Shown piece by piece: positions 1-39,797 of a stretch of DNA of 39,797 nt. The position numbers and the translations under genes were made by a program. Numbering within the stretch: the stretch's first letter is position 1; each line of letters opens with the position of its first letter. The DNA lies in IMG/VR virus record IMGVR_UViG_3300049473_000172, positions 1 to 39,797 of that record. One strand, given 5' to 3'. The notes below the pieces were generated by a model, which did no database searches, was not told where the DNA came from, and saw only the letters and a program-made list of their open reading frames with translations. Source of the DNA: a virus.

Positions 1-131
1 CGTATGGACATCGGTGGGGGGGGGAAGAGATTCTGAGACCCGCATGGTTTCTAGATTTAATGAGCTATGTGCCCGATTTTATTGACACTGTGGTGATACC
101 GGGGCCGCGGCGCGATGACACTCTGTTGTGT
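1..131 (+). other. Probable host flank with truncated reading frame
   Basis: These bases lie outside the first phage-like motif. One frame is open from base 3 to the TGA at 132 and would encode a peptide ending in VVIPGPRRDDTLLC. A 43-codon open frame in GC-rich DNA can occur by chance, so a disrupted host gene is only a suggestion. There is no start codon context and no recognisable family. The run of eight or more G near base 16 is the only other notable feature. Confidence 0.3.
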
Positions 132-163
132 TGATAACTCGGTTTTAATCAACAGAATATGAG
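124..163 (+). repeat. Left phage end with transposase-site-like repeat
   Basis: CAACAGAATATGAG at 150-163 matches, in inverted orientation, the two right-end copies (CAACAGAAAATGAG on the minus strand) at 13 of 14 bases, and both ends carry TCGGTTT just outside the motif. Mu-like ends begin with TG; candidate TG dinucleotides are at 124, 127, 129 and 132. The exact terminus cannot be fixed because I see no 5-bp target duplication with the right flank. Confidence 0.65.
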
Positions 164-342
164 GGTAATCCCACTTTAAAAACCGGTTATTTTAGATCGT
201 CTAAGAGCTTCCTTCCGCGAGGGGAATTAATCGGTACCATTAGTTATTTTTTGGCGATTATATACTTTAAAAACCCAATAATAACGTTCTTTCTATTTTA
301 GGGATTCAGATTTCTTTTTATTAATCTTGGTTTCTTTTTTAC
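164..342. other. AT-rich left intergenic region, no gene seen
   Basis: No credible reading frame was found on either strand, including where a divergent Mu c-type repressor would be expected. It contains AAACCGGTTAT at 180-190, which shares the GGTTAT half-site of the palindrome over the early promoter, and several A/T tracts. It may hold repressor or transposase sites; nothing further can be supported. Confidence 0.4.
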
Positions 343-371
343 TTGACAACCTCATAACCCTTGGTTATACT
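343..371 (+). promoter_or_regulatory. Early sigma70 promoter
   Basis: TTGACA (343-348) and TATACT (366-371) are separated by 17 bases, close to the sigma70 consensus. It is the only strong promoter before the regulator-transposase operon. The spacer and the start of the -10 box are covered by a perfect palindrome, so it is very likely controlled by a repressor. Confidence 0.8.
354..368. promoter_or_regulatory. Palindromic operator over the early promoter
   Basis: ATAACC-CTT-GGTTAT is a perfect 6-bp inverted repeat that overlaps the first bases of the -10 box. A dimeric HTH protein bound here would block RNA polymerase. The Ner-like protein encoded immediately downstream is the obvious candidate binder. 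Confidence 0.6.
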
Positions 372-412
372 TTGGCTAAAGTAATGAAAACACTATTGGG
401 GAGCCAAAAAAA

Positions 413-616
413 ATGACTAAGAATGAGCGAAAGGCCGAGCTGGTAAGACGCGGGATCAGGGCGAAGGACATCATCGCCCACATGAAGCCGCGCCCGGTCA
501 AGCCCAACACCGTTTATGTGGTCCTTAACGGGCACCAGCAATCCCGCCCGATCCAGGAGGCAGTAGCCGATCTCCTGGGGATCCCATTCGAAGAAGTCTG
601 GGAAAAAGCAGCATAA
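413..616 (+). CDS. Ner/Cro-like small HTH regulator
   Basis: A 67-residue basic protein with a lambda-repressor-like helix-turn-helix pattern: a KDIIAHM segment, then PNTVYVVLNG (recognition region), then a conserved tail PIQEAVADLLGIPFEEVW. Length and position as first gene of the transposase operon match Mu Ner, the negative regulator of early transcription. A GGGGAG ribosome-binding site lies at 398-403. With no divergent repressor gene present, this protein may be the main phage repressor. It probably binds the palindrome at 354-368. The fold assignment comes from sequence pattern only. Confidence 0.7.
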   Translation: MTKNERKAELVRRGIRAKDIIAHMKPRPVKPNTVYVVLNGHQQSRPIQEAVADLLGIPFEEVWEKAA

Positions 617-657
617 ATACCCCCCCTTTTATGGACTAAAGAAAAGGGTAGACAGAT

Positions 658-813
658 ATGCTCTTTTTGTCAAGAAAAAAGAAGGGGATTATCGAGAAGA
701 AACGGGCATGTCCGAATAAAACCGGGAATTTGGACATTTATTTGGACAAATTCGGACATGCTGCACATGGCAATTTATATAACGAAATCGGCTGGTTATC
801 GATAAAAAGTTAA
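658..813 (+). CDS. Possible 51-residue ORF across the operator array
   Basis: A short ORF beginning MLFLSRKKKG, preceded by AAAAGGG about 10 bases upstream. It runs straight through the inverted repeats and TTTGGACA sites described separately, so its codons may be a by-product of regulatory DNA. No family is recognised. Listed only because it is open and has a weak ribosome-binding site. Confidence 0.2.
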   Translation: MLFLSRKKKGIIEKKRACPNKTGNLDIYLDKFGHAAHGNLYNEIGWLSIKS

Positions 814-830
814 AAAAGGGGTGTCCAAAT
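706..830. promoter_or_regulatory. Array of TTTGGACA-type sites, candidate operators
   Basis: GCATGTCCGAAT (706-717) and ATTCGGACATGC (750-761) form a perfect 12-bp inverted repeat, and between them TTTGGACA occurs twice (729-736, 741-748). A further inverted copy, TGTCCAAAT, lies at 822-830 directly before the next start codon. Five copies of one motif in 125 bases inside the early leader suggest a multi-site protein-binding region, or an RNA hairpin upstream of the transposase. Confidence 0.55.
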
Positions 831-831
831 T

Positions 832-1047
832 ATGGACGCCCAATTTTTTGTGACAAAAAAAACGAGGCGAATTGGCATGAAGCATACCAGGCCACGATAC
901 TCGATTGAAGAAAATATCGAGATCTTGTCGGGGGACGATATCCGGTGTTCTTTGGTAGTAGTCGATCACGATACCGGGGAACGTTTTTTCACGGCGGACC
1001 CGGCCGTATTGGCAGAGATATATTTGCGGCTATCTTTGTTTTTATGA
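832..1047 (+). CDS. Hypothetical early protein
   Basis: A 71-residue protein of unknown function between the Ner-like gene and the transposase. The N-terminus is basic (KKTRRIGMKHTRPR); the rest looks like a small alpha/beta domain with SLVVVDHDTGERFF. The start ATG lies right after a TGTCCAAAT site, and AAAAAAGGGG upstream is the likely ribosome-binding site, so binding at that site could also block translation or transcription here. No motif identifies a function. Confidence 0.5.
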   Translation: MDAQFFVTKKTRRIGMKHTRPRYSIEENIEILSGDDIRCSLVVVDHDTGERFFTADPAVLAEIYLRLSLFL

Positions 1048-1071
1048 CCAAAAAAAGAGGGGAGAATTTAT

Positions 1072-3384
1072 GTGGACGGGCACGGCTGGATGACGGTTGA
1101 AGAGGTGGCGGCGATGGAAGGGAAAACAAATAGGACAATCAGACGGAACATAAAAAAGTACGGCAAGACCCGTGAGGTCCCTTCGCGCGGGCGTAATGGC
1201 AAGACGACCCAGATCCACGTCTCATCTCTCCCCCCGGAGCTCCAGAAAAAATTTGTGGTCGAGCACGGAATCCATGCCGGCCATTCCATTATACCAAGCC
1301 TTTCCACTGAGGCAGCCCTAGTGGCCACCGAACAAGCGCTGCCCAGTAATATTGGTTTTCCCTCCGGGGCCCCGGAGAATGCCGGTGGAGGGAGACACGT
1401 TACCTCTCCTCTTCCCATTGTCTCTCCCGCCAACAACGGGGCCCCATCACCCCCCTATGTTTTACCCGCCGATATCCTCCGGGACGATCGTGTGGGGAGG
1501 ATAGCGCGGTTCTGTGAGGGGGTCATGAGGCCGCCCAAGGGAATCACCAGGACCGCGCACCTCAAGGCCCTCTGTCTCCGGGAGGGGATCTCTTTGGCCA
1601 CGGGTCACCGGTGGGCAAAGACCTACCACGAGAAAGGGCATGCCGGGCTCAAACATCGTAAATCCAACCGGGGGGAGCCCCGATCCTGGACGCCGGCTGC
1701 TATCGATTTCTGGGTCGGTCTCTGCCTCAAGAGGCCCCACCGCAAGCTCGATTTTGCCCCCCTATACGAGGCCCTGTGCATTGAGGCCCAGAAGCAGGAA
1801 TGGATCATCGGCTCATATTCGTCGGCCCTGTGGTGGTACAGGAAGCGAGTTGTCCCACAATTTAAGGCTCTGCAGCGCGGAGGCCTCCGGGCGCTGGACA
1901 ACCTGCTGCCGCCGGTAGTGCGGGATTATTCAGATCAGCCGCCCCTTAGTATTATAGTGGGAGACCAGCACCGGTTCGATTTTTGGGTGCAGGATGATGA
2001 GGTAGGCACCGTTTTTAGACCGGAAGGCTACTTCTGGCAGGACCTCAGAACCCGCTGCTTTTACGGCGGCGCCGTGGCCAAGAAATACGATGCGCAGCTC
2101 ATGGGCCTGGCCCTGCGCATGGGGATGAAAGTCTTCGGGCCGTTCGGCTCGATCTACACGGACCACGGCAGGCCGGAGGAGTCCAAATACATCATGGGGA
2201 TCCTCAAAGAGATGCGCGCCCTGGGCCTGGAGGCCCGACAAACCGAGGACATCTACGCGGAGCTTGATGGGGTGGATCCCGAAGAAATGCACTGCCTCGT
2301 TTCAATGCCGGGAAGTCACATGAAAGCCGTGGTCAGAAACGCCAAGGCCAAGATGATCGAGGGGACGTTCAGGGAGCTGGAGCGGATCATGCGCAACGTC
2401 CTCAAGGTCCCCGGCCATGTCAAGGATATCAAGGCCCTCCAGGAGGAGCAGGAGGTCGACCACAAGGAGATCGAGCGGCTTGCAGCAGCAGGAAAGCTAT
2501 TGACTTTCCGCGAGTTCGTCCTGGCCTGGCTCAAGGCGATGGATTATTACAACGCTAAAAAGGTCCACCGTGGCGTGCTCAAGGAGTGGGCGTGGAAGCC
2601 GCGGCCAAAGCAGGCCACGCCCATGCAGTGCCTTGCGCAATGCTATCTGGCCGGCGAGTGGAAGCCGGTCCAGGTATCCGAGCAGCTGATCGACATGGTT
2701 TTCCTCAGAAGGACCACTAGGGTGGTGGACCGGGGGAGGATCTGGCTCAACAAGATCTGCTACGAGGCCCCCCAGGGCGAAGGGGAGCGCGAGCTCGCAG
2801 CCTTGACCGGCCAGCGGGTGAGCGTGCGTCACGAACATCCCCTGGATCCCAGTTATGTTCTCATTTTTAATGGAGACACCTTTGTTTGCGAGGCCAGGCC
2901 GGTTGAGCCTTCATCCATGAAGAATAAAGAACTGGCCCGGCGCAAGATCGCCCAGAAGCGCGCCCTGCGCCGGCAGTTCCTCGATGAATACCGCGCCCTT
3001 ACCTCGCGAGTCCCCGATTTTATCCAATATAGCCAAGTTCCCGATGCCGAGAAAGCCGCCGCGATCGTGGGGCGCAAACGCAGACAGCAGGCCCTCAAGG
3101 AGGCCGAGCGCCTACGCCCACAGACAGCAGAAGAGTTGGCTGCCAAGGTGGAGGAGATGGAGCAGCGGCTCTTACCGCGCAGGCCGATCTTTCAGTCCGA
3201 GATCGAGCGGTACCGGTGGATTTTGGACGAGCAGGCACGGGGCAACCCCATATCGGAGGAGGATGCGGCCTTCGTGGCACAACAGGAGGCGGGGATGAAA
3301 CCCGAGACCTTAAAATATTGGGATGTCTACAAGGAAGGGATTGGACTTATACCAACAACGGCAGAAAGAGAGGGTTCATCGTGA
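1072..3384 (+). CDS. A: MuA-type DDE transposase
   Basis: A 770-residue transposase of the Mu A family that would bind both phage ends and carry out strand transfer. The first 60 residues carry the Mu-type winged HTH (MTVEEVAAMEGKTNRTIRR, then SSLPPELQKKF). The integrase-fold core begins near residue 290 with the putative catalytic residues D298 (VGDQHRFDF), D364 (IYTDHGRP) and E430 (AKAKMIEGTFREL). A beta-barrel and a charged helical tail follow; the tail is where MuA contacts MuB and ClpX. The GTG start is preceded by GAGGGGAG with good spacing. The stop overlaps the ATPase start (GTGA), implying translational coupling. Slightly longer than MuA (663). Confidence 0.95.
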   Translation: MDGHGWMTVEEVAAMEGKTNRTIRRNIKKYGKTREVPSRGRNGKTTQIHVSSLPPELQKKFVVEHGIHAGHSIIPSLSTEAALVATEQALPSNIGFPSGAPENAGGGRHVTSPLPIVSPANNGAPSPPYVLPADILRDDRVGRIARFCEGVMRPPKGITRTAHLKALCLREGISLATGHRWAKTYHEKGHAGLKHRKSNRGEPRSWTPAAIDFWVGLCLKRPHRKLDFAPLYEALCIEAQKQEWIIGSYSSALWWYRKRVVPQFKALQRGGLRALDNLLPPVVRDYSDQPPLSIIVGDQHRFDFWVQDDEVGTVFRPEGYFWQDLRTRCFYGGAVAKKYDAQLMGLALRMGMKVFGPFGSIYTDHGRPEESKYIMGILKEMRALGLEARQTEDIYAELDGVDPEEMHCLVSMPGSHMKAVVRNAKAKMIEGTFRELERIMRNVLKVPGHVKDIKALQEEQEVDHKEIERLAAAGKLLTFREFVLAWLKAMDYYNAKKVHRGVLKEWAWKPRPKQATPMQCLAQCYLAGEWKPVQVSEQLIDMVFLRRTTRVVDRGRIWLNKICYEAPQGEGERELAALTGQRVSVRHEHPLDPSYVLIFNGDTFVCEARPVEPSSMKNKELARRKIAQKRALRRQFLDEYRALTSRVPDFIQYSQVPDAEKAAAIVGRKRRQQALKEAERLRPQTAEELAAKVEEMEQRLLPRRPIFQSEIERYRWILDEQARGNPISEEDAAFVAQQEAGMKPETLKYWDVYKEGIGLIPTTAEREGSS

Positions 3385-4076
3385 AAGACGCATTTGTACC
3401 CACGGACAATTATCAGAGGTTTGCGGAGGTGTGTGAGGCGTGTATGTCGGACGCCCACGGGATGGAGATGGTTGCGGTGAAGGGGAAGGCAGGGCTGGGC
3501 AAGACCACCGCTGCCGAGCGCATCGCGGTGGAGAACCCGGATGCCCGCTTCGTGCGGTTCGAGGAGGGGATGACGCCGCTCGGCCTGCTCAAGGAGGTTA
3601 CCTTTGTGTGCACCGGGGAGCGCCCGTTTTTCTGGCGCAAATGCAAGGAGCTGCTCACTCCAGAGCTTGTGCGCCGCAGGGTCCTGTTGATTGTGGACGA
3701 GATTGACCGGGGCGGGCTGCGGCATCTGAATGCCCTGCGCGACCTGCACGACCTGTTCTCCGTGGCGGTGGTGATGATCGGGGAGGAGCCCTTGCTGGGG
3801 ATGCTCCAAAAGGAGCGGAGGCTGATCTCGCGCACGCGCAAGATTATTACCTTCGAGCCGGTGGTGCAGAGCGACGTGATCTACTTTTTCCGCACAGCCG
3901 TCGGGCAGAGCCTTGATCCCGGCCACGCGGCGCAGCTCACCCGGCACAGCGGGGGGAGCTTCCGCCAGGTGGTCTCCGACGCCCTGGCTGCGGAGCGATA
4001 TTTGAAGGTGAACGGGTTGAAGAAGATCAGCGATGAGGTGGTGAAGGCGATTTGCGGGAATGGGGTGCCGACTTAA
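3381..4076 (+). CDS. B: MuB-type AAA+ ATPase, transposition target selector
   Basis: A 231-residue AAA+ ATPase. It has Walker A GKAGLGKT (residues 35-42), Walker B VLLIVDEID (101-109), a strand with VAVVMIGEEPLLG like sensor 1, and an arginine-rich RLISRTRK segment. In Mu, MuB coats target DNA and stimulates MuA; IstB of IS21 is the shorter relative. The frame is open further upstream, but the GTG at 3381 overlapping the transposase stop is the best start. It lacks the N-terminal HTH of Mu B (312 residues), so in size it is nearer IstB. Confidence 0.9.
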   Translation: MKDAFVPTDNYQRFAEVCEACMSDAHGMEMVAVKGKAGLGKTTAAERIAVENPDARFVRFEEGMTPLGLLKEVTFVCTGERPFFWRKCKELLTPELVRRRVLLIVDEIDRGGLRHLNALRDLHDLFSVAVVMIGEEPLLGMLQKERRLISRTRKIITFEPVVQSDVIYFFRTAVGQSLDPGHAAQLTRHSGGSFRQVVSDALAAERYLKVNGLKKISDEVVKAICGNGVPT

Positions 4077-4082
4077 TGGACC

Positions 4083-4158
4083 GCCCCGCAGCTCATAAAA
4101 ATTCGCTGTGGGGTCACCCCGTCCTCAGGGAATCCCCTCTTGTACGGACGGGGAGAGA
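4083..4158 (+). promoter_or_regulatory. Family A element, copy A1
   Basis: Hairpin 1: GCCCCGCAGC (4083-4092) pairs with GCTGTGGGGT (4105-4114). Hairpin 2: CCCCGTCC (4117-4124) pairs with GGACGGGG (4146-4153) around a loop with GGGAATCCCCT. GAGAGAG follows as the ribosome-binding region of the next gene. Confidence 0.75.
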
Positions 4159-4167
4159 GCGACTTGA

Positions 4168-4656
4168 ATGAGCCATAGACCTAAGACTGGGCTCACAGCC
4201 AAAATTCGGAAGCATATCAGCAAGATCGATGGGCCATTTTCTGCCTGTGTGGCGGCGCGGGAGCTCGGCGTCGGGATCATACGGTTCTATCACGTGCTGG
4301 GGTTCATGCGGCAGCGCGGGGAGGTTGAGAAGGTCAAGGGCAAGCCCGGCTGGCATGAATACCGGGGGGCGGAGCTCAGCAAAAAGCCGTCGGAGGCCCG
4401 GCCCCGGCTGTACAGGGCCATGTATGTGAAGATCAGGTTCTCCGTGCGGGAGATCGCCATGCTGGCCGATACCTACCCCGAACTCGCCCGGTACCAGGTG
4501 GATCGGCTTTTGCGGACCGGGGAGATCGAGCGGATCGGGCGGCAGAGGCTGCCGGGCAGAAGGCCAGAGGCGGTGTATCGGGTGCGGGATCGAGACAAAT
4601 TCTTTCTCGATCACGTACGGCCCCCTAAAGGGGGTGACCGCAATGGAGAAAACTGA
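4168..4656 (+). CDS. Putative winged-helix DNA-binding protein
   Basis: A 162-residue basic protein with two HTH-like segments. The first (FSACVAARELGVGIIRFYHV, followed by MRQRGEVEKVKGKPG) and the second (FSVREIAMLADTYPELARYQ, followed by LLRTGEIERIGRQ) both look like winged helices with a Gly-rich wing. Phages often carry such proteins in the region after MuB. It follows family A element A1, whose 3' end supplies the ribosome-binding site. Target and role are unknown; it could be a repressor or replication accessory factor. Confidence 0.55.
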   Translation: MSHRPKTGLTAKIRKHISKIDGPFSACVAARELGVGIIRFYHVLGFMRQRGEVEKVKGKPGWHEYRGAELSKKPSEARPRLYRAMYVKIRFSVREIAMLADTYPELARYQVDRLLRTGEIERIGRQRLPGRRPEAVYRVRDRDKFFLDHVRPPKGGDRNGEN

Positions 4657-4701
4657 TGGTCGGCCAAGATGAGTTTTTTTTGAAGCATGTACGTAGTGGC
4701 A

Positions 4702-4832
4702 GCCCCGCATCTCCAAAAGAGTCGATGCGGGGTGCCTCGGCCCGAAAGGTATCCCCTGTCGCTACGGCGACATCCCGGTTTCCTAAATGTAAATGTAGGA
4801 GCGGGACTGTTAACACGGGCCGACGCAGAGGC
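4702..4832 (+). promoter_or_regulatory. Family A element, copy A2, split by a C element
   Basis: Hairpin 1: GCCCCGCATC (4702-4711) with GATGCGGGGT (4724-4733). Hairpin 2: CGGCCCG (4738-4744) with CGGGCCG (4816-4822), loop beginning AAAGGTATCCCCTGT. The loop is enlarged by about 50 bases of inverted family C element. The 3' end GACGCAGAGG is the ribosome-binding region of the first gemA gene. Confidence 0.75.
4757..4806 (-). repeat. Family C palindromic element, C1, nested in A2
   Basis: Read on the minus strand it is TCCCGC..CGGGA with an inner TCCTA/TAGGA stem and AT-rich loop, followed by TGTCGC-CGTA-GCGACA (4757-4772 on the plus strand). Inverted relative to most C copies. Sits in the loop of the second A2 hairpin. 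Confidence 0.7.
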
Positions 4833-4839
4833 TGACCAT

Positions 4840-5295
4840 ATGAGAGCTATCGCTGGACAAAATAGAAAACAGATCGACCCTCGGAGCGTCCAGGGGCAAC
4901 GGGCTGGCTTGTTGGCCAAGATCCACGTGGCGGTAAAGCGGCTGGGGATCGACGACGTTACCTACGAGGATATCCTCCGGGAGCAGTACGGGGTGGCCAC
5001 GGCTAAGGCCCTGTCCATTAAAGAGATGGAGCAATTGGTCTCATTTTTTATTGATTTGGGCTGGGTGCCGGTCCGGCGCCAGAAGCATGGCCCCTCGCAG
5101 ATAGCGGCCTTGCAGGAGAGGATCTGGCAGCTCACCGATGAGATCCCGGACGGAAGGAAGCAGCTACCGAGCCTGTGCAAGACGATCCTGGGTACCGAGG
5201 CGGTGGCGTGGTGTAAGGACTGGCAGAAGCTCACCCGCCTAGTGGCGGTGATGGAGAAGATTAAACGGCGGTCCCGCGACGGCGACCCATGCTGA
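4840..5295 (+). CDS. gemA: GemA/Gp16-family protein, copy 1
   Basis: A 151-residue protein of the Mu Gp16/GemA (DUF1018) family. The diagnostic segment is LLAKIHVAVKRLGIDDVTYE followed by DILREQYGVATAKALSIKEM and a Gly-Trp turn (DLGWVPVRRQ). Mu GemA is an early regulatory protein reported to alter host gene expression and DNA supercoiling. The ATG at 4840 is preceded by GAGG from the A2 element; the frame is open upstream, but that part runs through the element. A second, diverged family member starts at 10340. Confidence 0.75.
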   Translation: MRAIAGQNRKQIDPRSVQGQRAGLLAKIHVAVKRLGIDDVTYEDILREQYGVATAKALSIKEMEQLVSFFIDLGWVPVRRQKHGPSQIAALQERIWQLTDEIPDGRKQLPSLCKTILGTEAVAWCKDWQKLTRLVAVMEKIKRRSRDGDPC

Positions 5296-5327
5296 CGCAG
5301 GGTGCCCCTATCAAAAGGAGTTTGAGG

Positions 5328-5552
5328 ATGGGCAGATATATCAAGAACCGCAGGAATTGGCCGAGGCCTCCGCAAAAGAAGAACCGGGAGCTCGTCTATC
5401 TGCACACCAGGATCGGCGGAGAGCATACGATCGTGATCTCCCGGCGCCTCCTGGAGGAGACAAAGGATATGCCCTTTGTACGACGGCTCGATCGGATTTC
5501 GGCGATCACCGGCCAGCCGACCGAGGTATTGAGAGACGTAATTAAGGCATAA
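5328..5552 (+). CDS. Hypothetical protein
   Basis: A 74-residue basic protein (N-terminus MGRYIKNRRNWPRPPQKK). I do not recognise a family. The start chosen has AAAAGGAG seven bases upstream; an earlier ATG at 5289 overlaps the gemA stop but has no ribosome-binding site. The C-terminal part (VRRLDRISAITGQPTEVLRD) could be a short HTH. Confidence 0.55.
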   Translation: MGRYIKNRRNWPRPPQKKNRELVYLHTRIGGEHTIVISRRLLEETKDMPFVRRLDRISAITGQPTEVLRDVIKA

Positions 5553-5556
5553 CAAA

Positions 5557-5580
5557 GGGGCCTGGTGTGGGCCAGGCCCC
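5557..5580. other. Strong hairpin after the 5328 gene
   Basis: GGGGCCTGG (5557-5565) pairs perfectly with CCAGGCCCC (5572-5580). No U-run follows (AATAACC), so it is not a standard intrinsic terminator. It may be an RNA processing or stability hairpin; a similar GGGGCC..GGCCCC hairpin occurs at 12295. Confidence 0.55.
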
Positions 5581-5603
5581 AATAACCACAAGGAGCGTCG
5601 CCC

Positions 5604-5641
5604 CCCGCTGATGCGGGATGACCGATCACGGAAAAAGGAGG
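5604..5641 (+). promoter_or_regulatory. Family B element, copy B1
   Basis: CCCGC-TGAT-GCGGG (5604-5617), then TGACC..GGCCA as a second stem with one A-C mismatch around CGATCACGGAAAAAGG. The loop GGAAAAAGGAGGG also serves as the ribosome-binding site for the ATG at 5646. Confidence 0.65.
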
Positions 5642-5645
5642 GCCA

Positions 5646-5930
5646 ATGACAACTCCCAAGGAACATGATGGCAGAGAAGGGCGAGGACGCCAAGAAGTTA
5701 CTTCCGCCGAGCAGGAGATCACAAGCTGGATCCGCAATATTCTCAAACAATATGAGCCGGGGGATGAAATCTCGGCAAAATTCCTTTACGCCAAGCTCTT
5801 TGCCCATCCGGAACGCTACGGAGCCCCGGGCGTTTATGGGCTGCCTAAACTCGACAAATTTGAGCAGGTCTGCCGCGCCATGTTCTTTACCAGGACCGAA
5901 GGGGGGGAATTGATTGTCCGGGTGCAATAA
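5646..5930 (+). CDS. Hypothetical protein, AHPERYG family
   Basis: A 94-residue protein of unknown function. The core LYAKLFAHPERYG, then LDKFEQVCRAMFF, recurs in the gene at 6185 (AHPERYG, then LNDFSAICRSGAF), so the two are diverged paralogues in one operon. Both end in a beta-rich segment with GGELIVRV or GDQILIRP. It follows family B element B1, which supplies AAAAAGGAGGG. Function unknown; the pattern looks like a small winged-helix domain. Confidence 0.55.
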   Translation: MTTPKEHDGREGRGRQEVTSAEQEITSWIRNILKQYEPGDEISAKFLYAKLFAHPERYGAPGVYGLPKLDKFEQVCRAMFFTRTEGGELIVRVQ

Positions 5931-5932
5931 TG

Positions 5933-5986
5933 GCCCCGCTTTGCGGGGTGGCTACTTTTAGAGAAAACGGGCAGTGACCTAGAGAG
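5933..5986 (+). promoter_or_regulatory. Family B element, copy B2
   Basis: CCCCGC-TTT-GCGGGG (5934-5948) followed by GGCTAC..GTGACC with one C-A mismatch around the conserved TTTTAGAGAAAACGGGCA. GAGAGGTG after it is the ribosome-binding region of the gene at 5994. Confidence 0.7.
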
Positions 5987-5993
5987 GTGTGAA

Positions 5994-6188
5994 ATGGCAA
6001 AAAAAGAGGTTTGGGAGGTCGAGATCGGGTCCCTCAAGCATGAGGGAGAGCTCCACCAGGAATATCGCATTTTTGCACATTCGGCGGCAGAGGCAGAGGC
6101 CAAGGGGCTTGCCCTTGCCGAAAAGGGTGGTTTGATAAAACAGCCTTACTGCCGCAGGGCCGAGTTTCTATTTTATGTCGGGGCATGA
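5994..6188 (+). CDS. Hypothetical protein
   Basis: A 64-residue protein with alternating charged and hydrophobic residues (EVWEVEIGSLKHEGELHQEY) suggesting a small beta-alpha fold. AHSAAEAEAKGLALAEKGG resembles the helix of short phage proteins that handle amino-acid or metabolite binding, but I cannot name the family. The stop overlaps the next start (ATGA), so it is co-translated with the 6185 gene. Confidence 0.5.
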   Translation: MAKKEVWEVEIGSLKHEGELHQEYRIFAHSAAEAEAKGLALAEKGGLIKQPYCRRAEFLFYVGA

Positions 6189-6487
6189 AGATGAAAAGTC
6201 CGCTAGATAGGGACATCGACCACCTTCAAGAGGAGGTGGTGGGGTCTTTGTCCCCGGAAGGGGTTGTTGCGGTGGCAAAACAGGTCTTTGACGGGCGGGG
6301 CGAGGCATGGCTGTCCATCCCCTTTGTCTACAATGAGATCAATGCGCATCCGGAGCGTTATGGAATACAGAAAGAGCAGCTACCCTTGCTAAACGATTTT
6401 TCCGCTATCTGCCGCAGCGGGGCCTTTGATATTGATCGGGTAGGCGACCAGATCCTTATCCGGCCCAGGAAGGAGAGCCAGAGATGA
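6185..6487 (+). CDS. Hypothetical protein, AHPERYG family
   Basis: A 100-residue paralogue of the 5646 product. It shares AHPERYG, the Cys-Arg in the following helix and the closing beta segment, while the N-terminal 50 residues differ (DIDHLQEEVVGSLSPEGVVA). It overlaps its upstream neighbour by four bases and its downstream neighbour by four bases. Function unknown. Confidence 0.55.
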   Translation: MKMKSPLDRDIDHLQEEVVGSLSPEGVVAVAKQVFDGRGEAWLSIPFVYNEINAHPERYGIQKEQLPLLNDFSAICRSGAFDIDRVGDQILIRPRKESQR

Positions 6488-6603
6488 GATTTATTGATGC
6501 CTTACTGGAGACGGCGGCCCTAGGGATTATCTTTCTTGCCATCGTATACGGCATCCTGGCCCTGGCGGCCTGGTGTTTGAAAGGCTTAATGCTTGCACCA
6601 TAA
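6484..6603 (+). CDS. Small single-pass membrane protein
   Basis: A 39-residue protein (start MRFIDALLETAALG) with one hydrophobic segment of about 20 residues (IIFLAIVYGILALAAWCL). It overlaps the 6185 stop by ATGA, so translation is probably coupled. One of three tiny membrane proteins in this phage (also at 9334 and 12167). Role unknown; small inner-membrane proteins in this position may modify host physiology or assist lysis. Confidence 0.55.
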   Translation: MRFIDALLETAALGIIFLAIVYGILALAAWCLKGLMLAP

Positions 6604-6605
6604 AT

Positions 6606-6743
6606 ATGGTTGATGCCTTTCGATATAGGCCATCAAAGCATGCCGAGGGGCGGGAGCGCCCCTCGGCAGCCGAGCGGAGACATCACAAGAGACGGAAGAC
6701 CAAAATGCGCATGGCTAAGGAATCAAGAAAGAAAAATAGGTAG
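6606..6743 (+). CDS. Possible 45-residue highly basic protein
   Basis: A short ORF beginning MVDAFRYRPSKHAEG and ending KESRKKNR. It is extremely rich in Arg, Lys and His, as in small nucleic-acid-binding proteins. It runs through an 11-bp perfect hairpin (6642-6667) and ends at the TAG that opens element A3. No clear ribosome-binding site is present; coupling to the 6484 gene is possible. Kept as a low-confidence gene. Confidence 0.3.
   Translation: MVDAFRYRPSKHAEGRERPSAAERRHHKRRKTKMRMAKESRKKNR
6642..6667. other. Perfect 11-bp hairpin
   Basis: GCCGAGGGGCG-GGAG-CGCCCCTCGGC. No U-run follows. It resembles the first hairpin of the dispersed elements but lacks the conserved second hairpin, so it is not assigned to family A, B or C. 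Confidence 0.55.
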
Positions 6744-6822
6744 CCCCGCATCGCCCAAAAAGGCGATGTGGGGTCACCCCGCCCGTAGGGTATCCCCTAT
6801 TATAGCGGGTGGGGAGAGAGGA
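6743..6822 (+). promoter_or_regulatory. Family A element, copy A3
   Basis: Hairpin 1: GCCCCGCATCGCC (6743-6755) with GGCGATGTGGGGT (6762-6774). Hairpin 2: CCCCGCCCGT (6777-6786) with GCGGGTGGGG (6805-6814), loop AGGGTATCCCCTATTATA. GAGAGAGGAGAG is the ribosome-binding region of the HU gene. Confidence 0.8.
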
Positions 6823-6829
6823 GAGTCAC

Positions 6830-7105
6830 ATGAACAAGGCAGAGTTGGTGGAAAAGTACAGTGAGGAGATGGGGTGCCCCAAGGCCGAGGCGGAGCGCGC
6901 GGTGGATGCAGTATTCAACCTCGCAAAGCAGGCGCTGAAGAAGAGGCAGTTGGTCAAGATCGCCGGGTTCGGCACCTTCGCCGTGGTCAGGCGCAAGGCG
7001 CGCAAAGGGCGTAACCCCAGCACCGGCGAGGAGATCCGGATCCCCGCAAAGAAGAAGCTCGCATTTAAGGCGAGCAAGGCATTCACGGAGCAGCTGAATA
7101 GCTAA
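6830..7105 (+). CDS. HU-family DNA-binding protein
   Basis: A 91-residue HU/IHF-family protein. The N-terminal helices (MNKAELVEKYSEE) and the signature VKIAGFGTFAVVRRKARKGR followed by NPSTGEEIRIPAKKK are textbook HU. It bends DNA as a dimer. Mu transposition needs host HU and IHF to assemble the transpososome, so a phage-borne copy probably supports transposition or genome compaction. The ribosome-binding site is the GAGAGAGGAGAG tail of element A3. Confidence 0.93.
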   Translation: MNKAELVEKYSEEMGCPKAEAERAVDAVFNLAKQALKKRQLVKIAGFGTFAVVRRKARKGRNPSTGEEIRIPAKKKLAFKASKAFTEQLNS

Positions 7106-7114
7106 ACTGCGGTA

Positions 7115-7192
7115 GCCCCGCACCGCCGAAAAGGCGGTGCGGGGTCACACCGCCCGCAAGGTATCCTCTTCCGGACGGGCGGCGAGAGTGAG
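7115..7192 (+). promoter_or_regulatory. Family A element, copy A4
   Basis: Hairpin 1: GCCCCGCACCGCC (7115-7127) with GGCGGTGCGGGGT (7133-7145). Hairpin 2: CCGCCCG (7150-7156) with CGGGCGG (7176-7182), loop CAAGGTATCCTCTTCCGGA. Followed by GAGAGTGAGG before the ATG at 7200. Confidence 0.8.
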
Positions 7193-7199
7193 GTAGGGG

Positions 7200-7583
7200 A
7201 TGATCAAAGACGACAACAATGACCTGGAATGGTTTGAATATACCCTCTTGGAGATCCTGCGAGCGCACCGGGGCAGGGAGCAGGCCATCCACAAAAGGCA
7301 ACTCCTGCGGGCTTTTAAGAAGGAAATAGTAGGGGGCGAACGGGGACTGCGCAAGGCCATTAAACACCTAGTAATCAAGCATGGCTATCCCATTGGCTCC
7401 TGCCCTGACGGCTACTTTTGGGCCGTCACGCCCAAAGAGATCGAGGACGTAGTGGGATATTACCGCTCCTACGGCCTGAGTTGCCTGCGGGTGGCAGCCC
7501 GGCTGCAGAAGATACCCCTCAAGATCATGCTGGGGCAGTTGACTTTCGACGCAATGTTTGGGAAGGGGCGGGGTGAAGAGTGA
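7200..7583 (+). CDS. Putative winged-helix phage protein
   Basis: A 127-residue protein with an HTH pattern (AIHKRQLLRAFKKEI, then LRKAIKHLVIKHGYPIGSCP) followed by a turn and GYFWAV, typical of winged helices seen in Mu-like early regions. The second half has YYRSYGLSCLRVAARLQK, a segment I associate with phage early-region proteins of this type. The stop overlaps the next start (GTGA). Probably a DNA-binding accessory protein; the exact role is unknown. Confidence 0.55.
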   Translation: MIKDDNNDLEWFEYTLLEILRAHRGREQAIHKRQLLRAFKKEIVGGERGLRKAIKHLVIKHGYPIGSCPDGYFWAVTPKEIEDVVGYYRSYGLSCLRVAARLQKIPLKIMLGQLTFDAMFGKGRGEE

Positions 7584-7786
7584 CAAAAAAAGGCGACCAA
7601 TCATTGTTTATCTGTGAACAGGTGATTAAATGCCCTTGCTGTGGGAAGCTGATAACTCCCGATAAGAAACCAGGACATCATTGCTTCCGGCAATATCTGG
7701 ACGGGGTTGATAAAAAACTGCACTCGCTGGAGAAAGCTGAGCACGTTAAGCACCGAGGGGTATTTGTATCGATGCTGGGGTTTTGA
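7580..7786 (+). CDS. Small zinc-ribbon protein
   Basis: A 68-residue protein with CPCCGKL near residue 18 and GHHCF at about residue 32, giving a plausible Cys/His zinc site. The rest is charged and helical. GTG start overlapping the previous stop indicates coupled translation. No family assigned; RNA or DNA binding is likely for a ribbon of this size. Confidence 0.5.
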   Translation: MTKKGDQSLFICEQVIKCPCCGKLITPDKKPGHHCFRQYLDGVDKKLHSLEKAEHVKHRGVFVSMLGF

Positions 7787-7804
7787 CACACCTTGAATTA
7801 TACG

Positions 7805-7856
7805 ATCCCGCTAATGCGGGACGACTGCAATCATAGAAAACAGGAGGTGAGCCGTG
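7805..7856 (+). promoter_or_regulatory. Family B element, copy B3
   Basis: TCCCGC-TAAT-GCGGGA (7806-7821), then ACGACT..AGCCGT with one A-C mismatch around GCAATCATAGAAAACAGG. AGGAGGTGA inside it is the ribosome-binding site, and the GTG start of gam (7854) lies in the 3' stem strand. Confidence 0.75.
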
Positions 7857-8357
7857 CCACGTCAAAAACCGAAACACATTGAGGTCGTGATGAGGGACCT
7901 GGGGGCTGTGGATCTGGCCCTCAAGGAAATTGGAGAGGTCAACCGGCGCATCGAGGCCATTACTGCGAATATGAACGAGGAGATTGCCAAGAGTAGGAGC
8001 CGGGCAGAGGTAGATATCGCCCCGCTGCAGGCCCGGATCCGGGCGCTGGAGACCGGCATGGAGGCTTTTGCGATCCAGCACAAGGAGGAGCTTTTCAAAA
8101 AGGCCAAGACCAAGAGGCTCAACTTTGGAGAGATCGGATTCCGGCAATCCACCAAGATTACCGTCTCCAAAAATACCCTAGATCGACTCATCGAGATGGA
8201 GGCGGACGATGCCATCCATACCGTGCGCCGCCCCAACAAGGACGTCCTGGCAACGTGGGACGATGAGGAGCTGCGCGAGGTCGGCGCCAAGAAGAAAACG
8301 GAGGATGTCTTCGGGTACAAGGTGAAAGAAGAGGCGATCGAGGAGCTGGTGGCGTAA
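7854..8357 (+). CDS. gam: Host-nuclease inhibitor Gam
   Basis: A 167-residue Mu Gam family protein. Gam dimers bind double-stranded DNA ends and protect them from RecBCD-type exonucleases; it is the phage relative of bacterial Ku. The N-terminal half is a long coiled coil (residues 20-80, with repeated RIEAITANMNEEIAK-type heptads). The C-terminal half contains RLNFGEIGFRQSTKI and a terminal segment KKKTEDVFGYKVK. Start is GTG with AGGAGGTGA upstream, embedded in element B3. Confidence 0.88.
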   Translation: MPRQKPKHIEVVMRDLGAVDLALKEIGEVNRRIEAITANMNEEIAKSRSRAEVDIAPLQARIRALETGMEAFAIQHKEELFKKAKTKRLNFGEIGFRQSTKITVSKNTLDRLIEMEADDAIHTVRRPNKDVLATWDDEELREVGAKKKTEDVFGYKVKEEAIEELVA

Positions 8358-8363
8358 AAGGAA

Positions 8364-9056
8364 ATGCCAACTTATCAATATAATTGTGAGGTCTGTGGGG
8401 AGGAGGGGCGAGCCTGGAGGCCCAAGGACCAGCCGCCAAAATATTGCTCCAGGGAATGCACGGCCCGGGGCATGGCCGGTAATCGACGGAGAGTGCGCTG
8501 GCCCATCACCCCAGAGATCCACGAGCAGATCAAAAAGACGTACCAGGCCATGACGGGCAACGGCGAGGTCGCCTCCCTGGCTGCCCGCCTGGGCTATCCC
8601 CGCTGGACGATAGCACGATATGCCAGGAGCCAGGGGTGGGTTGCCACGCAATTAAAGGAGCCCAACTGGAGCGACCAGGAATGTACTATCCTGGAAAAAA
8701 GGGCCTACCTTTCACCCGAGAGAATACAGATCCATTTAAGAAAGGCCGGATTTTCCAGGACCGTCACGGCCATAGTACTCAAACGTAAACGCATGCGGTG
8801 GCCCAAAAATCTAGGCGGGATGAGCGCACATCAGCTGGCCGAATGCCTGGGGGTAGACCCCCACTTTGTTACCCGGGCAATCAAAGATGGAAGGCTACGG
8901 GCCACCATGAGAGGTACCCACCGGACCGCGAAACAGGGCGGGGATATCTACTTCATCAAGGACAAGGCGATAAGGGCATACATCGTTGAGAACATTAACG
9001 AGATCGATATCAGAAAAGTCGATAAATTTTGGTTCGTGGACATGTTAACGGGATAG
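8364..9056 (+). CDS. Zinc-ribbon plus HTH DNA-binding protein
   Basis: A 230-residue protein with three parts: an N-terminal ribbon (CEVCGEE with a later CSREC), a central HTH-like stretch (VASLAARLGYPRWTIARYAR), and a C-terminal domain starting GMSAHQLAECLGVDPHFVTR and ending VDKFWFVDML. The last part matches a helix-turn-helix domain common in phage proteins encoded near gam in Mu-like genomes. Likely a transcription regulator; its target is not visible. Confidence 0.6.
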   Translation: MPTYQYNCEVCGEEGRAWRPKDQPPKYCSRECTARGMAGNRRRVRWPITPEIHEQIKKTYQAMTGNGEVASLAARLGYPRWTIARYARSQGWVATQLKEPNWSDQECTILEKRAYLSPERIQIHLRKAGFSRTVTAIVLKRKRMRWPKNLGGMSAHQLAECLGVDPHFVTRAIKDGRLRATMRGTHRTAKQGGDIYFIKDKAIRAYIVENINEIDIRKVDKFWFVDMLTG

Positions 9057-9064
9057 GAGGATCG

Positions 9065-9337
9065 ATGGCCAGCATCAAGTCCAGGGTCAAATTCTTCGGG
9101 CCGGGGACGCCGGAGGAGCTGGAGGAAGAGATCAATGGGTGGTTCGATGAGCAAGACAAATGGTTCAGGGTAACCGAGGCTACCTCTGCACGACATACGG
9201 GGGTTGCGATCGACACAAGAATCATCATGGCCGTTTTTTATGAGGAGCTGGTGCCGTGTAAAGATGAGGATTCGCCCCGCGTTGCGGGGTCCTCACCACA
9301 TGAGAAAGCGGGCGGTGGAGGAGAGGGTCGCAAATGA
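9065..9337 (+). CDS. Hypothetical protein with element-encoded tail
   Basis: A 90-residue protein. Residues 1-65 (MASIKSRVKFFGPGTPEELEE onward, with MAVFYEELV) form the likely ancestral domain, of the kind called sporulation-like or phage hypothetical; I cannot name it. The last 25 residues (about CKDEDSPRVAGSSPHEKAGG) are encoded by family B element B4, so the native C-terminus may have been replaced. GGAGG lies five bases before the ATG. The stop overlaps the next ATG. Confidence 0.55.
   Translation: MASIKSRVKFFGPGTPEELEEEINGWFDEQDKWFRVTEATSARHTGVAIDTRIIMAVFYEELVPCKDEDSPRVAGSSPHEKAGGGGEGRK
9275..9327 (+). promoter_or_regulatory. Family B element, copy B4, inside a CDS end
   Basis: CCCCGC-GTT-GCGGGG (9275-9289), then CCTCACC (9291-9297) with GGTGGAGG (9314-9321, one bulge) around ACATGAGAAAGCGGGC. 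It is read in frame as the tail of the 9065 gene and supplies GGAGGAGAGG to the 9334 gene. Confidence 0.75.
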
Positions 9338-9423
9338 GAGCGATTGCACGGGCCATAGTGTTGGGATTGGTCGCAATTTTTATTGTATCGGTGATCCTAT
9401 TGGCCAGCGAGTGCTTGTGGTGA
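9334..9423 (+). CDS. Tiny single-pass membrane protein
   Basis: A 29-residue peptide (MRAIARAIVLGLVAIF start) that is almost entirely one transmembrane segment, ending ASECLW. Start overlaps the previous stop (ATGA) and stop overlaps the next start (GTGA), so it sits in a tight translational chain. GGAGGAGAGG from element B4 is the ribosome-binding site. Possibly a lysis or membrane-modifying factor; unknown. Confidence 0.5.
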   Translation: MRAIARAIVLGLVAIFIVSVILLASECLW

Positions 9424-9647
9424 AATCGGCGATTCTGAGAGGCATATTCGGGTGCGCCTGGTGCATGGTACCCCTCGGCGCTATCACCGGCGATTGGCTT
9501 GGGGCGGCACGTCTCTCTCTGGGCCTCACCCTGTGGATGATCCTAGGTTGGCTAGTATATGACTGGGCCGGAAGGACCATCCGCATGGCGGCCTGGCGAC
9601 GGCAAATAAGCAAGACGCTTAAAAGGAGGCATTGGTATGGGTTGTAA
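9420..9647 (+). CDS. Two-helix membrane protein, holin-like
   Basis: A 75-residue protein with two hydrophobic segments (about residues 10-24 and 33-50, the latter LGLTLWMILGWLVYDWAG) and a positively charged C-terminus (RRQISKTLKRRHW). Topology and size suit a class II holin, and the next gene is a membrane-anchored muralytic enzyme. There is no sequence signature specific to holins, so this is inferred from topology and neighbourhood. Confidence 0.45.
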   Translation: MKSAILRGIFGCAWCMVPLGAITGDWLGAARLSLGLTLWMILGWLVYDWAGRTIRMAAWRRQISKTLKRRHWYGL

Positions 9648-10266
9648 AAAGGGTGCTGTTATTAAAAAGGCTATCAAGCAACATGCGCCGGGGGCTATGG
9701 TCTTCGGGTTCGTGCTGCTCTTGATGGGGGTTATAGTAGTTGGAGCGATCCTGATCGTGCAGAACATCGAGACCAAACTGCTCCTGGACCGGCTAGCCGA
9801 GCGCCAGGGGCGCATTGAGGAGCGGCTGGAGCAGCTTACGCCGAAGCGGGACGTCGACAATATGGCCTGGCGGTTCGAGCGGATGCCGTGGTTTTCGTCC
9901 ATCGATGCGGGGGTGATCACGCTCACAATTTACCGTTGCGCCCTCGAACATGGGCTGCCGCCGCGCCTGATAGAGGCCATGATCGTGATCGAATCCTATC
10001 GCAACCCGAAGGCCGAATCGCACAAGGGGGCCAAGGGGCTTATGCAGCTGATGCCCTGCCATTTGGCCGAAGGAGAAGACCCCCATGATCCAATCCTGTC
10101 CATCGAGAGAGGTGCGGCGTATTTTGCGCAATGCCTGCGGGAATGCGGGAATGATTTTGCCTGCGCCCTGTTGAGGTATAATGGCAGCGATCCCGCCAAC
10201 CCATACAAGGAGAGCATCGCATATGCCGAGATGGTGCAGGGGCATTGGGAGAGATTTACACGGTGA
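9637..10266 (+). CDS. Membrane-anchored lytic transglycosylase (SLT)
   Basis: A 209-residue protein with an N-terminal transmembrane helix (about 19-41), a short coiled coil (45-68) and a C-terminal SLT domain. The catalytic Glu is E119 in MIVIESYRNP, followed by AKGLMQLMP and, near the end, ALLRYNGSDP with the usual Tyr-Asn-Gly. It would cleave peptidoglycan glycan strands from the periplasmic face, for DNA entry or lysis. AAAAGGAGG precedes the ATG. The stop overlaps a GTG that opens a truncated gemA fragment. Confidence 0.85.
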   Translation: MGCKKGAVIKKAIKQHAPGAMVFGFVLLLMGVIVVGAILIVQNIETKLLLDRLAERQGRIEERLEQLTPKRDVDNMAWRFERMPWFSSIDAGVITLTIYRCALEHGLPPRLIEAMIVIESYRNPKAESHKGAKGLMQLMPCHLAEGEDPHDPILSIERGAAYFAQCLRECGNDFACALLRYNGSDPANPYKESIAYAEMVQGHWERFTR

Positions 10267-10343
10267 ACCGCAAAACCGCCCTGGCAGCTATCCATATTGC
10301 CCCGCCTTGCGGGATCACTCCCGTTGGAGAGAACATAAGGTGA
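10263..10343 (+). pseudogene. Truncated gemA start, now a 26-codon leader
   Basis: From the GTG overlapping the transglycosylase stop, the frame reads VNRKTALAAIHIA, clearly the first 13 codons of a GemA/Gp16 protein, then runs into family B element B5 and stops at the TGA that overlaps the GTG of the intact gemA at 10340. Bases 10276-10300 match 10356-10380 at 22 of 25, and all three differences are synonymous third positions. So this is the remnant of a diverged homologue, not a fresh duplication, and its translation would be coupled to the intact gene. Confidence 0.75.
10299..10343 (+). promoter_or_regulatory. Family B element, copy B5, at a gene-fusion joint
   Basis: CCCGC-CTT-GCGGG (10301-10313), then TCAC..GTGA around TCCCGTTGGAGAGAACATAAG. 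The conserved GTGA of the second stem is the actual start of the intact gemA gene. Confidence 0.7.
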
Positions 10344-10729
10344 CCGACCGTAACTCCGCCCTGGCAGCCATCCACATCGCAAAGAAGGATTTGGGCATGG
10401 AGGATGAGGTCTACCGTGCGTTTCTCCAGGAGCACACAGGCAAGAGCTCGGCCAAGGAAATGAATCCCAAGGAGCACATCAAGGTGATCCGGGCGTTTGA
10501 GGAGAAGGGGTTTGTACGTAAACGCAGACAATACGACAAAGAAGCTTATATAAGGCTCATTAAGAAGCTATGGCATCAAGTATCTCGTGCCAATGATGAA
10601 CCGCTGGCCCTGCGCAGACGGATATTTAAATACCACCACGTAACCGAGTTGGAACAGCTCTCCATCGAGCAACTCCGGGAGATCTATGCCGACCTCCAGC
10701 GAGCATGCCGGGGATGGCGGCGGTGGTAG
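10340..10729 (+). CDS. gemA: GemA/Gp16-family protein, copy 2
   Basis: A 129-residue Gp16/GemA (DUF1018) protein. It has the diagnostic N-terminus ALAAIHIAKKDLGMEDEVYR, then EHTGKSSAKEMNPKEHIKV and the conserved C-terminal LSIEQLREIYADLQR helix. It is closer to classical Mu GemA than the copy at 4840. The GTG start lies in the 3' stem strand of element B5. The frame is open upstream, but that part belongs to the transglycosylase gene in another frame. Confidence 0.8.
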   Translation: MTDRNSALAAIHIAKKDLGMEDEVYRAFLQEHTGKSSAKEMNPKEHIKVIRAFEEKGFVRKRRQYDKEAYIRLIKKLWHQVSRANDEPLALRRRIFKYHHVTELEQLSIEQLREIYADLQRACRGWRRW

Positions 10730-10905
10730 AAAAGACAAAGACCGATGACCAACCATCAGTGGGCAATAAAGAAATAATGCGACGATTTACCTGCCAGGGA
10801 TGCGGCAGGCATTTGTTTAAGTATGTGGGGAAATTTGAGATTGTCAAGGTTCGCTGCCGACGATGTGGATTTTATAATGTATTTCGAGGGGACAATGGGA
10901 CTTGA
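10705..10905 (+). CDS. com: Com-like zinc-ribbon translational regulator
   Basis: A 66-residue protein, possibly only 42 if the ATG at 10777 is used. The core RRFTCQGCGRHLFKYVGKF then VRCRRCGFYNVF has the two CxxC pairs of Mu Com, a zinc protein that binds mom mRNA and opens a stem-loop masking the ribosome-binding site. No mom-like gene is visible nearby. The many hairpins in front of start codons in this genome make an RNA target plausible. Overlaps the gemA 3' end by 25 bases. Confidence 0.65.
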   Translation: MPGMAAVVEKTKTDDQPSVGNKEIMRRFTCQGCGRHLFKYVGKFEIVKVRCRRCGFYNVFRGDNGT

Positions 10906-10932
10906 CAGCGCCAAAGGTTATGTTATTATAAT
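10902..10932 (+). promoter_or_regulatory. Candidate middle/late promoter
   Basis: TTGACA at 10902-10907, with TATTAT at 10924-10929 (16-base spacer) or TATAAT at 10927-10932 (19-base spacer). It lies in the AT-rich gap between the early/middle block and the lysis genes, where Mu-like phages switch transcription. A terminator starts about 35 bases after the expected transcription start. Confidence 0.55.
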
Positions 10933-10972
10933 TATTGGCAATTAAATATTGAATTTTGAGCTGGCCCTAGTT

Positions 10973-11008
10973 GGCCCGATTCCCGAAAGGGATCGGGCCT
11001 TTTATTTT
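10973..11008 (+). terminator. Intrinsic terminator or attenuator
   Basis: GGCCCGATTCCC-GAAA-GGGATCGGGCC (one bulged base) followed by TTTTATTTT. This is the clearest intrinsic terminator in the window. It would stop early transcription arriving from upstream and also truncate transcripts started at the promoter just before it, giving a short RNA of roughly 60-70 bases unless antitermination occurs. Confidence 0.85.
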
Positions 11009-11024
11009 GAAGAAATTTTGACAT

Positions 11025-11121
11025 CCCCGCTGAGCGGGGCCACCCCTGTCGTCCCGCACCGCAACAAAGAATATGGGAAGCGGGATGTCACAAGCGACAG
11101 AGAACGCGGAATGTTGGCGGC
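11025..11121 (+). promoter_or_regulatory. Family B element, copy B6, split by a C element
   Basis: CCCCGC-TGA-GCGGGG (11025-11039), then GCCACC (11039-11044) with GGCGGC (11116-11121, one mismatch). The loop motif GAGAACGCGGAATGTTG is present, but a C element of 50 bases separates it from the 5' strand. The lysin start ATG is in the loop at 11111. Confidence 0.65.
11051..11100 (+). repeat. Family C palindromic element, C2, nested in B6
   Basis: TCCCGC (11052-11057) with GCGGGA (11080-11085) around an A-rich loop, then TGTCAC-AA-GCGACA (11086-11099, one mismatch). Removing it restores a normal family B loop before GAGAAC. Confidence 0.7.
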
Positions 11122-11686
11122 ATTTGATCTTGCCTTTTCAGAGACCCTTGGTTTTGAGGGGGGATATTCTAATGATCCCGACGACGGGGGTAATTGGACC
11201 GGCGGCAAGGTGGGCATGGGGGAGCTCAAGGGGACTATGTATGGGATCAGCGCCGCACAGTATCCCGACCTCGACATCCCCAATCTCACCCGCGAGCAGG
11301 CCAAGGCAATCTATTATCGCGATTACTGGCAGCCACTCAAGCTCGATAGCTTTGTTAACCCCCAGGGGGAGCCCGCTTCGATGCGAGGCGAGCGTATCGC
11401 GCGGGAGATTTTCGATACCGCCGTCAATATGGGGGTGCGGGCGGCGGCCTATATCGCCCAGCGGGCAATCAATTTTCTCGGGGAAGAAGTCAAAGAGGAC
11501 GGGGTGATGGGAGCGCAGACATTGGAGGCCCTCAGCAAACAGTGCGTCAAAGATGCTGAGGCCCTATTCAAGGTGCTCAATGGATTTCAGTTTATGTATT
11601 ACTACAGGATCATCACCAGGGATCCCGACCGGCGCAAATACGCCCGCGGGTGGATGCGGCGGATTCAAGGATGGAGCAAAGGATAA
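11111..11686 (+). CDS. GH108-type endolysin
   Basis: A 191-residue muramidase-type lysin. The N-terminus FSETLGFEGGYSNDPDDGG carries the GH108 signature with the catalytic Glu at E16; MYGISAAQYP and LTREQAKAIYYRDYW complete the fold, and a C-terminal peptidoglycan-binding-like helical part follows (GVMGAQTLEALSKQ). Secreted GH108 lysins cleave the glycan backbone to release phage. The frame is open upstream to 10949, but that part lies across the terminator and elements, so the ATG after the B6 loop motif is preferred. No strong ribosome-binding site. Confidence 0.85.
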   Translation: MLAAFDLAFSETLGFEGGYSNDPDDGGNWTGGKVGMGELKGTMYGISAAQYPDLDIPNLTREQAKAIYYRDYWQPLKLDSFVNPQGEPASMRGERIAREIFDTAVNMGVRAAAYIAQRAINFLGEEVKEDGVMGAQTLEALSKQCVKDAEALFKVLNGFQFMYYYRIITRDPDRRKYARGWMRRIQGWSKG

Positions 11687-11690
11687 GATC

Positions 11691-12074
11691 ATGAAAAGAC
11701 TGTATTTTTTAATCTGGTTGACGGTAGCGGTCTTTTTAATCACAGGGGGCATCAGGGCTCAGGAACCTGCACCCCTTGGGCCGATTATAGAGAAGTGGTC
11801 CGGGAGCCCCACTACCCCGATCATGCCGGTTGATTTTGACGGCGACGGTCAAGAAGATTTTTCCATGCTGGCAATTGACGATTTGGCCACCCCATCTTCC
11901 CCCGATGCAGCGTTGTTCGGCACGCCGGTAGAGGGGCGGATCTGGGCGGTGATCGAGTGGCAAGAAAGCCGGTGGGAGATCGTGTGGTTCGATCCTGAAG
12001 CCCCACAGGCCTGGATCGAGTGGTTAAGGGAGCAGATCCGTCCACGGGAGGCGGTGGAGGAAGTGGGGGTTTAA
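11691..12074 (+). CDS. Secreted protein with DxDGDG calcium-type motif
   Basis: A 127-residue protein with a classic signal peptide (MKRLYFLIWLTVAVFLITGG, cleavage likely after IRAQ). The mature part contains DFDGDGQED, an EF-hand or FG-GAP-like calcium loop, and an aromatic C-terminal region (WAVIEWQESRWEIVWFD). AAAGGA lies eight bases before the ATG. It follows the endolysin, so a periplasmic role in lysis is possible, but no family is recognised. Confidence 0.55.
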   Translation: MKRLYFLIWLTVAVFLITGGIRAQEPAPLGPIIEKWSGSPTTPIMPVDFDGDGQEDFSMLAIDDLATPSSPDAALFGTPVEGRIWAVIEWQESRWEIVWFDPEAPQAWIEWLREQIRPREAVEEVGV

Positions 12075-12082
12075 CTTAAACA

Positions 12083-12163
12083 GCCCCGCATCGCCGAGAA
12101 AGGCGATGTGGGGTCACACCGCCCGCAAGGTATCCCCTATAAGACGGGCGGAGAGAGAGGTGT
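12083..12163 (+). promoter_or_regulatory. Family A element, copy A5
   Basis: Hairpin 1: GCCCCGCATCGCC (12083-12095) with GGCGATGTGGGGT (12102-12114). Hairpin 2: CCGCCCG (12119-12125) with CGGGCGG (12145-12151), loop CAAGGTATCCCCTATAAGA. GAGAGAGAGGTG is the downstream ribosome-binding region. Confidence 0.8.
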
Positions 12164-12166
12164 GAG

Positions 12167-12268
12167 ATGATATGCATATTGTTTATCGGTGGAGCCTTGG
12201 TGATCGGGGTTCTTGCCGGATTTTTCATCGGCAAGTACGTCGAGGTTAAGAAACAAACCATCGGATGA
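12167..12268 (+). CDS. Tiny single-pass membrane protein
   Basis: A 33-residue peptide (MICILFIGGALVIGVLAG start) with one transmembrane helix and a short basic tail (KYVEVKKQTIG). The start is well placed behind GAGAGAGGTG from element A5, which is the best evidence that it is real. Located in the lysis block; holin-partner or regulator roles are guesses. Confidence 0.5.
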   Translation: MICILFIGGALVIGVLAGFFIGKYVEVKKQTIG

Positions 12269-12294
12269 TGGTTAAGGGCCAATAGGCCAGCTAA

Positions 12295-12320
12295 GGGGCC
12301 CCGCCTCGGGGCGGGGCCCC
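12295..12320. other. Strong GGGGCC hairpin
   Basis: GGGGCCCCGCC-TCGG-GGCGGGGCCCC, a perfect 11-bp stem, followed by ATTGG rather than a U-run. Similar in outer sequence to the hairpin at 5557-5580. Possibly an mRNA-stability or processing site between the 12167 and 12343 genes. Confidence 0.55.
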
Positions 12321-12342
12321 ATTGGATTACACTGGAGGCTAT

Positions 12343-12564
12343 ATGTTTTTAAAAATTGCCTTTTTTCTTGGGGTACTTGAGCCAGATGCCGCACCAGCGA
12401 GACTGAGCACCAAGTTTCAAATAATGTCTGCTGCCACGATCGCCCTTTTTTGCGGGAAGATCAGCGACGTAGTCTGGGCGGGCCTTGCCGGCGGCTACAT
12501 GACGGCGCGACTCATCAAGGGGGCAATCGAGAAAAAAAATGGCAAAACTACTGAAGTGGGCTAA
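12343..12564 (+). CDS. Membrane protein, holin-like candidate
   Basis: A 73-residue protein with hydrophobic segments at about residues 1-12 and 26-55 (IMSAATIALFCGKISDVVWA, then GLAGGYMTARL) and a charged C-terminus (EKKNGKTTEVG). GGAGG precedes the ATG. Its place among lysis genes suits a holin, but there is no sequence proof. It overlaps the next gene by 26 bases. Confidence 0.45.
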   Translation: MFLKIAFFLGVLEPDAAPARLSTKFQIMSAATIALFCGKISDVVWAGLAGGYMTARLIKGAIEKKNGKTTEVG

Positions 12565-12835
12565 GCGTATCGGCATCTTTTTGGCCGGACTAGATGGGTT
12601 CCTGTTGGCCCTGCTGTTGATGGGTGTGGGCAAGGGGTACATCAAGAAGGCTGACAAGGCCGAGGCTAAGGCGAAGGAAAAGCTTGGGCGCGCTGATCTG
12701 ATTGAAAAATATATCCAGGTGCTCAAAAAGCAAAACAGGTTCACTGATGAAGAGATCGCTGCCGAACGCAAGAGGATCAAGGCGATCAAGGATTTAGAGG
12801 TGTTAAAAGATGAATTTACGAGACTTGGCTATTAA
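12539..12835 (+). CDS. Membrane-anchored coiled-coil protein
   Basis: A 98-residue protein: short basic N-terminus, one transmembrane helix (about 11-31), then a Lys/Glu/Ala-rich helical region (ADKAEAKAKEKLGRADLIEK). Such single-pass, periplasmic coiled-coil proteins are typical of inner-membrane spanins, and a lipoprotein gene overlaps its 3' end. It could be an i-spanin; assignment is by architecture only. Confidence 0.45.
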   Translation: MAKLLKWAKRIGIFLAGLDGFLLALLLMGVGKGYIKKADKAEAKAKEKLGRADLIEKYIQVLKKQNRFTDEEIAAERKRIKAIKDLEVLKDEFTRLGY

Positions 12836-13340
12836 ATCCTTTACTTTTAAATCCTTTACTTTAATAGCCCTGGGGCTTTTCCTCCTGAATGGTGGATGTG
12901 CCTCAGCCCTCCTGGGGGGGAGGGCCGAGGTCACCTCGCCCCCAAGGACAACCCTTTTGGGAAAGGGCGAGGCGACTGTACTCCCTCAAATTATCTTTGA
13001 GGTACCTCCTGAAAAGCCTCTTGCGAAAGAGGTCCTCAAAAAAGGGCAGACTGCCCCTGGGGACGGCCTCTGGTTTGATGAAGAATCGGCCAAGATCATC
13101 CTGGGGGACCTCGCCGAGTACCGCCAGCTCAAGGTCAAGGTTCAGATTCAGGAGCAGATCATAAAGGCATACGGGGACCAGGCGCAGCTGTTGCGTGAGG
13201 CTAATGATTTACAGGCCCAGGCCAACCAGGAGCTGCGCAAGGAGATTGAGTCACAGCGGAAATGGAGCACGATTAAAAACTGGGCGTCCGTGGTGGGCGC
13301 CGTGGCCGCCTTCGCCCTCGGTATCTGGGCGGGGAAGTGA
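12810..13340 (+). CDS. Lipoprotein-like protein in the lysis block
   Basis: A 176-residue protein with an N-terminal hydrophobic stretch and a lipobox-like LLNGGC at about residues 25-30, so it may be lipidated. The middle is Pro-rich, then comes a coiled coil (EYRQLKVKVQIQEQI, then REANDLQAQANQEL) and a C-terminal hydrophobic helix (WASVVGAVAAFALGIWAG). Overlaps the upstream membrane protein by 26 bases, as in many Rz/Rz1 pairs. A spanin-like role is inferred. Confidence 0.5.
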   Translation: MNLRDLAIKSFTFKSFTLIALGLFLLNGGCASALLGGRAEVTSPPRTTLLGKGEATVLPQIIFEVPPEKPLAKEVLKKGQTAPGDGLWFDEESAKIILGDLAEYRQLKVKVQIQEQIIKAYGDQAQLLREANDLQAQANQELRKEIESQRKWSTIKNWASVVGAVAAFALGIWAGK

Positions 13341-13344
13341 GGTT

Positions 13345-13677
13345 ATGGTGGATCCGATAGACGTGCCGGCATTGCTCAAGGTTCTCACCCTCACCCTCGA
13401 TGCGCTCAAGATCGTTGGGGTACCGGGGATCGTTGCCTTGATGTTTCTTTATCCCACGCTCGTCACGGTTTTGTGGGTCACGCATGAACGCCAGGTCCGC
13501 AAGATCCTCACCCGCTATAAAGAGGATGTGGATAAAGTAAAGACCATGTACGAGCGCAATGTCTCTCTCGTACAAAAATACGAGACCATAGCAGGCAGCC
13601 TTATGGATGTCGTCAAAATGAATACCCAAGCCATCACACGGCTTGATGAACGATTAGGGGGGAGGGTTAAGGTATGA
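13345..13677 (+). CDS. Membrane/coiled-coil protein, Mu gp25-like position
   Basis: A 110-residue protein with one transmembrane helix (VPGIVALMFLYPTLVTVLWV) and a C-terminal coiled coil ending in LDERLGG. Genes of this type (DUF2730-like) lie just before the terminase genes in Mu-like phages. The stop overlaps the next start (ATGA). Function unknown. Confidence 0.5.
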   Translation: MVDPIDVPALLKVLTLTLDALKIVGVPGIVALMFLYPTLVTVLWVTHERQVRKILTRYKEDVDKVKTMYERNVSLVQKYETIAGSLMDVVKMNTQAITRLDERLGGRVKV

Positions 13678-13928
13678 GCTATCGGTTGCAGCTTGAGGGA
13701 CTCCTGGGGGAAAAGCGCCTAAAACTCAAAGAATTAGTTATCCAGGCCGATGCCGAGGTGAGGGATATCCATTTCGCAGCCAGTCCTCATATCCCCGTGC
13801 AGAATATAGATGCCGACGGGATCCTGGCCCGCGCCCAAAATCTTAAAAAATATATCGATCAGATTAAGAAGGTCGCCGAAGAGATCGAGAAGATTGAGGC
13901 GGACCTGGGGAAAGAATCGGATGGCTGA
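13674..13928 (+). CDS. Coiled-coil protein, Mu gp26-like position
   Basis: An 84-residue helical protein (LQLEGLLGEKRLKLKELVIQ at the N-terminus, KKVAEEIEKIEADLGKE at the C-terminus). Its place between the DUF2730-like gene and TerS matches Mu gp26, a conserved but uncharacterised gene. The middle IHFAASPHIPVQNIDADG is the least helical part and could carry the function. Overlaps TerS by eight bases. Confidence 0.5.
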   Translation: MSYRLQLEGLLGEKRLKLKELVIQADAEVRDIHFAASPHIPVQNIDADGILARAQNLKKYIDQIKKVAEEIEKIEADLGKESDG

Positions 13929-14385
13929 ACAATATGATTTTGCCACCCGAGACCTGTGCCGGCAGTGCTACATCTACCGCGGCCAGACGTATGAGGAGAT
14001 TGCCGAAAAGACCGGCGTCTCCCCCTCACAGCTCAAGCGCTGGGGCAAGGATGAGCACTGGAAAGAACAGCGCGACGAATACGTCAACAGCAAATCCAAC
14101 AACCTCACCCGCCTGATGAATGTGCGCGAAAATATCCTCAAGACCCTGGAGGCCGAGGTTAACCCCAACACCGTGCATCAGCTCTTGGGGGGATACAGGC
14201 AGGCGAGCTCTATCATCGACGCACAGCTCACCCCAGGGGGCGGGGAGGTGGACCGTCCGGCCATCTTCCTGCAGGATCTGCGCTTTATTGCCGAGGAGCT
14301 CGCAAGAATTGATCCCAAAGGACTGGCCGTGATCGATAAGAATTTCGATGCCCTGATTGAGGCATTCAAAGAGAGTCATCCGTGA
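13921..14385 (+). CDS. Small terminase subunit (Mu gp27-like)
   Basis: A 154-residue protein with an N-terminal HTH (GQTYEEIAEKTGVSPSQLKR, then WGKDEHWKEQR) and a helical remainder. It overlaps the large terminase by four bases, the position of TerS in Mu-like phages. It would recognise the phage end region and load TerL. Known members have the same HTH-first organisation, so confidence is fairly high. Confidence 0.75.
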   Translation: MAEQYDFATRDLCRQCYIYRGQTYEEIAEKTGVSPSQLKRWGKDEHWKEQRDEYVNSKSNNLTRLMNVRENILKTLEAEVNPNTVHQLLGGYRQASSIIDAQLTPGGGEVDRPAIFLQDLRFIAEELARIDPKGLAVIDKNFDALIEAFKESHP

Positions 14386-15914
14386 GGAAAAGGCCGAAGC
14401 TTACAGAGACCCAATTCGACCGATTCGCGGGCGAGCTGCGCCAGTGGATCCGGGAGAGCGTATCTCCCTTTGAAGATGATACACCCCAAAAGCAGGCTGA
14501 GCGCAAGGGGCGCGCTAAATGGGATCGCCTCTTTTTCTTCAAGACCTATCTGCCACATTATTTCTTCAAAGACTTTGAGGATTTTCACGAGGAGTGGTCG
14601 GATTTTGCTGACATCAGAGATCTCCCCGTAGGGGTGGGGGCGCCGCGCGAGCATGCCAAGTCTACCTTTTTTACTTTCGGCGTGCCGATGCACGACATCT
14701 GTTTTGAGCTGCGGCACTTTATCATGATCATCTCTGATACCAACGACCAAGCCACGGGCTTCACCATGCCCATCCGGATAGAGCTGGAAGAGAACCCCCG
14801 CATCATCCACGACTTTGATAAGTTCAAGGGCCGCACCTGGCGGGACAATGATTTCACTACCTCCAACGGCATCAGGGTCCTGGCTCGGGGCAGGGGAGAG
14901 AAGGTCCGGGGTTTAAAAAACCGCCAGTACCGCCCGGATCGGGTAATCATTGACGACCTGGAGAACGACAAGAATGTCAAGAATCCCCGCCTGGTCAAAG
15001 AGGGACTGGATTGGCTGCTGCAGGCGGTGCTCGGATCGCTTGCCGACGGCTTCTCCATGCTCATGGTGGGCAACCTCTTTGCCCCACGGTCGGTGCTTTC
15101 CCAGATCATCTCAGCCAAAGATGAGGAGGGTAAGTCCCTCTACAAGACCAAGGTGTACGACTGCTATCGGGAAGACGGCTCGCCCCTGTGGCGAGAGCTG
15201 TGGCCTGAGGAGCGCTTGGAGCGGCGCCGGAGGCAGATGGGTACGGTTCGCTTTAATAGGGAAATGCGAAACCGCGTGGGGGCGGAGGAGTCCCCTATCA
15301 AGGAGGAATGGATCATTTACATCCCTCGCATCGAGATTTTGGTGCCTGGGCAGTGGGTAACCGCGGCCTTTTTGGACCCGTCGGGGAAGAAGGACGAGCA
15401 GAACGACTACAAGGCCATCGTGTGCGTGGGGCAGGAGCGGGGCAAGGACACTATCGAATGCCTGCACGCCTGGATCCGGCACGCCACGGTCAACTCTATG
15501 TGGGAGGCGGCCTGGAATATCTGCGGCGAATATAATTGCGCCCTGGGAGTGGAGATTAACATGTTTGAGGATTTCCTGATTGATTCCTACAAAAACTATG
15601 CCGAAAAAGTCAAACATTATATCTACTTACAAAAGGTTCGCCACGCTACGGACAAGATCGCCAGGATCATCAACCGGATTGCGCCCCTGGCCGAATTCGG
15701 CAAGATCAGGTTTCAAAAAGGACACTCGGACCAGGAGCTTTTGATCGAGCAGCTCATCTACATTATGGATGAAAATGTTAACGATGATGGCCCTGATGCC
15801 CTTGCGGGCGCACCCGGCAGGGTGCCGGGGGGGGTGGGGGAGATCGAGTTTGAATCCACGGGCGAGCAAAGAACAACTGCCGGTGCGGCGATGGAAAGAT
15901 TTTTAAGGGCCTGA
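14382..15914 (+). CDS. terL: Large terminase subunit (Mu gp28-like)
   Basis: A 510-residue packaging motor. The ATPase has a Walker A variant GAPREHAKST (residues 86-95) and Walker B VIIDDLE (188-194); the nuclease domain starts with AFLDPSGKKDEQND near residue 330 and has further acidic residues (GVEINMFED). In Mu the protein drives headful packaging starting from the left end. GTG start in a four-base overlap with TerS. Confidence 0.93.
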   Translation: MRKRPKLTETQFDRFAGELRQWIRESVSPFEDDTPQKQAERKGRAKWDRLFFFKTYLPHYFFKDFEDFHEEWSDFADIRDLPVGVGAPREHAKSTFFTFGVPMHDICFELRHFIMIISDTNDQATGFTMPIRIELEENPRIIHDFDKFKGRTWRDNDFTTSNGIRVLARGRGEKVRGLKNRQYRPDRVIIDDLENDKNVKNPRLVKEGLDWLLQAVLGSLADGFSMLMVGNLFAPRSVLSQIISAKDEEGKSLYKTKVYDCYREDGSPLWRELWPEERLERRRRQMGTVRFNREMRNRVGAEESPIKEEWIIYIPRIEILVPGQWVTAAFLDPSGKKDEQNDYKAIVCVGQERGKDTIECLHAWIRHATVNSMWEAAWNICGEYNCALGVEINMFEDFLIDSYKNYAEKVKHYIYLQKVRHATDKIARIINRIAPLAEFGKIRFQKGHSDQELLIEQLIYIMDENVNDDGPDALAGAPGRVPGGVGEIEFESTGEQRTTAGAAMERFLRA

Positions 15915-15915
15915 T

Positions 15916-17469
15916 ATGCCGAGAAATCAACAGAAAACGAGACCAACCACCGACGAGATCGCTACTGCGGGGAAGGATATTGATATCTTTGTAGGGTGGC
16001 TCAAGCGGCTTGAAAATCCCGATGTAGTGCTGCGCACCGAGGCCGGGGGCAAAGGGATCAAGCTCTATGACGAGGTGGAGCGCGACGCCCACGCCGGCGC
16101 CGTGTTGCAGTCCCGGGCCCTGTGGGTAGTCGAGAAGGAGTTGGAGGTTCTCCCCGCTGCTACCGCGCCCAAGATCGGCAGACAGGCAAAGGTAACCCAG
16201 GAACAACGGATCGCCGATTTTGTAGCCGATGTACTCAAAGAGTGTAATTACGATCAGGCCTGCCAGGAGCAGCTCAAGGGGGTACTGTACGGCTATTATC
16301 CCGCCGAGGTCATGTGGGACGCCTCCGAGGGGGACATCTGGATCAAAAAACTCGTGGGAAAACATCCCCGGCGCTTCTGCTTTACCCCTGAGCGCGAGCT
16401 CAGGCTTCTGACCCCGCAAAATATGATTGAGGGAGAGGAGGTGCCCCAGCGCAAGTTCTCGGTCTTTACCTACGGTTCCACGGACAACCCCTATGGCAAG
16501 GGGCTGGGGCAGAGCCTATGGTGGCCCGTGTGGTTCAAGAAAAACGGGATCAAGTTCTGGGCGATCTTCCTGGATAAGTTCTCCATGCCCACGCCTGTGG
16601 GCAAATACCCACCGGGAACGGGCAAGCCAGAACAGGACAAACTGCTCGCCGCTATTGGGGCCATCCAAAAGGAAACCGGTATCACCATTCCAGTGGACAT
16701 GGTAATTGAGTTCCTGGAGGCTTCCCGCAGGGGCGACGCTACCTACCTCCAGTTCTGCGAATACTGGGACAAGCAGATCTCCAAACGCGTGCTCGGGCAG
16801 GTGGCCACTACCGAGGGGACGCCAGGGAAGCTCGGGGAGGAAAAAGGGCAAAACGAGACCAGGGATGACGTGGGCAAAGCAGATGCGGATCTCTTGTGCG
16901 CCTGCCACAATGAGAGTTTTGTGAGATGGCTAGTGGATTACAATTTCGGCCCCCAGAAGGCCTACCCCAAGATCTGGCGTCGGTGCGAGCCGGAGGAGGA
17001 CCTCAAGGCCCTGGCCGAGCGCGATAAGCTGATCCTGGTGGACATGGGGATGGGCAAGCGGGTGCCCGAGTCCTATATCGCCGACACCTACGGGGTCCCC
17101 TTGGCGGAAGAAGGGGAGCCGACGTGTTCTTCGCCGACCGGGATACAAAAGCAAGAATCCCGCGAAGCGGGACCCGGGGCTCCTGAATTTTCAGAAACAA
17201 AGAATCCTGGGCTTCCCCCTGATCAGCAGGCATTGGACCGAATGGTGACGGCGGTCCTCAAGAGCGCACCGGAGGCGATCAGGGGGCTTTCAAAACCTAT
17301 CCGGGGGGCCATCGAGAAAGCCAAGACTTTTGAGGAGATTCGATCCACGCTCGCCGCTACCTTCAGCGAGATGGATCCTGCGCAGCTCGAGGACCTGCTG
17401 GCCCGCTCTATTTTAGCCGCCGAGCTTTGGGGCAGATATATAGCAGGGTCCGAGGGGCCAAGGGGTTAA
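15916..17469 (+). CDS. Portal protein (DUF935, Mu gp29-like)
   Basis: A 517-residue portal of the Mu gp29 family: KDIDIFVGWLKRLENPDVVL near the start, then LKGVLYGYYPAEVMW and FQKNG-type segments (WPVWFKKNGIKFWAIFLDKF), and the closing RVPESYIADTYGVPL. It forms the dodecameric DNA channel at one capsid vertex. Residues about 414-432 come from an inverted family C element (17158-17210) read in frame, between the portal core and a C-terminal helical extension. This is an unusual insertion at a domain border. Confidence 0.92.
   Translation: MPRNQQKTRPTTDEIATAGKDIDIFVGWLKRLENPDVVLRTEAGGKGIKLYDEVERDAHAGAVLQSRALWVVEKELEVLPAATAPKIGRQAKVTQEQRIADFVADVLKECNYDQACQEQLKGVLYGYYPAEVMWDASEGDIWIKKLVGKHPRRFCFTPERELRLLTPQNMIEGEEVPQRKFSVFTYGSTDNPYGKGLGQSLWWPVWFKKNGIKFWAIFLDKFSMPTPVGKYPPGTGKPEQDKLLAAIGAIQKETGITIPVDMVIEFLEASRRGDATYLQFCEYWDKQISKRVLGQVATTEGTPGKLGEEKGQNETRDDVGKADADLLCACHNESFVRWLVDYNFGPQKAYPKIWRRCEPEEDLKALAERDKLILVDMGMGKRVPESYIADTYGVPLAEEGEPTCSSPTGIQKQESREAGPGAPEFSETKNPGLPPDQQALDRMVTAVLKSAPEAIRGLSKPIRGAIEKAKTFEEIRSTLAATFSEMDPAQLEDLLARSILAAELWGRYIAGSEGPRG
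17158..17210 (-). repeat. Family C palindromic element, C3, inside the portal gene
   Basis: TCCCGC-GAA-GCGGGA (17158-17172) followed by CCCGGG..CCTGGG enclosing a TTTTCAGAAACAAAGAAT loop. On the minus strand this is the usual C order. It is in frame with the portal reading frame and adds no stop. Confidence 0.6.
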
Positions 17470-17474
17470 ATGAA

Positions 17475-18191
17475 ATGCCGAATGGTTCTTTGCCCATAGA
17501 CCTCGCTAAATTGGAGCTTAAGCCCCTCCCCCTTGGGGAGGCGTTGGAATACTGGCGCGACAAAGTCGCCATGACGCCGGAGGAGTTCTATGCCCTGGCA
17601 GCCGAGGCCCGGGCCAAGGCCTTTACCGTCACCGGTATCGCCAGGATGGACATGATCGAAGATGTCAAGGCCGCCCTGGATACGGCCTTGGAGCAGGGCA
17701 TTACGCTGCGTGATTTTAAAAAGATGATCGGGGACGTGATCGAGGCTGCGGGCTGGCCCGGGTATCGGGTGGCCACGATCTTCAATACCAATGTCCAGGG
17801 CGCCTACAACAACGGTAGATATGCACAGCAGATCGATCCTGACGTGCTCGAGCACCGCCCGTGGTGGCAATTTCTCCACACCCCGGGGCAGGCTAATCCA
17901 CGCCTTGACCACATGGCGCATGACGGGGAGGTCCGCCGGGCCGACGACCCTTGGTGGGATGTGTGGTACCCGCATAAGGGGTCGCTTGGGGATTGGTGGA
18001 ACTGTAAATGTTCGGCGCGCACACTCTCCGATGATGAGCTTTCGGAATTCGGCCTCACCCCTCTAGGGATGGACGGTGAGCCCCGCGACGTGGCAGCCTT
18101 GGGGGAGGAGAGGTGGGAGCCGGATATGTCGAAATACCCTGAAGATCTGCGGAGAAAATTTGAGGAGGAGCGTGCTCATAGAGCGATGTGA
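17475..18191 (+). CDS. F: Minor head protein (Mu gpF/gp30-like)
   Basis: A 238-residue phage Mu F / SPP1 gp7 family head morphogenesis protein. Diagnostic: RVATIFNTNVQGAYNNGRY, then FLHTPGQANPRLDHMAHDG and GDWWNCKCSARTLS. Some copies are injected or bind the portal. It starts six bases after the portal stop. Shorter than Mu gp30 (about 425 residues), so it probably contains only the conserved core. Confidence 0.88.
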   Translation: MPNGSLPIDLAKLELKPLPLGEALEYWRDKVAMTPEEFYALAAEARAKAFTVTGIARMDMIEDVKAALDTALEQGITLRDFKKMIGDVIEAAGWPGYRVATIFNTNVQGAYNNGRYAQQIDPDVLEHRPWWQFLHTPGQANPRLDHMAHDGEVRRADDPWWDVWYPHKGSLGDWWNCKCSARTLSDDELSEFGLTPLGMDGEPRDVAALGEERWEPDMSKYPEDLRRKFEEERAHRAM

Positions 18192-18202
18192 GGCGATAGA
18201 TA

Positions 18203-18334
18203 GCCCCGCATCTCGAAAAACTCGATGCGGCCCCGCACTACAACGAAGAATAAGGACAACGGGGTCCCGCAAGCGGGAGATGCCCCGGTTCGCAAGGAAT
18301 CCCCTGTTGAGACGAACCGACGCAGAGAGGTGGA
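18203..18334 (+). promoter_or_regulatory. Family A element, copy A6, split by a C element
   Basis: Hairpin 1: GCCCCGCATC (18203-18212) with GATGCGG (18224-18230), interrupted by C4, continuing GATGCC at 18279. Hairpin 2: CGGTTCG (18286-18292) with CGAACCG (18313-18319), loop CAAGGAATCCCCTGTTGAGA. GACGCAGAGAGGTGG precedes the protease ATG. Confidence 0.75.
18231..18278 (+). repeat. Family C palindromic element, C4, nested in A6
   Basis: CCCCGC..CGGGG (18231-18264) with an A-rich loop, then TCCCGC-AA-GCGGGA (18265-18278). It lies between the end of hairpin 1 and the start of hairpin 2 of the A6 element. Confidence 0.65.
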
Positions 18335-18337
18335 AGA

Positions 18338-19738
18338 ATGCCATTGCCTAGCCCGAAGCCAGGTGAAAACAAGGATGATTTCATCTCCCGTTGTATGGGC
18401 AGCGATGTGATGCTAGAGGAATATCCGGACGAGAAACAACGGGCGGCGGTGTGTAATAACCAATGGAGGAAAATAGAAATGGCGGAAAAAGCAGAGAAAT
18501 GGTTTCCGATTTTGAAGACGGGCACACACAAGGATTCTATCGGGCGTTCGTGGACATTCGGTGAGGCGGAACTCGACAAGCTGGTCAAAAATTACGACCC
18601 GGCGAAATTCGAGGCACCCATTGTAATCGGGCATCCCAAGGAGGAAGACCCGGCTTTTGGCTGGGTTGAAGAACTCAAACGCGAGGGGGATATGCTTTTT
18701 GCCAAGCCCAAGCAACTCGATGAGGAATTCAGGAAGTTGGTCAATGAAGGAAAATTCAAAAAGATATCGGCGAAGATGACGCCGGACCTACAACAGTTAC
18801 TTCACGTAGGATTTTTCGGCGCCTATCCTACATCCGTCAAGAGTCTGCCAACCGTTTCGCTATCAGACCAGGACAAGGATGGGGTTGAGATCGAACTCTC
18901 CAGCGAGTGGACCCAGCGTACCATCGCCGATATCTTCCGCCGGATCCGCGAATGGATTATCGAAAAATTCGATACCGAGACGGCTGACAAGGTGGTGCCG
19001 AACTGGGCGGTGGAGGAGCTTATTCCTGCATCGGAATCCAGCGAGGCGCCGGCCTTTAAAGAAACAAAAATGGGCGACAATGCCCCAAAAGAAGGAGGTA
19101 CCAATATGAGCGTTAAAGACACATTGGCAAGGATCTTTCCCAAGGCTGCGGATAAGTTCCGTGACATCCCGGATGAGGATCTTACGACCGATTCCCCGAT
19201 GTTCTCCGAGGCCGAGGTAAAGGCGCAGGTGGAAAAGGCCACCAAGGAGGCCCTGGAAAAGGGCAAGACAGAGGGCAAGAAGGAGGCCGATGCCGAGTTC
19301 GCTGAGCAGAAAAAGGAACTCAGACGGGCCGAGTTCGAGACCTATGTGGACGGCCTGATCAAGGGCGACGGCAAAAAGGGCCGGGCCCTGGCTGCGGCCA
19401 AAAAGGAAGCCGGGCTGGTGGAGTTTATGCTCCACCTGGACGACAAGGAGGCCATCGAGTTTGCCGAAGGCAAGGAGAAGGTCCCCATGCTCGCCCAGAT
19501 GAAAGCCATCCTGGAGACCCTGCCCGCAGACATCACCTTTTCCGAGGTCGCAACCAAGGAGAAGGATGTGGGTACAGGCGATGCCGGGGCAAAGCTGGAA
19601 AAGCTCGCCCGGGAAAAGCAGGCCAAGATGGCGGAAGGCGGCAAGGAGATCTCCTTCCGCGAGGCCCTGGATAAGGTGCAGATCGAAAACCCCGAACTGG
19701 CCCAGGAGTACGCGGCAGAGCTGCAAGGGCAAGCGTAA
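18338..19738 (+). CDS. I: Head maturation protease with fused scaffold (Mu gpI-like)
   Basis: A 466-residue protein. Residues 1-45 (MPLPSPKPGENKDDFISRCM onward) are an N-terminal extension found on many phage head proteins. Residues about 48-225 match the Mu I protease (APIVIGHPKEEDPAFGWVEE and FKKISAKMTPDL). The last 210 residues are a charged coiled-coil scaffold with its own strong internal start at 19106. In Mu the scaffold (gpZ) is likewise made from the 3' end of the protease gene. GAGAGAGGTGG lies upstream. Confidence 0.88.
   Translation: MPLPSPKPGENKDDFISRCMGSDVMLEEYPDEKQRAAVCNNQWRKIEMAEKAEKWFPILKTGTHKDSIGRSWTFGEAELDKLVKNYDPAKFEAPIVIGHPKEEDPAFGWVEELKREGDMLFAKPKQLDEEFRKLVNEGKFKKISAKMTPDLQQLLHVGFFGAYPTSVKSLPTVSLSDQDKDGVEIELSSEWTQRTIADIFRRIREWIIEKFDTETADKVVPNWAVEELIPASESSEAPAFKETKMGDNAPKEGGTNMSVKDTLARIFPKAADKFRDIPDEDLTTDSPMFSEAEVKAQVEKATKEALEKGKTEGKKEADAEFAEQKKELRRAEFETYVDGLIKGDGKKGRALAAAKKEAGLVEFMLHLDDKEAIEFAEGKEKVPMLAQMKAILETLPADITFSEVATKEKDVGTGDAGAKLEKLAREKQAKMAEGGKEISFREALDKVQIENPELAQEYAAELQGQA
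19106..19738 (+). CDS. Scaffold from an internal start (Mu gpZ/lambda Nu3-like)
   Basis: An in-frame ATG at codon 257 of the protease gene is preceded by AAGGAGG with good spacing, much better than chance. The 210-residue product (MSVKDTLARIFPKAADKFRD start) is almost all charged helix with QVEKATKEALEKGKTEGKKE-type heptads. It would act as the internal scaffold for prohead assembly, later degraded by the full-length protease. Confidence 0.75.
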   Translation: MSVKDTLARIFPKAADKFRDIPDEDLTTDSPMFSEAEVKAQVEKATKEALEKGKTEGKKEADAEFAEQKKELRRAEFETYVDGLIKGDGKKGRALAAAKKEAGLVEFMLHLDDKEAIEFAEGKEKVPMLAQMKAILETLPADITFSEVATKEKDVGTGDAGAKLEKLAREKQAKMAEGGKEISFREALDKVQIENPELAQEYAAELQGQA

Positions 19739-19745
19739 ACAGGGG

Positions 19746-19800
19746 GCCCCGTTTTACGGGGCTCGCCCTATAGTAGAAAACATGATGTAGCGAGGAGGTA
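19746..19800 (+). promoter_or_regulatory. Family B element, copy B7
   Basis: GCCCCGT-TTT-ACGGGGC (19746-19762), where C-G has become T-A at the loop end with pairing kept. Second hairpin CTCGC (19762-19766) with GCGAG (19790-19794) around CCTATAGTAGAAAACATGATGTA. AGGAGG follows for the decoration gene. Confidence 0.8.
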
Positions 19801-19805
19801 AAACT

Positions 19806-20561
19806 ATGGCGACTGAACAACGAATATTGGACATATCGCTGGAGGCGAAGGAGGATCTTTCCGCCTACCAGTACCACTATGTGGTGCGGGATGCCACCAC
19901 GGGCAAGGCCCGGCTCATGGATGCCGAGGATGAGGATGCCGAAGGTATCCTGCAGAATGCGCCGGAGTTAGGGGAGCCCGCTGCCATCCGGGTGGCTGGC
20001 ATCTCCAAGCTGGTTGCCAATGCGGCCCTGGCCGTGGGTAAGCTCGTCAAGCCCGAATATGTCGGCGCTGCCGACTGCGGCAAGGGCGATGACGCCGGAA
20101 CCTTATGGGAGTACGCCCGGGGCATCGTCCTGGAGTCCGCCGGGGCAGAGGATGATCTATGCTCCGTGATGCTCATCGGCCCGTTCCCCAAGGGGGCGCG
20201 CTATGCGCAGCGGCAGGTCACCGTCACCACCGAGGAGACGGCGGGCGCTCACACCTATACCGCAGCGGAGCTGCTCGGGGGCATGATCCTGCGTGACTGT
20301 AACGGCGGCGCCCGTTCGGATGTCACCCCTACGGCGGCCCTGATCATCGCAGCCCTCAAACAGGCTGGGGTGGGGAATTCCTTTGAATTCACCATCCGCA
20401 ATACGTCCGACGCTGCGGAGACCATCACCGTGACCGCTGGGACCGACGTGACGCTTTCGGGCACCATGACCATCGCCCAGAACAACTCCAAGCGATTTCT
20501 CGTGCTGGTGACCTCAAGCACCGAGGTGACCATTTACAGCTTGGGGACGGTGGTGCATTAA
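19806..20561 (+). CDS. Capsid decoration protein (DUF2190-like)
   Basis: A 251-residue protein. The N-terminal half resembles DUF2190 capsid decoration proteins (EGILQNAPELGEPAAIRVAG, then SKLVANAALAVGKLVKPE). The C-terminal half is a beta-sandwich-like segment (FEFTIRNTSDAAETITVTAG). It sits between scaffold and capsid genes, the usual place. It would bind the outside of the capsid lattice. AGGAGGTAAA upstream. Confidence 0.75.
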   Translation: MATEQRILDISLEAKEDLSAYQYHYVVRDATTGKARLMDAEDEDAEGILQNAPELGEPAAIRVAGISKLVANAALAVGKLVKPEYVGAADCGKGDDAGTLWEYARGIVLESAGAEDDLCSVMLIGPFPKGARYAQRQVTVTTEETAGAHTYTAAELLGGMILRDCNGGARSDVTPTAALIIAALKQAGVGNSFEFTIRNTSDAAETITVTAGTDVTLSGTMTIAQNNSKRFLVLVTSSTEVTIYSLGTVVH

Positions 20562-20587
20562 GCCTAATGTAGGCTAACCAGTAGGGG

Positions 20588-20644
20588 CCCCCGCTGGAGC
20601 GGGGTGACTCCTATTAGAGAAAACAGAATGTGAGTCAAAGGAGG
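20588..20644 (+). promoter_or_regulatory. Family B element, copy B8
   Basis: CCCCGC-TGGA-GCGGGG (20589-20604), then TGACTC (20605-20610) perfectly paired with GAGTCA (20632-20637) around the consensus loop CTATTAGAGAAAACAGAATG. AAAGGAGG follows for the major capsid gene. The cleanest copy of the family. Confidence 0.85.
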
Positions 20645-20652
20645 TATTTGAT

Positions 20653-21636
20653 ATGGCACAACCGAATGTCAAAGAAGAACTGATTGCGGGACCGTTGCCT
20701 GGCGTATCCATCGCCTACCGCAATCTAGAGTATATCGGGGATCGGGTCTTCAATATCGTTGACGGCTCCGATCCCAAGGCCAAGATCACCAAATACCAGC
20801 GGGGGGCCTGGTTCCGCAACGAGGCCGGCATCCGCGCGGCAGGCACCCGCGCTAGGCGCGGCGGCTATCCCATCACCTCGGTCTCCATGTCCACCAACGA
20901 GTACGCCTTTGCCAAAGAGGTGACGGACGAGGACCGCAAATTTGCCAAGACAAAGAACGCCCCGGTGCTGCAGCCGGACCAGGATGCCGTGGAATTTGCT
21001 GCGGACAAGATCGACTTGGAAAAGGAGATCCGCATCGCCCAGACCATCAAGGACACTACCTGGGTGGACGACAACGCCGCCGGCGAGGATGCGGAGGGTA
21101 AATGGGTTGCCTCATCCGGCAATACCTTCTTGGCGGATATCACCACGGGCAAAAAGGCCATCAAGAACGCCGCAGGGGTCATCCCCAACGTGCTCTTGAT
21201 CGACTACGCCACCTATCTGGGGCTCAAAGAGGTGGATGACATCCTGCAAAAGATCAAATACACCCAGCGCGCCATCTTTGGGAAGGAGCTGCTTGCCTCC
21301 CTGCTGGAGCTTGAGGAGGTCCTAGTGGGGATGGCGATTTACTCTAGCGCCAAGGAGACCAAAGCCGGCACGGATTTTACCGCCGTGGACATTTGGGAGG
21401 TCAATGCGGGCAAGGGGATGGGCTTTTTGTTCTACCGTCCGCCCCGGATTGGGCTCAAAGTCCGCTGCGCCGGCCTACAGGCCCGCATCGAATACGAGAG
21501 CGGTAACATCCGGCGGGTGAGTAAGTGGCGTGAAGAGGCAGAACACCAGGATGTGTACGAGGTGGCCGAGGAGACCGACATCGTCGTGGTCGATGCCTAC
21601 TGCGGCTACAAGTGGTGCGATGTCTACGCCACGTGA
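20653..21636 (+). CDS. T: Major capsid protein (Mu gpT role)
   Basis: A 327-residue protein in the gpT position. Features: YQRGAWFRNEAGIRAAGTRA, GGYPITSVSMSTNEYAFAKE, DEDRKFAKTKNAPVLQPDQD and the closing DIVVVDAYCGYKWCDVYAT. This is the pattern of an HK97-fold major coat protein seen in several Mu-like siphophages, rather than close Mu gpT. Expected as the most abundant virion protein. AAAGGAGG from element B8 is the ribosome-binding site, fitting high expression. Confidence 0.85.
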   Translation: MAQPNVKEELIAGPLPGVSIAYRNLEYIGDRVFNIVDGSDPKAKITKYQRGAWFRNEAGIRAAGTRARRGGYPITSVSMSTNEYAFAKEVTDEDRKFAKTKNAPVLQPDQDAVEFAADKIDLEKEIRIAQTIKDTTWVDDNAAGEDAEGKWVASSGNTFLADITTGKKAIKNAAGVIPNVLLIDYATYLGLKEVDDILQKIKYTQRAIFGKELLASLLELEEVLVGMAIYSSAKETKAGTDFTAVDIWEVNAGKGMGFLFYRPPRIGLKVRCAGLQARIEYESGNIRRVSKWREEAEHQDVYEVAEETDIVVVDAYCGYKWCDVYAT

Positions 21637-21658
21637 CGCCGGATTTTAAAGTGGAATA

Positions 21659-21736
21659 GCCCCGCACCGCCAAGAAAGGCGGTGCGGGGTCACCCTGCCC
21701 GCAAGGTATCCCCTTGTAAACGGGCAGAGAGAGAGG
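21659..21736 (+). promoter_or_regulatory. Family A element, copy A7, after the capsid gene
   Basis: Hairpin 1: GCCCCGCACCGCC (21659-21671) with GGCGGTGCGGGGT (21678-21690). Hairpin 2: CTGCCCG (21695-21701) with CGGGCAG (21721-21727), loop CAAGGTATCCCCTTGTAAA. Located directly downstream of the gpT-role gene, the position of the Rfam Mu-gpT-DE motif; identity is not verified. Confidence 0.8.
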
Positions 21737-21741
21737 CCGAT

Positions 21742-22008
21742 ATGAAGATCAGATATGACGGGCCGGGGAGCTTTGTCAATGTCCACCCCTATGGGCAGCA
21801 CCTCAAGGATGAGATCAAGGAATACCCAGACGATTTCGTGAAGGAGCTGCTTGCCACGAGCAAGGCGCAGAAGTTTACGGTGGTCGATGACGACAAGGAC
21901 GAGAAAAAGAGAGAGACTCCTACGCTAGATGACCCTCTTGGCAAAAGGAAAGGCAAAAAGATTTTTGGACCTGTGCCGCCGCCTGATGAAGAGGAAAACG
22001 CTCAATGA
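21742..22008 (+). CDS. Hypothetical head/tail-region protein (Mu gp35 position)
   Basis: An 88-residue acidic/basic protein (MKIRYDGPGSFVNVHPYGQH start) with a flexible Pro- and Lys-rich C-terminus. The beginning is a small beta domain, and KFTVVDDD resembles FTVVDGS in the 24401 protein. It occupies the Mu gp35 position; function unknown. GAGAGAGAGG from element A7 precedes it, and its end overlaps the gp36 start. Confidence 0.55.
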   Translation: MKIRYDGPGSFVNVHPYGQHLKDEIKEYPDDFVKELLATSKAQKFTVVDDDKDEKKRETPTLDDPLGKRKGKKIFGPVPPPDEEENAQ

Positions 22009-22433
22009 GCTATTGTGATATTGGCGACCTCAAGAACGACATCTCCGAGGCGGAGCTCATCCAGCTGACCGATGATGACGACGCCGGTGTGGTGGATGAA
22101 ACGGTAGTGGCCGATGCCATTGCTGATGCGGACAGCGAGATCGACGCCTATCTCAGGGCCCGCTACGACTTGCCTTTAGACACGGCGCCGAGGATCCTCA
22201 AGAAGCTCTCTGTGGGGATCACGCTCTATTACCTTTTCCACCGCCGGCAGATCGCCAATGAGGTGATCAAGGAGCGATATGACAACGCCGTGAAGCTCCT
22301 GGACCGGATCGCCAAGGGACAGGTCCAGCTGGTAGAGGCGGACGGCGATGCGGTCACAGACGAGGGTGGCCCGCAGGCCAGCAAGACCGAGGGCGACAGG
22401 ATCTTCTCCGACGACACGATGGAGAACTTTTGA
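22005..22433 (+). CDS. Mu gp36-like head-tail protein (DUF1320)
   Basis: A 142-residue protein of the DUF1320/Mu gp36 family: YCDIGDLKNDISEAELIQLT at the start, then DADSEIDAYLRARYDLPLDT and LSVGITLYYLFHRRQ. It is an adaptor-type protein at the head-tail joint. The start overlaps the previous stop by four bases. The match is clear across the whole length. Confidence 0.88.
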   Translation: MSYCDIGDLKNDISEAELIQLTDDDDAGVVDETVVADAIADADSEIDAYLRARYDLPLDTAPRILKKLSVGITLYYLFHRRQIANEVIKERYDNAVKLLDRIAKGQVQLVEADGDAVTDEGGPQASKTEGDRIFSDDTMENF

Positions 22434-22783
22434 CCCCTTGTGTTGCCCCCAAGATGTTGGTCGTGGGCAACGGGCCATCTCCTTGTCGGTGTCATGACAA
22501 TGTGGTCTGCGAGTTTTGCGTCCAGGCGAATCTGATTTTGTGGGAGCGGAAAGAAATGAAAAATGGCAAGCGGAAATATCGGGCCGGAGTGCTCTTAAAT
22601 ACCTTTAAAAAGCTCGACAAAACCCGGTTGGCAACCATGCTCGGGGTTAAGCCTGCGACTATCTATAAGTGGCTGAGATTAAAGAGAATTCCCGTAAAGT
22701 ATGCCATGAAATTCTATCGGAAGTTCAATTTGCAAATCGAACTGGACGCAGGCGGGGAAAACCGTATAAAAAAGGCGGCTTAA
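22430..22783 (+). CDS. Cys-rich HTH protein in an AT-rich insert
   Basis: Up to 117 residues if the TTG overlapping the gp36 stop is used; an ATG at 22454 gives a shorter protein. Residues near 20 (CRCHDNVVCEFC) could bind zinc. The second half has a clear HTH (TRLATMLGVKPATIYKWLRL) and a Lys-rich end. Base composition drops compared with neighbours, and neither this gene nor the next belongs to known Mu head-tail order, suggesting a cargo (moron) insertion between gp36 and gpG. Confidence 0.55.
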   Translation: MTPCVAPKMLVVGNGPSPCRCHDNVVCEFCVQANLILWERKEMKNGKRKYRAGVLLNTFKKLDKTRLATMLGVKPATIYKWLRLKRIPVKYAMKFYRKFNLQIELDAGGENRIKKAA

Positions 22784-22843
22784 GTAGTTGAAATCATTAG
22801 GGCGAAATTGTGGAAAACTCCGTTTTTTTAAAAGTTTGAGATC

Positions 22844-23296
22844 ATGACGATGATAAACGAGCAAACAGTGCAAAAATTACTCAAAAAGTATAAATTCAAG
22901 CCCCCCTTTCATCTGGTGGCTTGCCATTATTGGGTAAGATGGGAAGACGAAATTCTTGCCGAAGTTGATTGTATTTTAAAAAAAGGGGGCCAGGCATATG
23001 CTGTTGAGATCAAGGGGGTGAATCACAAAACCGATAGCGGAAATCATCTTTTATGGAAAGCATCCAAAATTTTGGCTGTTACGAAGATTTTGAATTGTCT
23101 GGAGGCGGAGAGCTATATTCCCAGCATAATGTTGCCGGAGGAGAAAATAACCAGCACTGTTTTGGCAATATGTTTCCATCTAGGGATTGCCCTTTTTGGA
23201 TATTCGGGCGGCGAGGGGAAGAAAGCCCTTTGTATCAAAAATTATGATCTAAATAAGATGTTTCAAAATAAAAGAAGCAAATGGCTATCAGTTTAG
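22844..23296 (+). CDS. PD-(D/E)XK-like nuclease-fold protein
   Basis: A 150-residue protein with a D-x12-E-x-K arrangement (D42 in AEVDCILKK; E55 and K57 in YAVEIKGVNH) typical of PD-(D/E)XK nucleases, followed by a helix with LLWKASKILAVTKILN. It could be an endonuclease or an inactive relative. Its AT-rich composition and its pairing with an HTH gene suggest a small defence, restriction or homing cassette. No ribosome-binding site is obvious. It overlaps the truncated gpG fragment by 16 bases. Confidence 0.55.
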   Translation: MTMINEQTVQKLLKKYKFKPPFHLVACHYWVRWEDEILAEVDCILKKGGQAYAVEIKGVNHKTDSGNHLLWKASKILAVTKILNCLEAESYIPSIMLPEEKITSTVLAICFHLGIALFGYSGGEGKKALCIKNYDLNKMFQNKRSKWLSV

Positions 23297-23484
23297 ATAT
23301 CAATATCAAGGGTGAAAAAGATCTTCTCAAAGACCAGCGGGAGCGTCTCGGGCCGCCCATGCGGCTGTATCCTGTAACCAAGGACTTCGGGGAGCGGATG
23401 CTTTTTTCCATCGAGGAAAATTTCCGCCTGCAGGGTATCCCCTTTTGGGCAGGCGGCGAGAGGTGGCCGGATGCTCCAGCTTAG
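23281..23484 (+). pseudogene. Truncated 5' copy of the gpG gene
   Basis: Reads MAISLDINIKGEKDLL, then RLYPVTKDFGERMLFSIEEN, which parallels LTPVTRDMGERMEYSIEENF of the intact gpG at 23471. It loses homology exactly where the second hairpin of a family A element begins (23424), and the rest of the frame (GIPFWAGGERWPDAPA) is element-derived. It is thus a 5' fragment of a diverged homologue. It may still be translated and coupled to gpG, whose ATG lies inside its end. Confidence 0.7.
23424..23466 (+). promoter_or_regulatory. Family A half-element, A10, at a gene-fusion joint
   Basis: Only hairpin 2: CCGCCTG (23424-23430) with CAGGCGG (23450-23456), loop CAGGGTATCCCCTTTTGGG. Hairpin 1 is missing. 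GCGAGAGGTGG after it is the ribosome-binding region of the intact gpG. Confidence 0.75.
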
Positions 23485-23893
23485 GCTCGATGCAAAGGGC
23501 GCGATAAAGGGATTGCAGGCTATCGGGGGGCGGCTCGCCGGCAGGATGCGGGATCTCACCCCGGTGACCAGGGACATGGGCGAGCGGATGGAGTATTCCA
23601 TCGAGGAGAACTTCCGCCGGGGGGGTAGGCCCGAGAGATGGGAGCCATCCAAAAAGGCCGAGGGCATGACCCTTATCGAAACGGCCAGGCTCAAAAATTC
23701 CATCACCTATCGAGCGGACCGCAAGGGCCTGTCCGTGGGCACCAATGTGATTTATGCCCGGATCCATCAGCTCGGCGGCAAGGCGGGCAAGGGGCACAAA
23801 GTTACCATCCCGGCGAGGCCGTTTCTGGTGGTTCAAGAAAGCGACCTGGCATATTTCAGACGCAGAATATTGGAGCACATTCAACGTGTATAG
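23471..23893 (+). CDS. G: Tail completion protein gpG (virion morphogenesis)
   Basis: A 140-residue protein of the Mu G family: LTPVTRDMGERMEYSIEENF, then GGRPERWEPSKKAEG and NVIYARIHQLGGKAGKGHKV with the closing IPARPFLVV. It works at tail completion and head-tail joining. ATG is preceded by GAGAGGTGG from the A half-element. Full-length for the family. Confidence 0.88.
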   Translation: MLQLRLDAKGAIKGLQAIGGRLAGRMRDLTPVTRDMGERMEYSIEENFRRGGRPERWEPSKKAEGMTLIETARLKNSITYRADRKGLSVGTNVIYARIHQLGGKAGKGHKVTIPARPFLVVQESDLAYFRRRILEHIQRV

Positions 23894-24335
23894 CATCGAC
23901 GAGGTATGGGACGCCGTTATCGCCGCCCTGAAAGGGTCGGACCTCGACGACCTGTGTGCGGTCATTGATTCATATGGCGGGGTGGTGGACGATATTGTTG
24001 AGGAGGCGAGCAAGGGGAGTCTCATAACCGCCCAACTGCCAGCTATTTACGTCCTCTATGGAGGGTCGCGGTTCCCAGAGAAGCTCACCGCCAGCTCCTA
24101 CGACGACCAGCAGACATATTCCGCCATCACCATTGCCAAGGACCTGCGGGGCAGAAAGGAGATGCGCGCGGGGATGTCCCCCTTGCTCGAACTGGAAAAG
24201 GAGGTCCTTATTCATAATGATCTGGGGCTTGAGATCGAGCCGCTCATCCCGGTCAGCATCTTGCCGATCTGGATATCCAAGACGGTCTTTATCTTCGGGT
24301 TCGATCTTATGACATTCTTCTCGATAGAGAAGTAA
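23886..24335 (+). CDS. Mu gp37-like tail terminator (DUF1834)
   Basis: A 149-residue protein of the DUF1834/Mu gp37 type: YSIDEVWDAVIAALKGSDLD at the start, then AQLPAIYVLYGGSRF and LLELEKEVLIHNDLGLEIEP. It probably caps the tail tube. The GTG start overlaps the gpG stop by eight bases. Ends just before element C5. Confidence 0.75.
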   Translation: MYSIDEVWDAVIAALKGSDLDDLCAVIDSYGGVVDDIVEEASKGSLITAQLPAIYVLYGGSRFPEKLTASSYDDQQTYSAITIAKDLRGRKEMRAGMSPLLELEKEVLIHNDLGLEIEPLIPVSILPIWISKTVFIFGFDLMTFFSIEK

Positions 24336-24340
24336 GAAAG

Positions 24341-24386
24341 TCCCACACCTTAAAAATATAAAGGGTGGGATGTCGCGTTAGCGACA
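24341..24386 (+). repeat. Family C palindromic element, C5
   Basis: TCCCACACCTT (24341-24351) with AAGGGTGGGA (24361-24370), then TGTCGC-GTTA-GCGACA (24371-24386). GAGGGAGG follows as the ribosome-binding site of the 24401 gene. Confidence 0.75.
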
Positions 24387-24400
24387 GAGGGAGGTTGATT

Positions 24401-24643
24401 ATGGCATACAAGCTAAAAAAGGAATATGAATCCTTCACCGTGGTGGATGGGTCTTTTGCAGGCCAGACGTTCAGCCATGCAACAGAATATGAGACCATCC
24501 CACCGGAAGAAAAGGGGAAGTTTGAGAAAGCCAACAAGGCGGAAGGCGGGGATCCTGCGAAGACCGACCGCCCTCGTTCTGCAAAAGGGATCACCCCGCG
24601 AAGCGGGGGAGCGGGTGAGGATGGGGGGCAAAATAATAGGTAG
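24401..24643 (+). CDS. Hypothetical protein with element-encoded tail
   Basis: An 80-residue protein. The N-terminal 45 residues (MAYKLKKEYESFTVVDGSFA onward) form a small domain similar in style to the 21742 product. The C-terminal segment DRPRSAKGITPRSGGAG is encoded by element C6, in the same frame that C8 uses in the NlpC gene (DRPSSIRGSSRKAGE). Located in the Mu gp38 position just before the tail tube; function unknown. Confidence 0.55.
   Translation: MAYKLKKEYESFTVVDGSFAGQTFSHATEYETIPPEEKGKFEKANKAEGGDPAKTDRPRSAKGITPRSGGAGEDGGQNNR
24566..24610 (+). repeat. Family C palindromic element, C6, inside a CDS
   Basis: GACCGCCC with GGGATC (24587-24592), then CCCCGC-GAA-GCGGGG (24594-24608). 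Very close in sequence to C8 and read in the same frame as C8 in a different gene. Confidence 0.65.
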
Positions 24644-24724
24644 CCCCGCATCACCAAAAAGGCGATGCGGGATGCCTCGGCCCGAAAGGTATCCCCTCCC
24701 ATACGGGCCGACGCAGAAAGAGAG
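24643..24724 (+). promoter_or_regulatory. Family A element, copy A8
   Basis: Hairpin 1: GCCCCGCATC (24643-24652) with GATGCGGGAT (24664-24673). Hairpin 2: CGGCCCG (24678-24684) with CGGGCCG (24704-24710), loop AAAGGTATCCCCTCCCATA. Preceded by AATAGGTAG as in A3. GAGAGGTG follows for the tail tube gene. Confidence 0.8.
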
Positions 24725-24733
24725 GTGAATCAA

Positions 24734-26032
24734 ATGTCAGTTCGTAACATTTTAGCCACACACAACCTGCTGGCCGTCTCTGCCAACGTGCGGGAGAGCG
24801 CCATCAATACCGAGGGTACCCTGGATACCTGCATGCTGGTGGCGGCGGACGATATCGTCAATCTCAACCCGCGCAGGGAATCCAACGCCGACGAGGCCAT
24901 CGGCAAGGAGGAGCCGGACGGGATCTACGACCTCGGCGGGCTGGCCGAGGGGACGTTTAATTTCAACAAGGCCCAGCCGCAGCACTTCGCCTTCATCATG
25001 GCCTACGCCCTGGGGCAGTGTGAAAGCGCCGCAGCCGGGGCCACCGGGTACAAGCACACCATCACGCCCATCAATTTCGACCTGGATACGGCCCGGTCAA
25101 ACCCGAGCTTTACCGCCGCCATGCGCTACGGCAAGCAGGTGCTCAAGCGGCGCTTTGCCTCGTGTTTTGTAGATTCCTTCACCGCCAGTTTCCCCAAGGA
25201 CGACTGGGTGAAGATCTCCGCAGCGATCAAGGCCACGGGCAAGGTGACCACGAATATCTACGAAGAGACCCTGGCGGCCCTGGATAATGCCGAATCCCTC
25301 ACCCTGGCGGCCAATGGGGTGGAGGGATCGAGCGCGGCGGAGCGCCTGGCCAACATGCAGCGGATCATCGGGGAGTACCCCAGCTCCGGGGTATGGACCG
25401 ACGTGGCTTATTCCGCCGTGTCCGCAGCGACGCCGGCGGTGATCACCATCGCCTCGCTCGGCGGGGCAGGGGCGAGCATCAACTACAAGCTCCTGTATGT
25501 GCCCACTGAATCCGGCTGGATGAGCTTTCCCTCCCGGATTAACGAGACGCCGCTGCGGGTGGTCCAGCTATTGATCAATGTCGGGGGCAAGTGGAACGGC
25601 TCGGCTATTGCCGGGGGGCATCAGCTCGCAGCGGAGCTCAAAAGCCTGGAATGGTCCTTTGCCAATGGGATCACCCCGGAGTTTACCCCGGGATCCGGCA
25701 ATCTGTACTATGCCGACCGGGCCATCCGCACCGGCAGGGAGCAGTCCGTCTCGCTCGGTAGAGAATTCCGCGACTATGTCTACCAGCAGCATATCGACCT
25801 CAACGATACCTTCGTGGTCTACATGATTGCCGAGGGGGCGGAGTACGAGGACGGGCACAAGTACACCGTTGAGGTGGTCTTTCCCAAGGTGGCGGTGATG
25901 AGCGCACCCATCGGGGTGGATGCCAAGCGGCTCTCCGAGGACCTCACCCTGCAGATCCTGGAGGATGATACATACGGAAGCGTGGCTGCATACGTTAAAA
26001 ATAAACAACAAAAATATGCAGCTGAATCATAA
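24734..26032 (+). CDS. Major tail tube protein
   Basis: A 432-residue protein placed between the tail terminator and the chaperones, where siphoviruses encode the tube protein. Segments NILATHNLLAVSANVRESAI, LGGLAEGTFNFNKAQPQHFA and SLEWSFANGITPEFTPGSGN fit a tube protein with an inserted domain. It is larger than most tube proteins, suggesting a decorating domain. Not Mu-like (no contractile sheath gene is present). GAGAGGTGAAT from element A8 precedes it. Confidence 0.65.
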   Translation: MSVRNILATHNLLAVSANVRESAINTEGTLDTCMLVAADDIVNLNPRRESNADEAIGKEEPDGIYDLGGLAEGTFNFNKAQPQHFAFIMAYALGQCESAAAGATGYKHTITPINFDLDTARSNPSFTAAMRYGKQVLKRRFASCFVDSFTASFPKDDWVKISAAIKATGKVTTNIYEETLAALDNAESLTLAANGVEGSSAAERLANMQRIIGEYPSSGVWTDVAYSAVSAATPAVITIASLGGAGASINYKLLYVPTESGWMSFPSRINETPLRVVQLLINVGGKWNGSAIAGGHQLAAELKSLEWSFANGITPEFTPGSGNLYYADRAIRTGREQSVSLGREFRDYVYQQHIDLNDTFVVYMIAEGAEYEDGHKYTVEVVFPKVAVMSAPIGVDAKRLSEDLTLQILEDDTYGSVAAYVKNKQQKYAAES

Positions 26033-26040
26033 GGAGAGCA

Positions 26041-26115
26041 GCCCCGCTCCGCAATATAAAATCCCAAAATTAACAAATTTTGGGATTAAGGAATGCGGGG
26101 TGTCGCAAGGCGACA
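26041..26115 (+). repeat. Family C palindromic element, C7, with inner hairpin
   Basis: GCCCCGC (26041-26047) closes with GCGGGG; its loop holds a second perfect 11-bp palindrome (ATCCCAAAATT, 26061-26071, with AATTTTGGGAT). Then TGTCGC-AAG-GCGACA (26101-26115). Longest C copy. A short gap leads to element B9. Confidence 0.7.
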
Positions 26116-26155
26116 GAAAAGTATGCGGCTGAGAGTTAATTTTTTCTAGCCTCGC

Positions 26156-26206
26156 CCCCGCTGGCGCGGGGTCCCCACTATCGGAAAAGGCTGGTGGTGG
26201 GGGAGG
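26156..26206 (+). promoter_or_regulatory. Family B element, copy B9
   Basis: CCCCGC-TGGC-GCGGGG (26156-26171), then CCCCAC (26173-26178) with GTGGGG (26197-26202) around TATCGGAAAAGGCTGGTG. A separate AGAGGAG at 26220 is the ribosome-binding site of the chaperone gene. Confidence 0.75.
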
Positions 26207-26234
26207 GGTCTTCACTATTTAGAGGAGAACAACG

Positions 26235-26669
26235 ATGCGCATTACCGCACCGGATGCCACGGGTAAGGTTTCAATTAACGATTCTATCTCCGGGAGGATA
26301 ATTGTCCTGTATTTCCGGGTCCCCACCACCCGAGAGCGGATCCAGTACAGCAAATCGCTCTTTCAAAGAAAGGGAAATAAGATCACCTATGCTTATGCCG
26401 AGGCCCGGCAAAAATGGGGCAGGGAGATCCTGACCGGGTTCGAGGAGGGGGCCTTTGGGGTGGTGAAAGGCGACAAGGAGATCCCCTATTCCAGCAACCC
26501 CGAATCAAAGAACTACCGGGAGGACTGGAAGAACCTGGTCTGCGAATTCGCCTCGGACCTCGTGGAGATCCTGGCGACCCACGTCTTTGAGGGGTCTACC
26601 CCCCTTGTCGCCCCGCGTCTTGGGGAGGAAGAGGAGGAGACGGGGGAAGAGGTCGATGAAAAAAACTAA
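26235..26669 (+). CDS. Tail assembly chaperone, upstream part
   Basis: A 144-residue protein before the tape measure. It starts MRITAPDATGKVSINDSISG and ends in an acidic run (EEEEETGEEVDEKN). Its last two sense codons lie in A AAA AAC (26660-26666), a canonical -1 slippery heptamer; slippage would continue into the 26687 frame for a 241-residue product. This matches lambda gpG/gpGT, where a few percent of ribosomes shift. The chaperones coat the tape measure before tube assembly. Confidence 0.8.
   Translation: MRITAPDATGKVSINDSISGRIIVLYFRVPTTRERIQYSKSLFQRKGNKITYAYAEARQKWGREILTGFEEGAFGVVKGDKEIPYSSNPESKNYREDWKNLVCEFASDLVEILATHVFEGSTPLVAPRLGEEEEETGEEVDEKN
26660..26666 (+). promoter_or_regulatory. 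Programmed -1 frameshift site
   Basis: A AAA AAC, in the correct phase (gaA AAA AAC taa). After slipping back one base the frame reads CTA ATC GAG GAT onward with no stop until 26959. A stem of CCTT/GCC with GGC/AAGG (about 26685-26702) downstream may stimulate it, although the spacing is longer than usual. Confidence 0.85.
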
Positions 26670-26686
26670 TCGAGGATATCCGCGCC

Positions 26687-26959
26687 TTGTGCCGGGGCAA
26701 GGTCTGCACCCAGGACGAACGTGCCCAGTGCGAGCTGGTCATCGAGGACCTGGAGTGGGCCTGCAAAAATTGTCCCAAGCGCCGGATCGAGACGATCTCG
26801 CCGTGGGTGTGGCACCTCCTGTGGCTGCGCCGGTTGCAGCGGGGCGGGTATCCCTTTGAGGCGAACGATCTTTCCCTCGAAGAATGGGAAGATCTGGGAT
26901 TGGCGAATGAAGTTATCGAGGCGAGTGAAAAAGAAGGGTTGTTAAGGATCTTCGGATGA
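26687..26959 (+). CDS. Tail assembly chaperone, frameshift extension
   Basis: A 90-residue frame, probably expressed mainly as the C-terminal part of the 241-residue frameshift fusion starting at 26235; the GTG at 26687 has no good ribosome-binding site. It contains four Cys (CRGKVCTQDE, CELVIEDLEWACKNCP) that could bind a metal, and WVWHLLWLRRLQRGGYPFEA. In lambda the T domain recruits the tail tube protein to the tape measure. The stop overlaps the tape measure start (ATGA). Confidence 0.75.
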   Translation: MCRGKVCTQDERAQCELVIEDLEWACKNCPKRRIETISPWVWHLLWLRRLQRGGYPFEANDLSLEEWEDLGLANEVIEASEKEGLLRIFG

Positions 26960-29409
26960 ATCGAAACACTATTGAACTGCGCCTGGAGGTCAAGGACAAC
27001 GGCTCGGTCGTCATTAAGAAATTCACCGGCGGGGGCGTCAAGGATCTCCAGAAGCTACAAGAAACATCCACCACGATGACCCAAAAGATGGGGGCGGGGC
27101 TGGGGCAGCTGCGCAGCCACTGGCTCAAATACGCTGCTGCCATCGGGGTCGCGTATGCGGCCTCGCGCAAGATCTTCCGGCTCTACGAGAAGGCCTTCGA
27201 TATCATCGAGCAGACCAGGCTGTCCACCGCAGCCCTGGCGTCTCTCATCACCACGTTTTCTGACCGAGCAAAGGCCGGAGATCTCGCCGGCGCATACAGG
27301 GAGGCGTATGACTATGCCGAGGCCCTCGTCCTCAAGACCGAAGAGCTGAACACCCGCACCCTGATGGGGGCAAAGGGTCTCTACACGATGGTCGAGACGA
27401 TGGCCCAGTACGGGGTGCTGCTCGATACCAATAACACCAAACAGACCCAGGGGTTTCTCGCCCTGGCCAACGCCCTGGCCATCGTCACCCAGGGGATGAA
27501 TCAGGAGGTGCAGATCCGTCAGGAGGTCCGCGCCCTGATGACCGGGCAGACCCGCGCCACCGACCAATTGGGCAGGCTGATCAAAAATATCGTCGGCGAG
27601 GACATGGAAAAGCAGCTCACCCAGTGGAGGGAACAGGGGGTCCTCATCGAGAATGTCGGGGCCTTGCTCACCGGGTTCCAAGCCGGCACCAAGGACCTGG
27701 CCTCCACCTGGATGGCGATCAAGTCCACGATGGAGACGATACAGAGCAAGATCCTGCGGGGGGCGCTCACCCCCATGTACGAATATATCCTGGAAACCGT
27801 GCAGAAGATCAGCGGCGCGCTGATCGACCAGGAGGGGCAGCTCACCCCGCTTGCACAACAGATACAGGAAAAATTATTGATGGGCTGGCTGGGTGTTAAG
27901 GGGGCTATCGAGGGGATCTGGCCCATCCTCAAGGAATTTGTGCCGGTAGTGGGAAAGATAGTTGAGTGGGGGGGGTATCTTGGGTATGTCATTCTACCTG
28001 TGGTCCTGGAGCGGGCGCATTCTCTCCTCGAAACCTTCATAGATATAGGCAAGATGCTCTATTCAATGGGAGAGGCGGTTTATTACATCCTTGCCGGAGA
28101 CATCAACAGGGCATGGGCAGCGTGGGAGGAGGCAGAGGGCAACTGGGCAACTGCCGGGGAGCATGCGGCAGAGGCCTTTGCCGGGGGGTTCTCCGATAAA
28201 ATCGCCGCGCGCAAGGCGCAGTGGGATGCGATATTGCAAAGCATCAGGGCCGGGGCGGGGGGCGCCGTAACCGTTCCGAAGGTCAGCGCACCCTCGGGCA
28301 TCGATGCGGAGGCCAAGAAGGCCCTGGCCGCTTATGAAAAGCTCTATGCCCAAGTCATTGCCCGCATTAAGGAACTCACTCTTGAAGAAAAGGACTATAA
28401 GCTATGGCAGCTTGGGGAATGGTACCGGGAGTCCGTGGCCGTCTATGAGAAGGCGGGCAAGGAGACCGTTACTCTCACCCAGCTCTACTGGCTGGAGCGG
28501 GACGCCATTATCAAAGAATTCAATGAGAAGGAGGCTGCGGAGCGTCAGAAACTCGTAGAACAGTGGCGGGAGGCCGAGAAGGCCATCACCCGTGACCTGA
28601 TGACGGAAAAGGAGCGGCGCAAGGCGGAGATCATGGAGGAATTCGAGGCCCGCAAGCTGCAGCTCGACCTTTTTCTACGGAAGGGCATCATCACCGAGGA
28701 GGCGTACACTGTCGTAGTAGAGCGGGCCGCCGAGGCCAGAAAGAACAAGCTGGCGGAGTTGGAGGAGGCAGAGAAGGGCTATCTTGTATACATCGAGGAG
28801 ATGAACAAACAGACCGCCCTCAATATACAGCAGAGCTGGAGCGGCCTGCTCTCCGGGGTGATGAAGGGGGAATTCGAGTCATTTGAGGATTGGCTCAATT
28901 CATTCCTCAATTCGCTCTATGACACCTGGGCCGATACCCTGGCAAAGATGGCGTATGCCTGGGTCAATGATTTTGTCAGCAAGCTATCGACCTCCGGCAC
29001 CGGTGCCGGCGGCGGTACTGGCGAAGGGGGGTTCAATTGGGGAGGGCTCCTCTCCGGCCTGCTGACCGGGATTGTCGGCGCGCTCCAGCACGGGGGCGTG
29101 GTGCACGCCGGGAGGATCCTCCCCTTCGGCTATGGCGGGGTCGTTACCCAGCCCACGGTCTTCCCGATGGCGAACGGCAACATCGGCCTCATGGGCGAGA
29201 AGGATTGGGAGGCAGTCATGCCCCTGGCCCGCACCCCCAAGGGGGAGCTGGGGGTCAAGGCCGCAGAGGGAGGCAAACAGACCGTGGTCAACGGGCCGAT
29301 GGTCCAGTTCAATATCACCACCCCTGATGCGGATTCCTTCCGCAAGACCCAGGGACAGCTCATGGCCGAGGCATCGTTGGCCGTGCAGCGGGGGATGAGA
29401 AACACATGA
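26956..29409 (+). CDS. Tape measure protein
   Basis: An 817-residue protein that sets tail length. The N-terminus is SVVIKKFTGGGVKDLQKLQE-type coil, hydrophobic helices lie in the middle (about 315-365), a long charged coiled coil follows (450-620), and the C-terminus is a Gly-rich zone (GLLSGLLTGIVGALQHGGVV) with the family motif FPMANGNIGLMGEKDWEAVM. At about 1.5 angstroms per residue it predicts a tail of roughly 120 nm. Four-base overlaps at both ends. Confidence 0.9.
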   Translation: MNRNTIELRLEVKDNGSVVIKKFTGGGVKDLQKLQETSTTMTQKMGAGLGQLRSHWLKYAAAIGVAYAASRKIFRLYEKAFDIIEQTRLSTAALASLITTFSDRAKAGDLAGAYREAYDYAEALVLKTEELNTRTLMGAKGLYTMVETMAQYGVLLDTNNTKQTQGFLALANALAIVTQGMNQEVQIRQEVRALMTGQTRATDQLGRLIKNIVGEDMEKQLTQWREQGVLIENVGALLTGFQAGTKDLASTWMAIKSTMETIQSKILRGALTPMYEYILETVQKISGALIDQEGQLTPLAQQIQEKLLMGWLGVKGAIEGIWPILKEFVPVVGKIVEWGGYLGYVILPVVLERAHSLLETFIDIGKMLYSMGEAVYYILAGDINRAWAAWEEAEGNWATAGEHAAEAFAGGFSDKIAARKAQWDAILQSIRAGAGGAVTVPKVSAPSGIDAEAKKALAAYEKLYAQVIARIKELTLEEKDYKLWQLGEWYRESVAVYEKAGKETVTLTQLYWLERDAIIKEFNEKEAAERQKLVEQWREAEKAITRDLMTEKERRKAEIMEEFEARKLQLDLFLRKGIITEEAYTVVVERAAEARKNKLAELEEAEKGYLVYIEEMNKQTALNIQQSWSGLLSGVMKGEFESFEDWLNSFLNSLYDTWADTLAKMAYAWVNDFVSKLSTSGTGAGGGTGEGGFNWGGLLSGLLTGIVGALQHGGVVHAGRILPFGYGGVVTQPTVFPMANGNIGLMGEKDWEAVMPLARTPKGELGVKAAEGGKQTVVNGPMVQFNITTPDADSFRKTQGQLMAEASLAVQRGMRNT

Positions 29410-30017
29410 GTTTGGAAGATTTTCAAGACGTGCTTTTCCCCCCGGGTATCAGCATAGGATCGCGCGGCGGCCCGGGGTTTTTGACCAAAGTTCTGGTACT
29501 CGGCTCCGGGCATGAGCAGCGCAATATCGAATGGGAAAAGAGCCGTGCCAGATACAATGTCGCCTATGGACTGCGAACACAGGTGGAACTCGACGAGGTG
29601 CTCGCCTTTTTTTACGCCCGCCGGGGTAAGGCCTACAGCTTCCCGTATAAAGATTGGCGCGATTATTCAATCACGGGTCAAGCCGTGGGTACTGGCGACG
29701 GCGAGACCAAGATCTTTAATCTCAAAAAGACCTATTCGGACGGCACCTATACCTACGAGCGCATCAACATCCTGCCCGTGGTGGCCACTGTCAAGATTTA
29801 TTTTGACGAGGTGGAGCAGGAATCCGGCTGGTCCGTGGACCGGGAGGCCGCTACCGTTACCTTTACCTCCGCACCTGGGGAAGGGGTGGTCATCACTGCA
29901 GATTTTGAGTTCCACGTGCCGGTGCGTTTTGATACCGATGAGCTGCCCCAGACCATACAGCCGGCAAAGCACGGAGTGACGCAGGATATACCCCTTGTGG
30001 AAGATAGGATTAAATGA
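29406..30017 (+). CDS. Distal tail protein, DUF2460 (GTA-like)
   Basis: A 203-residue DUF2460 protein: SIGSRGGPGFLTKVLVLGSG, EWEKSRARYNVAYGLRTQ, FYARRGKAYSFPYKDWRDY and VRFDTDELPQTI. This family sits between tape measure and DUF2163 in gene transfer agents and many siphophages and forms part of the distal tail ring. Overlaps the tape measure by four bases. Confidence 0.88.
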   Translation: MSLEDFQDVLFPPGISIGSRGGPGFLTKVLVLGSGHEQRNIEWEKSRARYNVAYGLRTQVELDEVLAFFYARRGKAYSFPYKDWRDYSITGQAVGTGDGETKIFNLKKTYSDGTYTYERINILPVVATVKIYFDEVEQESGWSVDREAATVTFTSAPGEGVVITADFEFHVPVRFDTDELPQTIQPAKHGVTQDIPLVEDRIK

Positions 30018-30019
30018 CG

Positions 30020-30067
30020 CCCCGCTTTGCGGGGTGCCCACAATCGGAGAAGGCATGAGGTAGGGCA
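30020..30067 (+). promoter_or_regulatory. Family B element, copy B10
   Basis: CCCCGC-TTT-GCGGGG (30020-30034), then TGCCC (30035-30039) with GGGCA (30063-30067) around ACAATCGGAGAAGGCATGAGGTA. The A of GGGCA is the first base of the next start codon, so melting the stem would expose the start. Confidence 0.8.
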
Positions 30068-31281
30068 TGAGACAAGTTTCTAATGATTTCAAGAATCTTT
30101 CCCTTGCCGCCAGGGTCACCACCCTGGCGCAGTTGTGGAAGGTCACCCGCACCGACAGCGAGGTTTTCGGCTTCACGGATCACGACCGAGATATCATCTA
30201 TGACGGCCTCACCTACAAGGCTGCCAAGGGATACCTGCCCTCGGCCATCGCCAATGCGGGCAATCTGGCCGTGGACAATCTGGACGTGGTTACCATGCTC
30301 GATGCAGGGTTTTTTACTGAGGCGGATATCATGGCCGGGGTGTGGGACAACGCCGAGGTGGATCTTTCCCTGATTGACTATGAGCACCCCGAGCGCGGGG
30401 TGATGATCCTGGGGGCCGGCTGGCGCGTGGGGGAGCTCAGCGTGGGGGATAATCAATTCTCCGCAGAGATCCGCTCCAAGACCCAGCGCCTGCAGCAGGT
30501 CATCGTGGAGCTCACCTCCCCGGAATGCCGAGCCACGCTGGGGGATGAGCGGTGCAAGATCGCCCTGCAGTCAGGTCCCTGGCAGGCCGAGCAGGATCAG
30601 GTTTTAGGAGATTTTGTACGGGCCATCTCTTATGATGGCCGCCGTTATGTCTGCATCGTTGCCGGCACCACCGGCGAAACGGAGCCGGAATGGGATACCA
30701 CGGTTGGCAACGAGACAGAGGATGGCACGGTCACCTGGCTGTGCTGCGATCTTCTGGAGGTCGACCCCTGGTCCGCCGAGGAAGAAATAACCCTCGGCGA
30801 GATACACAGGGCGACAATATATGATTATCGCCAGTACGTGTGCATTGTGGCCGGCACCACCGGCGCCACGGAGCCTTCCTGGAACACGACCCCAGGGGAG
30901 ACAACCGAGGATGGCACGGTCACCTGGCTCTGTATTGCCGCTTGGCACAAGGAGGCTGCGGTCACCGGCGTGACGGATCGGCGGGAGTTCGAGGCCGTCT
31001 CCCTGGCTGACGAGGACGACGCCTTCAATTATGGCGTGCTCCTATGGCTGACCGGGGCCAATGCCGGGTACGAGATGGAGGTCAAGGATTGGGCCCTCTC
31101 CACCCACACCATGATCCTTTTTGAGAAGATGCCCCATACCATCCAAATAGGCGATACCTTCGCCGTCTCGATGGGATGTGATCGCAGGCTTGCCACCTGC
31201 AAGATGCGATATAACAACGTGGTCAATATGCGTGCCGAGCCTTATTTGCCAGGCACGGACGAGGTGTTGAGGTATGCATAA
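30067..31281 (+). CDS. Tail hub protein, DUF2163 (GTA-like)
   Basis: A 404-residue DUF2163 protein: LAQLWKVTRTDSEVFGFTDH, LAVDNLDVVTMLDAGFFTEA and the closing CDRRLATCKMRYNNVVNMRA. Between the two domains there is a tandem repeat of about 50 residues (RRYVCIVAGTTGETEPEW, later RQYVCIVAGTTGATEPSW, both followed by EDGTVTWLC), which looks like an added carbohydrate-binding-type repeat. The GTA equivalent is part of the baseplate hub. Starts in the stem of element B10. Confidence 0.88.
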   Translation: MRQVSNDFKNLSLAARVTTLAQLWKVTRTDSEVFGFTDHDRDIIYDGLTYKAAKGYLPSAIANAGNLAVDNLDVVTMLDAGFFTEADIMAGVWDNAEVDLSLIDYEHPERGVMILGAGWRVGELSVGDNQFSAEIRSKTQRLQQVIVELTSPECRATLGDERCKIALQSGPWQAEQDQVLGDFVRAISYDGRRYVCIVAGTTGETEPEWDTTVGNETEDGTVTWLCCDLLEVDPWSAEEEITLGEIHRATIYDYRQYVCIVAGTTGATEPSWNTTPGETTEDGTVTWLCIAAWHKEAAVTGVTDRREFEAVSLADEDDAFNYGVLLWLTGANAGYEMEVKDWALSTHTMILFEKMPHTIQIGDTFAVSMGCDRRLATCKMRYNNVVNMRAEPYLPGTDEVLRYA

Positions 31282-31291
31282 AGAAAAGGTA

Positions 31292-31363
31292 GTCCCGCAT
31301 TTCCGAAAAAGTCAATGCGGGATGCCTCGATTCGAAAGGAATCCTCTATTGGGGCGAATCGAC
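31292..31363 (+). promoter_or_regulatory. Family A element, copy A9
   Basis: Hairpin 1: GTCCCGCATT (31292-31301) with AATGCGGGAT (31314-31323). Hairpin 2: CGATTCG (31328-31334) with CGAATCG (31355-31361), loop AAAGGAATCCTCTATTGGGG. Stem differs strongly from other A copies with full pairing kept. Confidence 0.8.
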
Positions 31364-31371
31364 GCACGGTT

Positions 31372-31911
31372 ATGAGTGAACTCGGGGATAAAATTGTAGC
31401 AGAAGCCCGTACCTGGGTCGGCACGCCCTTTGGGCATCAAAAGATGGTTAAGGGGGTGCGGTGTGACTGTTTTGGGGTGGTCAGGGCCAGCATGGAGGCG
31501 GCCACCGGATTGCGCTATGAAGGAATATATGATTATCCCCACCGTCCCCACGCCCCGACATTAATCGCTGGGCTTAATAAGTATTTTGTTCGGGTTTATC
31601 CCCCGGCGGGGGAGCGTTTGGCGGATTATACCCAGCTCGGGGATATCCTTTTATTTAAAATTGATGGCAACCCCCAGCACCTGGCTATTCGGACCGACAA
31701 GGGGATGATTCACGGTTACGCCCTGGGCCCCCGGAGGGTGGAAGAGATCTCTTTTGCCCCTCCCTGGTCCACCGAGCGATTAGTAGGGGTATGGAGAATG
31801 GCCGACCGCCCGTCTTCTATAAGGGGGTCATCCCGCAAAGCGGGAGAGCCAAGAGTGAGCCACCCCGCTCACGCGGGGTTACTACGATTGGAGAAAGCAA
31901 GCGGTGAGTAA
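31372..31911 (+). CDS. NlpC/P60 tail peptidase with element-encoded tail
   Basis: A 179-residue cysteine peptidase. The catalytic Cys is in GVRCDCFGVVRASME and the His in GNPQHLAIRTDKG; GTA and siphophage tails carry the same enzyme after DUF2163 to cut peptidoglycan during entry. The native domain ends near VGVWRMA. The last 36 residues (DRPSSIRGSSRKAGE, then PAHAGLLRLEKASGE) are encoded by elements C8 and B11, so this phage has exchanged the C-terminus for element sequence. Confidence 0.85.
   Translation: MSELGDKIVAEARTWVGTPFGHQKMVKGVRCDCFGVVRASMEAATGLRYEGIYDYPHRPHAPTLIAGLNKYFVRVYPPAGERLADYTQLGDILLFKIDGNPQHLAIRTDKGMIHGYALGPRRVEEISFAPPWSTERLVGVWRMADRPSSIRGSSRKAGEPRVSHPAHAGLLRLEKASGE
31804..31845 (+). 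repeat. Family C palindromic element, C8, inside a CDS
   Basis: GACCGCCC with GGGGGTC (31823-31829), then TCCCGC-AAA-GCGGGA (31831-31845). Nearly the same as C6 and in the same reading frame. Immediately followed by element B11. Confidence 0.65.
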
Positions 31912-31912
31912 C
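31863..31912 (+). promoter_or_regulatory. Family B element, copy B11, over a CDS end and start
   Basis: CCCCGC-TCAC-GCGGGG (31863-31878), then GTTACT (31878-31883) with AGTAAC (31907-31912) around ACGATTGGAGAAAGCAAGCGGTG. The GTG start of the next gene is in the loop, and the 3' strand is its second and third codons. Confidence 0.8.
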
Positions 31913-32293
31913 ATCAACTGGGGAAAATTTGGCGCCACTATTGGGGGTTATGTCCTCGGAGCCCTGGTCGGCGCACTGATCCCCGGCATTGGAATCGGCC
32001 TCGGCGCCATGCTCGGCGGGGTCATCGGAGGGGTAGTCGGCTCCCTGGTCTCCCCGGATCCCACACAGAAGGTCCGTACACAGGGACCGCGGCTCCAAGG
32101 CTTGCAGGTGCAAAACAGCGCCTTCGGTATTCCCATTGAGATCCTCTACGGCCACATGCGCAAAGGGGGCAATGTAATCTGGACCGGCGAGCGCCAGGAG
32201 CACCGGCGTACCACCACGGCGGAGAGCGGCGGATCCACACGGAATTTTATTACACGCAATCTTTCGCTGTGCAGATTTGCCGGGGGCCGGTAG
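31904..32293 (+). CDS. Tail tip protein, N-terminal part (frameshifted)
   Basis: 129 residues. It begins with a Gly-zipper hydrophobic region (GALVGALIPGIGIGLGAMLG), then LQGLQVQNSAFGIPIEILYG and GGNVIWTGERQEHRR, typical of the start of GTA gp15-like/J-like tail tip proteins. After STRNF the frame goes wrong: one base back it reads YYTQSFAVQICRGPVAKLFR, which joins the 32269 frame. The gene is therefore either split by a one-base loss in the T run near 32245 or needs a -1 shift. Together about 1121 residues. Confidence 0.75.
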   Translation: MSNINWGKFGATIGGYVLGALVGALIPGIGIGLGAMLGGVIGGVVGSLVSPDPTQKVRTQGPRLQGLQVQNSAFGIPIEILYGHMRKGGNVIWTGERQEHRRTTTAESGGSTRNFITRNLSLCRFAGGR

Positions 32294-35268
32294 CAAAGCT
32301 ATTTCGCATCTGGGCGGACAATAAACTCATATACGATACCAAGCCGGAGAATGACGGGCCGGTCATCGGTCAGGACCTGCGATTTACCTTCTATAAGGGC
32401 ACGGAAGATCAGATGCCGGATCCGGTCATCGAATCTTACGAAGGGGTGGGCAACGTCCCCGGCCATCGGGGGGTATGTTACTGTGTCTTTGAGGATATGA
32501 ATATCACTCCCTACGGCAACCGCATCCCTAACCTCAATTTTGAGATTGCCGCCGAGAGCGAGGATGCCTACCCAGAGATAGAAGTCGACGTCGGGGGGCT
32601 GCTCGGCCAAAGCTCCAGCAATGTCACCCCTATGTTGCTTGGGCACACCGGCGAATATTGCGTGTTGAAGTACCAAAAATATTGGGTGGTAGTAGATATG
32701 CTCTCAAATCGCGTTCTGGCCAGCACAACGCACCCCTATTACGACAATTCTTATGGAAACGCCCGCTTTGATATCGATAATGAAGGGGTTATTTACGGCA
32801 TCACCAACATCGATGATAACGAGACCCCCTTCCGCATGGATCAGCACCTGAATATCCTAAAGGTTGGGGCAGATCCGGGGTTTAATACGAGGCTAAAATT
32901 CCTCGCTGTTTGCCCTACCAGTTTTCTGTGGGGGGTGAGCGGCCCAGAGCAATCAAACGGCTATGTCGTGCTGTATGACCAGGTTACCCTCGAGGAGATC
33001 CGCCACTGGGCAATCGCCGATATTATAGGCACGACCAGCCATTGGGTGTTTCATGTATGTGTCGACCCCGCCACCAACTGCGCCTGGGTCTTGGTAAAAC
33101 TGACCCTTGACCGATCTTATCTGATCCGGTTTTCTCCCAACCCTATCCCCCCGGAGATATATACCATCACCGAGGCGAGTCCCCCCTATGGGTCGCCCAG
33201 CACCATAGGATTTGATCCGGAAAGCGGCCGCATTTTCCTCGCCAGTGCTACGGCCATCTGGGTGTGGGATGTGGAATCCAAGGCGATATGCGCCCAGTTC
33301 GGGCCGGCGGCATACGATGGACATGATTACGCCGCAGGGCTCCCCAATTTGCAGGTCATCAGGGCCGGGCAGCTGTGGGGCCTCCGTGACGATGAAGCGT
33401 TTGTGACTATCGATACCTCCACGCTGGAAATAATACGGGAGTATGAGGCGGATAACTGGGGTTTCACCCAATTTTATCTATCCCATTTAATCTACGACCA
33501 CATCTGCAATGCCTTGTGGCCGTGCCCTACAAGGGGGGAGGACGGAATTTTTTATAAGCTGCTGCTCGACCGGGCCACCAGGGAGACGGTCCTGCTTGGG
33601 GATATCGTCAAGTCGATATGCGAAGAGGTCGACCTCGCGGAGGCAGACCTCGGCCTCACCCAGATCGCCACCGATGAGATCCGGGGGTACCTCATTGATC
33701 AGCAGATGACCGCCAGAAAGGCCATCGAGCCCCTGCAGCAGGCCTTCTTTTTTGACGCCGCCGAGATCGACGGCAAGATCACCTTTGTCAAGCGCGGCGG
33801 GACGTCCGTGGTCGCTATTCCGGAGACGGATCTCGCCGTGGCTGAAGAAGGACAGGAGCGTCCGGATGAACTCCCCATTGCCCGCACCCAAGAGGTGGAG
33901 CTGCCGCGGGTGCTTAATGTGGCCTATATCGACATCGACCAGAACTACCAGCCTGGGACGCAAAGATCAATCCGTCAGGTGACCGACAGCGTAGGTGAGC
34001 TCACCATCACCTTGCCGATGGTCCTCACCGCTACTGAGGCCAAGCAGCGCGCAGAAATACTACATTATATTGCCTGGCTTGAACGCAACCGCTATGCGCC
34101 CTTTACCTTGCCACCTAAGTATAGTTATCTCACCGTGACCGACGTTATCACCGTCACCAGGGGGAGCAATACCTATCTCCTGCATCTGCAGAAGGTGGAG
34201 CACGGGGCCAATAACCTCATGAAGGTCGAGGCCATCCCTGAGGACGCAGCCATTTATGACTCCGCAGCCCAGGGGGAAGCTGGAGAGTATATTCCTCAAC
34301 AATATATCGACTATCCCGGTGCCACTGAATTTTATCCCCTTGATATTCCGTATTTAAGGGATGAAGAGCACTATACCTCCCCTTATGGGTTTTACGCGGC
34401 GGCCTGCGGCAGGCTGCCGGCCTGGCGGGGCGCCCAGCTTTTCCGCTCGCTGGACGAGGGGGTGTCCTATCAGCCCATCCTGGCCATCCTGGCCGGAGCG
34501 GTGATCGGAATAGCAGAGGATACCCTGGCCGAGCCGGGAGATCCCTGGACCTGGGATTATCATACAGTCACCGTGCAGCTGCTCTCCGAGGACGCCGAGC
34601 TCGAGAACAAAAGCAAGACCAATGTGCTTAACGGGCAAAATGCCTTCCTCCTGGGCCATCCCAGCAAGGGCTGGGAACTCTGCGCCTTCTGCGATGCCAC
34701 CCTTAATGAAGACGGCACCTATACCCTGGGCACGCTCCTGCGGGCCCTGCGCGGCACCGAGTGGATGTGCGACCAGCATTCAGCCGGCGACATCTTCATC
34801 CTGCTTTCCACGGCCACGATCTACCGCATCAATGGGCAGGCGGCGGACCTGGATCTGGAGCGGCTGTACAAGGCCATATCCCTGGGTATGCCCTTTTCCT
34901 CCGGCATGCTGCGGGCCTTTGCCAATACTGGCCAGGGGCTGATGCCCTACGCCCCGGTGCATATCAGGGGGAGCCGCGATGGATCAAATAACCTCACTGT
35001 CAGCTGGATCCGCAGGGCGCGGATCAACGGCGATTGGCGCGACAAGGTCGACGTGCCCCTGGATGAGACTTCGGAAGAGTACGAAGTGGACATCATCAAA
35101 GATGGCTCCGTGGTGCGGACCTTTGAAGATCTCACTACGCCGGAATGTACCTATACCGCCGCCCAGCAGACAACGGACGGTTTTACCCCCGGTGATCCCA
35201 TTCCCCTCGAAGTATTTCAGGTGTCGGCGTCCGTGGGGAGGGGTTTTGGAAGAGAGAAGGAGGTTTAA
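32269..35268 (+). CDS. Tail tip/host-specificity protein, main part
   Basis: A 999-residue frame that continues the 31904 product. It begins RGPVAKLFRIWADNKLIYDT and has GNRIPNLNFEIA, an inserted beta-propeller-like segment (about residues 110-430, with repeated short WGV/W-V strands), then the conserved DQQMTARKAIEPLQQAFFFD, the hub part, and a C-terminal fibronectin-like domain (NNLTVSWIRRARINGDWRDK). It would form the tip fibre contact. The beta-propeller insertion is unusual and may be the host-range module. Confidence 0.8.
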   Translation: MQICRGPVAKLFRIWADNKLIYDTKPENDGPVIGQDLRFTFYKGTEDQMPDPVIESYEGVGNVPGHRGVCYCVFEDMNITPYGNRIPNLNFEIAAESEDAYPEIEVDVGGLLGQSSSNVTPMLLGHTGEYCVLKYQKYWVVVDMLSNRVLASTTHPYYDNSYGNARFDIDNEGVIYGITNIDDNETPFRMDQHLNILKVGADPGFNTRLKFLAVCPTSFLWGVSGPEQSNGYVVLYDQVTLEEIRHWAIADIIGTTSHWVFHVCVDPATNCAWVLVKLTLDRSYLIRFSPNPIPPEIYTITEASPPYGSPSTIGFDPESGRIFLASATAIWVWDVESKAICAQFGPAAYDGHDYAAGLPNLQVIRAGQLWGLRDDEAFVTIDTSTLEIIREYEADNWGFTQFYLSHLIYDHICNALWPCPTRGEDGIFYKLLLDRATRETVLLGDIVKSICEEVDLAEADLGLTQIATDEIRGYLIDQQMTARKAIEPLQQAFFFDAAEIDGKITFVKRGGTSVVAIPETDLAVAEEGQERPDELPIARTQEVELPRVLNVAYIDIDQNYQPGTQRSIRQVTDSVGELTITLPMVLTATEAKQRAEILHYIAWLERNRYAPFTLPPKYSYLTVTDVITVTRGSNTYLLHLQKVEHGANNLMKVEAIPEDAAIYDSAAQGEAGEYIPQQYIDYPGATEFYPLDIPYLRDEEHYTSPYGFYAAACGRLPAWRGAQLFRSLDEGVSYQPILAILAGAVIGIAEDTLAEPGDPWTWDYHTVTVQLLSEDAELENKSKTNVLNGQNAFLLGHPSKGWELCAFCDATLNEDGTYTLGTLLRALRGTEWMCDQHSAGDIFILLSTATIYRINGQAADLDLERLYKAISLGMPFSSGMLRAFANTGQGLMPYAPVHIRGSRDGSNNLTVSWIRRARINGDWRDKVDVPLDETSEEYEVDIIKDGSVVRTFEDLTTPECTYTAAQQTTDGFTPGDPIPLEVFQVSASVGRGFGREKEV

Positions 35269-35270
35269 TC

Positions 35271-35936
35271 GTGGCCAATACACCAAGATTAGGACTTCCT
35301 GAAATTACGGCATCGCAATCGGGCAAATATGTGACACATAATGAGGCCCTGGCCAAGCTCGATGCTCTCACGCAATCGAGCGTCAAAGACCGGCTTACCA
35401 CACCTCCGGGGTCCCCCGTGCATGGGTACTGTTATCTCATCATCGCCACGGCCACCGGTATCTGGGCGGGGAAAGAAGGGCAGCTTACCCAGTGGTATAA
35501 CGGGACATGGTTATACTATACCCCCTCAGCACCAGGCTGGGAGATCTACGTGGAGGACGAAGGGTTAAAATATACCCATATCGGCTCATTAGAATGGGTC
35601 CCCTCCCTGACTATCCACGATAAAGTACAGACTCTAACTACCGGAGACGGCAATGTCACCGTCAACTGGGCTTTGGGGCATATCGTGGATATCGAGCTGG
35701 ACAAGAATGTGATCTTTATTTTTACGGGCGGCACAAACGGCGCGCGCCTCATTATGCGGATAAAACAGGACGGCACCGGCGGCTGGACCGTTACCTGGCC
35801 GGGTAGCGTGCGCTACGGCACGGATCTCACCTCGATGATCGTCACCGCCACGGCGAGCAAGGGGGACCGCTGTGGCTGGATCTATGACGGCGGGGATGAC
35901 AAGTACGATGCCGTGACCCACATGAGGGGATATTGA
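35271..35936 (+). CDS. Tail fibre-type protein, DUF2793-like
   Basis: A 221-residue protein starting with GTG (ANTPRLGLPEITASQSGKYV). The N-terminal 100 residues (HNEALAKLDALTQSSVKDR, then PGSPVHGYCYLI and WAGKEGQLTQWYNGTWLYYT) match DUF2793, a domain on phage tail fibres and spikes. The rest is a beta-rich domain (VNWALGHIVDIELDKNVIFI). A receptor-binding or fibre-base role is likely. Confidence 0.75.
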   Translation: MANTPRLGLPEITASQSGKYVTHNEALAKLDALTQSSVKDRLTTPPGSPVHGYCYLIIATATGIWAGKEGQLTQWYNGTWLYYTPSAPGWEIYVEDEGLKYTHIGSLEWVPSLTIHDKVQTLTTGDGNVTVNWALGHIVDIELDKNVIFIFTGGTNGARLIMRIKQDGTGGWTVTWPGSVRYGTDLTSMIVTATASKGDRCGWIYDGGDDKYDAVTHMRGY

Positions 35937-35949
35937 CAAGGAGGGAACA

Positions 35950-36303
35950 ATGCCAAGAGAAGCTATCAGAGCAAAGAGATTATCTGAGCTAACCCCTGAA
36001 CAGAGAGAGGCGAAAGAGGCTGCCGACAAGGCCTATAGAGACAAAGTCGATGGATTTTATGCCGACCTTCCACCCGCTGGCGATCCTACGCGTGAAACCA
36101 GAATGGCCGAGGCCAAGGCTCTCAAGGACGCCGAATGGGGAAAATACAAGACCGATGCAGTAGCAGGTGGATGGTGGGAAGAAAAGACCAAGCAGGGGCT
36201 CCTGGATGAGGTGGATGGTGAGATACAGGCCCATCAGGACACCATCACTGCATTGCAAGCTGAACGGGCAGAGATCGAAGCGAGGACAGTGGCGAGCAAA
36301 TAA
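35950..36303 (+). CDS. Coiled-coil protein in the fibre block
   Basis: A 117-residue charged helical protein (LTPEQREAKEAADKAYRDKV, then DTITALQAERAEIEARTVAS). GACAAGGAGGG precedes the ATG. It ends directly before the large fibre protein (stop and start are adjacent). Function unknown; it may be a fibre chaperone. Confidence 0.55.
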   Translation: MPREAIRAKRLSELTPEQREAKEAADKAYRDKVDGFYADLPPAGDPTRETRMAEAKALKDAEWGKYKTDAVAGGWWEEKTKQGLLDEVDGEIQAHQDTITALQAERAEIEARTVASK

Positions 36304-38871
36304 ATGCAGAACATCGTTCCCATAACCCCCGTTAATATAACTCCTGGGACGCCTGATTCTTATCAGGACAGGGATTGTTCCCCTTATATTCCAGAGGGGG
36401 CAACAGGGGTACTTCTACACATTGCCAATACAGGGACATCCAGCTATCAGTTTGCTGTTCGCAAAAATGGTTCCACGGACGATTTCTATAATCATACCTC
36501 AAGGAGTCATTTGTGGGTAGGGGTAGGGGTTGACGAGAATAGAATATTTGAGGCAAAAGTCAATAACACTACATATATGCAGATATGGCTCTGTGGCTAT
36601 ACTCTTGGGGGGGTGGTCTTTTACACCAATGCCATAGACAAGTCCCCTACTGCTGGGGATTGGTATGATATGGATTGCTCCTCTGAAGCCCCTGATGCCA
36701 TAGCGTTGTTTTATCTTATTACCGGAACGGTTACGTTCGGGTCAAAAGGCATTCGCAAAAATGGCTCTACGGACGATAGACATAACGGAGCTTATTATAA
36801 TGATGCGCTAGGGGCTCTCATCGGGTGTGACGACAACCAGATATGCGAGGGATATCGAGACTCTACAAAAACATTCTATCTCATAGGTTACGTTATTTTT
36901 GGCGTGGAGATGAACACCAACGCCACGGACGTAAGCCTCGAGACAACTGAATCATATCAAGATATTACTGTCGATGCTGACGCAAAGGTTGCTTTTATAG
37001 AAGTTTTGAGTACGTCATACGTTTATTTATATGCACTAAGGAAGAAGGATTCTTCTGAGGATATTTATGAGAGAGCGGCTGCTACTCCTTTTGCGTTCCC
37101 CGAGTGTGACGATGATGGGAAAATAGAGGGGAAAATATCGAATACCATAGTTGACTTTTTTGTGGTCGGGTGGGCAGTAGAGTTTGATTCTGAGCTTCTT
37201 GTAGGAACTGAGCAGATACCGAATAATCCTTTCTCCGGAAGTACCTATTTTGCGCTAACCAGGTTCCAGGCTGTTAAATCTGGAGTGATGAACAAATTTT
37301 GGATTTTCGGCTGGTCAGCCAATGCCGAAGTGAAGGTTGCGATCTACGAGGACGATAGCGGGGAGCCTGGAGCGCTGATTGCAGCGAATAATACTGGACA
37401 GCTTGTGGTCCAGAAACAGTGGAATGTTTTGGGCATACCCGACGCTTCTATTGTGTCCGGTAATTATTACTGGTTGGCTGTTTGCCAGAGTGATCAGTAT
37501 GTAACTGGGGCAGTTTATCCCACCACGGCGCAGACTCGTTATAAGGCTGCAACGTATGGCACCTTTACTTTCCCCGACCCTGCTGGGAGCGGCTTTACTT
37601 CAACTACATCATGGCTGCTGTGCCTCGCTGGGTGGGGATCAATTGGTATTGAACTCACTGGCACCATCGATGCCCAGGCCACCGTTACCGGTGAGCTGAC
37701 AAGCCTTGCCCAGGTCACCGACTGGAAATCGCCGGGGACCGTTACCAATGAGACCCGGTCCAGCGGACGAAATTGGCAGAATCCCGACAACGCAAAAGCA
37801 TCGGACAATTCCTATGCGTCTATTAATATGTATGCTGCCGATCAATTTACTTCATGGCTTCGATGCGTGAATTTTGATTTTTCTGAAGTCCCCAATGGGG
37901 CGATCCCAGTTGCCGTTGAATTTCGGGTGGAACGCCAGGATGTCCGTTATCCAGGGGATAACACCCATGTCCGCGATGATTCCGTCAGGATGCGCACTTC
38001 GGAAGGGCAAACAGGAGCGGATAAGGCCACCATGGATCAATGGCAACGTGATACGGATGAGCTTGTTTATTATCTCTGGGATGCAGACCTGCCGTCTCTT
38101 GATGCAATCAAAAACAGCGCCTTCGGCATCGATATAGCGGCTTATTGTGTAAATCCCGGTTCGTATGATGCCCATCCATCGGTCGATCATGTCTGCGGTA
38201 GATTATATTATATCCCCCAGGTAGCGTTAGAAGGCATTATCGAAGCCCAAGCCGGGATGCAGGGTATTTTCTCCGTAGCCCGTAAGATTGCCGGGGCCAT
38301 CAGTGCCCAGTCTGGGGTTGCCGGTGCACTGAAGGTCTCAAGGGAACTCATCGGTGCGATCGCATCCCAGGCCTCAGTACAAGGGGCCCTGCGGCTCTCC
38401 AAAACGCTCTCCGGGACAATTACAGGCCAGTCCCTGGTCCAGGGGGTCATCGGACTTGTCAAATGGCTTTCCGGTGTGTCTGCCGCCCAATCCACGGCGG
38501 AAGGAATTTTGAGCACCGGTGGGGAAGAACCGCTGGTTGGCGAGGTTGCCGCCCAAGCCACTATCGAAGGGGAACTAAAGGTTGATAAAAAGATCACCGG
38601 CGAGGTAGCGGCCCTATCCGGAGCGCAGGCGGAACTGGCCCGGGTCATTAAACTCACCGGCACTATCGCCGCCCAATCGAGCATAGCAGGGGAGCTCCAA
38701 AATGGAGAGGTCCTGCTTGCTGGTATCATCGCCGCCGCTACTACTGCCGAGGGCGTCCTGGCCGGGATATGGGCGATCACCGGCGAGGTGGCAGCAAAGG
38801 CCGAGGCCGAGGCGGTCCTTACCGTGCCCGGTCCTGGCCAGCGCCAGAGTCAGATGTTTTTGGTGATTTAA
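36304..38871 (+). CDS. Large repeat-built fibre/adhesin protein
   Basis: An 855-residue protein made of repeats. Three N-terminal repeats of about 90 residues carry RKNGSTDD (near 53 and 151) or RKKDSSED (near 240). A DUF-like beta domain and a second beta domain (residues 490-635) follow. The C-terminus (about 641-843) has ten 20-residue units of the form LxGxIxAQSxVxGxLxVxxx, with a lone copy near 449. The N-terminal third looks AT-richer than the rest, hinting at separate origin. Probably the distal receptor-binding fibre; no known family is claimed. Confidence 0.65.
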   Translation: MQNIVPITPVNITPGTPDSYQDRDCSPYIPEGATGVLLHIANTGTSSYQFAVRKNGSTDDFYNHTSRSHLWVGVGVDENRIFEAKVNNTTYMQIWLCGYTLGGVVFYTNAIDKSPTAGDWYDMDCSSEAPDAIALFYLITGTVTFGSKGIRKNGSTDDRHNGAYYNDALGALIGCDDNQICEGYRDSTKTFYLIGYVIFGVEMNTNATDVSLETTESYQDITVDADAKVAFIEVLSTSYVYLYALRKKDSSEDIYERAAATPFAFPECDDDGKIEGKISNTIVDFFVVGWAVEFDSELLVGTEQIPNNPFSGSTYFALTRFQAVKSGVMNKFWIFGWSANAEVKVAIYEDDSGEPGALIAANNTGQLVVQKQWNVLGIPDASIVSGNYYWLAVCQSDQYVTGAVYPTTAQTRYKAATYGTFTFPDPAGSGFTSTTSWLLCLAGWGSIGIELTGTIDAQATVTGELTSLAQVTDWKSPGTVTNETRSSGRNWQNPDNAKASDNSYASINMYAADQFTSWLRCVNFDFSEVPNGAIPVAVEFRVERQDVRYPGDNTHVRDDSVRMRTSEGQTGADKATMDQWQRDTDELVYYLWDADLPSLDAIKNSAFGIDIAAYCVNPGSYDAHPSVDHVCGRLYYIPQVALEGIIEAQAGMQGIFSVARKIAGAISAQSGVAGALKVSRELIGAIASQASVQGALRLSKTLSGTITGQSLVQGVIGLVKWLSGVSAAQSTAEGILSTGGEEPLVGEVAAQATIEGELKVDKKITGEVAALSGAQAELARVIKLTGTIAAQSSIAGELQNGEVLLAGIIAAATTAEGVLAGIWAITGEVAAKAEAEAVLTVPGPGQRQSQMFLVI

Positions 38872-38885
38872 TGAAAAAGGACAAA

Positions 38886-38939
38886 ATCTCGCACCGCCAT
38901 GTGGCGAATTCAAAAAGGCGAGATCCCGCGAAGCGGGAG
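38886..38939 (+). repeat. Family C palindromic element, C9
   Basis: TCTCGC (38887-38892) with GCGAGA (38918-38923) enclosing GCCATGTGGC, then TCCCGC-GAA-GCGGGA (38924-38938). GAAGGAGG follows as the ribosome-binding site of the last gene. Confidence 0.75.
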
Positions 38940-38954
38940 AAGGAGGTATGACAG

Positions 38955-39479
38955 ATGAGAAAAAAGATTGTTCGGTTGAAAGGCAAAGGCAAGGCCACCC
39001 CGAGAGGCAAGAGCTTATTCAAAAAGCTCTTTGCCGGCGTGGCTATCGCGGCGATGGTCGCCCTGTTCGCCGTGCCGGGGCTCACGGGGTCGTTCGGGGA
39101 CTATCTTGAAGATGAGGTCCTGGACCATATCTTTGGGAAAGGTTCATATACCCCGCCCACGATCTACGTGGGACTTTCCACTGCGGATCCCACGGATGAC
39201 GGCTCTGGCATTGCCGAACCGTCGGGCAATGGTTATGCCAGGGTACAAACCTCAGCCAGCGACTGGAACACGGCCTCGGGGGGTGCGATTGACAATGCGA
39301 ACGCCATTACGTTCCCCGAGGCCACGGGGAGCTGGGGCACCATCAGTCACTTTTTCCTGATCGACTCGGATACCGGGGGCAATATGCTGGCCCACGGATC
39401 ATTAGGTACATCCAAGGCGATCGGCAGCGGTGATACGCCTAAGTTCTCGGCCGGGGATTTAGACGTCACGCTTGATTAA
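38955..39479 (+). CDS. Phage structural protein with added signal sequence
   Basis: A 174-residue protein. Residues from about 47 on (GDYLEDEVLDHIFGKGSYTP, then YVGLSTADPTDDGSG, NGYARVQ and the closing KFSAGDLDVTLD) are a widespread short phage protein, probably a fibre or head decoration. The usual protein starts at the SDYLE-like point; here a Lys-rich leader and a hydrophobic segment (FAGVAIAAMVALFAVPGLTG) precede it, as if a signal peptide or anchor had been fused on. AAGGAGG in front from element C9. Confidence 0.7.
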   Translation: MRKKIVRLKGKGKATPRGKSLFKKLFAGVAIAAMVALFAVPGLTGSFGDYLEDEVLDHIFGKGSYTPPTIYVGLSTADPTDDGSGIAEPSGNGYARVQTSASDWNTASGGAIDNANAITFPEATGSWGTISHFFLIDSDTGGNMLAHGSLGTSKAIGSGDTPKFSAGDLDVTLD

Positions 39480-39529
39480 TCCCCTACCGCCCATTTTCTC
39501 ATAAAGTGGGGATGTCGCTTTAACGACAG
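39480..39529 (+). repeat. Family C palindromic element, C10
   Basis: TCCCC (39480-39484) with GGGGA (39508-39512), then TGTCG-CTTTAA-CGACA (39513-39528). It carries the same ACCGCCC..TTCT..ATAAAG interior as C6 and C8. It stands after the last gene, so it serves no downstream start codon here. Confidence 0.7.
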
Positions 39530-39561
39530 CGCCGGCTCGCCAGCCTCGTGGGGCGTATGAT

Positions 39562-39588
39562 GGGGTGGGAGGCATAGCCTCCTGCCCC
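39562..39588 (+). terminator. Possible terminator of the late transcript
   Basis: GGGGTGGGAGGC-ATA-GCCTCCTGCCCC, a 12-bp stem with two wobble pairs, followed by AAAATCGCCATTATTTT rather than a pure U-run. Its position after the last gene supports a terminator role. Confidence 0.5.
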
Positions 39589-39702
39589 AAAATCGCCATT
39601 ATTTTGGTTATTTTTGCGCTGAATTAACGGACGCTTGTCCTAGAATATTGGTACAATTTCGGGGTTTTTAGGCGGGAATTAGTCGCAGAATTTATTGTTT
39701 TG
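39589..39702. other. AT-rich right-end region without genes
   Basis: Between the last hairpin and the terminal repeats. No reading frame or hairpin of note. AT-rich, as is common near Mu ends for protein-induced bending. Confidence 0.4.
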
Positions 39703-39750
39703 GTCTCATTTTCTGTTGTTCAAAAGTCTCATTTTCTGTTGAAACCGACA
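39703..39750 (-). repeat. Right phage end with two tandem terminal motifs
   Basis: GTCTCATTTTCTGTTG occurs at 39703-39718 and again at 39726-39741, a 23-base period. The last copy is followed by AAACCGACA, so the minus strand starts TGTCGGTTTCAACAG, with the TG/CA terminus typical of Mu-type transposons. The left end has one inverted copy. Tandem terminal sites of this kind are also seen in IS21-family elements, whose transposases are related to MuA. Confidence 0.75.
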
Positions 39751-39797
39751 TCCTGTGCAGTTCCTGCCCTAGAGAAGGGTGATAATGAGGGAAGAAG
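39751..39797. other. Probable host flank
   Basis: Lies outside the CA terminus. One frame is open (SCAVPALEKGDNEGR) but too short to identify. The first five bases (TCCTG) do not recur at the left end. Confidence 0.3.

Follow-up and report, generated by a model that had tools for sequence, protein, structure and literature searches.

The 39.8-kb virus record analyzed here, hereafter called the window, belongs to a Mu/B3-like transposable phage and carries at ten places a two-hairpin element (family A) ahead of start codons. The question raised by this locus is whether such an element constitutes a translational control cassette, as the first-pass annotation had proposed, or a repeat with a different way of life. 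The genes of the window run in the order Mu-type transposase, AAA partner, GemA, HU, Gam, terminase, portal and tail genes, and the closest known relatives of the portal protein are those of B3-like Pseudomonas phages (36% identity). Family A copies precede early and late genes alike, and a second leader family (family B) has a similar layout.

Architecture and conserved fold of family A

A full unit spans ~75 nt. Hairpin 1 (G-CCCCGC..., up to 13 bp) is separated by a short TCAC or TGCC spacer from hairpin 2, whose stem of 7–8 bp is closed by the loop AARGGWATCCYCT, and the ribosome-binding site comes next. Two sub-types can be told apart, namely type I (TCAC...GAGAG) and type II (TGCC...CGACGCA), and their members are given in Table 1. 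Seven clean copies were used to build a covariance model (R1), which scored 37–97 bits on the + strand at all ten places, whereas related phage DNA (1.07 Mb) gave at best 20.4 bits. This confirmed the number, the position and the sense orientation of the copies reported in the first-pass annotation. The nine copies that it had listed as full are all present, except that ~50-nt inserts break up two of them (4702 and 18203).

Table 1. Family A copies in the window, with R1 scores and gene context
Feature	Type	Coordinates	Strand	R1 (bits)	Context	Hairpin 2 to start (nt)	Remarks
Copy 1 (4083)	I	4081..4157	+	83.9	Hairpin 1 and hairpin 2, before ORF 4168-4656	14 (ATG)	Orthologous G001 junction without element
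Copy 2 (4702)	II	4700..4824	+	61.1	Before gemA start 4840 (GemA, PF06252)		~54-nt insert within hairpin 2 loop (fold); gene 3 and gemA overlap in G001, no element
Copy 3 (6743)	I	6741..6818	+	93.2	Before HU-like gene 6830-7105 (PF00216)
Copy 4 (7115)	I	7113..7188	+	93.8	Before ORF 7200-7583	17
Copy 5 (12083)	I	12081..12157	+	96.0	Before 33-aa ORF at 12167	15
Copy 6 (18203)	II	18201..18325	+	37.4 (right part)	Before ORF 18338-19738		~48-nt insert in or after hairpin 1; hairpin 2 CGGTTCG/CGAACCG; absent in G001
Copy 7 (21659)	I	21657..21733	+	97.1	Before ORF 21742-22008	14
Half copy (23424), hairpin 2 only	I	23424..23462	+	37.4	In frame inside truncated neck-gene duplicate 23281-23484, before intact neck gene 23471-23893	14
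Copy 8 (24643)	II	24641..24716	+	84.8	Before minor tail ORF 24734-26032 (PHROG 290)	22 (ATG) or 13 (GTG)
Copy 9 (31292)	II	31290..31367	+	79.7	Before ORF 31372 (ATG) to 31911	9
Possible degenerate eleventh copy		12898..12976	+	35.0	Inside ORF 12810-13340

The first-pass annotation had also pointed to matched base changes in the stems around a kept loop, and this observation was borne out. Among the seven copies, two-sided change was found in 9/21 pairs, with a covariation score of 0.358 versus 0.155 in shuffles (0/500 reached the observed value). A search with DNA patterns of the loop and stem brought in copies from a second phage (G001, see below). Covariation was kept when 15 copies from the two phages were aligned, with two-sided change in 19/21 pairs and 46 cells (0/500 shuffles), in an alignment that was fitted to the model and thus leans towards the structure. 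In hairpin 2, 83/84 cells of the seven core pairs were standard across 12 copies, and the 12-nt loop was nearly fixed. The stems are intact in all copies, including those that bear inserts. With respect to the choice of strand, G-U cells exceeded A-C cells by 14 to 3, most of the G-U cells being one constant closing pair. Overall, the results clearly indicate that the + strand fold of family A is under selection, as RNA or as single-stranded DNA. Covariation alone cannot say which; the structural claim of the first-pass annotation stands, for a fold in single-stranded form.

Restriction to two records and turnover of sites

Among all collections searched, family A was found in the window and in one further record, IMG/VR contig 3300037424_002814 (G001; 42.2 kb), which is colinear with the window and shares ~72% DNA identity with it in terminase and transposase. 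No copy was detected in 80 portal relatives or in two terminase relatives. A scan with R1 of 155 genomes from the class of a Syntrophaceae relative (G013) gave a single chance match without the loop motif, and pattern searches of 395 genomes from the phylum of the same relative and of genome_contigs recovered no family A; the collections searched may lack the host, which makes absence from them weak evidence. When loop and stem DNA patterns were run against viral_contigs, one search returned G001 and another returned G001 together with eight loci without the element; a pattern match in the same collection (L005) was discarded as chance and apparently coding. A blastn search with one copy against phages and plasmids yielded partial, non-significant matches only. 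A search for relatives with gemA found none, probably through a fault of the query, which included the element. Finally, cmscan of the window against Rfam 15 gave no match at the gathering score and, at E <= 10, only chance matches to F6 and SECIS_3. The comparison with Mu-gpT-DE that the first-pass annotation had suggested therefore came out negative: this family is, as family A, a structured RNA candidate of Mu-like phages, and its curated covariance model had no match in the window at either threshold.

Copies in G001 lie at rc 12067, 12343, 13702 and 24457, with a weak one near 14479. In a gene-by-gene comparison of the two phages, 0 of ~10 comparable sites were shared: the window copies 4083, 4702, 6743, 7115, 18203 and 23424 are without a G001 counterpart, and no window copy corresponds to any of those in G001. 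One G001 copy precedes a com-like gene, and the half copy at 23424 is 92% identical to this com-leader copy across 39 nt. Turnover is clearest at a different G001 copy (rc 12067-12145), which lies in frame inside ORF rc 11889-12341, away from any usable start. At this point the ORF is ~21 aa longer than its window orthologue (ORF 10181-10729), which has no insert, and more distant homologues of the gene contain other linkers, without the element; either state of the site, with or without the element, may be ancestral. Some orthologous sites in G001 have hairpins unrelated in sequence to family A ahead of the Shine-Dalgarno (SD) sequences (for example, rc 8841-8872 after HU, and 21014-21032). 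At the possible eleventh copy of the window, the minus strand also scored 20.6 bits; a clean insertion is not supported there by the alignment, in which the G001 orthologue is just slightly shorter. In conclusion, family A is a genuine, strongly structured repeat that is private to one small phage lineage and tied to starts, not to genes.

Placement at ribosome-binding sites and the case for translational control

Hairpin 2 ends 9–22 nt (mostly 12–18 nt) ahead of a start codon in 13/14 copies; for the window copies the distances are 14, 16, 15, 17, 15, 18, 14, 14, 22 and 9 nt, and three G001 copies add 14, 12 and 12 nt. Of the earlier statement that every copy ends in a common type of stretch before a start, the fixed spacing is supported, and the stretch needs correction at copy 9, which has no GAGAG tail. 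The first-pass annotation had further held that copies found as often antisense, or away from start codons, would speak against its reading: none is antisense, and one, the copy within an ORF of G001, does lie away from a start and so goes part of the way towards that refutation. Unrelated private repeats in related phages likewise precede genes, mostly with a single orientation, but their distances to the genes vary widely. The spacing of family A is much tighter than theirs, in a comparison that is rough because the distances in related phages were taken from a 12-mer core. Because private repeats elsewhere are also sense-only, sense placement is by itself no argument for translation control. 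The much tighter spacing, however, argues against plain mobility and for some tie to translation initiation.

The SD sequences themselves appear to belong to the target genes. The HU gene has AGAGAGG 8 nt before its ATG in both phages, with the element directly upstream in the window and without it in G001. Likewise, the GAGAGG that follows hairpin 2 in the half copy (GAGAGGTGG) encodes the conserved GERW/PERW residues of the neck protein, and GAGAG-type SDs without family A occur at other genes of both phages. The element therefore seems to adjoin pre-existing SD-like sequences and not to bring its own, and the proposal that GAGAGAGG is a part of it is doubted on the basis of the bare SDs at G001 HU and at the other genes. 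In predicted folds, the mean unpaired probability of the SD and start was 0.53 with the element, 0.53 with the element deleted and 0.49 with the element shuffled. Sequestration of the SD by the hairpins is therefore unsupported, since the predicted folds neither hide nor expose it.

These results bear on the possibility of a translational regulon, in which a phage or host RNA-binding protein would read the AARGGWATCCYCT loop and tune ~ten genes in a SAS/ESAS-like or Com/mom-like manner. Compensatory change around a fixed loop, the 12–18 nt spacing of most copies and the restriction to the sense strand are consistent with such a regulon, as are the Com-like zinc ribbon encoded at 10780-10908 (19.1 bits, below the family cut-off of 22.9) and the copy ahead of the com-like gene in G001. 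However, a regulon is hard to reconcile with copies that stand at different genes in G001, that precede early and late genes alike and that include one inside an ORF, or with a predicted SD accessibility that does not change when the element is deleted. Hence, of the control cassette first proposed, the sense orientation and the fixed start spacing stand, whereas control is not established given the turnover, the target-owned SDs and the unchanged accessibility. We consider a regulon possible but rather unlikely.

Two known systems of this kind were compared with family A. The Mu com/mom system and family A have in common a hairpin beside a translation start and a phage of the Mu type with a gene for a Com-like zinc ribbon; the Com recognition motif, CC(N)2-3GAG (PMC6483171), is however not the conserved loop. 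Family A further differs in having many targets and, in the predicted folds, an unmasked start codon, whereas com/mom control relies on a hairpin that covers the start until Com has bound. The SAS/ESAS of cluster K mycobacteriophages, for which a role in translation is suspected, resemble family A in being phage-private inverted repeats of ~ten to nineteen copies, which share essentially a single orientation and immediately precede start codons (PMC3203893). The SAS/ESAS motif is a 13-bp GGGATAGGAGCCC located 3-7 bp before starts (PMC3203893), and in the window it had 20 matches at <=3 mismatches versus 21.5 expected, which is not above chance. In addition, relatives keep their ESAS at the same gene families (PMC3203893), whereas family A, which has two hairpins with a fixed loop, is not kept in this way. 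Identity of family A with SAS/ESAS was therefore ruled out both by motif and by conservation of place.

Alternatively, the hairpins could process, stabilize or insulate the mRNA and so separate cistrons, as RNase III sites do in phage T7; any suitable hairpin would then serve, and free turnover would be expected. The unrelated hairpins before SDs at some orthologous G001 genes and the similar layout of the family B leaders fit this explanation. It leaves the nearly invariant 12-nt loop and the in-ORF copy unexplained, and stems of 7-13 bp are short for an RNase III cleavage substrate; we consider it improbable. Least plausible by far is an RNA element that acts in cis on antitermination or pausing, as HK022 put does, which shares two adjacent hairpins in the nascent RNA, a fixed loop and the sense strand but is found once or twice near promoters, and not as ten scattered copies beside start codons at a spacing fixed relative to these.

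A proposed mobile palindrome in the leader slot

The reading that we favor, with a probability of roughly 0.5, sees family A as a palindromic element that is private to these phages and turns over fast, lies directly upstream of SDs, is structured in single-stranded form and spreads as a mobile element. The structure, the privacy, the sense orientation, the fixed start spacing and the presence or absence at orthologous sites, with one in-frame ORF copy among them, are observed; from these we infer that it spreads as a small non-autonomous element, as REP, PATE or RPE repeats do. Mobility is preferred because no sites are shared between the two phages, because a copy sits in frame within an ORF, because the SD is owned by the target, because the family is restricted to two records and because covariation accompanies a fixed loop. 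On this reading, the element occupies the space that separates a stop codon from the following SD, and its hairpins and AARGGWATCCYCT loop are kept by selection in single-stranded form. Spread could proceed via single-stranded DNA at the replication fork, with an enzyme possibly supplied in trans. The element would either insert beside SD-like GAGAG or survive best there, as the slot harms no gene, and in mRNA the two hairpins would directly flank the ribosome-binding site on its 5' side and leave it unmasked.

Palindromes of the REP/RAYT type and IS200/605-type ends (PMC3733652, PMC6006769) offer a close parallel in several respects. They are, like family A, short, species-private and mostly intergenic with some intragenic copies, and the empty orthologous sites seen in both directions between the window and G001 match their behavior. 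REPs carry a guide tetranucleotide (PMC3733652, PMC6006769), and several family A copies have a similar GTAG/NTAG tag at the base of hairpin 1. GTAG is exact in only ~5/13 copies (TAG in 7), which weighs against mobility. A replication-strand bias is a further possible likeness. In this context, a related prophage region (G297) contains four copies, in one orientation, of an 85-copy host palindromic repeat whose orientation switches in blocks along the host contigs, as expected for one-strand insertion at the replication fork (lagging-strand targeting: PMC6006769). Family A differs from REPs in its longer two-hairpin unit and in being tightly fixed to start codons, whereas REPs lie mainly downstream of genes. 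A Y1 transposase gene (PF01797) is absent from both the window and G001, which counts against mobility, although such a transposase may be supplied in trans. Also counting against it, no host genome with family A is known from the collections searched, and neither a target duplication nor an exact left boundary is readable at the family A sites.

Rickettsia palindromic elements (PMC10969869) likewise insert in frame into protein genes, for which G001 rc 12067 provides one clear case, but most family A copies are intergenic. No conserved encoded peptide was found in family A, and the ORF-embedded copies are read in different frames, by which an element of the Rickettsia type with a conserved peptide (PMC10969869) was rejected. 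The intact stems of every copy, even of those with inserts, could also reflect a function in place. A more far-reaching possibility is that family A represents a novel kind of mobile leader element. Such a palindrome, unable to move on its own, would target SD-like GAGAG in the phage genome and with each jump set down a structured RNA of constant design beside a ribosome-binding site, so that new genes could come under common RNA-level control via its fixed loop; we regard this combination as speculative and, on present indications, unlikely.

If the mobile reading is true, small palindromic repeats can multiply in a compact phage genome by occupying the handful of bases that separate a stop codon from a ribosome-binding site, and strong RNA-like covariation together with sense-only placement is no proof of a conserved regulon. 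If the loop recruits a factor, relocating a single element would let a phage rewire translation across many genes.

Family B leaders and neighboring features of the window

In addition to family A, the two-hairpin repeat found before start codons, the window carries a second leader family (B), in which a short GC hairpin is followed by TGACT.CTATT.GAGAAAAC.GG.GGTGA immediately 5' of genes. Its colinear relative G001 (IMG/VR contig 3300037424_002814) likewise carries family B, e.g. at reverse-complement coordinates 7163, 11092, 12600, 13397, and 20260. One family B hairpin of the window adjoins family A copy 4702 in the interval separating gene 3 from gemA (4600-4700), and an apparently duplicated sequence (TTCTCGATCACGTACG / TTTTGAAGCATGTACG) flanks this hairpin.

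The neck/tail-completion gene, present in a single copy in G001, is a tandem pair in the window, and the junction of the truncated and intact genes is the site of the family A half copy. A small hairpin, CCCGCGAAGCGGG (or with an AAA loop), occurs four times at a spacing of about 7.2 kb; the similar TCCCGCAAGCGGGA forms part of the insert in family A copy 18203. A Com-like zinc ribbon gene (PF10122, score below cut-off) lies within 10780-10999.

Coordinates of features in the window
Feature	Position	Strand	Remark
Family B copies	4622, 5605, 5931, 7807, 9275, 10299, 20589, 26156, 30020, 31862	+	
Sigma-70-like promoter	10902-10929		directly after Com-like zinc ribbon
Intrinsic terminator	10973-10999		after Com-like zinc ribbon
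Neck/tail-completion tandem pair	23281-23893		truncated 23281-23484, then intact 23471-23893
Small hairpin CCCGCGAAGCGGG	17147, 24583, 31820, 38913	+	

Terminase relatives and repeats in other genomes

The terminase relatives L095 (DNXB01000333.1, 71%) and L096 (DIFQ01000123.1, 69%) are binned in a Verrucomicrobiales and a Syntrophaceae MAG, respectively, and one of the two may be mis-binned. In the G297 genome, the host palindrome CTTCGCCTAAAGGCGAGGGATTTCAACC occurs in 85 copies, oriented in long blocks along the contigs; four lie inside or beside the Mu-like prophage at G297:C4:246000-285999 (L119, L120). Seven related Mu-like phages (L007, L019, L044, L058, L059, L071, and L095) each carry a different private repeat (e.g. 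GGGGACTGTCCC, CCCTCTCCCGCCAGGGGAGAGGG, and CTAACGCCTAAA), located 5' of genes and mostly in a single orientation.

Follow-up and report, generated by a model that had tools for sequence, protein, structure and literature searches.

Introduction

How phage genomes come to be mosaic without the destruction of genes is an old question with two standing answers: exchange at special boundary sequences, or illegitimate joins at random. Outside phages, the double-hairpin elements of mitochondrial DNA pair neighboring GC-rich hairpins and insert into spacers; to our knowledge, none of them carries a translation-start tail. At the module boundaries of mosaic phages, short conserved sequences have been proposed to guide exchange by homologous recombination (PMC3029335). 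The promoter early stem-loops (PeSLs) of T4-type phages are mobile regulatory cassettes tied to gene shuffling (cited in PMC4503421). Cluster K mycobacteriophages harbor SAS/ESAS sequences, 11 to 19 copies per genome beside translation starts and about half with an upstream inverted repeat, and the ESAS positions are conserved among phages (PMC3203893). The Rickettsia palindromic elements are small bacterial palindromes of ~150 bp inserted in frame within genes (PMC10969869). The elements described below resemble PeSLs, SAS/ESAS, and Rickettsia palindromic elements, though a full match was shown for none.

The window analyzed here, the complete 39,797-nt record IMGVR_UViG_3300049473_000172, is a Mu-like virus of sulfate-reducer-type bacteria; profile searches identified a Mu transposase C-terminal domain (PF09299) at 1072-3384 and an AAA MuB-like protein at 3381-4076.

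Organization of the gpG and GemA loci

The original prediction placed a truncated gpG, half of an A element, and a complete gpG next to one another at 23281-23560. This arrangement is real (Table 1), although the proposed interval covers the fragment and the element and ends before most of the complete gene. The frame of the fragment (gpG') begins by overlapping the stop of the preceding open reading frame, its first 48 codons correspond to the gpG N terminus (the first third of this virion gene), and a 72-nt block (23371-23442) matches 23561-23632 in the complete gene at 76%. The fragment was also said to stop where hairpin 2 begins; this holds for its likeness to gpG, whereas the frame continues through hairpin 2 in frame (FRLQGIPFWAGGER-WPDAPA, then the stop) and overlaps the start of the complete gpG by 14 nt. 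The pentamer CCGCC is indeed shared at the joint, as had been claimed, and the complete gpG has TTCCGCC at the homologous codons. Hairpin 2 (23424-23456) reads CCGCCTG-C-AGGGTATCCCCT-TTTGGG-CAGGCGG and is followed by CGAGAGG; hairpin 1 is missing. The half element was recovered by model R1 (30.9 bits, E 4e-6) and shares its geometry with nine other A copies. The complete gpG belongs to the Phage_tail_S/tail completion-Neck1 class and qualifies as a Mu-like gpG by profile; its ATG lies 8 nt past the A tail, whose GAGAGG is likely its Shine-Dalgarno sequence.

Table 1. Features of the GemA and gpG loci in the window
Feature	Position	Strand	Remarks
GemA' fragment (first GemA codons)	10263..10300	+	Start overlaps the stop of the SLT gene
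B element between GemA' and GemA	10298..10346	+	44.7 bits; tail is GGAG plus the GTG start of GemA
Complete GemA	10338..10729	+	GTG start inside the B tail; PF06252, E 3e-17
HTH gene	22430-22783	+	Within the low-GC island; common to the window and G429
Low-GC island	22434..23299	+	42.5% GC against a mean of 56%; lowest 0.3% among 866-nt windows
ORF with a PD-(D/E)XK-like motif by eye	22844-23296	+	Low GC; lies between HTH and gpG'; not present in G429
gpG' fragment frame, 67 aa	23281..23484	+	5' end of a diverged gpG; gpG-like to about 23428
Joint CCGCC	23424..23428	+	Occurs both in gpG coding sequence and in the 5' hairpin-2 arm
Half A element (hairpin 2 and CGAGAGG tail)	23424..23463	+	Stem of 7 bp, loop CAGGGTATCCCCTTTTGGG
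Complete gpG, 140 aa	23471..23893	+	Phage_tail_S PF05069, E 1.7e-23; phrog_26, E 7e-31
D element	24336..24398	+	Last gene in synteny with G429 ends directly 5' of it

The same order had been predicted at an earlier locus, with another gene and another element family, and GemA'/B/GemA (10263-10729) bears this out. The similarity between the gpG head and its upstream region was the highest overall and exceeded all 3102 mismatched gene-head/upstream pairs of the window, as did that of GemA, which ranked second; only these two curated window genes have a head/upstream duplication, and in both the element lies exactly at the joint. Together with the geometry of the half element, this similarity excludes chance for the gpG arrangement. 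The argument against accident is thus sustained, also by a third case in a relative (see below).

Three families of two-hairpin elements

The spacers of the window hold three families of small two-hairpin elements. An A element consists of a CCCCGCATCGCC hairpin, a second hairpin with the loop ARGGWATCCYCT, and then GAGAGAGG; B has a CCCCGC hairpin followed by a second hairpin with GGAGAA in the loop; and D opens with a long hairpin that is followed by GTCGC-GCGAC and AGAGG. All listed copies lie on the coding strand with the exception of one nested D, and GGTATCCCCT occurs six times on the plus strand and never on the minus strand of the window. In the A stems, 69 of 70 pairs are canonical, and 5 of 7 positions have changed on both sides, indicating covariation. 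A start codon follows the tail by 5 to 9 nt in all nine A copies examined, half copy included; the simplest reading of the tail is thus as ribosome-binding site of the gene that follows. A scan of two A elements (21655 and 24639) and the half element for sigma-70-like promoters and T-run terminators found none, and Rfam gave F6 matches alone, all below threshold (28.4 against 46 bits).

Elements are also found within elements. A reverse-orientation D (4758-4815) sits in the hairpin-2 loop of A 4698-4830, which resumes as CACGGGCCGACGCAGAGG; a D-type two-hairpin insert (18230-18282) separates hairpins 1 and 2 of A 18199-18329; and D 11048-11100 lies in the second-hairpin region of a B starting at about 11025. 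An A-like structure (12896-12980; R1, 36 bits) is embedded in a lipoprotein/spanin-like coding sequence. The arms of the second B hairpin (e.g., 20587, 26154, 30017, and 31861) vary among copies yet pair (permutation P value of 0.008). GGAG occupies the loop and the 3' arm falls on the start codon or close to it; these hairpins are possible translational operators.

Filled and empty sites in a related phage

Scanning IMG/VR with the B motif gave one true match (locus L136), located on the 42.2-kb metagenomic contig IMGVR_UViG_3300037424_002814, here called G429. It is 78% identical to the window in TerL and 67% in MuA and has both A and B elements. Among 13 sites with a matchable neighboring gene, an element is present in both phages at only 1, indicating that the elements come and go quickly. 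The half A element is 92% identical to G429rc 12381-12419 over 39 nt.

Several genes differ between the two phages by an element. In gpF of G429, a 49-nt B separates what are codons 11 and 12 in the window gene; the insertion is exact to the base and has no duplication, and the B tail offers an ATG at which the gene can start again. The two gpF genes thus form a clean filled/empty B site. GemA of G429 contains an in-frame A element that is absent from window GemA, with ~25 nt replaced. The G429 homologue of window gene 5328 has an in-frame B between ELVYVASRIDG and LVYAASRIDG, a segment that is single copy (an empty site) in the window gene. This is the third truncated-element-continued case, and it answers the objection that the two window loci might have no parallel. 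Where elements interrupt coding sequence, the overlap between the two parts is far from constant: about -25 nt (A, G429 GemA), 0 (B, G429 gpF), 34 to 38 nt (B, window GemA), about 36 to 39 nt (B, G429 5328 homologue), and ~140 nt (half A, window gpG). At about 40 other elements no flanking duplication was found; significant ones accompany 2 to 3 of about 44 elements, against roughly 0.1 to 0.4% of random positions. With such overlaps, and so many elements lacking a duplication, a single process behind both window loci is not supported.

Beyond these two phages the elements are scarce. The A loop pattern gave only chance matches elsewhere in IMG/VR, none of 46 genomes of one order has an A element, and a 395-genome sample of the phylum of a Desulfobulbaceae MAG has one, in a tail module common with these phages. 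A host chromosome was considered as the origin of A and rejected, since the scan of the genome collection gave chance matches only. Among 43 loci of more distant relatives there was no B, and the better of two weak A scores resembles ordinary coding sequence. The elements thus occur in the window, G429, and a single bacterial-genome tail module, and not convincingly in the 43 distant loci.

Relatives without A or B have other short repeats, tandem heptamer-like or palindromic, in their spacers (L071 9850-10010, L072 3385-3500, L082 11200-11280, and L085 4770-4900), as if every lineage had its own kind of spacer repeat. In two relatives a half-length N-terminal copy of a scaffold-like gene stands 5' of the full-length gene (L072 3494-4679 and L075 7955-9140), with no A or B.

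History of the two gpG copies

In G429, the adaptor and HTH genes are followed by an intact gpG with neither element nor stub, and the spacer 3' of the HTH gene, like the gene itself, is common to both phages. Because the window fragment sits after the same HTH gene as the G429 gpG, it represents the resident orthologue. Over 44 shared columns, the fragment and the G429 protein have 29 identical residues, the complete and G429 proteins 24, and the two window copies 19 (bootstrap values of 0.9998 and 0.97). In a conserved 52-nt block, the two window copies differ at 12 positions, the fragment and G429 at 10, and the complete gene and G429 at 8. The window copies are not each other's closest relatives, which argues against a recent local duplication and for two old alleles brought together; from these comparisons, both copies appear to be older than the split between the window and G429. 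Since each copy is nearer to the G429 gpG than to the other copy, the two copies have different histories. The two GemA copies of the window resemble each other more than they resemble their counterpart in the other phage (6/34 versus 13/34 and 10/34). The same is true of the two parts of the 5328 homologue (6/30 versus 9/30 and 12/30). G429 is about equally close to both gpG copies and therefore names no donor for the complete gene. The window copies differ at 65 of the first 90 nt and at 12 of the next 52 nt (Fisher P value of 1e-8), and this uneven divergence fits proteins diverging under constraint rather than a neutral stub. 'G protein 2' of a Mannheimia phage, considered as a second duplicated gpG, was rejected, as one gpG gene is annotated in that region.

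The genes at 23471-24335 are the last in common with G429, and from the D element onward, i.e., for the whole tail module, G429 gave no match at the threshold used; the gpG joint accordingly lies near a module boundary. On the other side, the ORF preceding gpG' may encode a PD-(D/E)XK-like protein, as suggested by an EVD...EIK motif recognized by eye and by weak profile scores. A search for its relatives detected none, Pfam and PDB sequence searches were weak or empty, and a single-sequence structure model (pLDDT of 68) gave no convincing match in a fold search. In relatives L070 to L086, gpG is found at one of two places, 5' of the g18338/scaffold genes or 3' of the adaptor gene, which indicates that gpG has moved inside the head module.

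Origin of the fragment-element-gene arrangement

The gpG locus is probably the scar of an off-register recombination that joined the 5' end of the resident gpG to an element-led gpG allele, and we hold this view with moderate confidence. The ancestor would have had the order adaptor-HTH-gpG', kept in G429, while in a related phage an A element would have stood 5' of a diverged gpG allele. An illegitimate, off-register crossover at CCGCC may have joined the 5' coding part of the resident gene to hairpin 2 of that element. The incoming gpG would use the A tail as its ribosome-binding site, and the element would thereby be retained; the gpG' stub could persist as a leader frame that does no harm and may be translationally coupled. 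A, B, and D would each be a small mobile cassette for starting translation, built of two successive hairpins, GAGAGG or GGAGAA, and a start codon. Because such elements land before or inside the 5' ends of genes, they would recur at joints of this kind, and because the opposite offset would delete the gpG start and be lost, the order fragment-element-complete gene is what survivorship predicts. The anatomy of the locus, the covariation of the hairpins, the turnover of the elements, their nested insertions, the element-free G429 gpG in the same context, and the apparent age of the two gpG copies support this scheme; the crossover, the parent supplying the element, and the promoting rather than tolerated role of the element at the event are what we infer. 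No parental phage with an A element before a window-type gpG allele was found. Against the scheme, the joint lies exactly at the hairpin base in both window cases, which a random crossover does not require, and the two B duplications are similar in length (34 to 39 nt), which would also suit a fixed target duplication.

The latter point leads to an insertion that duplicates its target directly, by staggered cut or template switch, such that the whole arrangement would be the footprint of a single transposition. The two B cases, GemA and 5328, speak for it: they come from two phages, their overlaps are alike, the element abuts both copies, the copies in each are more alike than either is to its counterpart in the other phage, and the window 5328 gene represents the single-copy empty site. 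As a general explanation it is nevertheless unlikely, given the B in G429 gpF without duplication, the A in G429 GemA that replaced sequence, the many elements without flanking duplication, and the apparent age of the gpG copies. In the two B cases, insertion with duplication of the target is possible; there, the mutual closeness of the copies makes an insertion duplicating ~36 nt equally simple, and for this reason no single mechanism should be claimed for A and B. Coincidence combined with survivorship seems less probable still. Partial gene duplications are common at module boundaries of mosaic phages, many genes are preceded by elements, and element-free N-terminal partial duplications were seen in two unrelated viral contigs (L021 and L061); however, both the excess of flanking duplications at elements over random positions and the restriction of duplicated heads to gpG and GemA, each with an element exactly at the joint, run counter to it.

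It is highly improbable that gpG' is a selected leader whose translation opens hairpin 2 and couples gpG expression. The in-frame read-through and the overlap with the gpG start would suit such a role, but an open frame of such length is estimated to arise by chance in about a third of cases, and no relative examined has kept the stub, the G429 gpG being stubless. An assembly chimera of strains at a repeat deserves equally little credence: both sequences are metagenomic contigs and the joint lies at a repeated element, but the window A copies differ within this element and so lack a long exact match that could bridge them, the start of the fragment overlaps the preceding gene in a native manner, and the analogous 5328 case on the other contig is in frame across its element.

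Off-register recombination thus remains our preferred reading of the gpG locus. A broader proposal, which we put forward tentatively and with considerable doubt, is that A, B, and D are phage-borne mobile translation-start cassettes (in B including the start codon) that invade genes and each other, restart translation, and create joints for module exchange, with a ~36-nt duplication at some B insertions. The elements appear to double as portable gene-start signals and joints: with a boundary that is a mobile hairpin equipped with a gene start, an off-register join can be viable at once. If this is true, this Mu-like phage family supplies joints and both empty and filled sites with which the two ideas on mosaicism can be separated.

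Comparison with known systems

PeSLs are nearest in role, since they too are mobile stem-loop cassettes connected with gene shuffling among related phages; the mobility is matched here by the rarity of shared sites (1 of 13) and by an exact filled/empty site. PeSLs have an early promoter and a terminator as payload, whereas A carries a predicted ribosome-binding site and start codon, and neither promoter nor terminator was seen in the three A elements scanned, for which only the sigma-70 consensus was used. Like SAS/ESAS, the window elements are placed where translation begins and have an inverted repeat upstream. However, the 13-bp GGGATAGGAGCCC is not enriched in the window (20 matches at up to 3 mismatches against 21.5 expected), and ESAS sites are stable, in contrast to the element sites here. 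Compared by description, the Rickettsia palindromic elements share the in-frame insertion into coding sequence seen for A in G429 GemA and B in the G429 5328 homologue, but they are bacterial and ~150 bp long, whereas those described here are 49 to 85 nt long, borne by phages, and found mainly at gene starts. The fixed-length target-site duplication of MITEs is not seen: A and B together give overlaps of about -25 to ~140 nt, and B alone gives 0, 34 to 38, and 36 to 39 nt. The mitochondrial double-hairpin elements have a similar paired-hairpin build but are organellar. Finally, unlike the boundary sequences of mosaic phages (PMC3029335), the one described here is mobile and covaries, and the probable exchange is off-register and leaves a gene stub.
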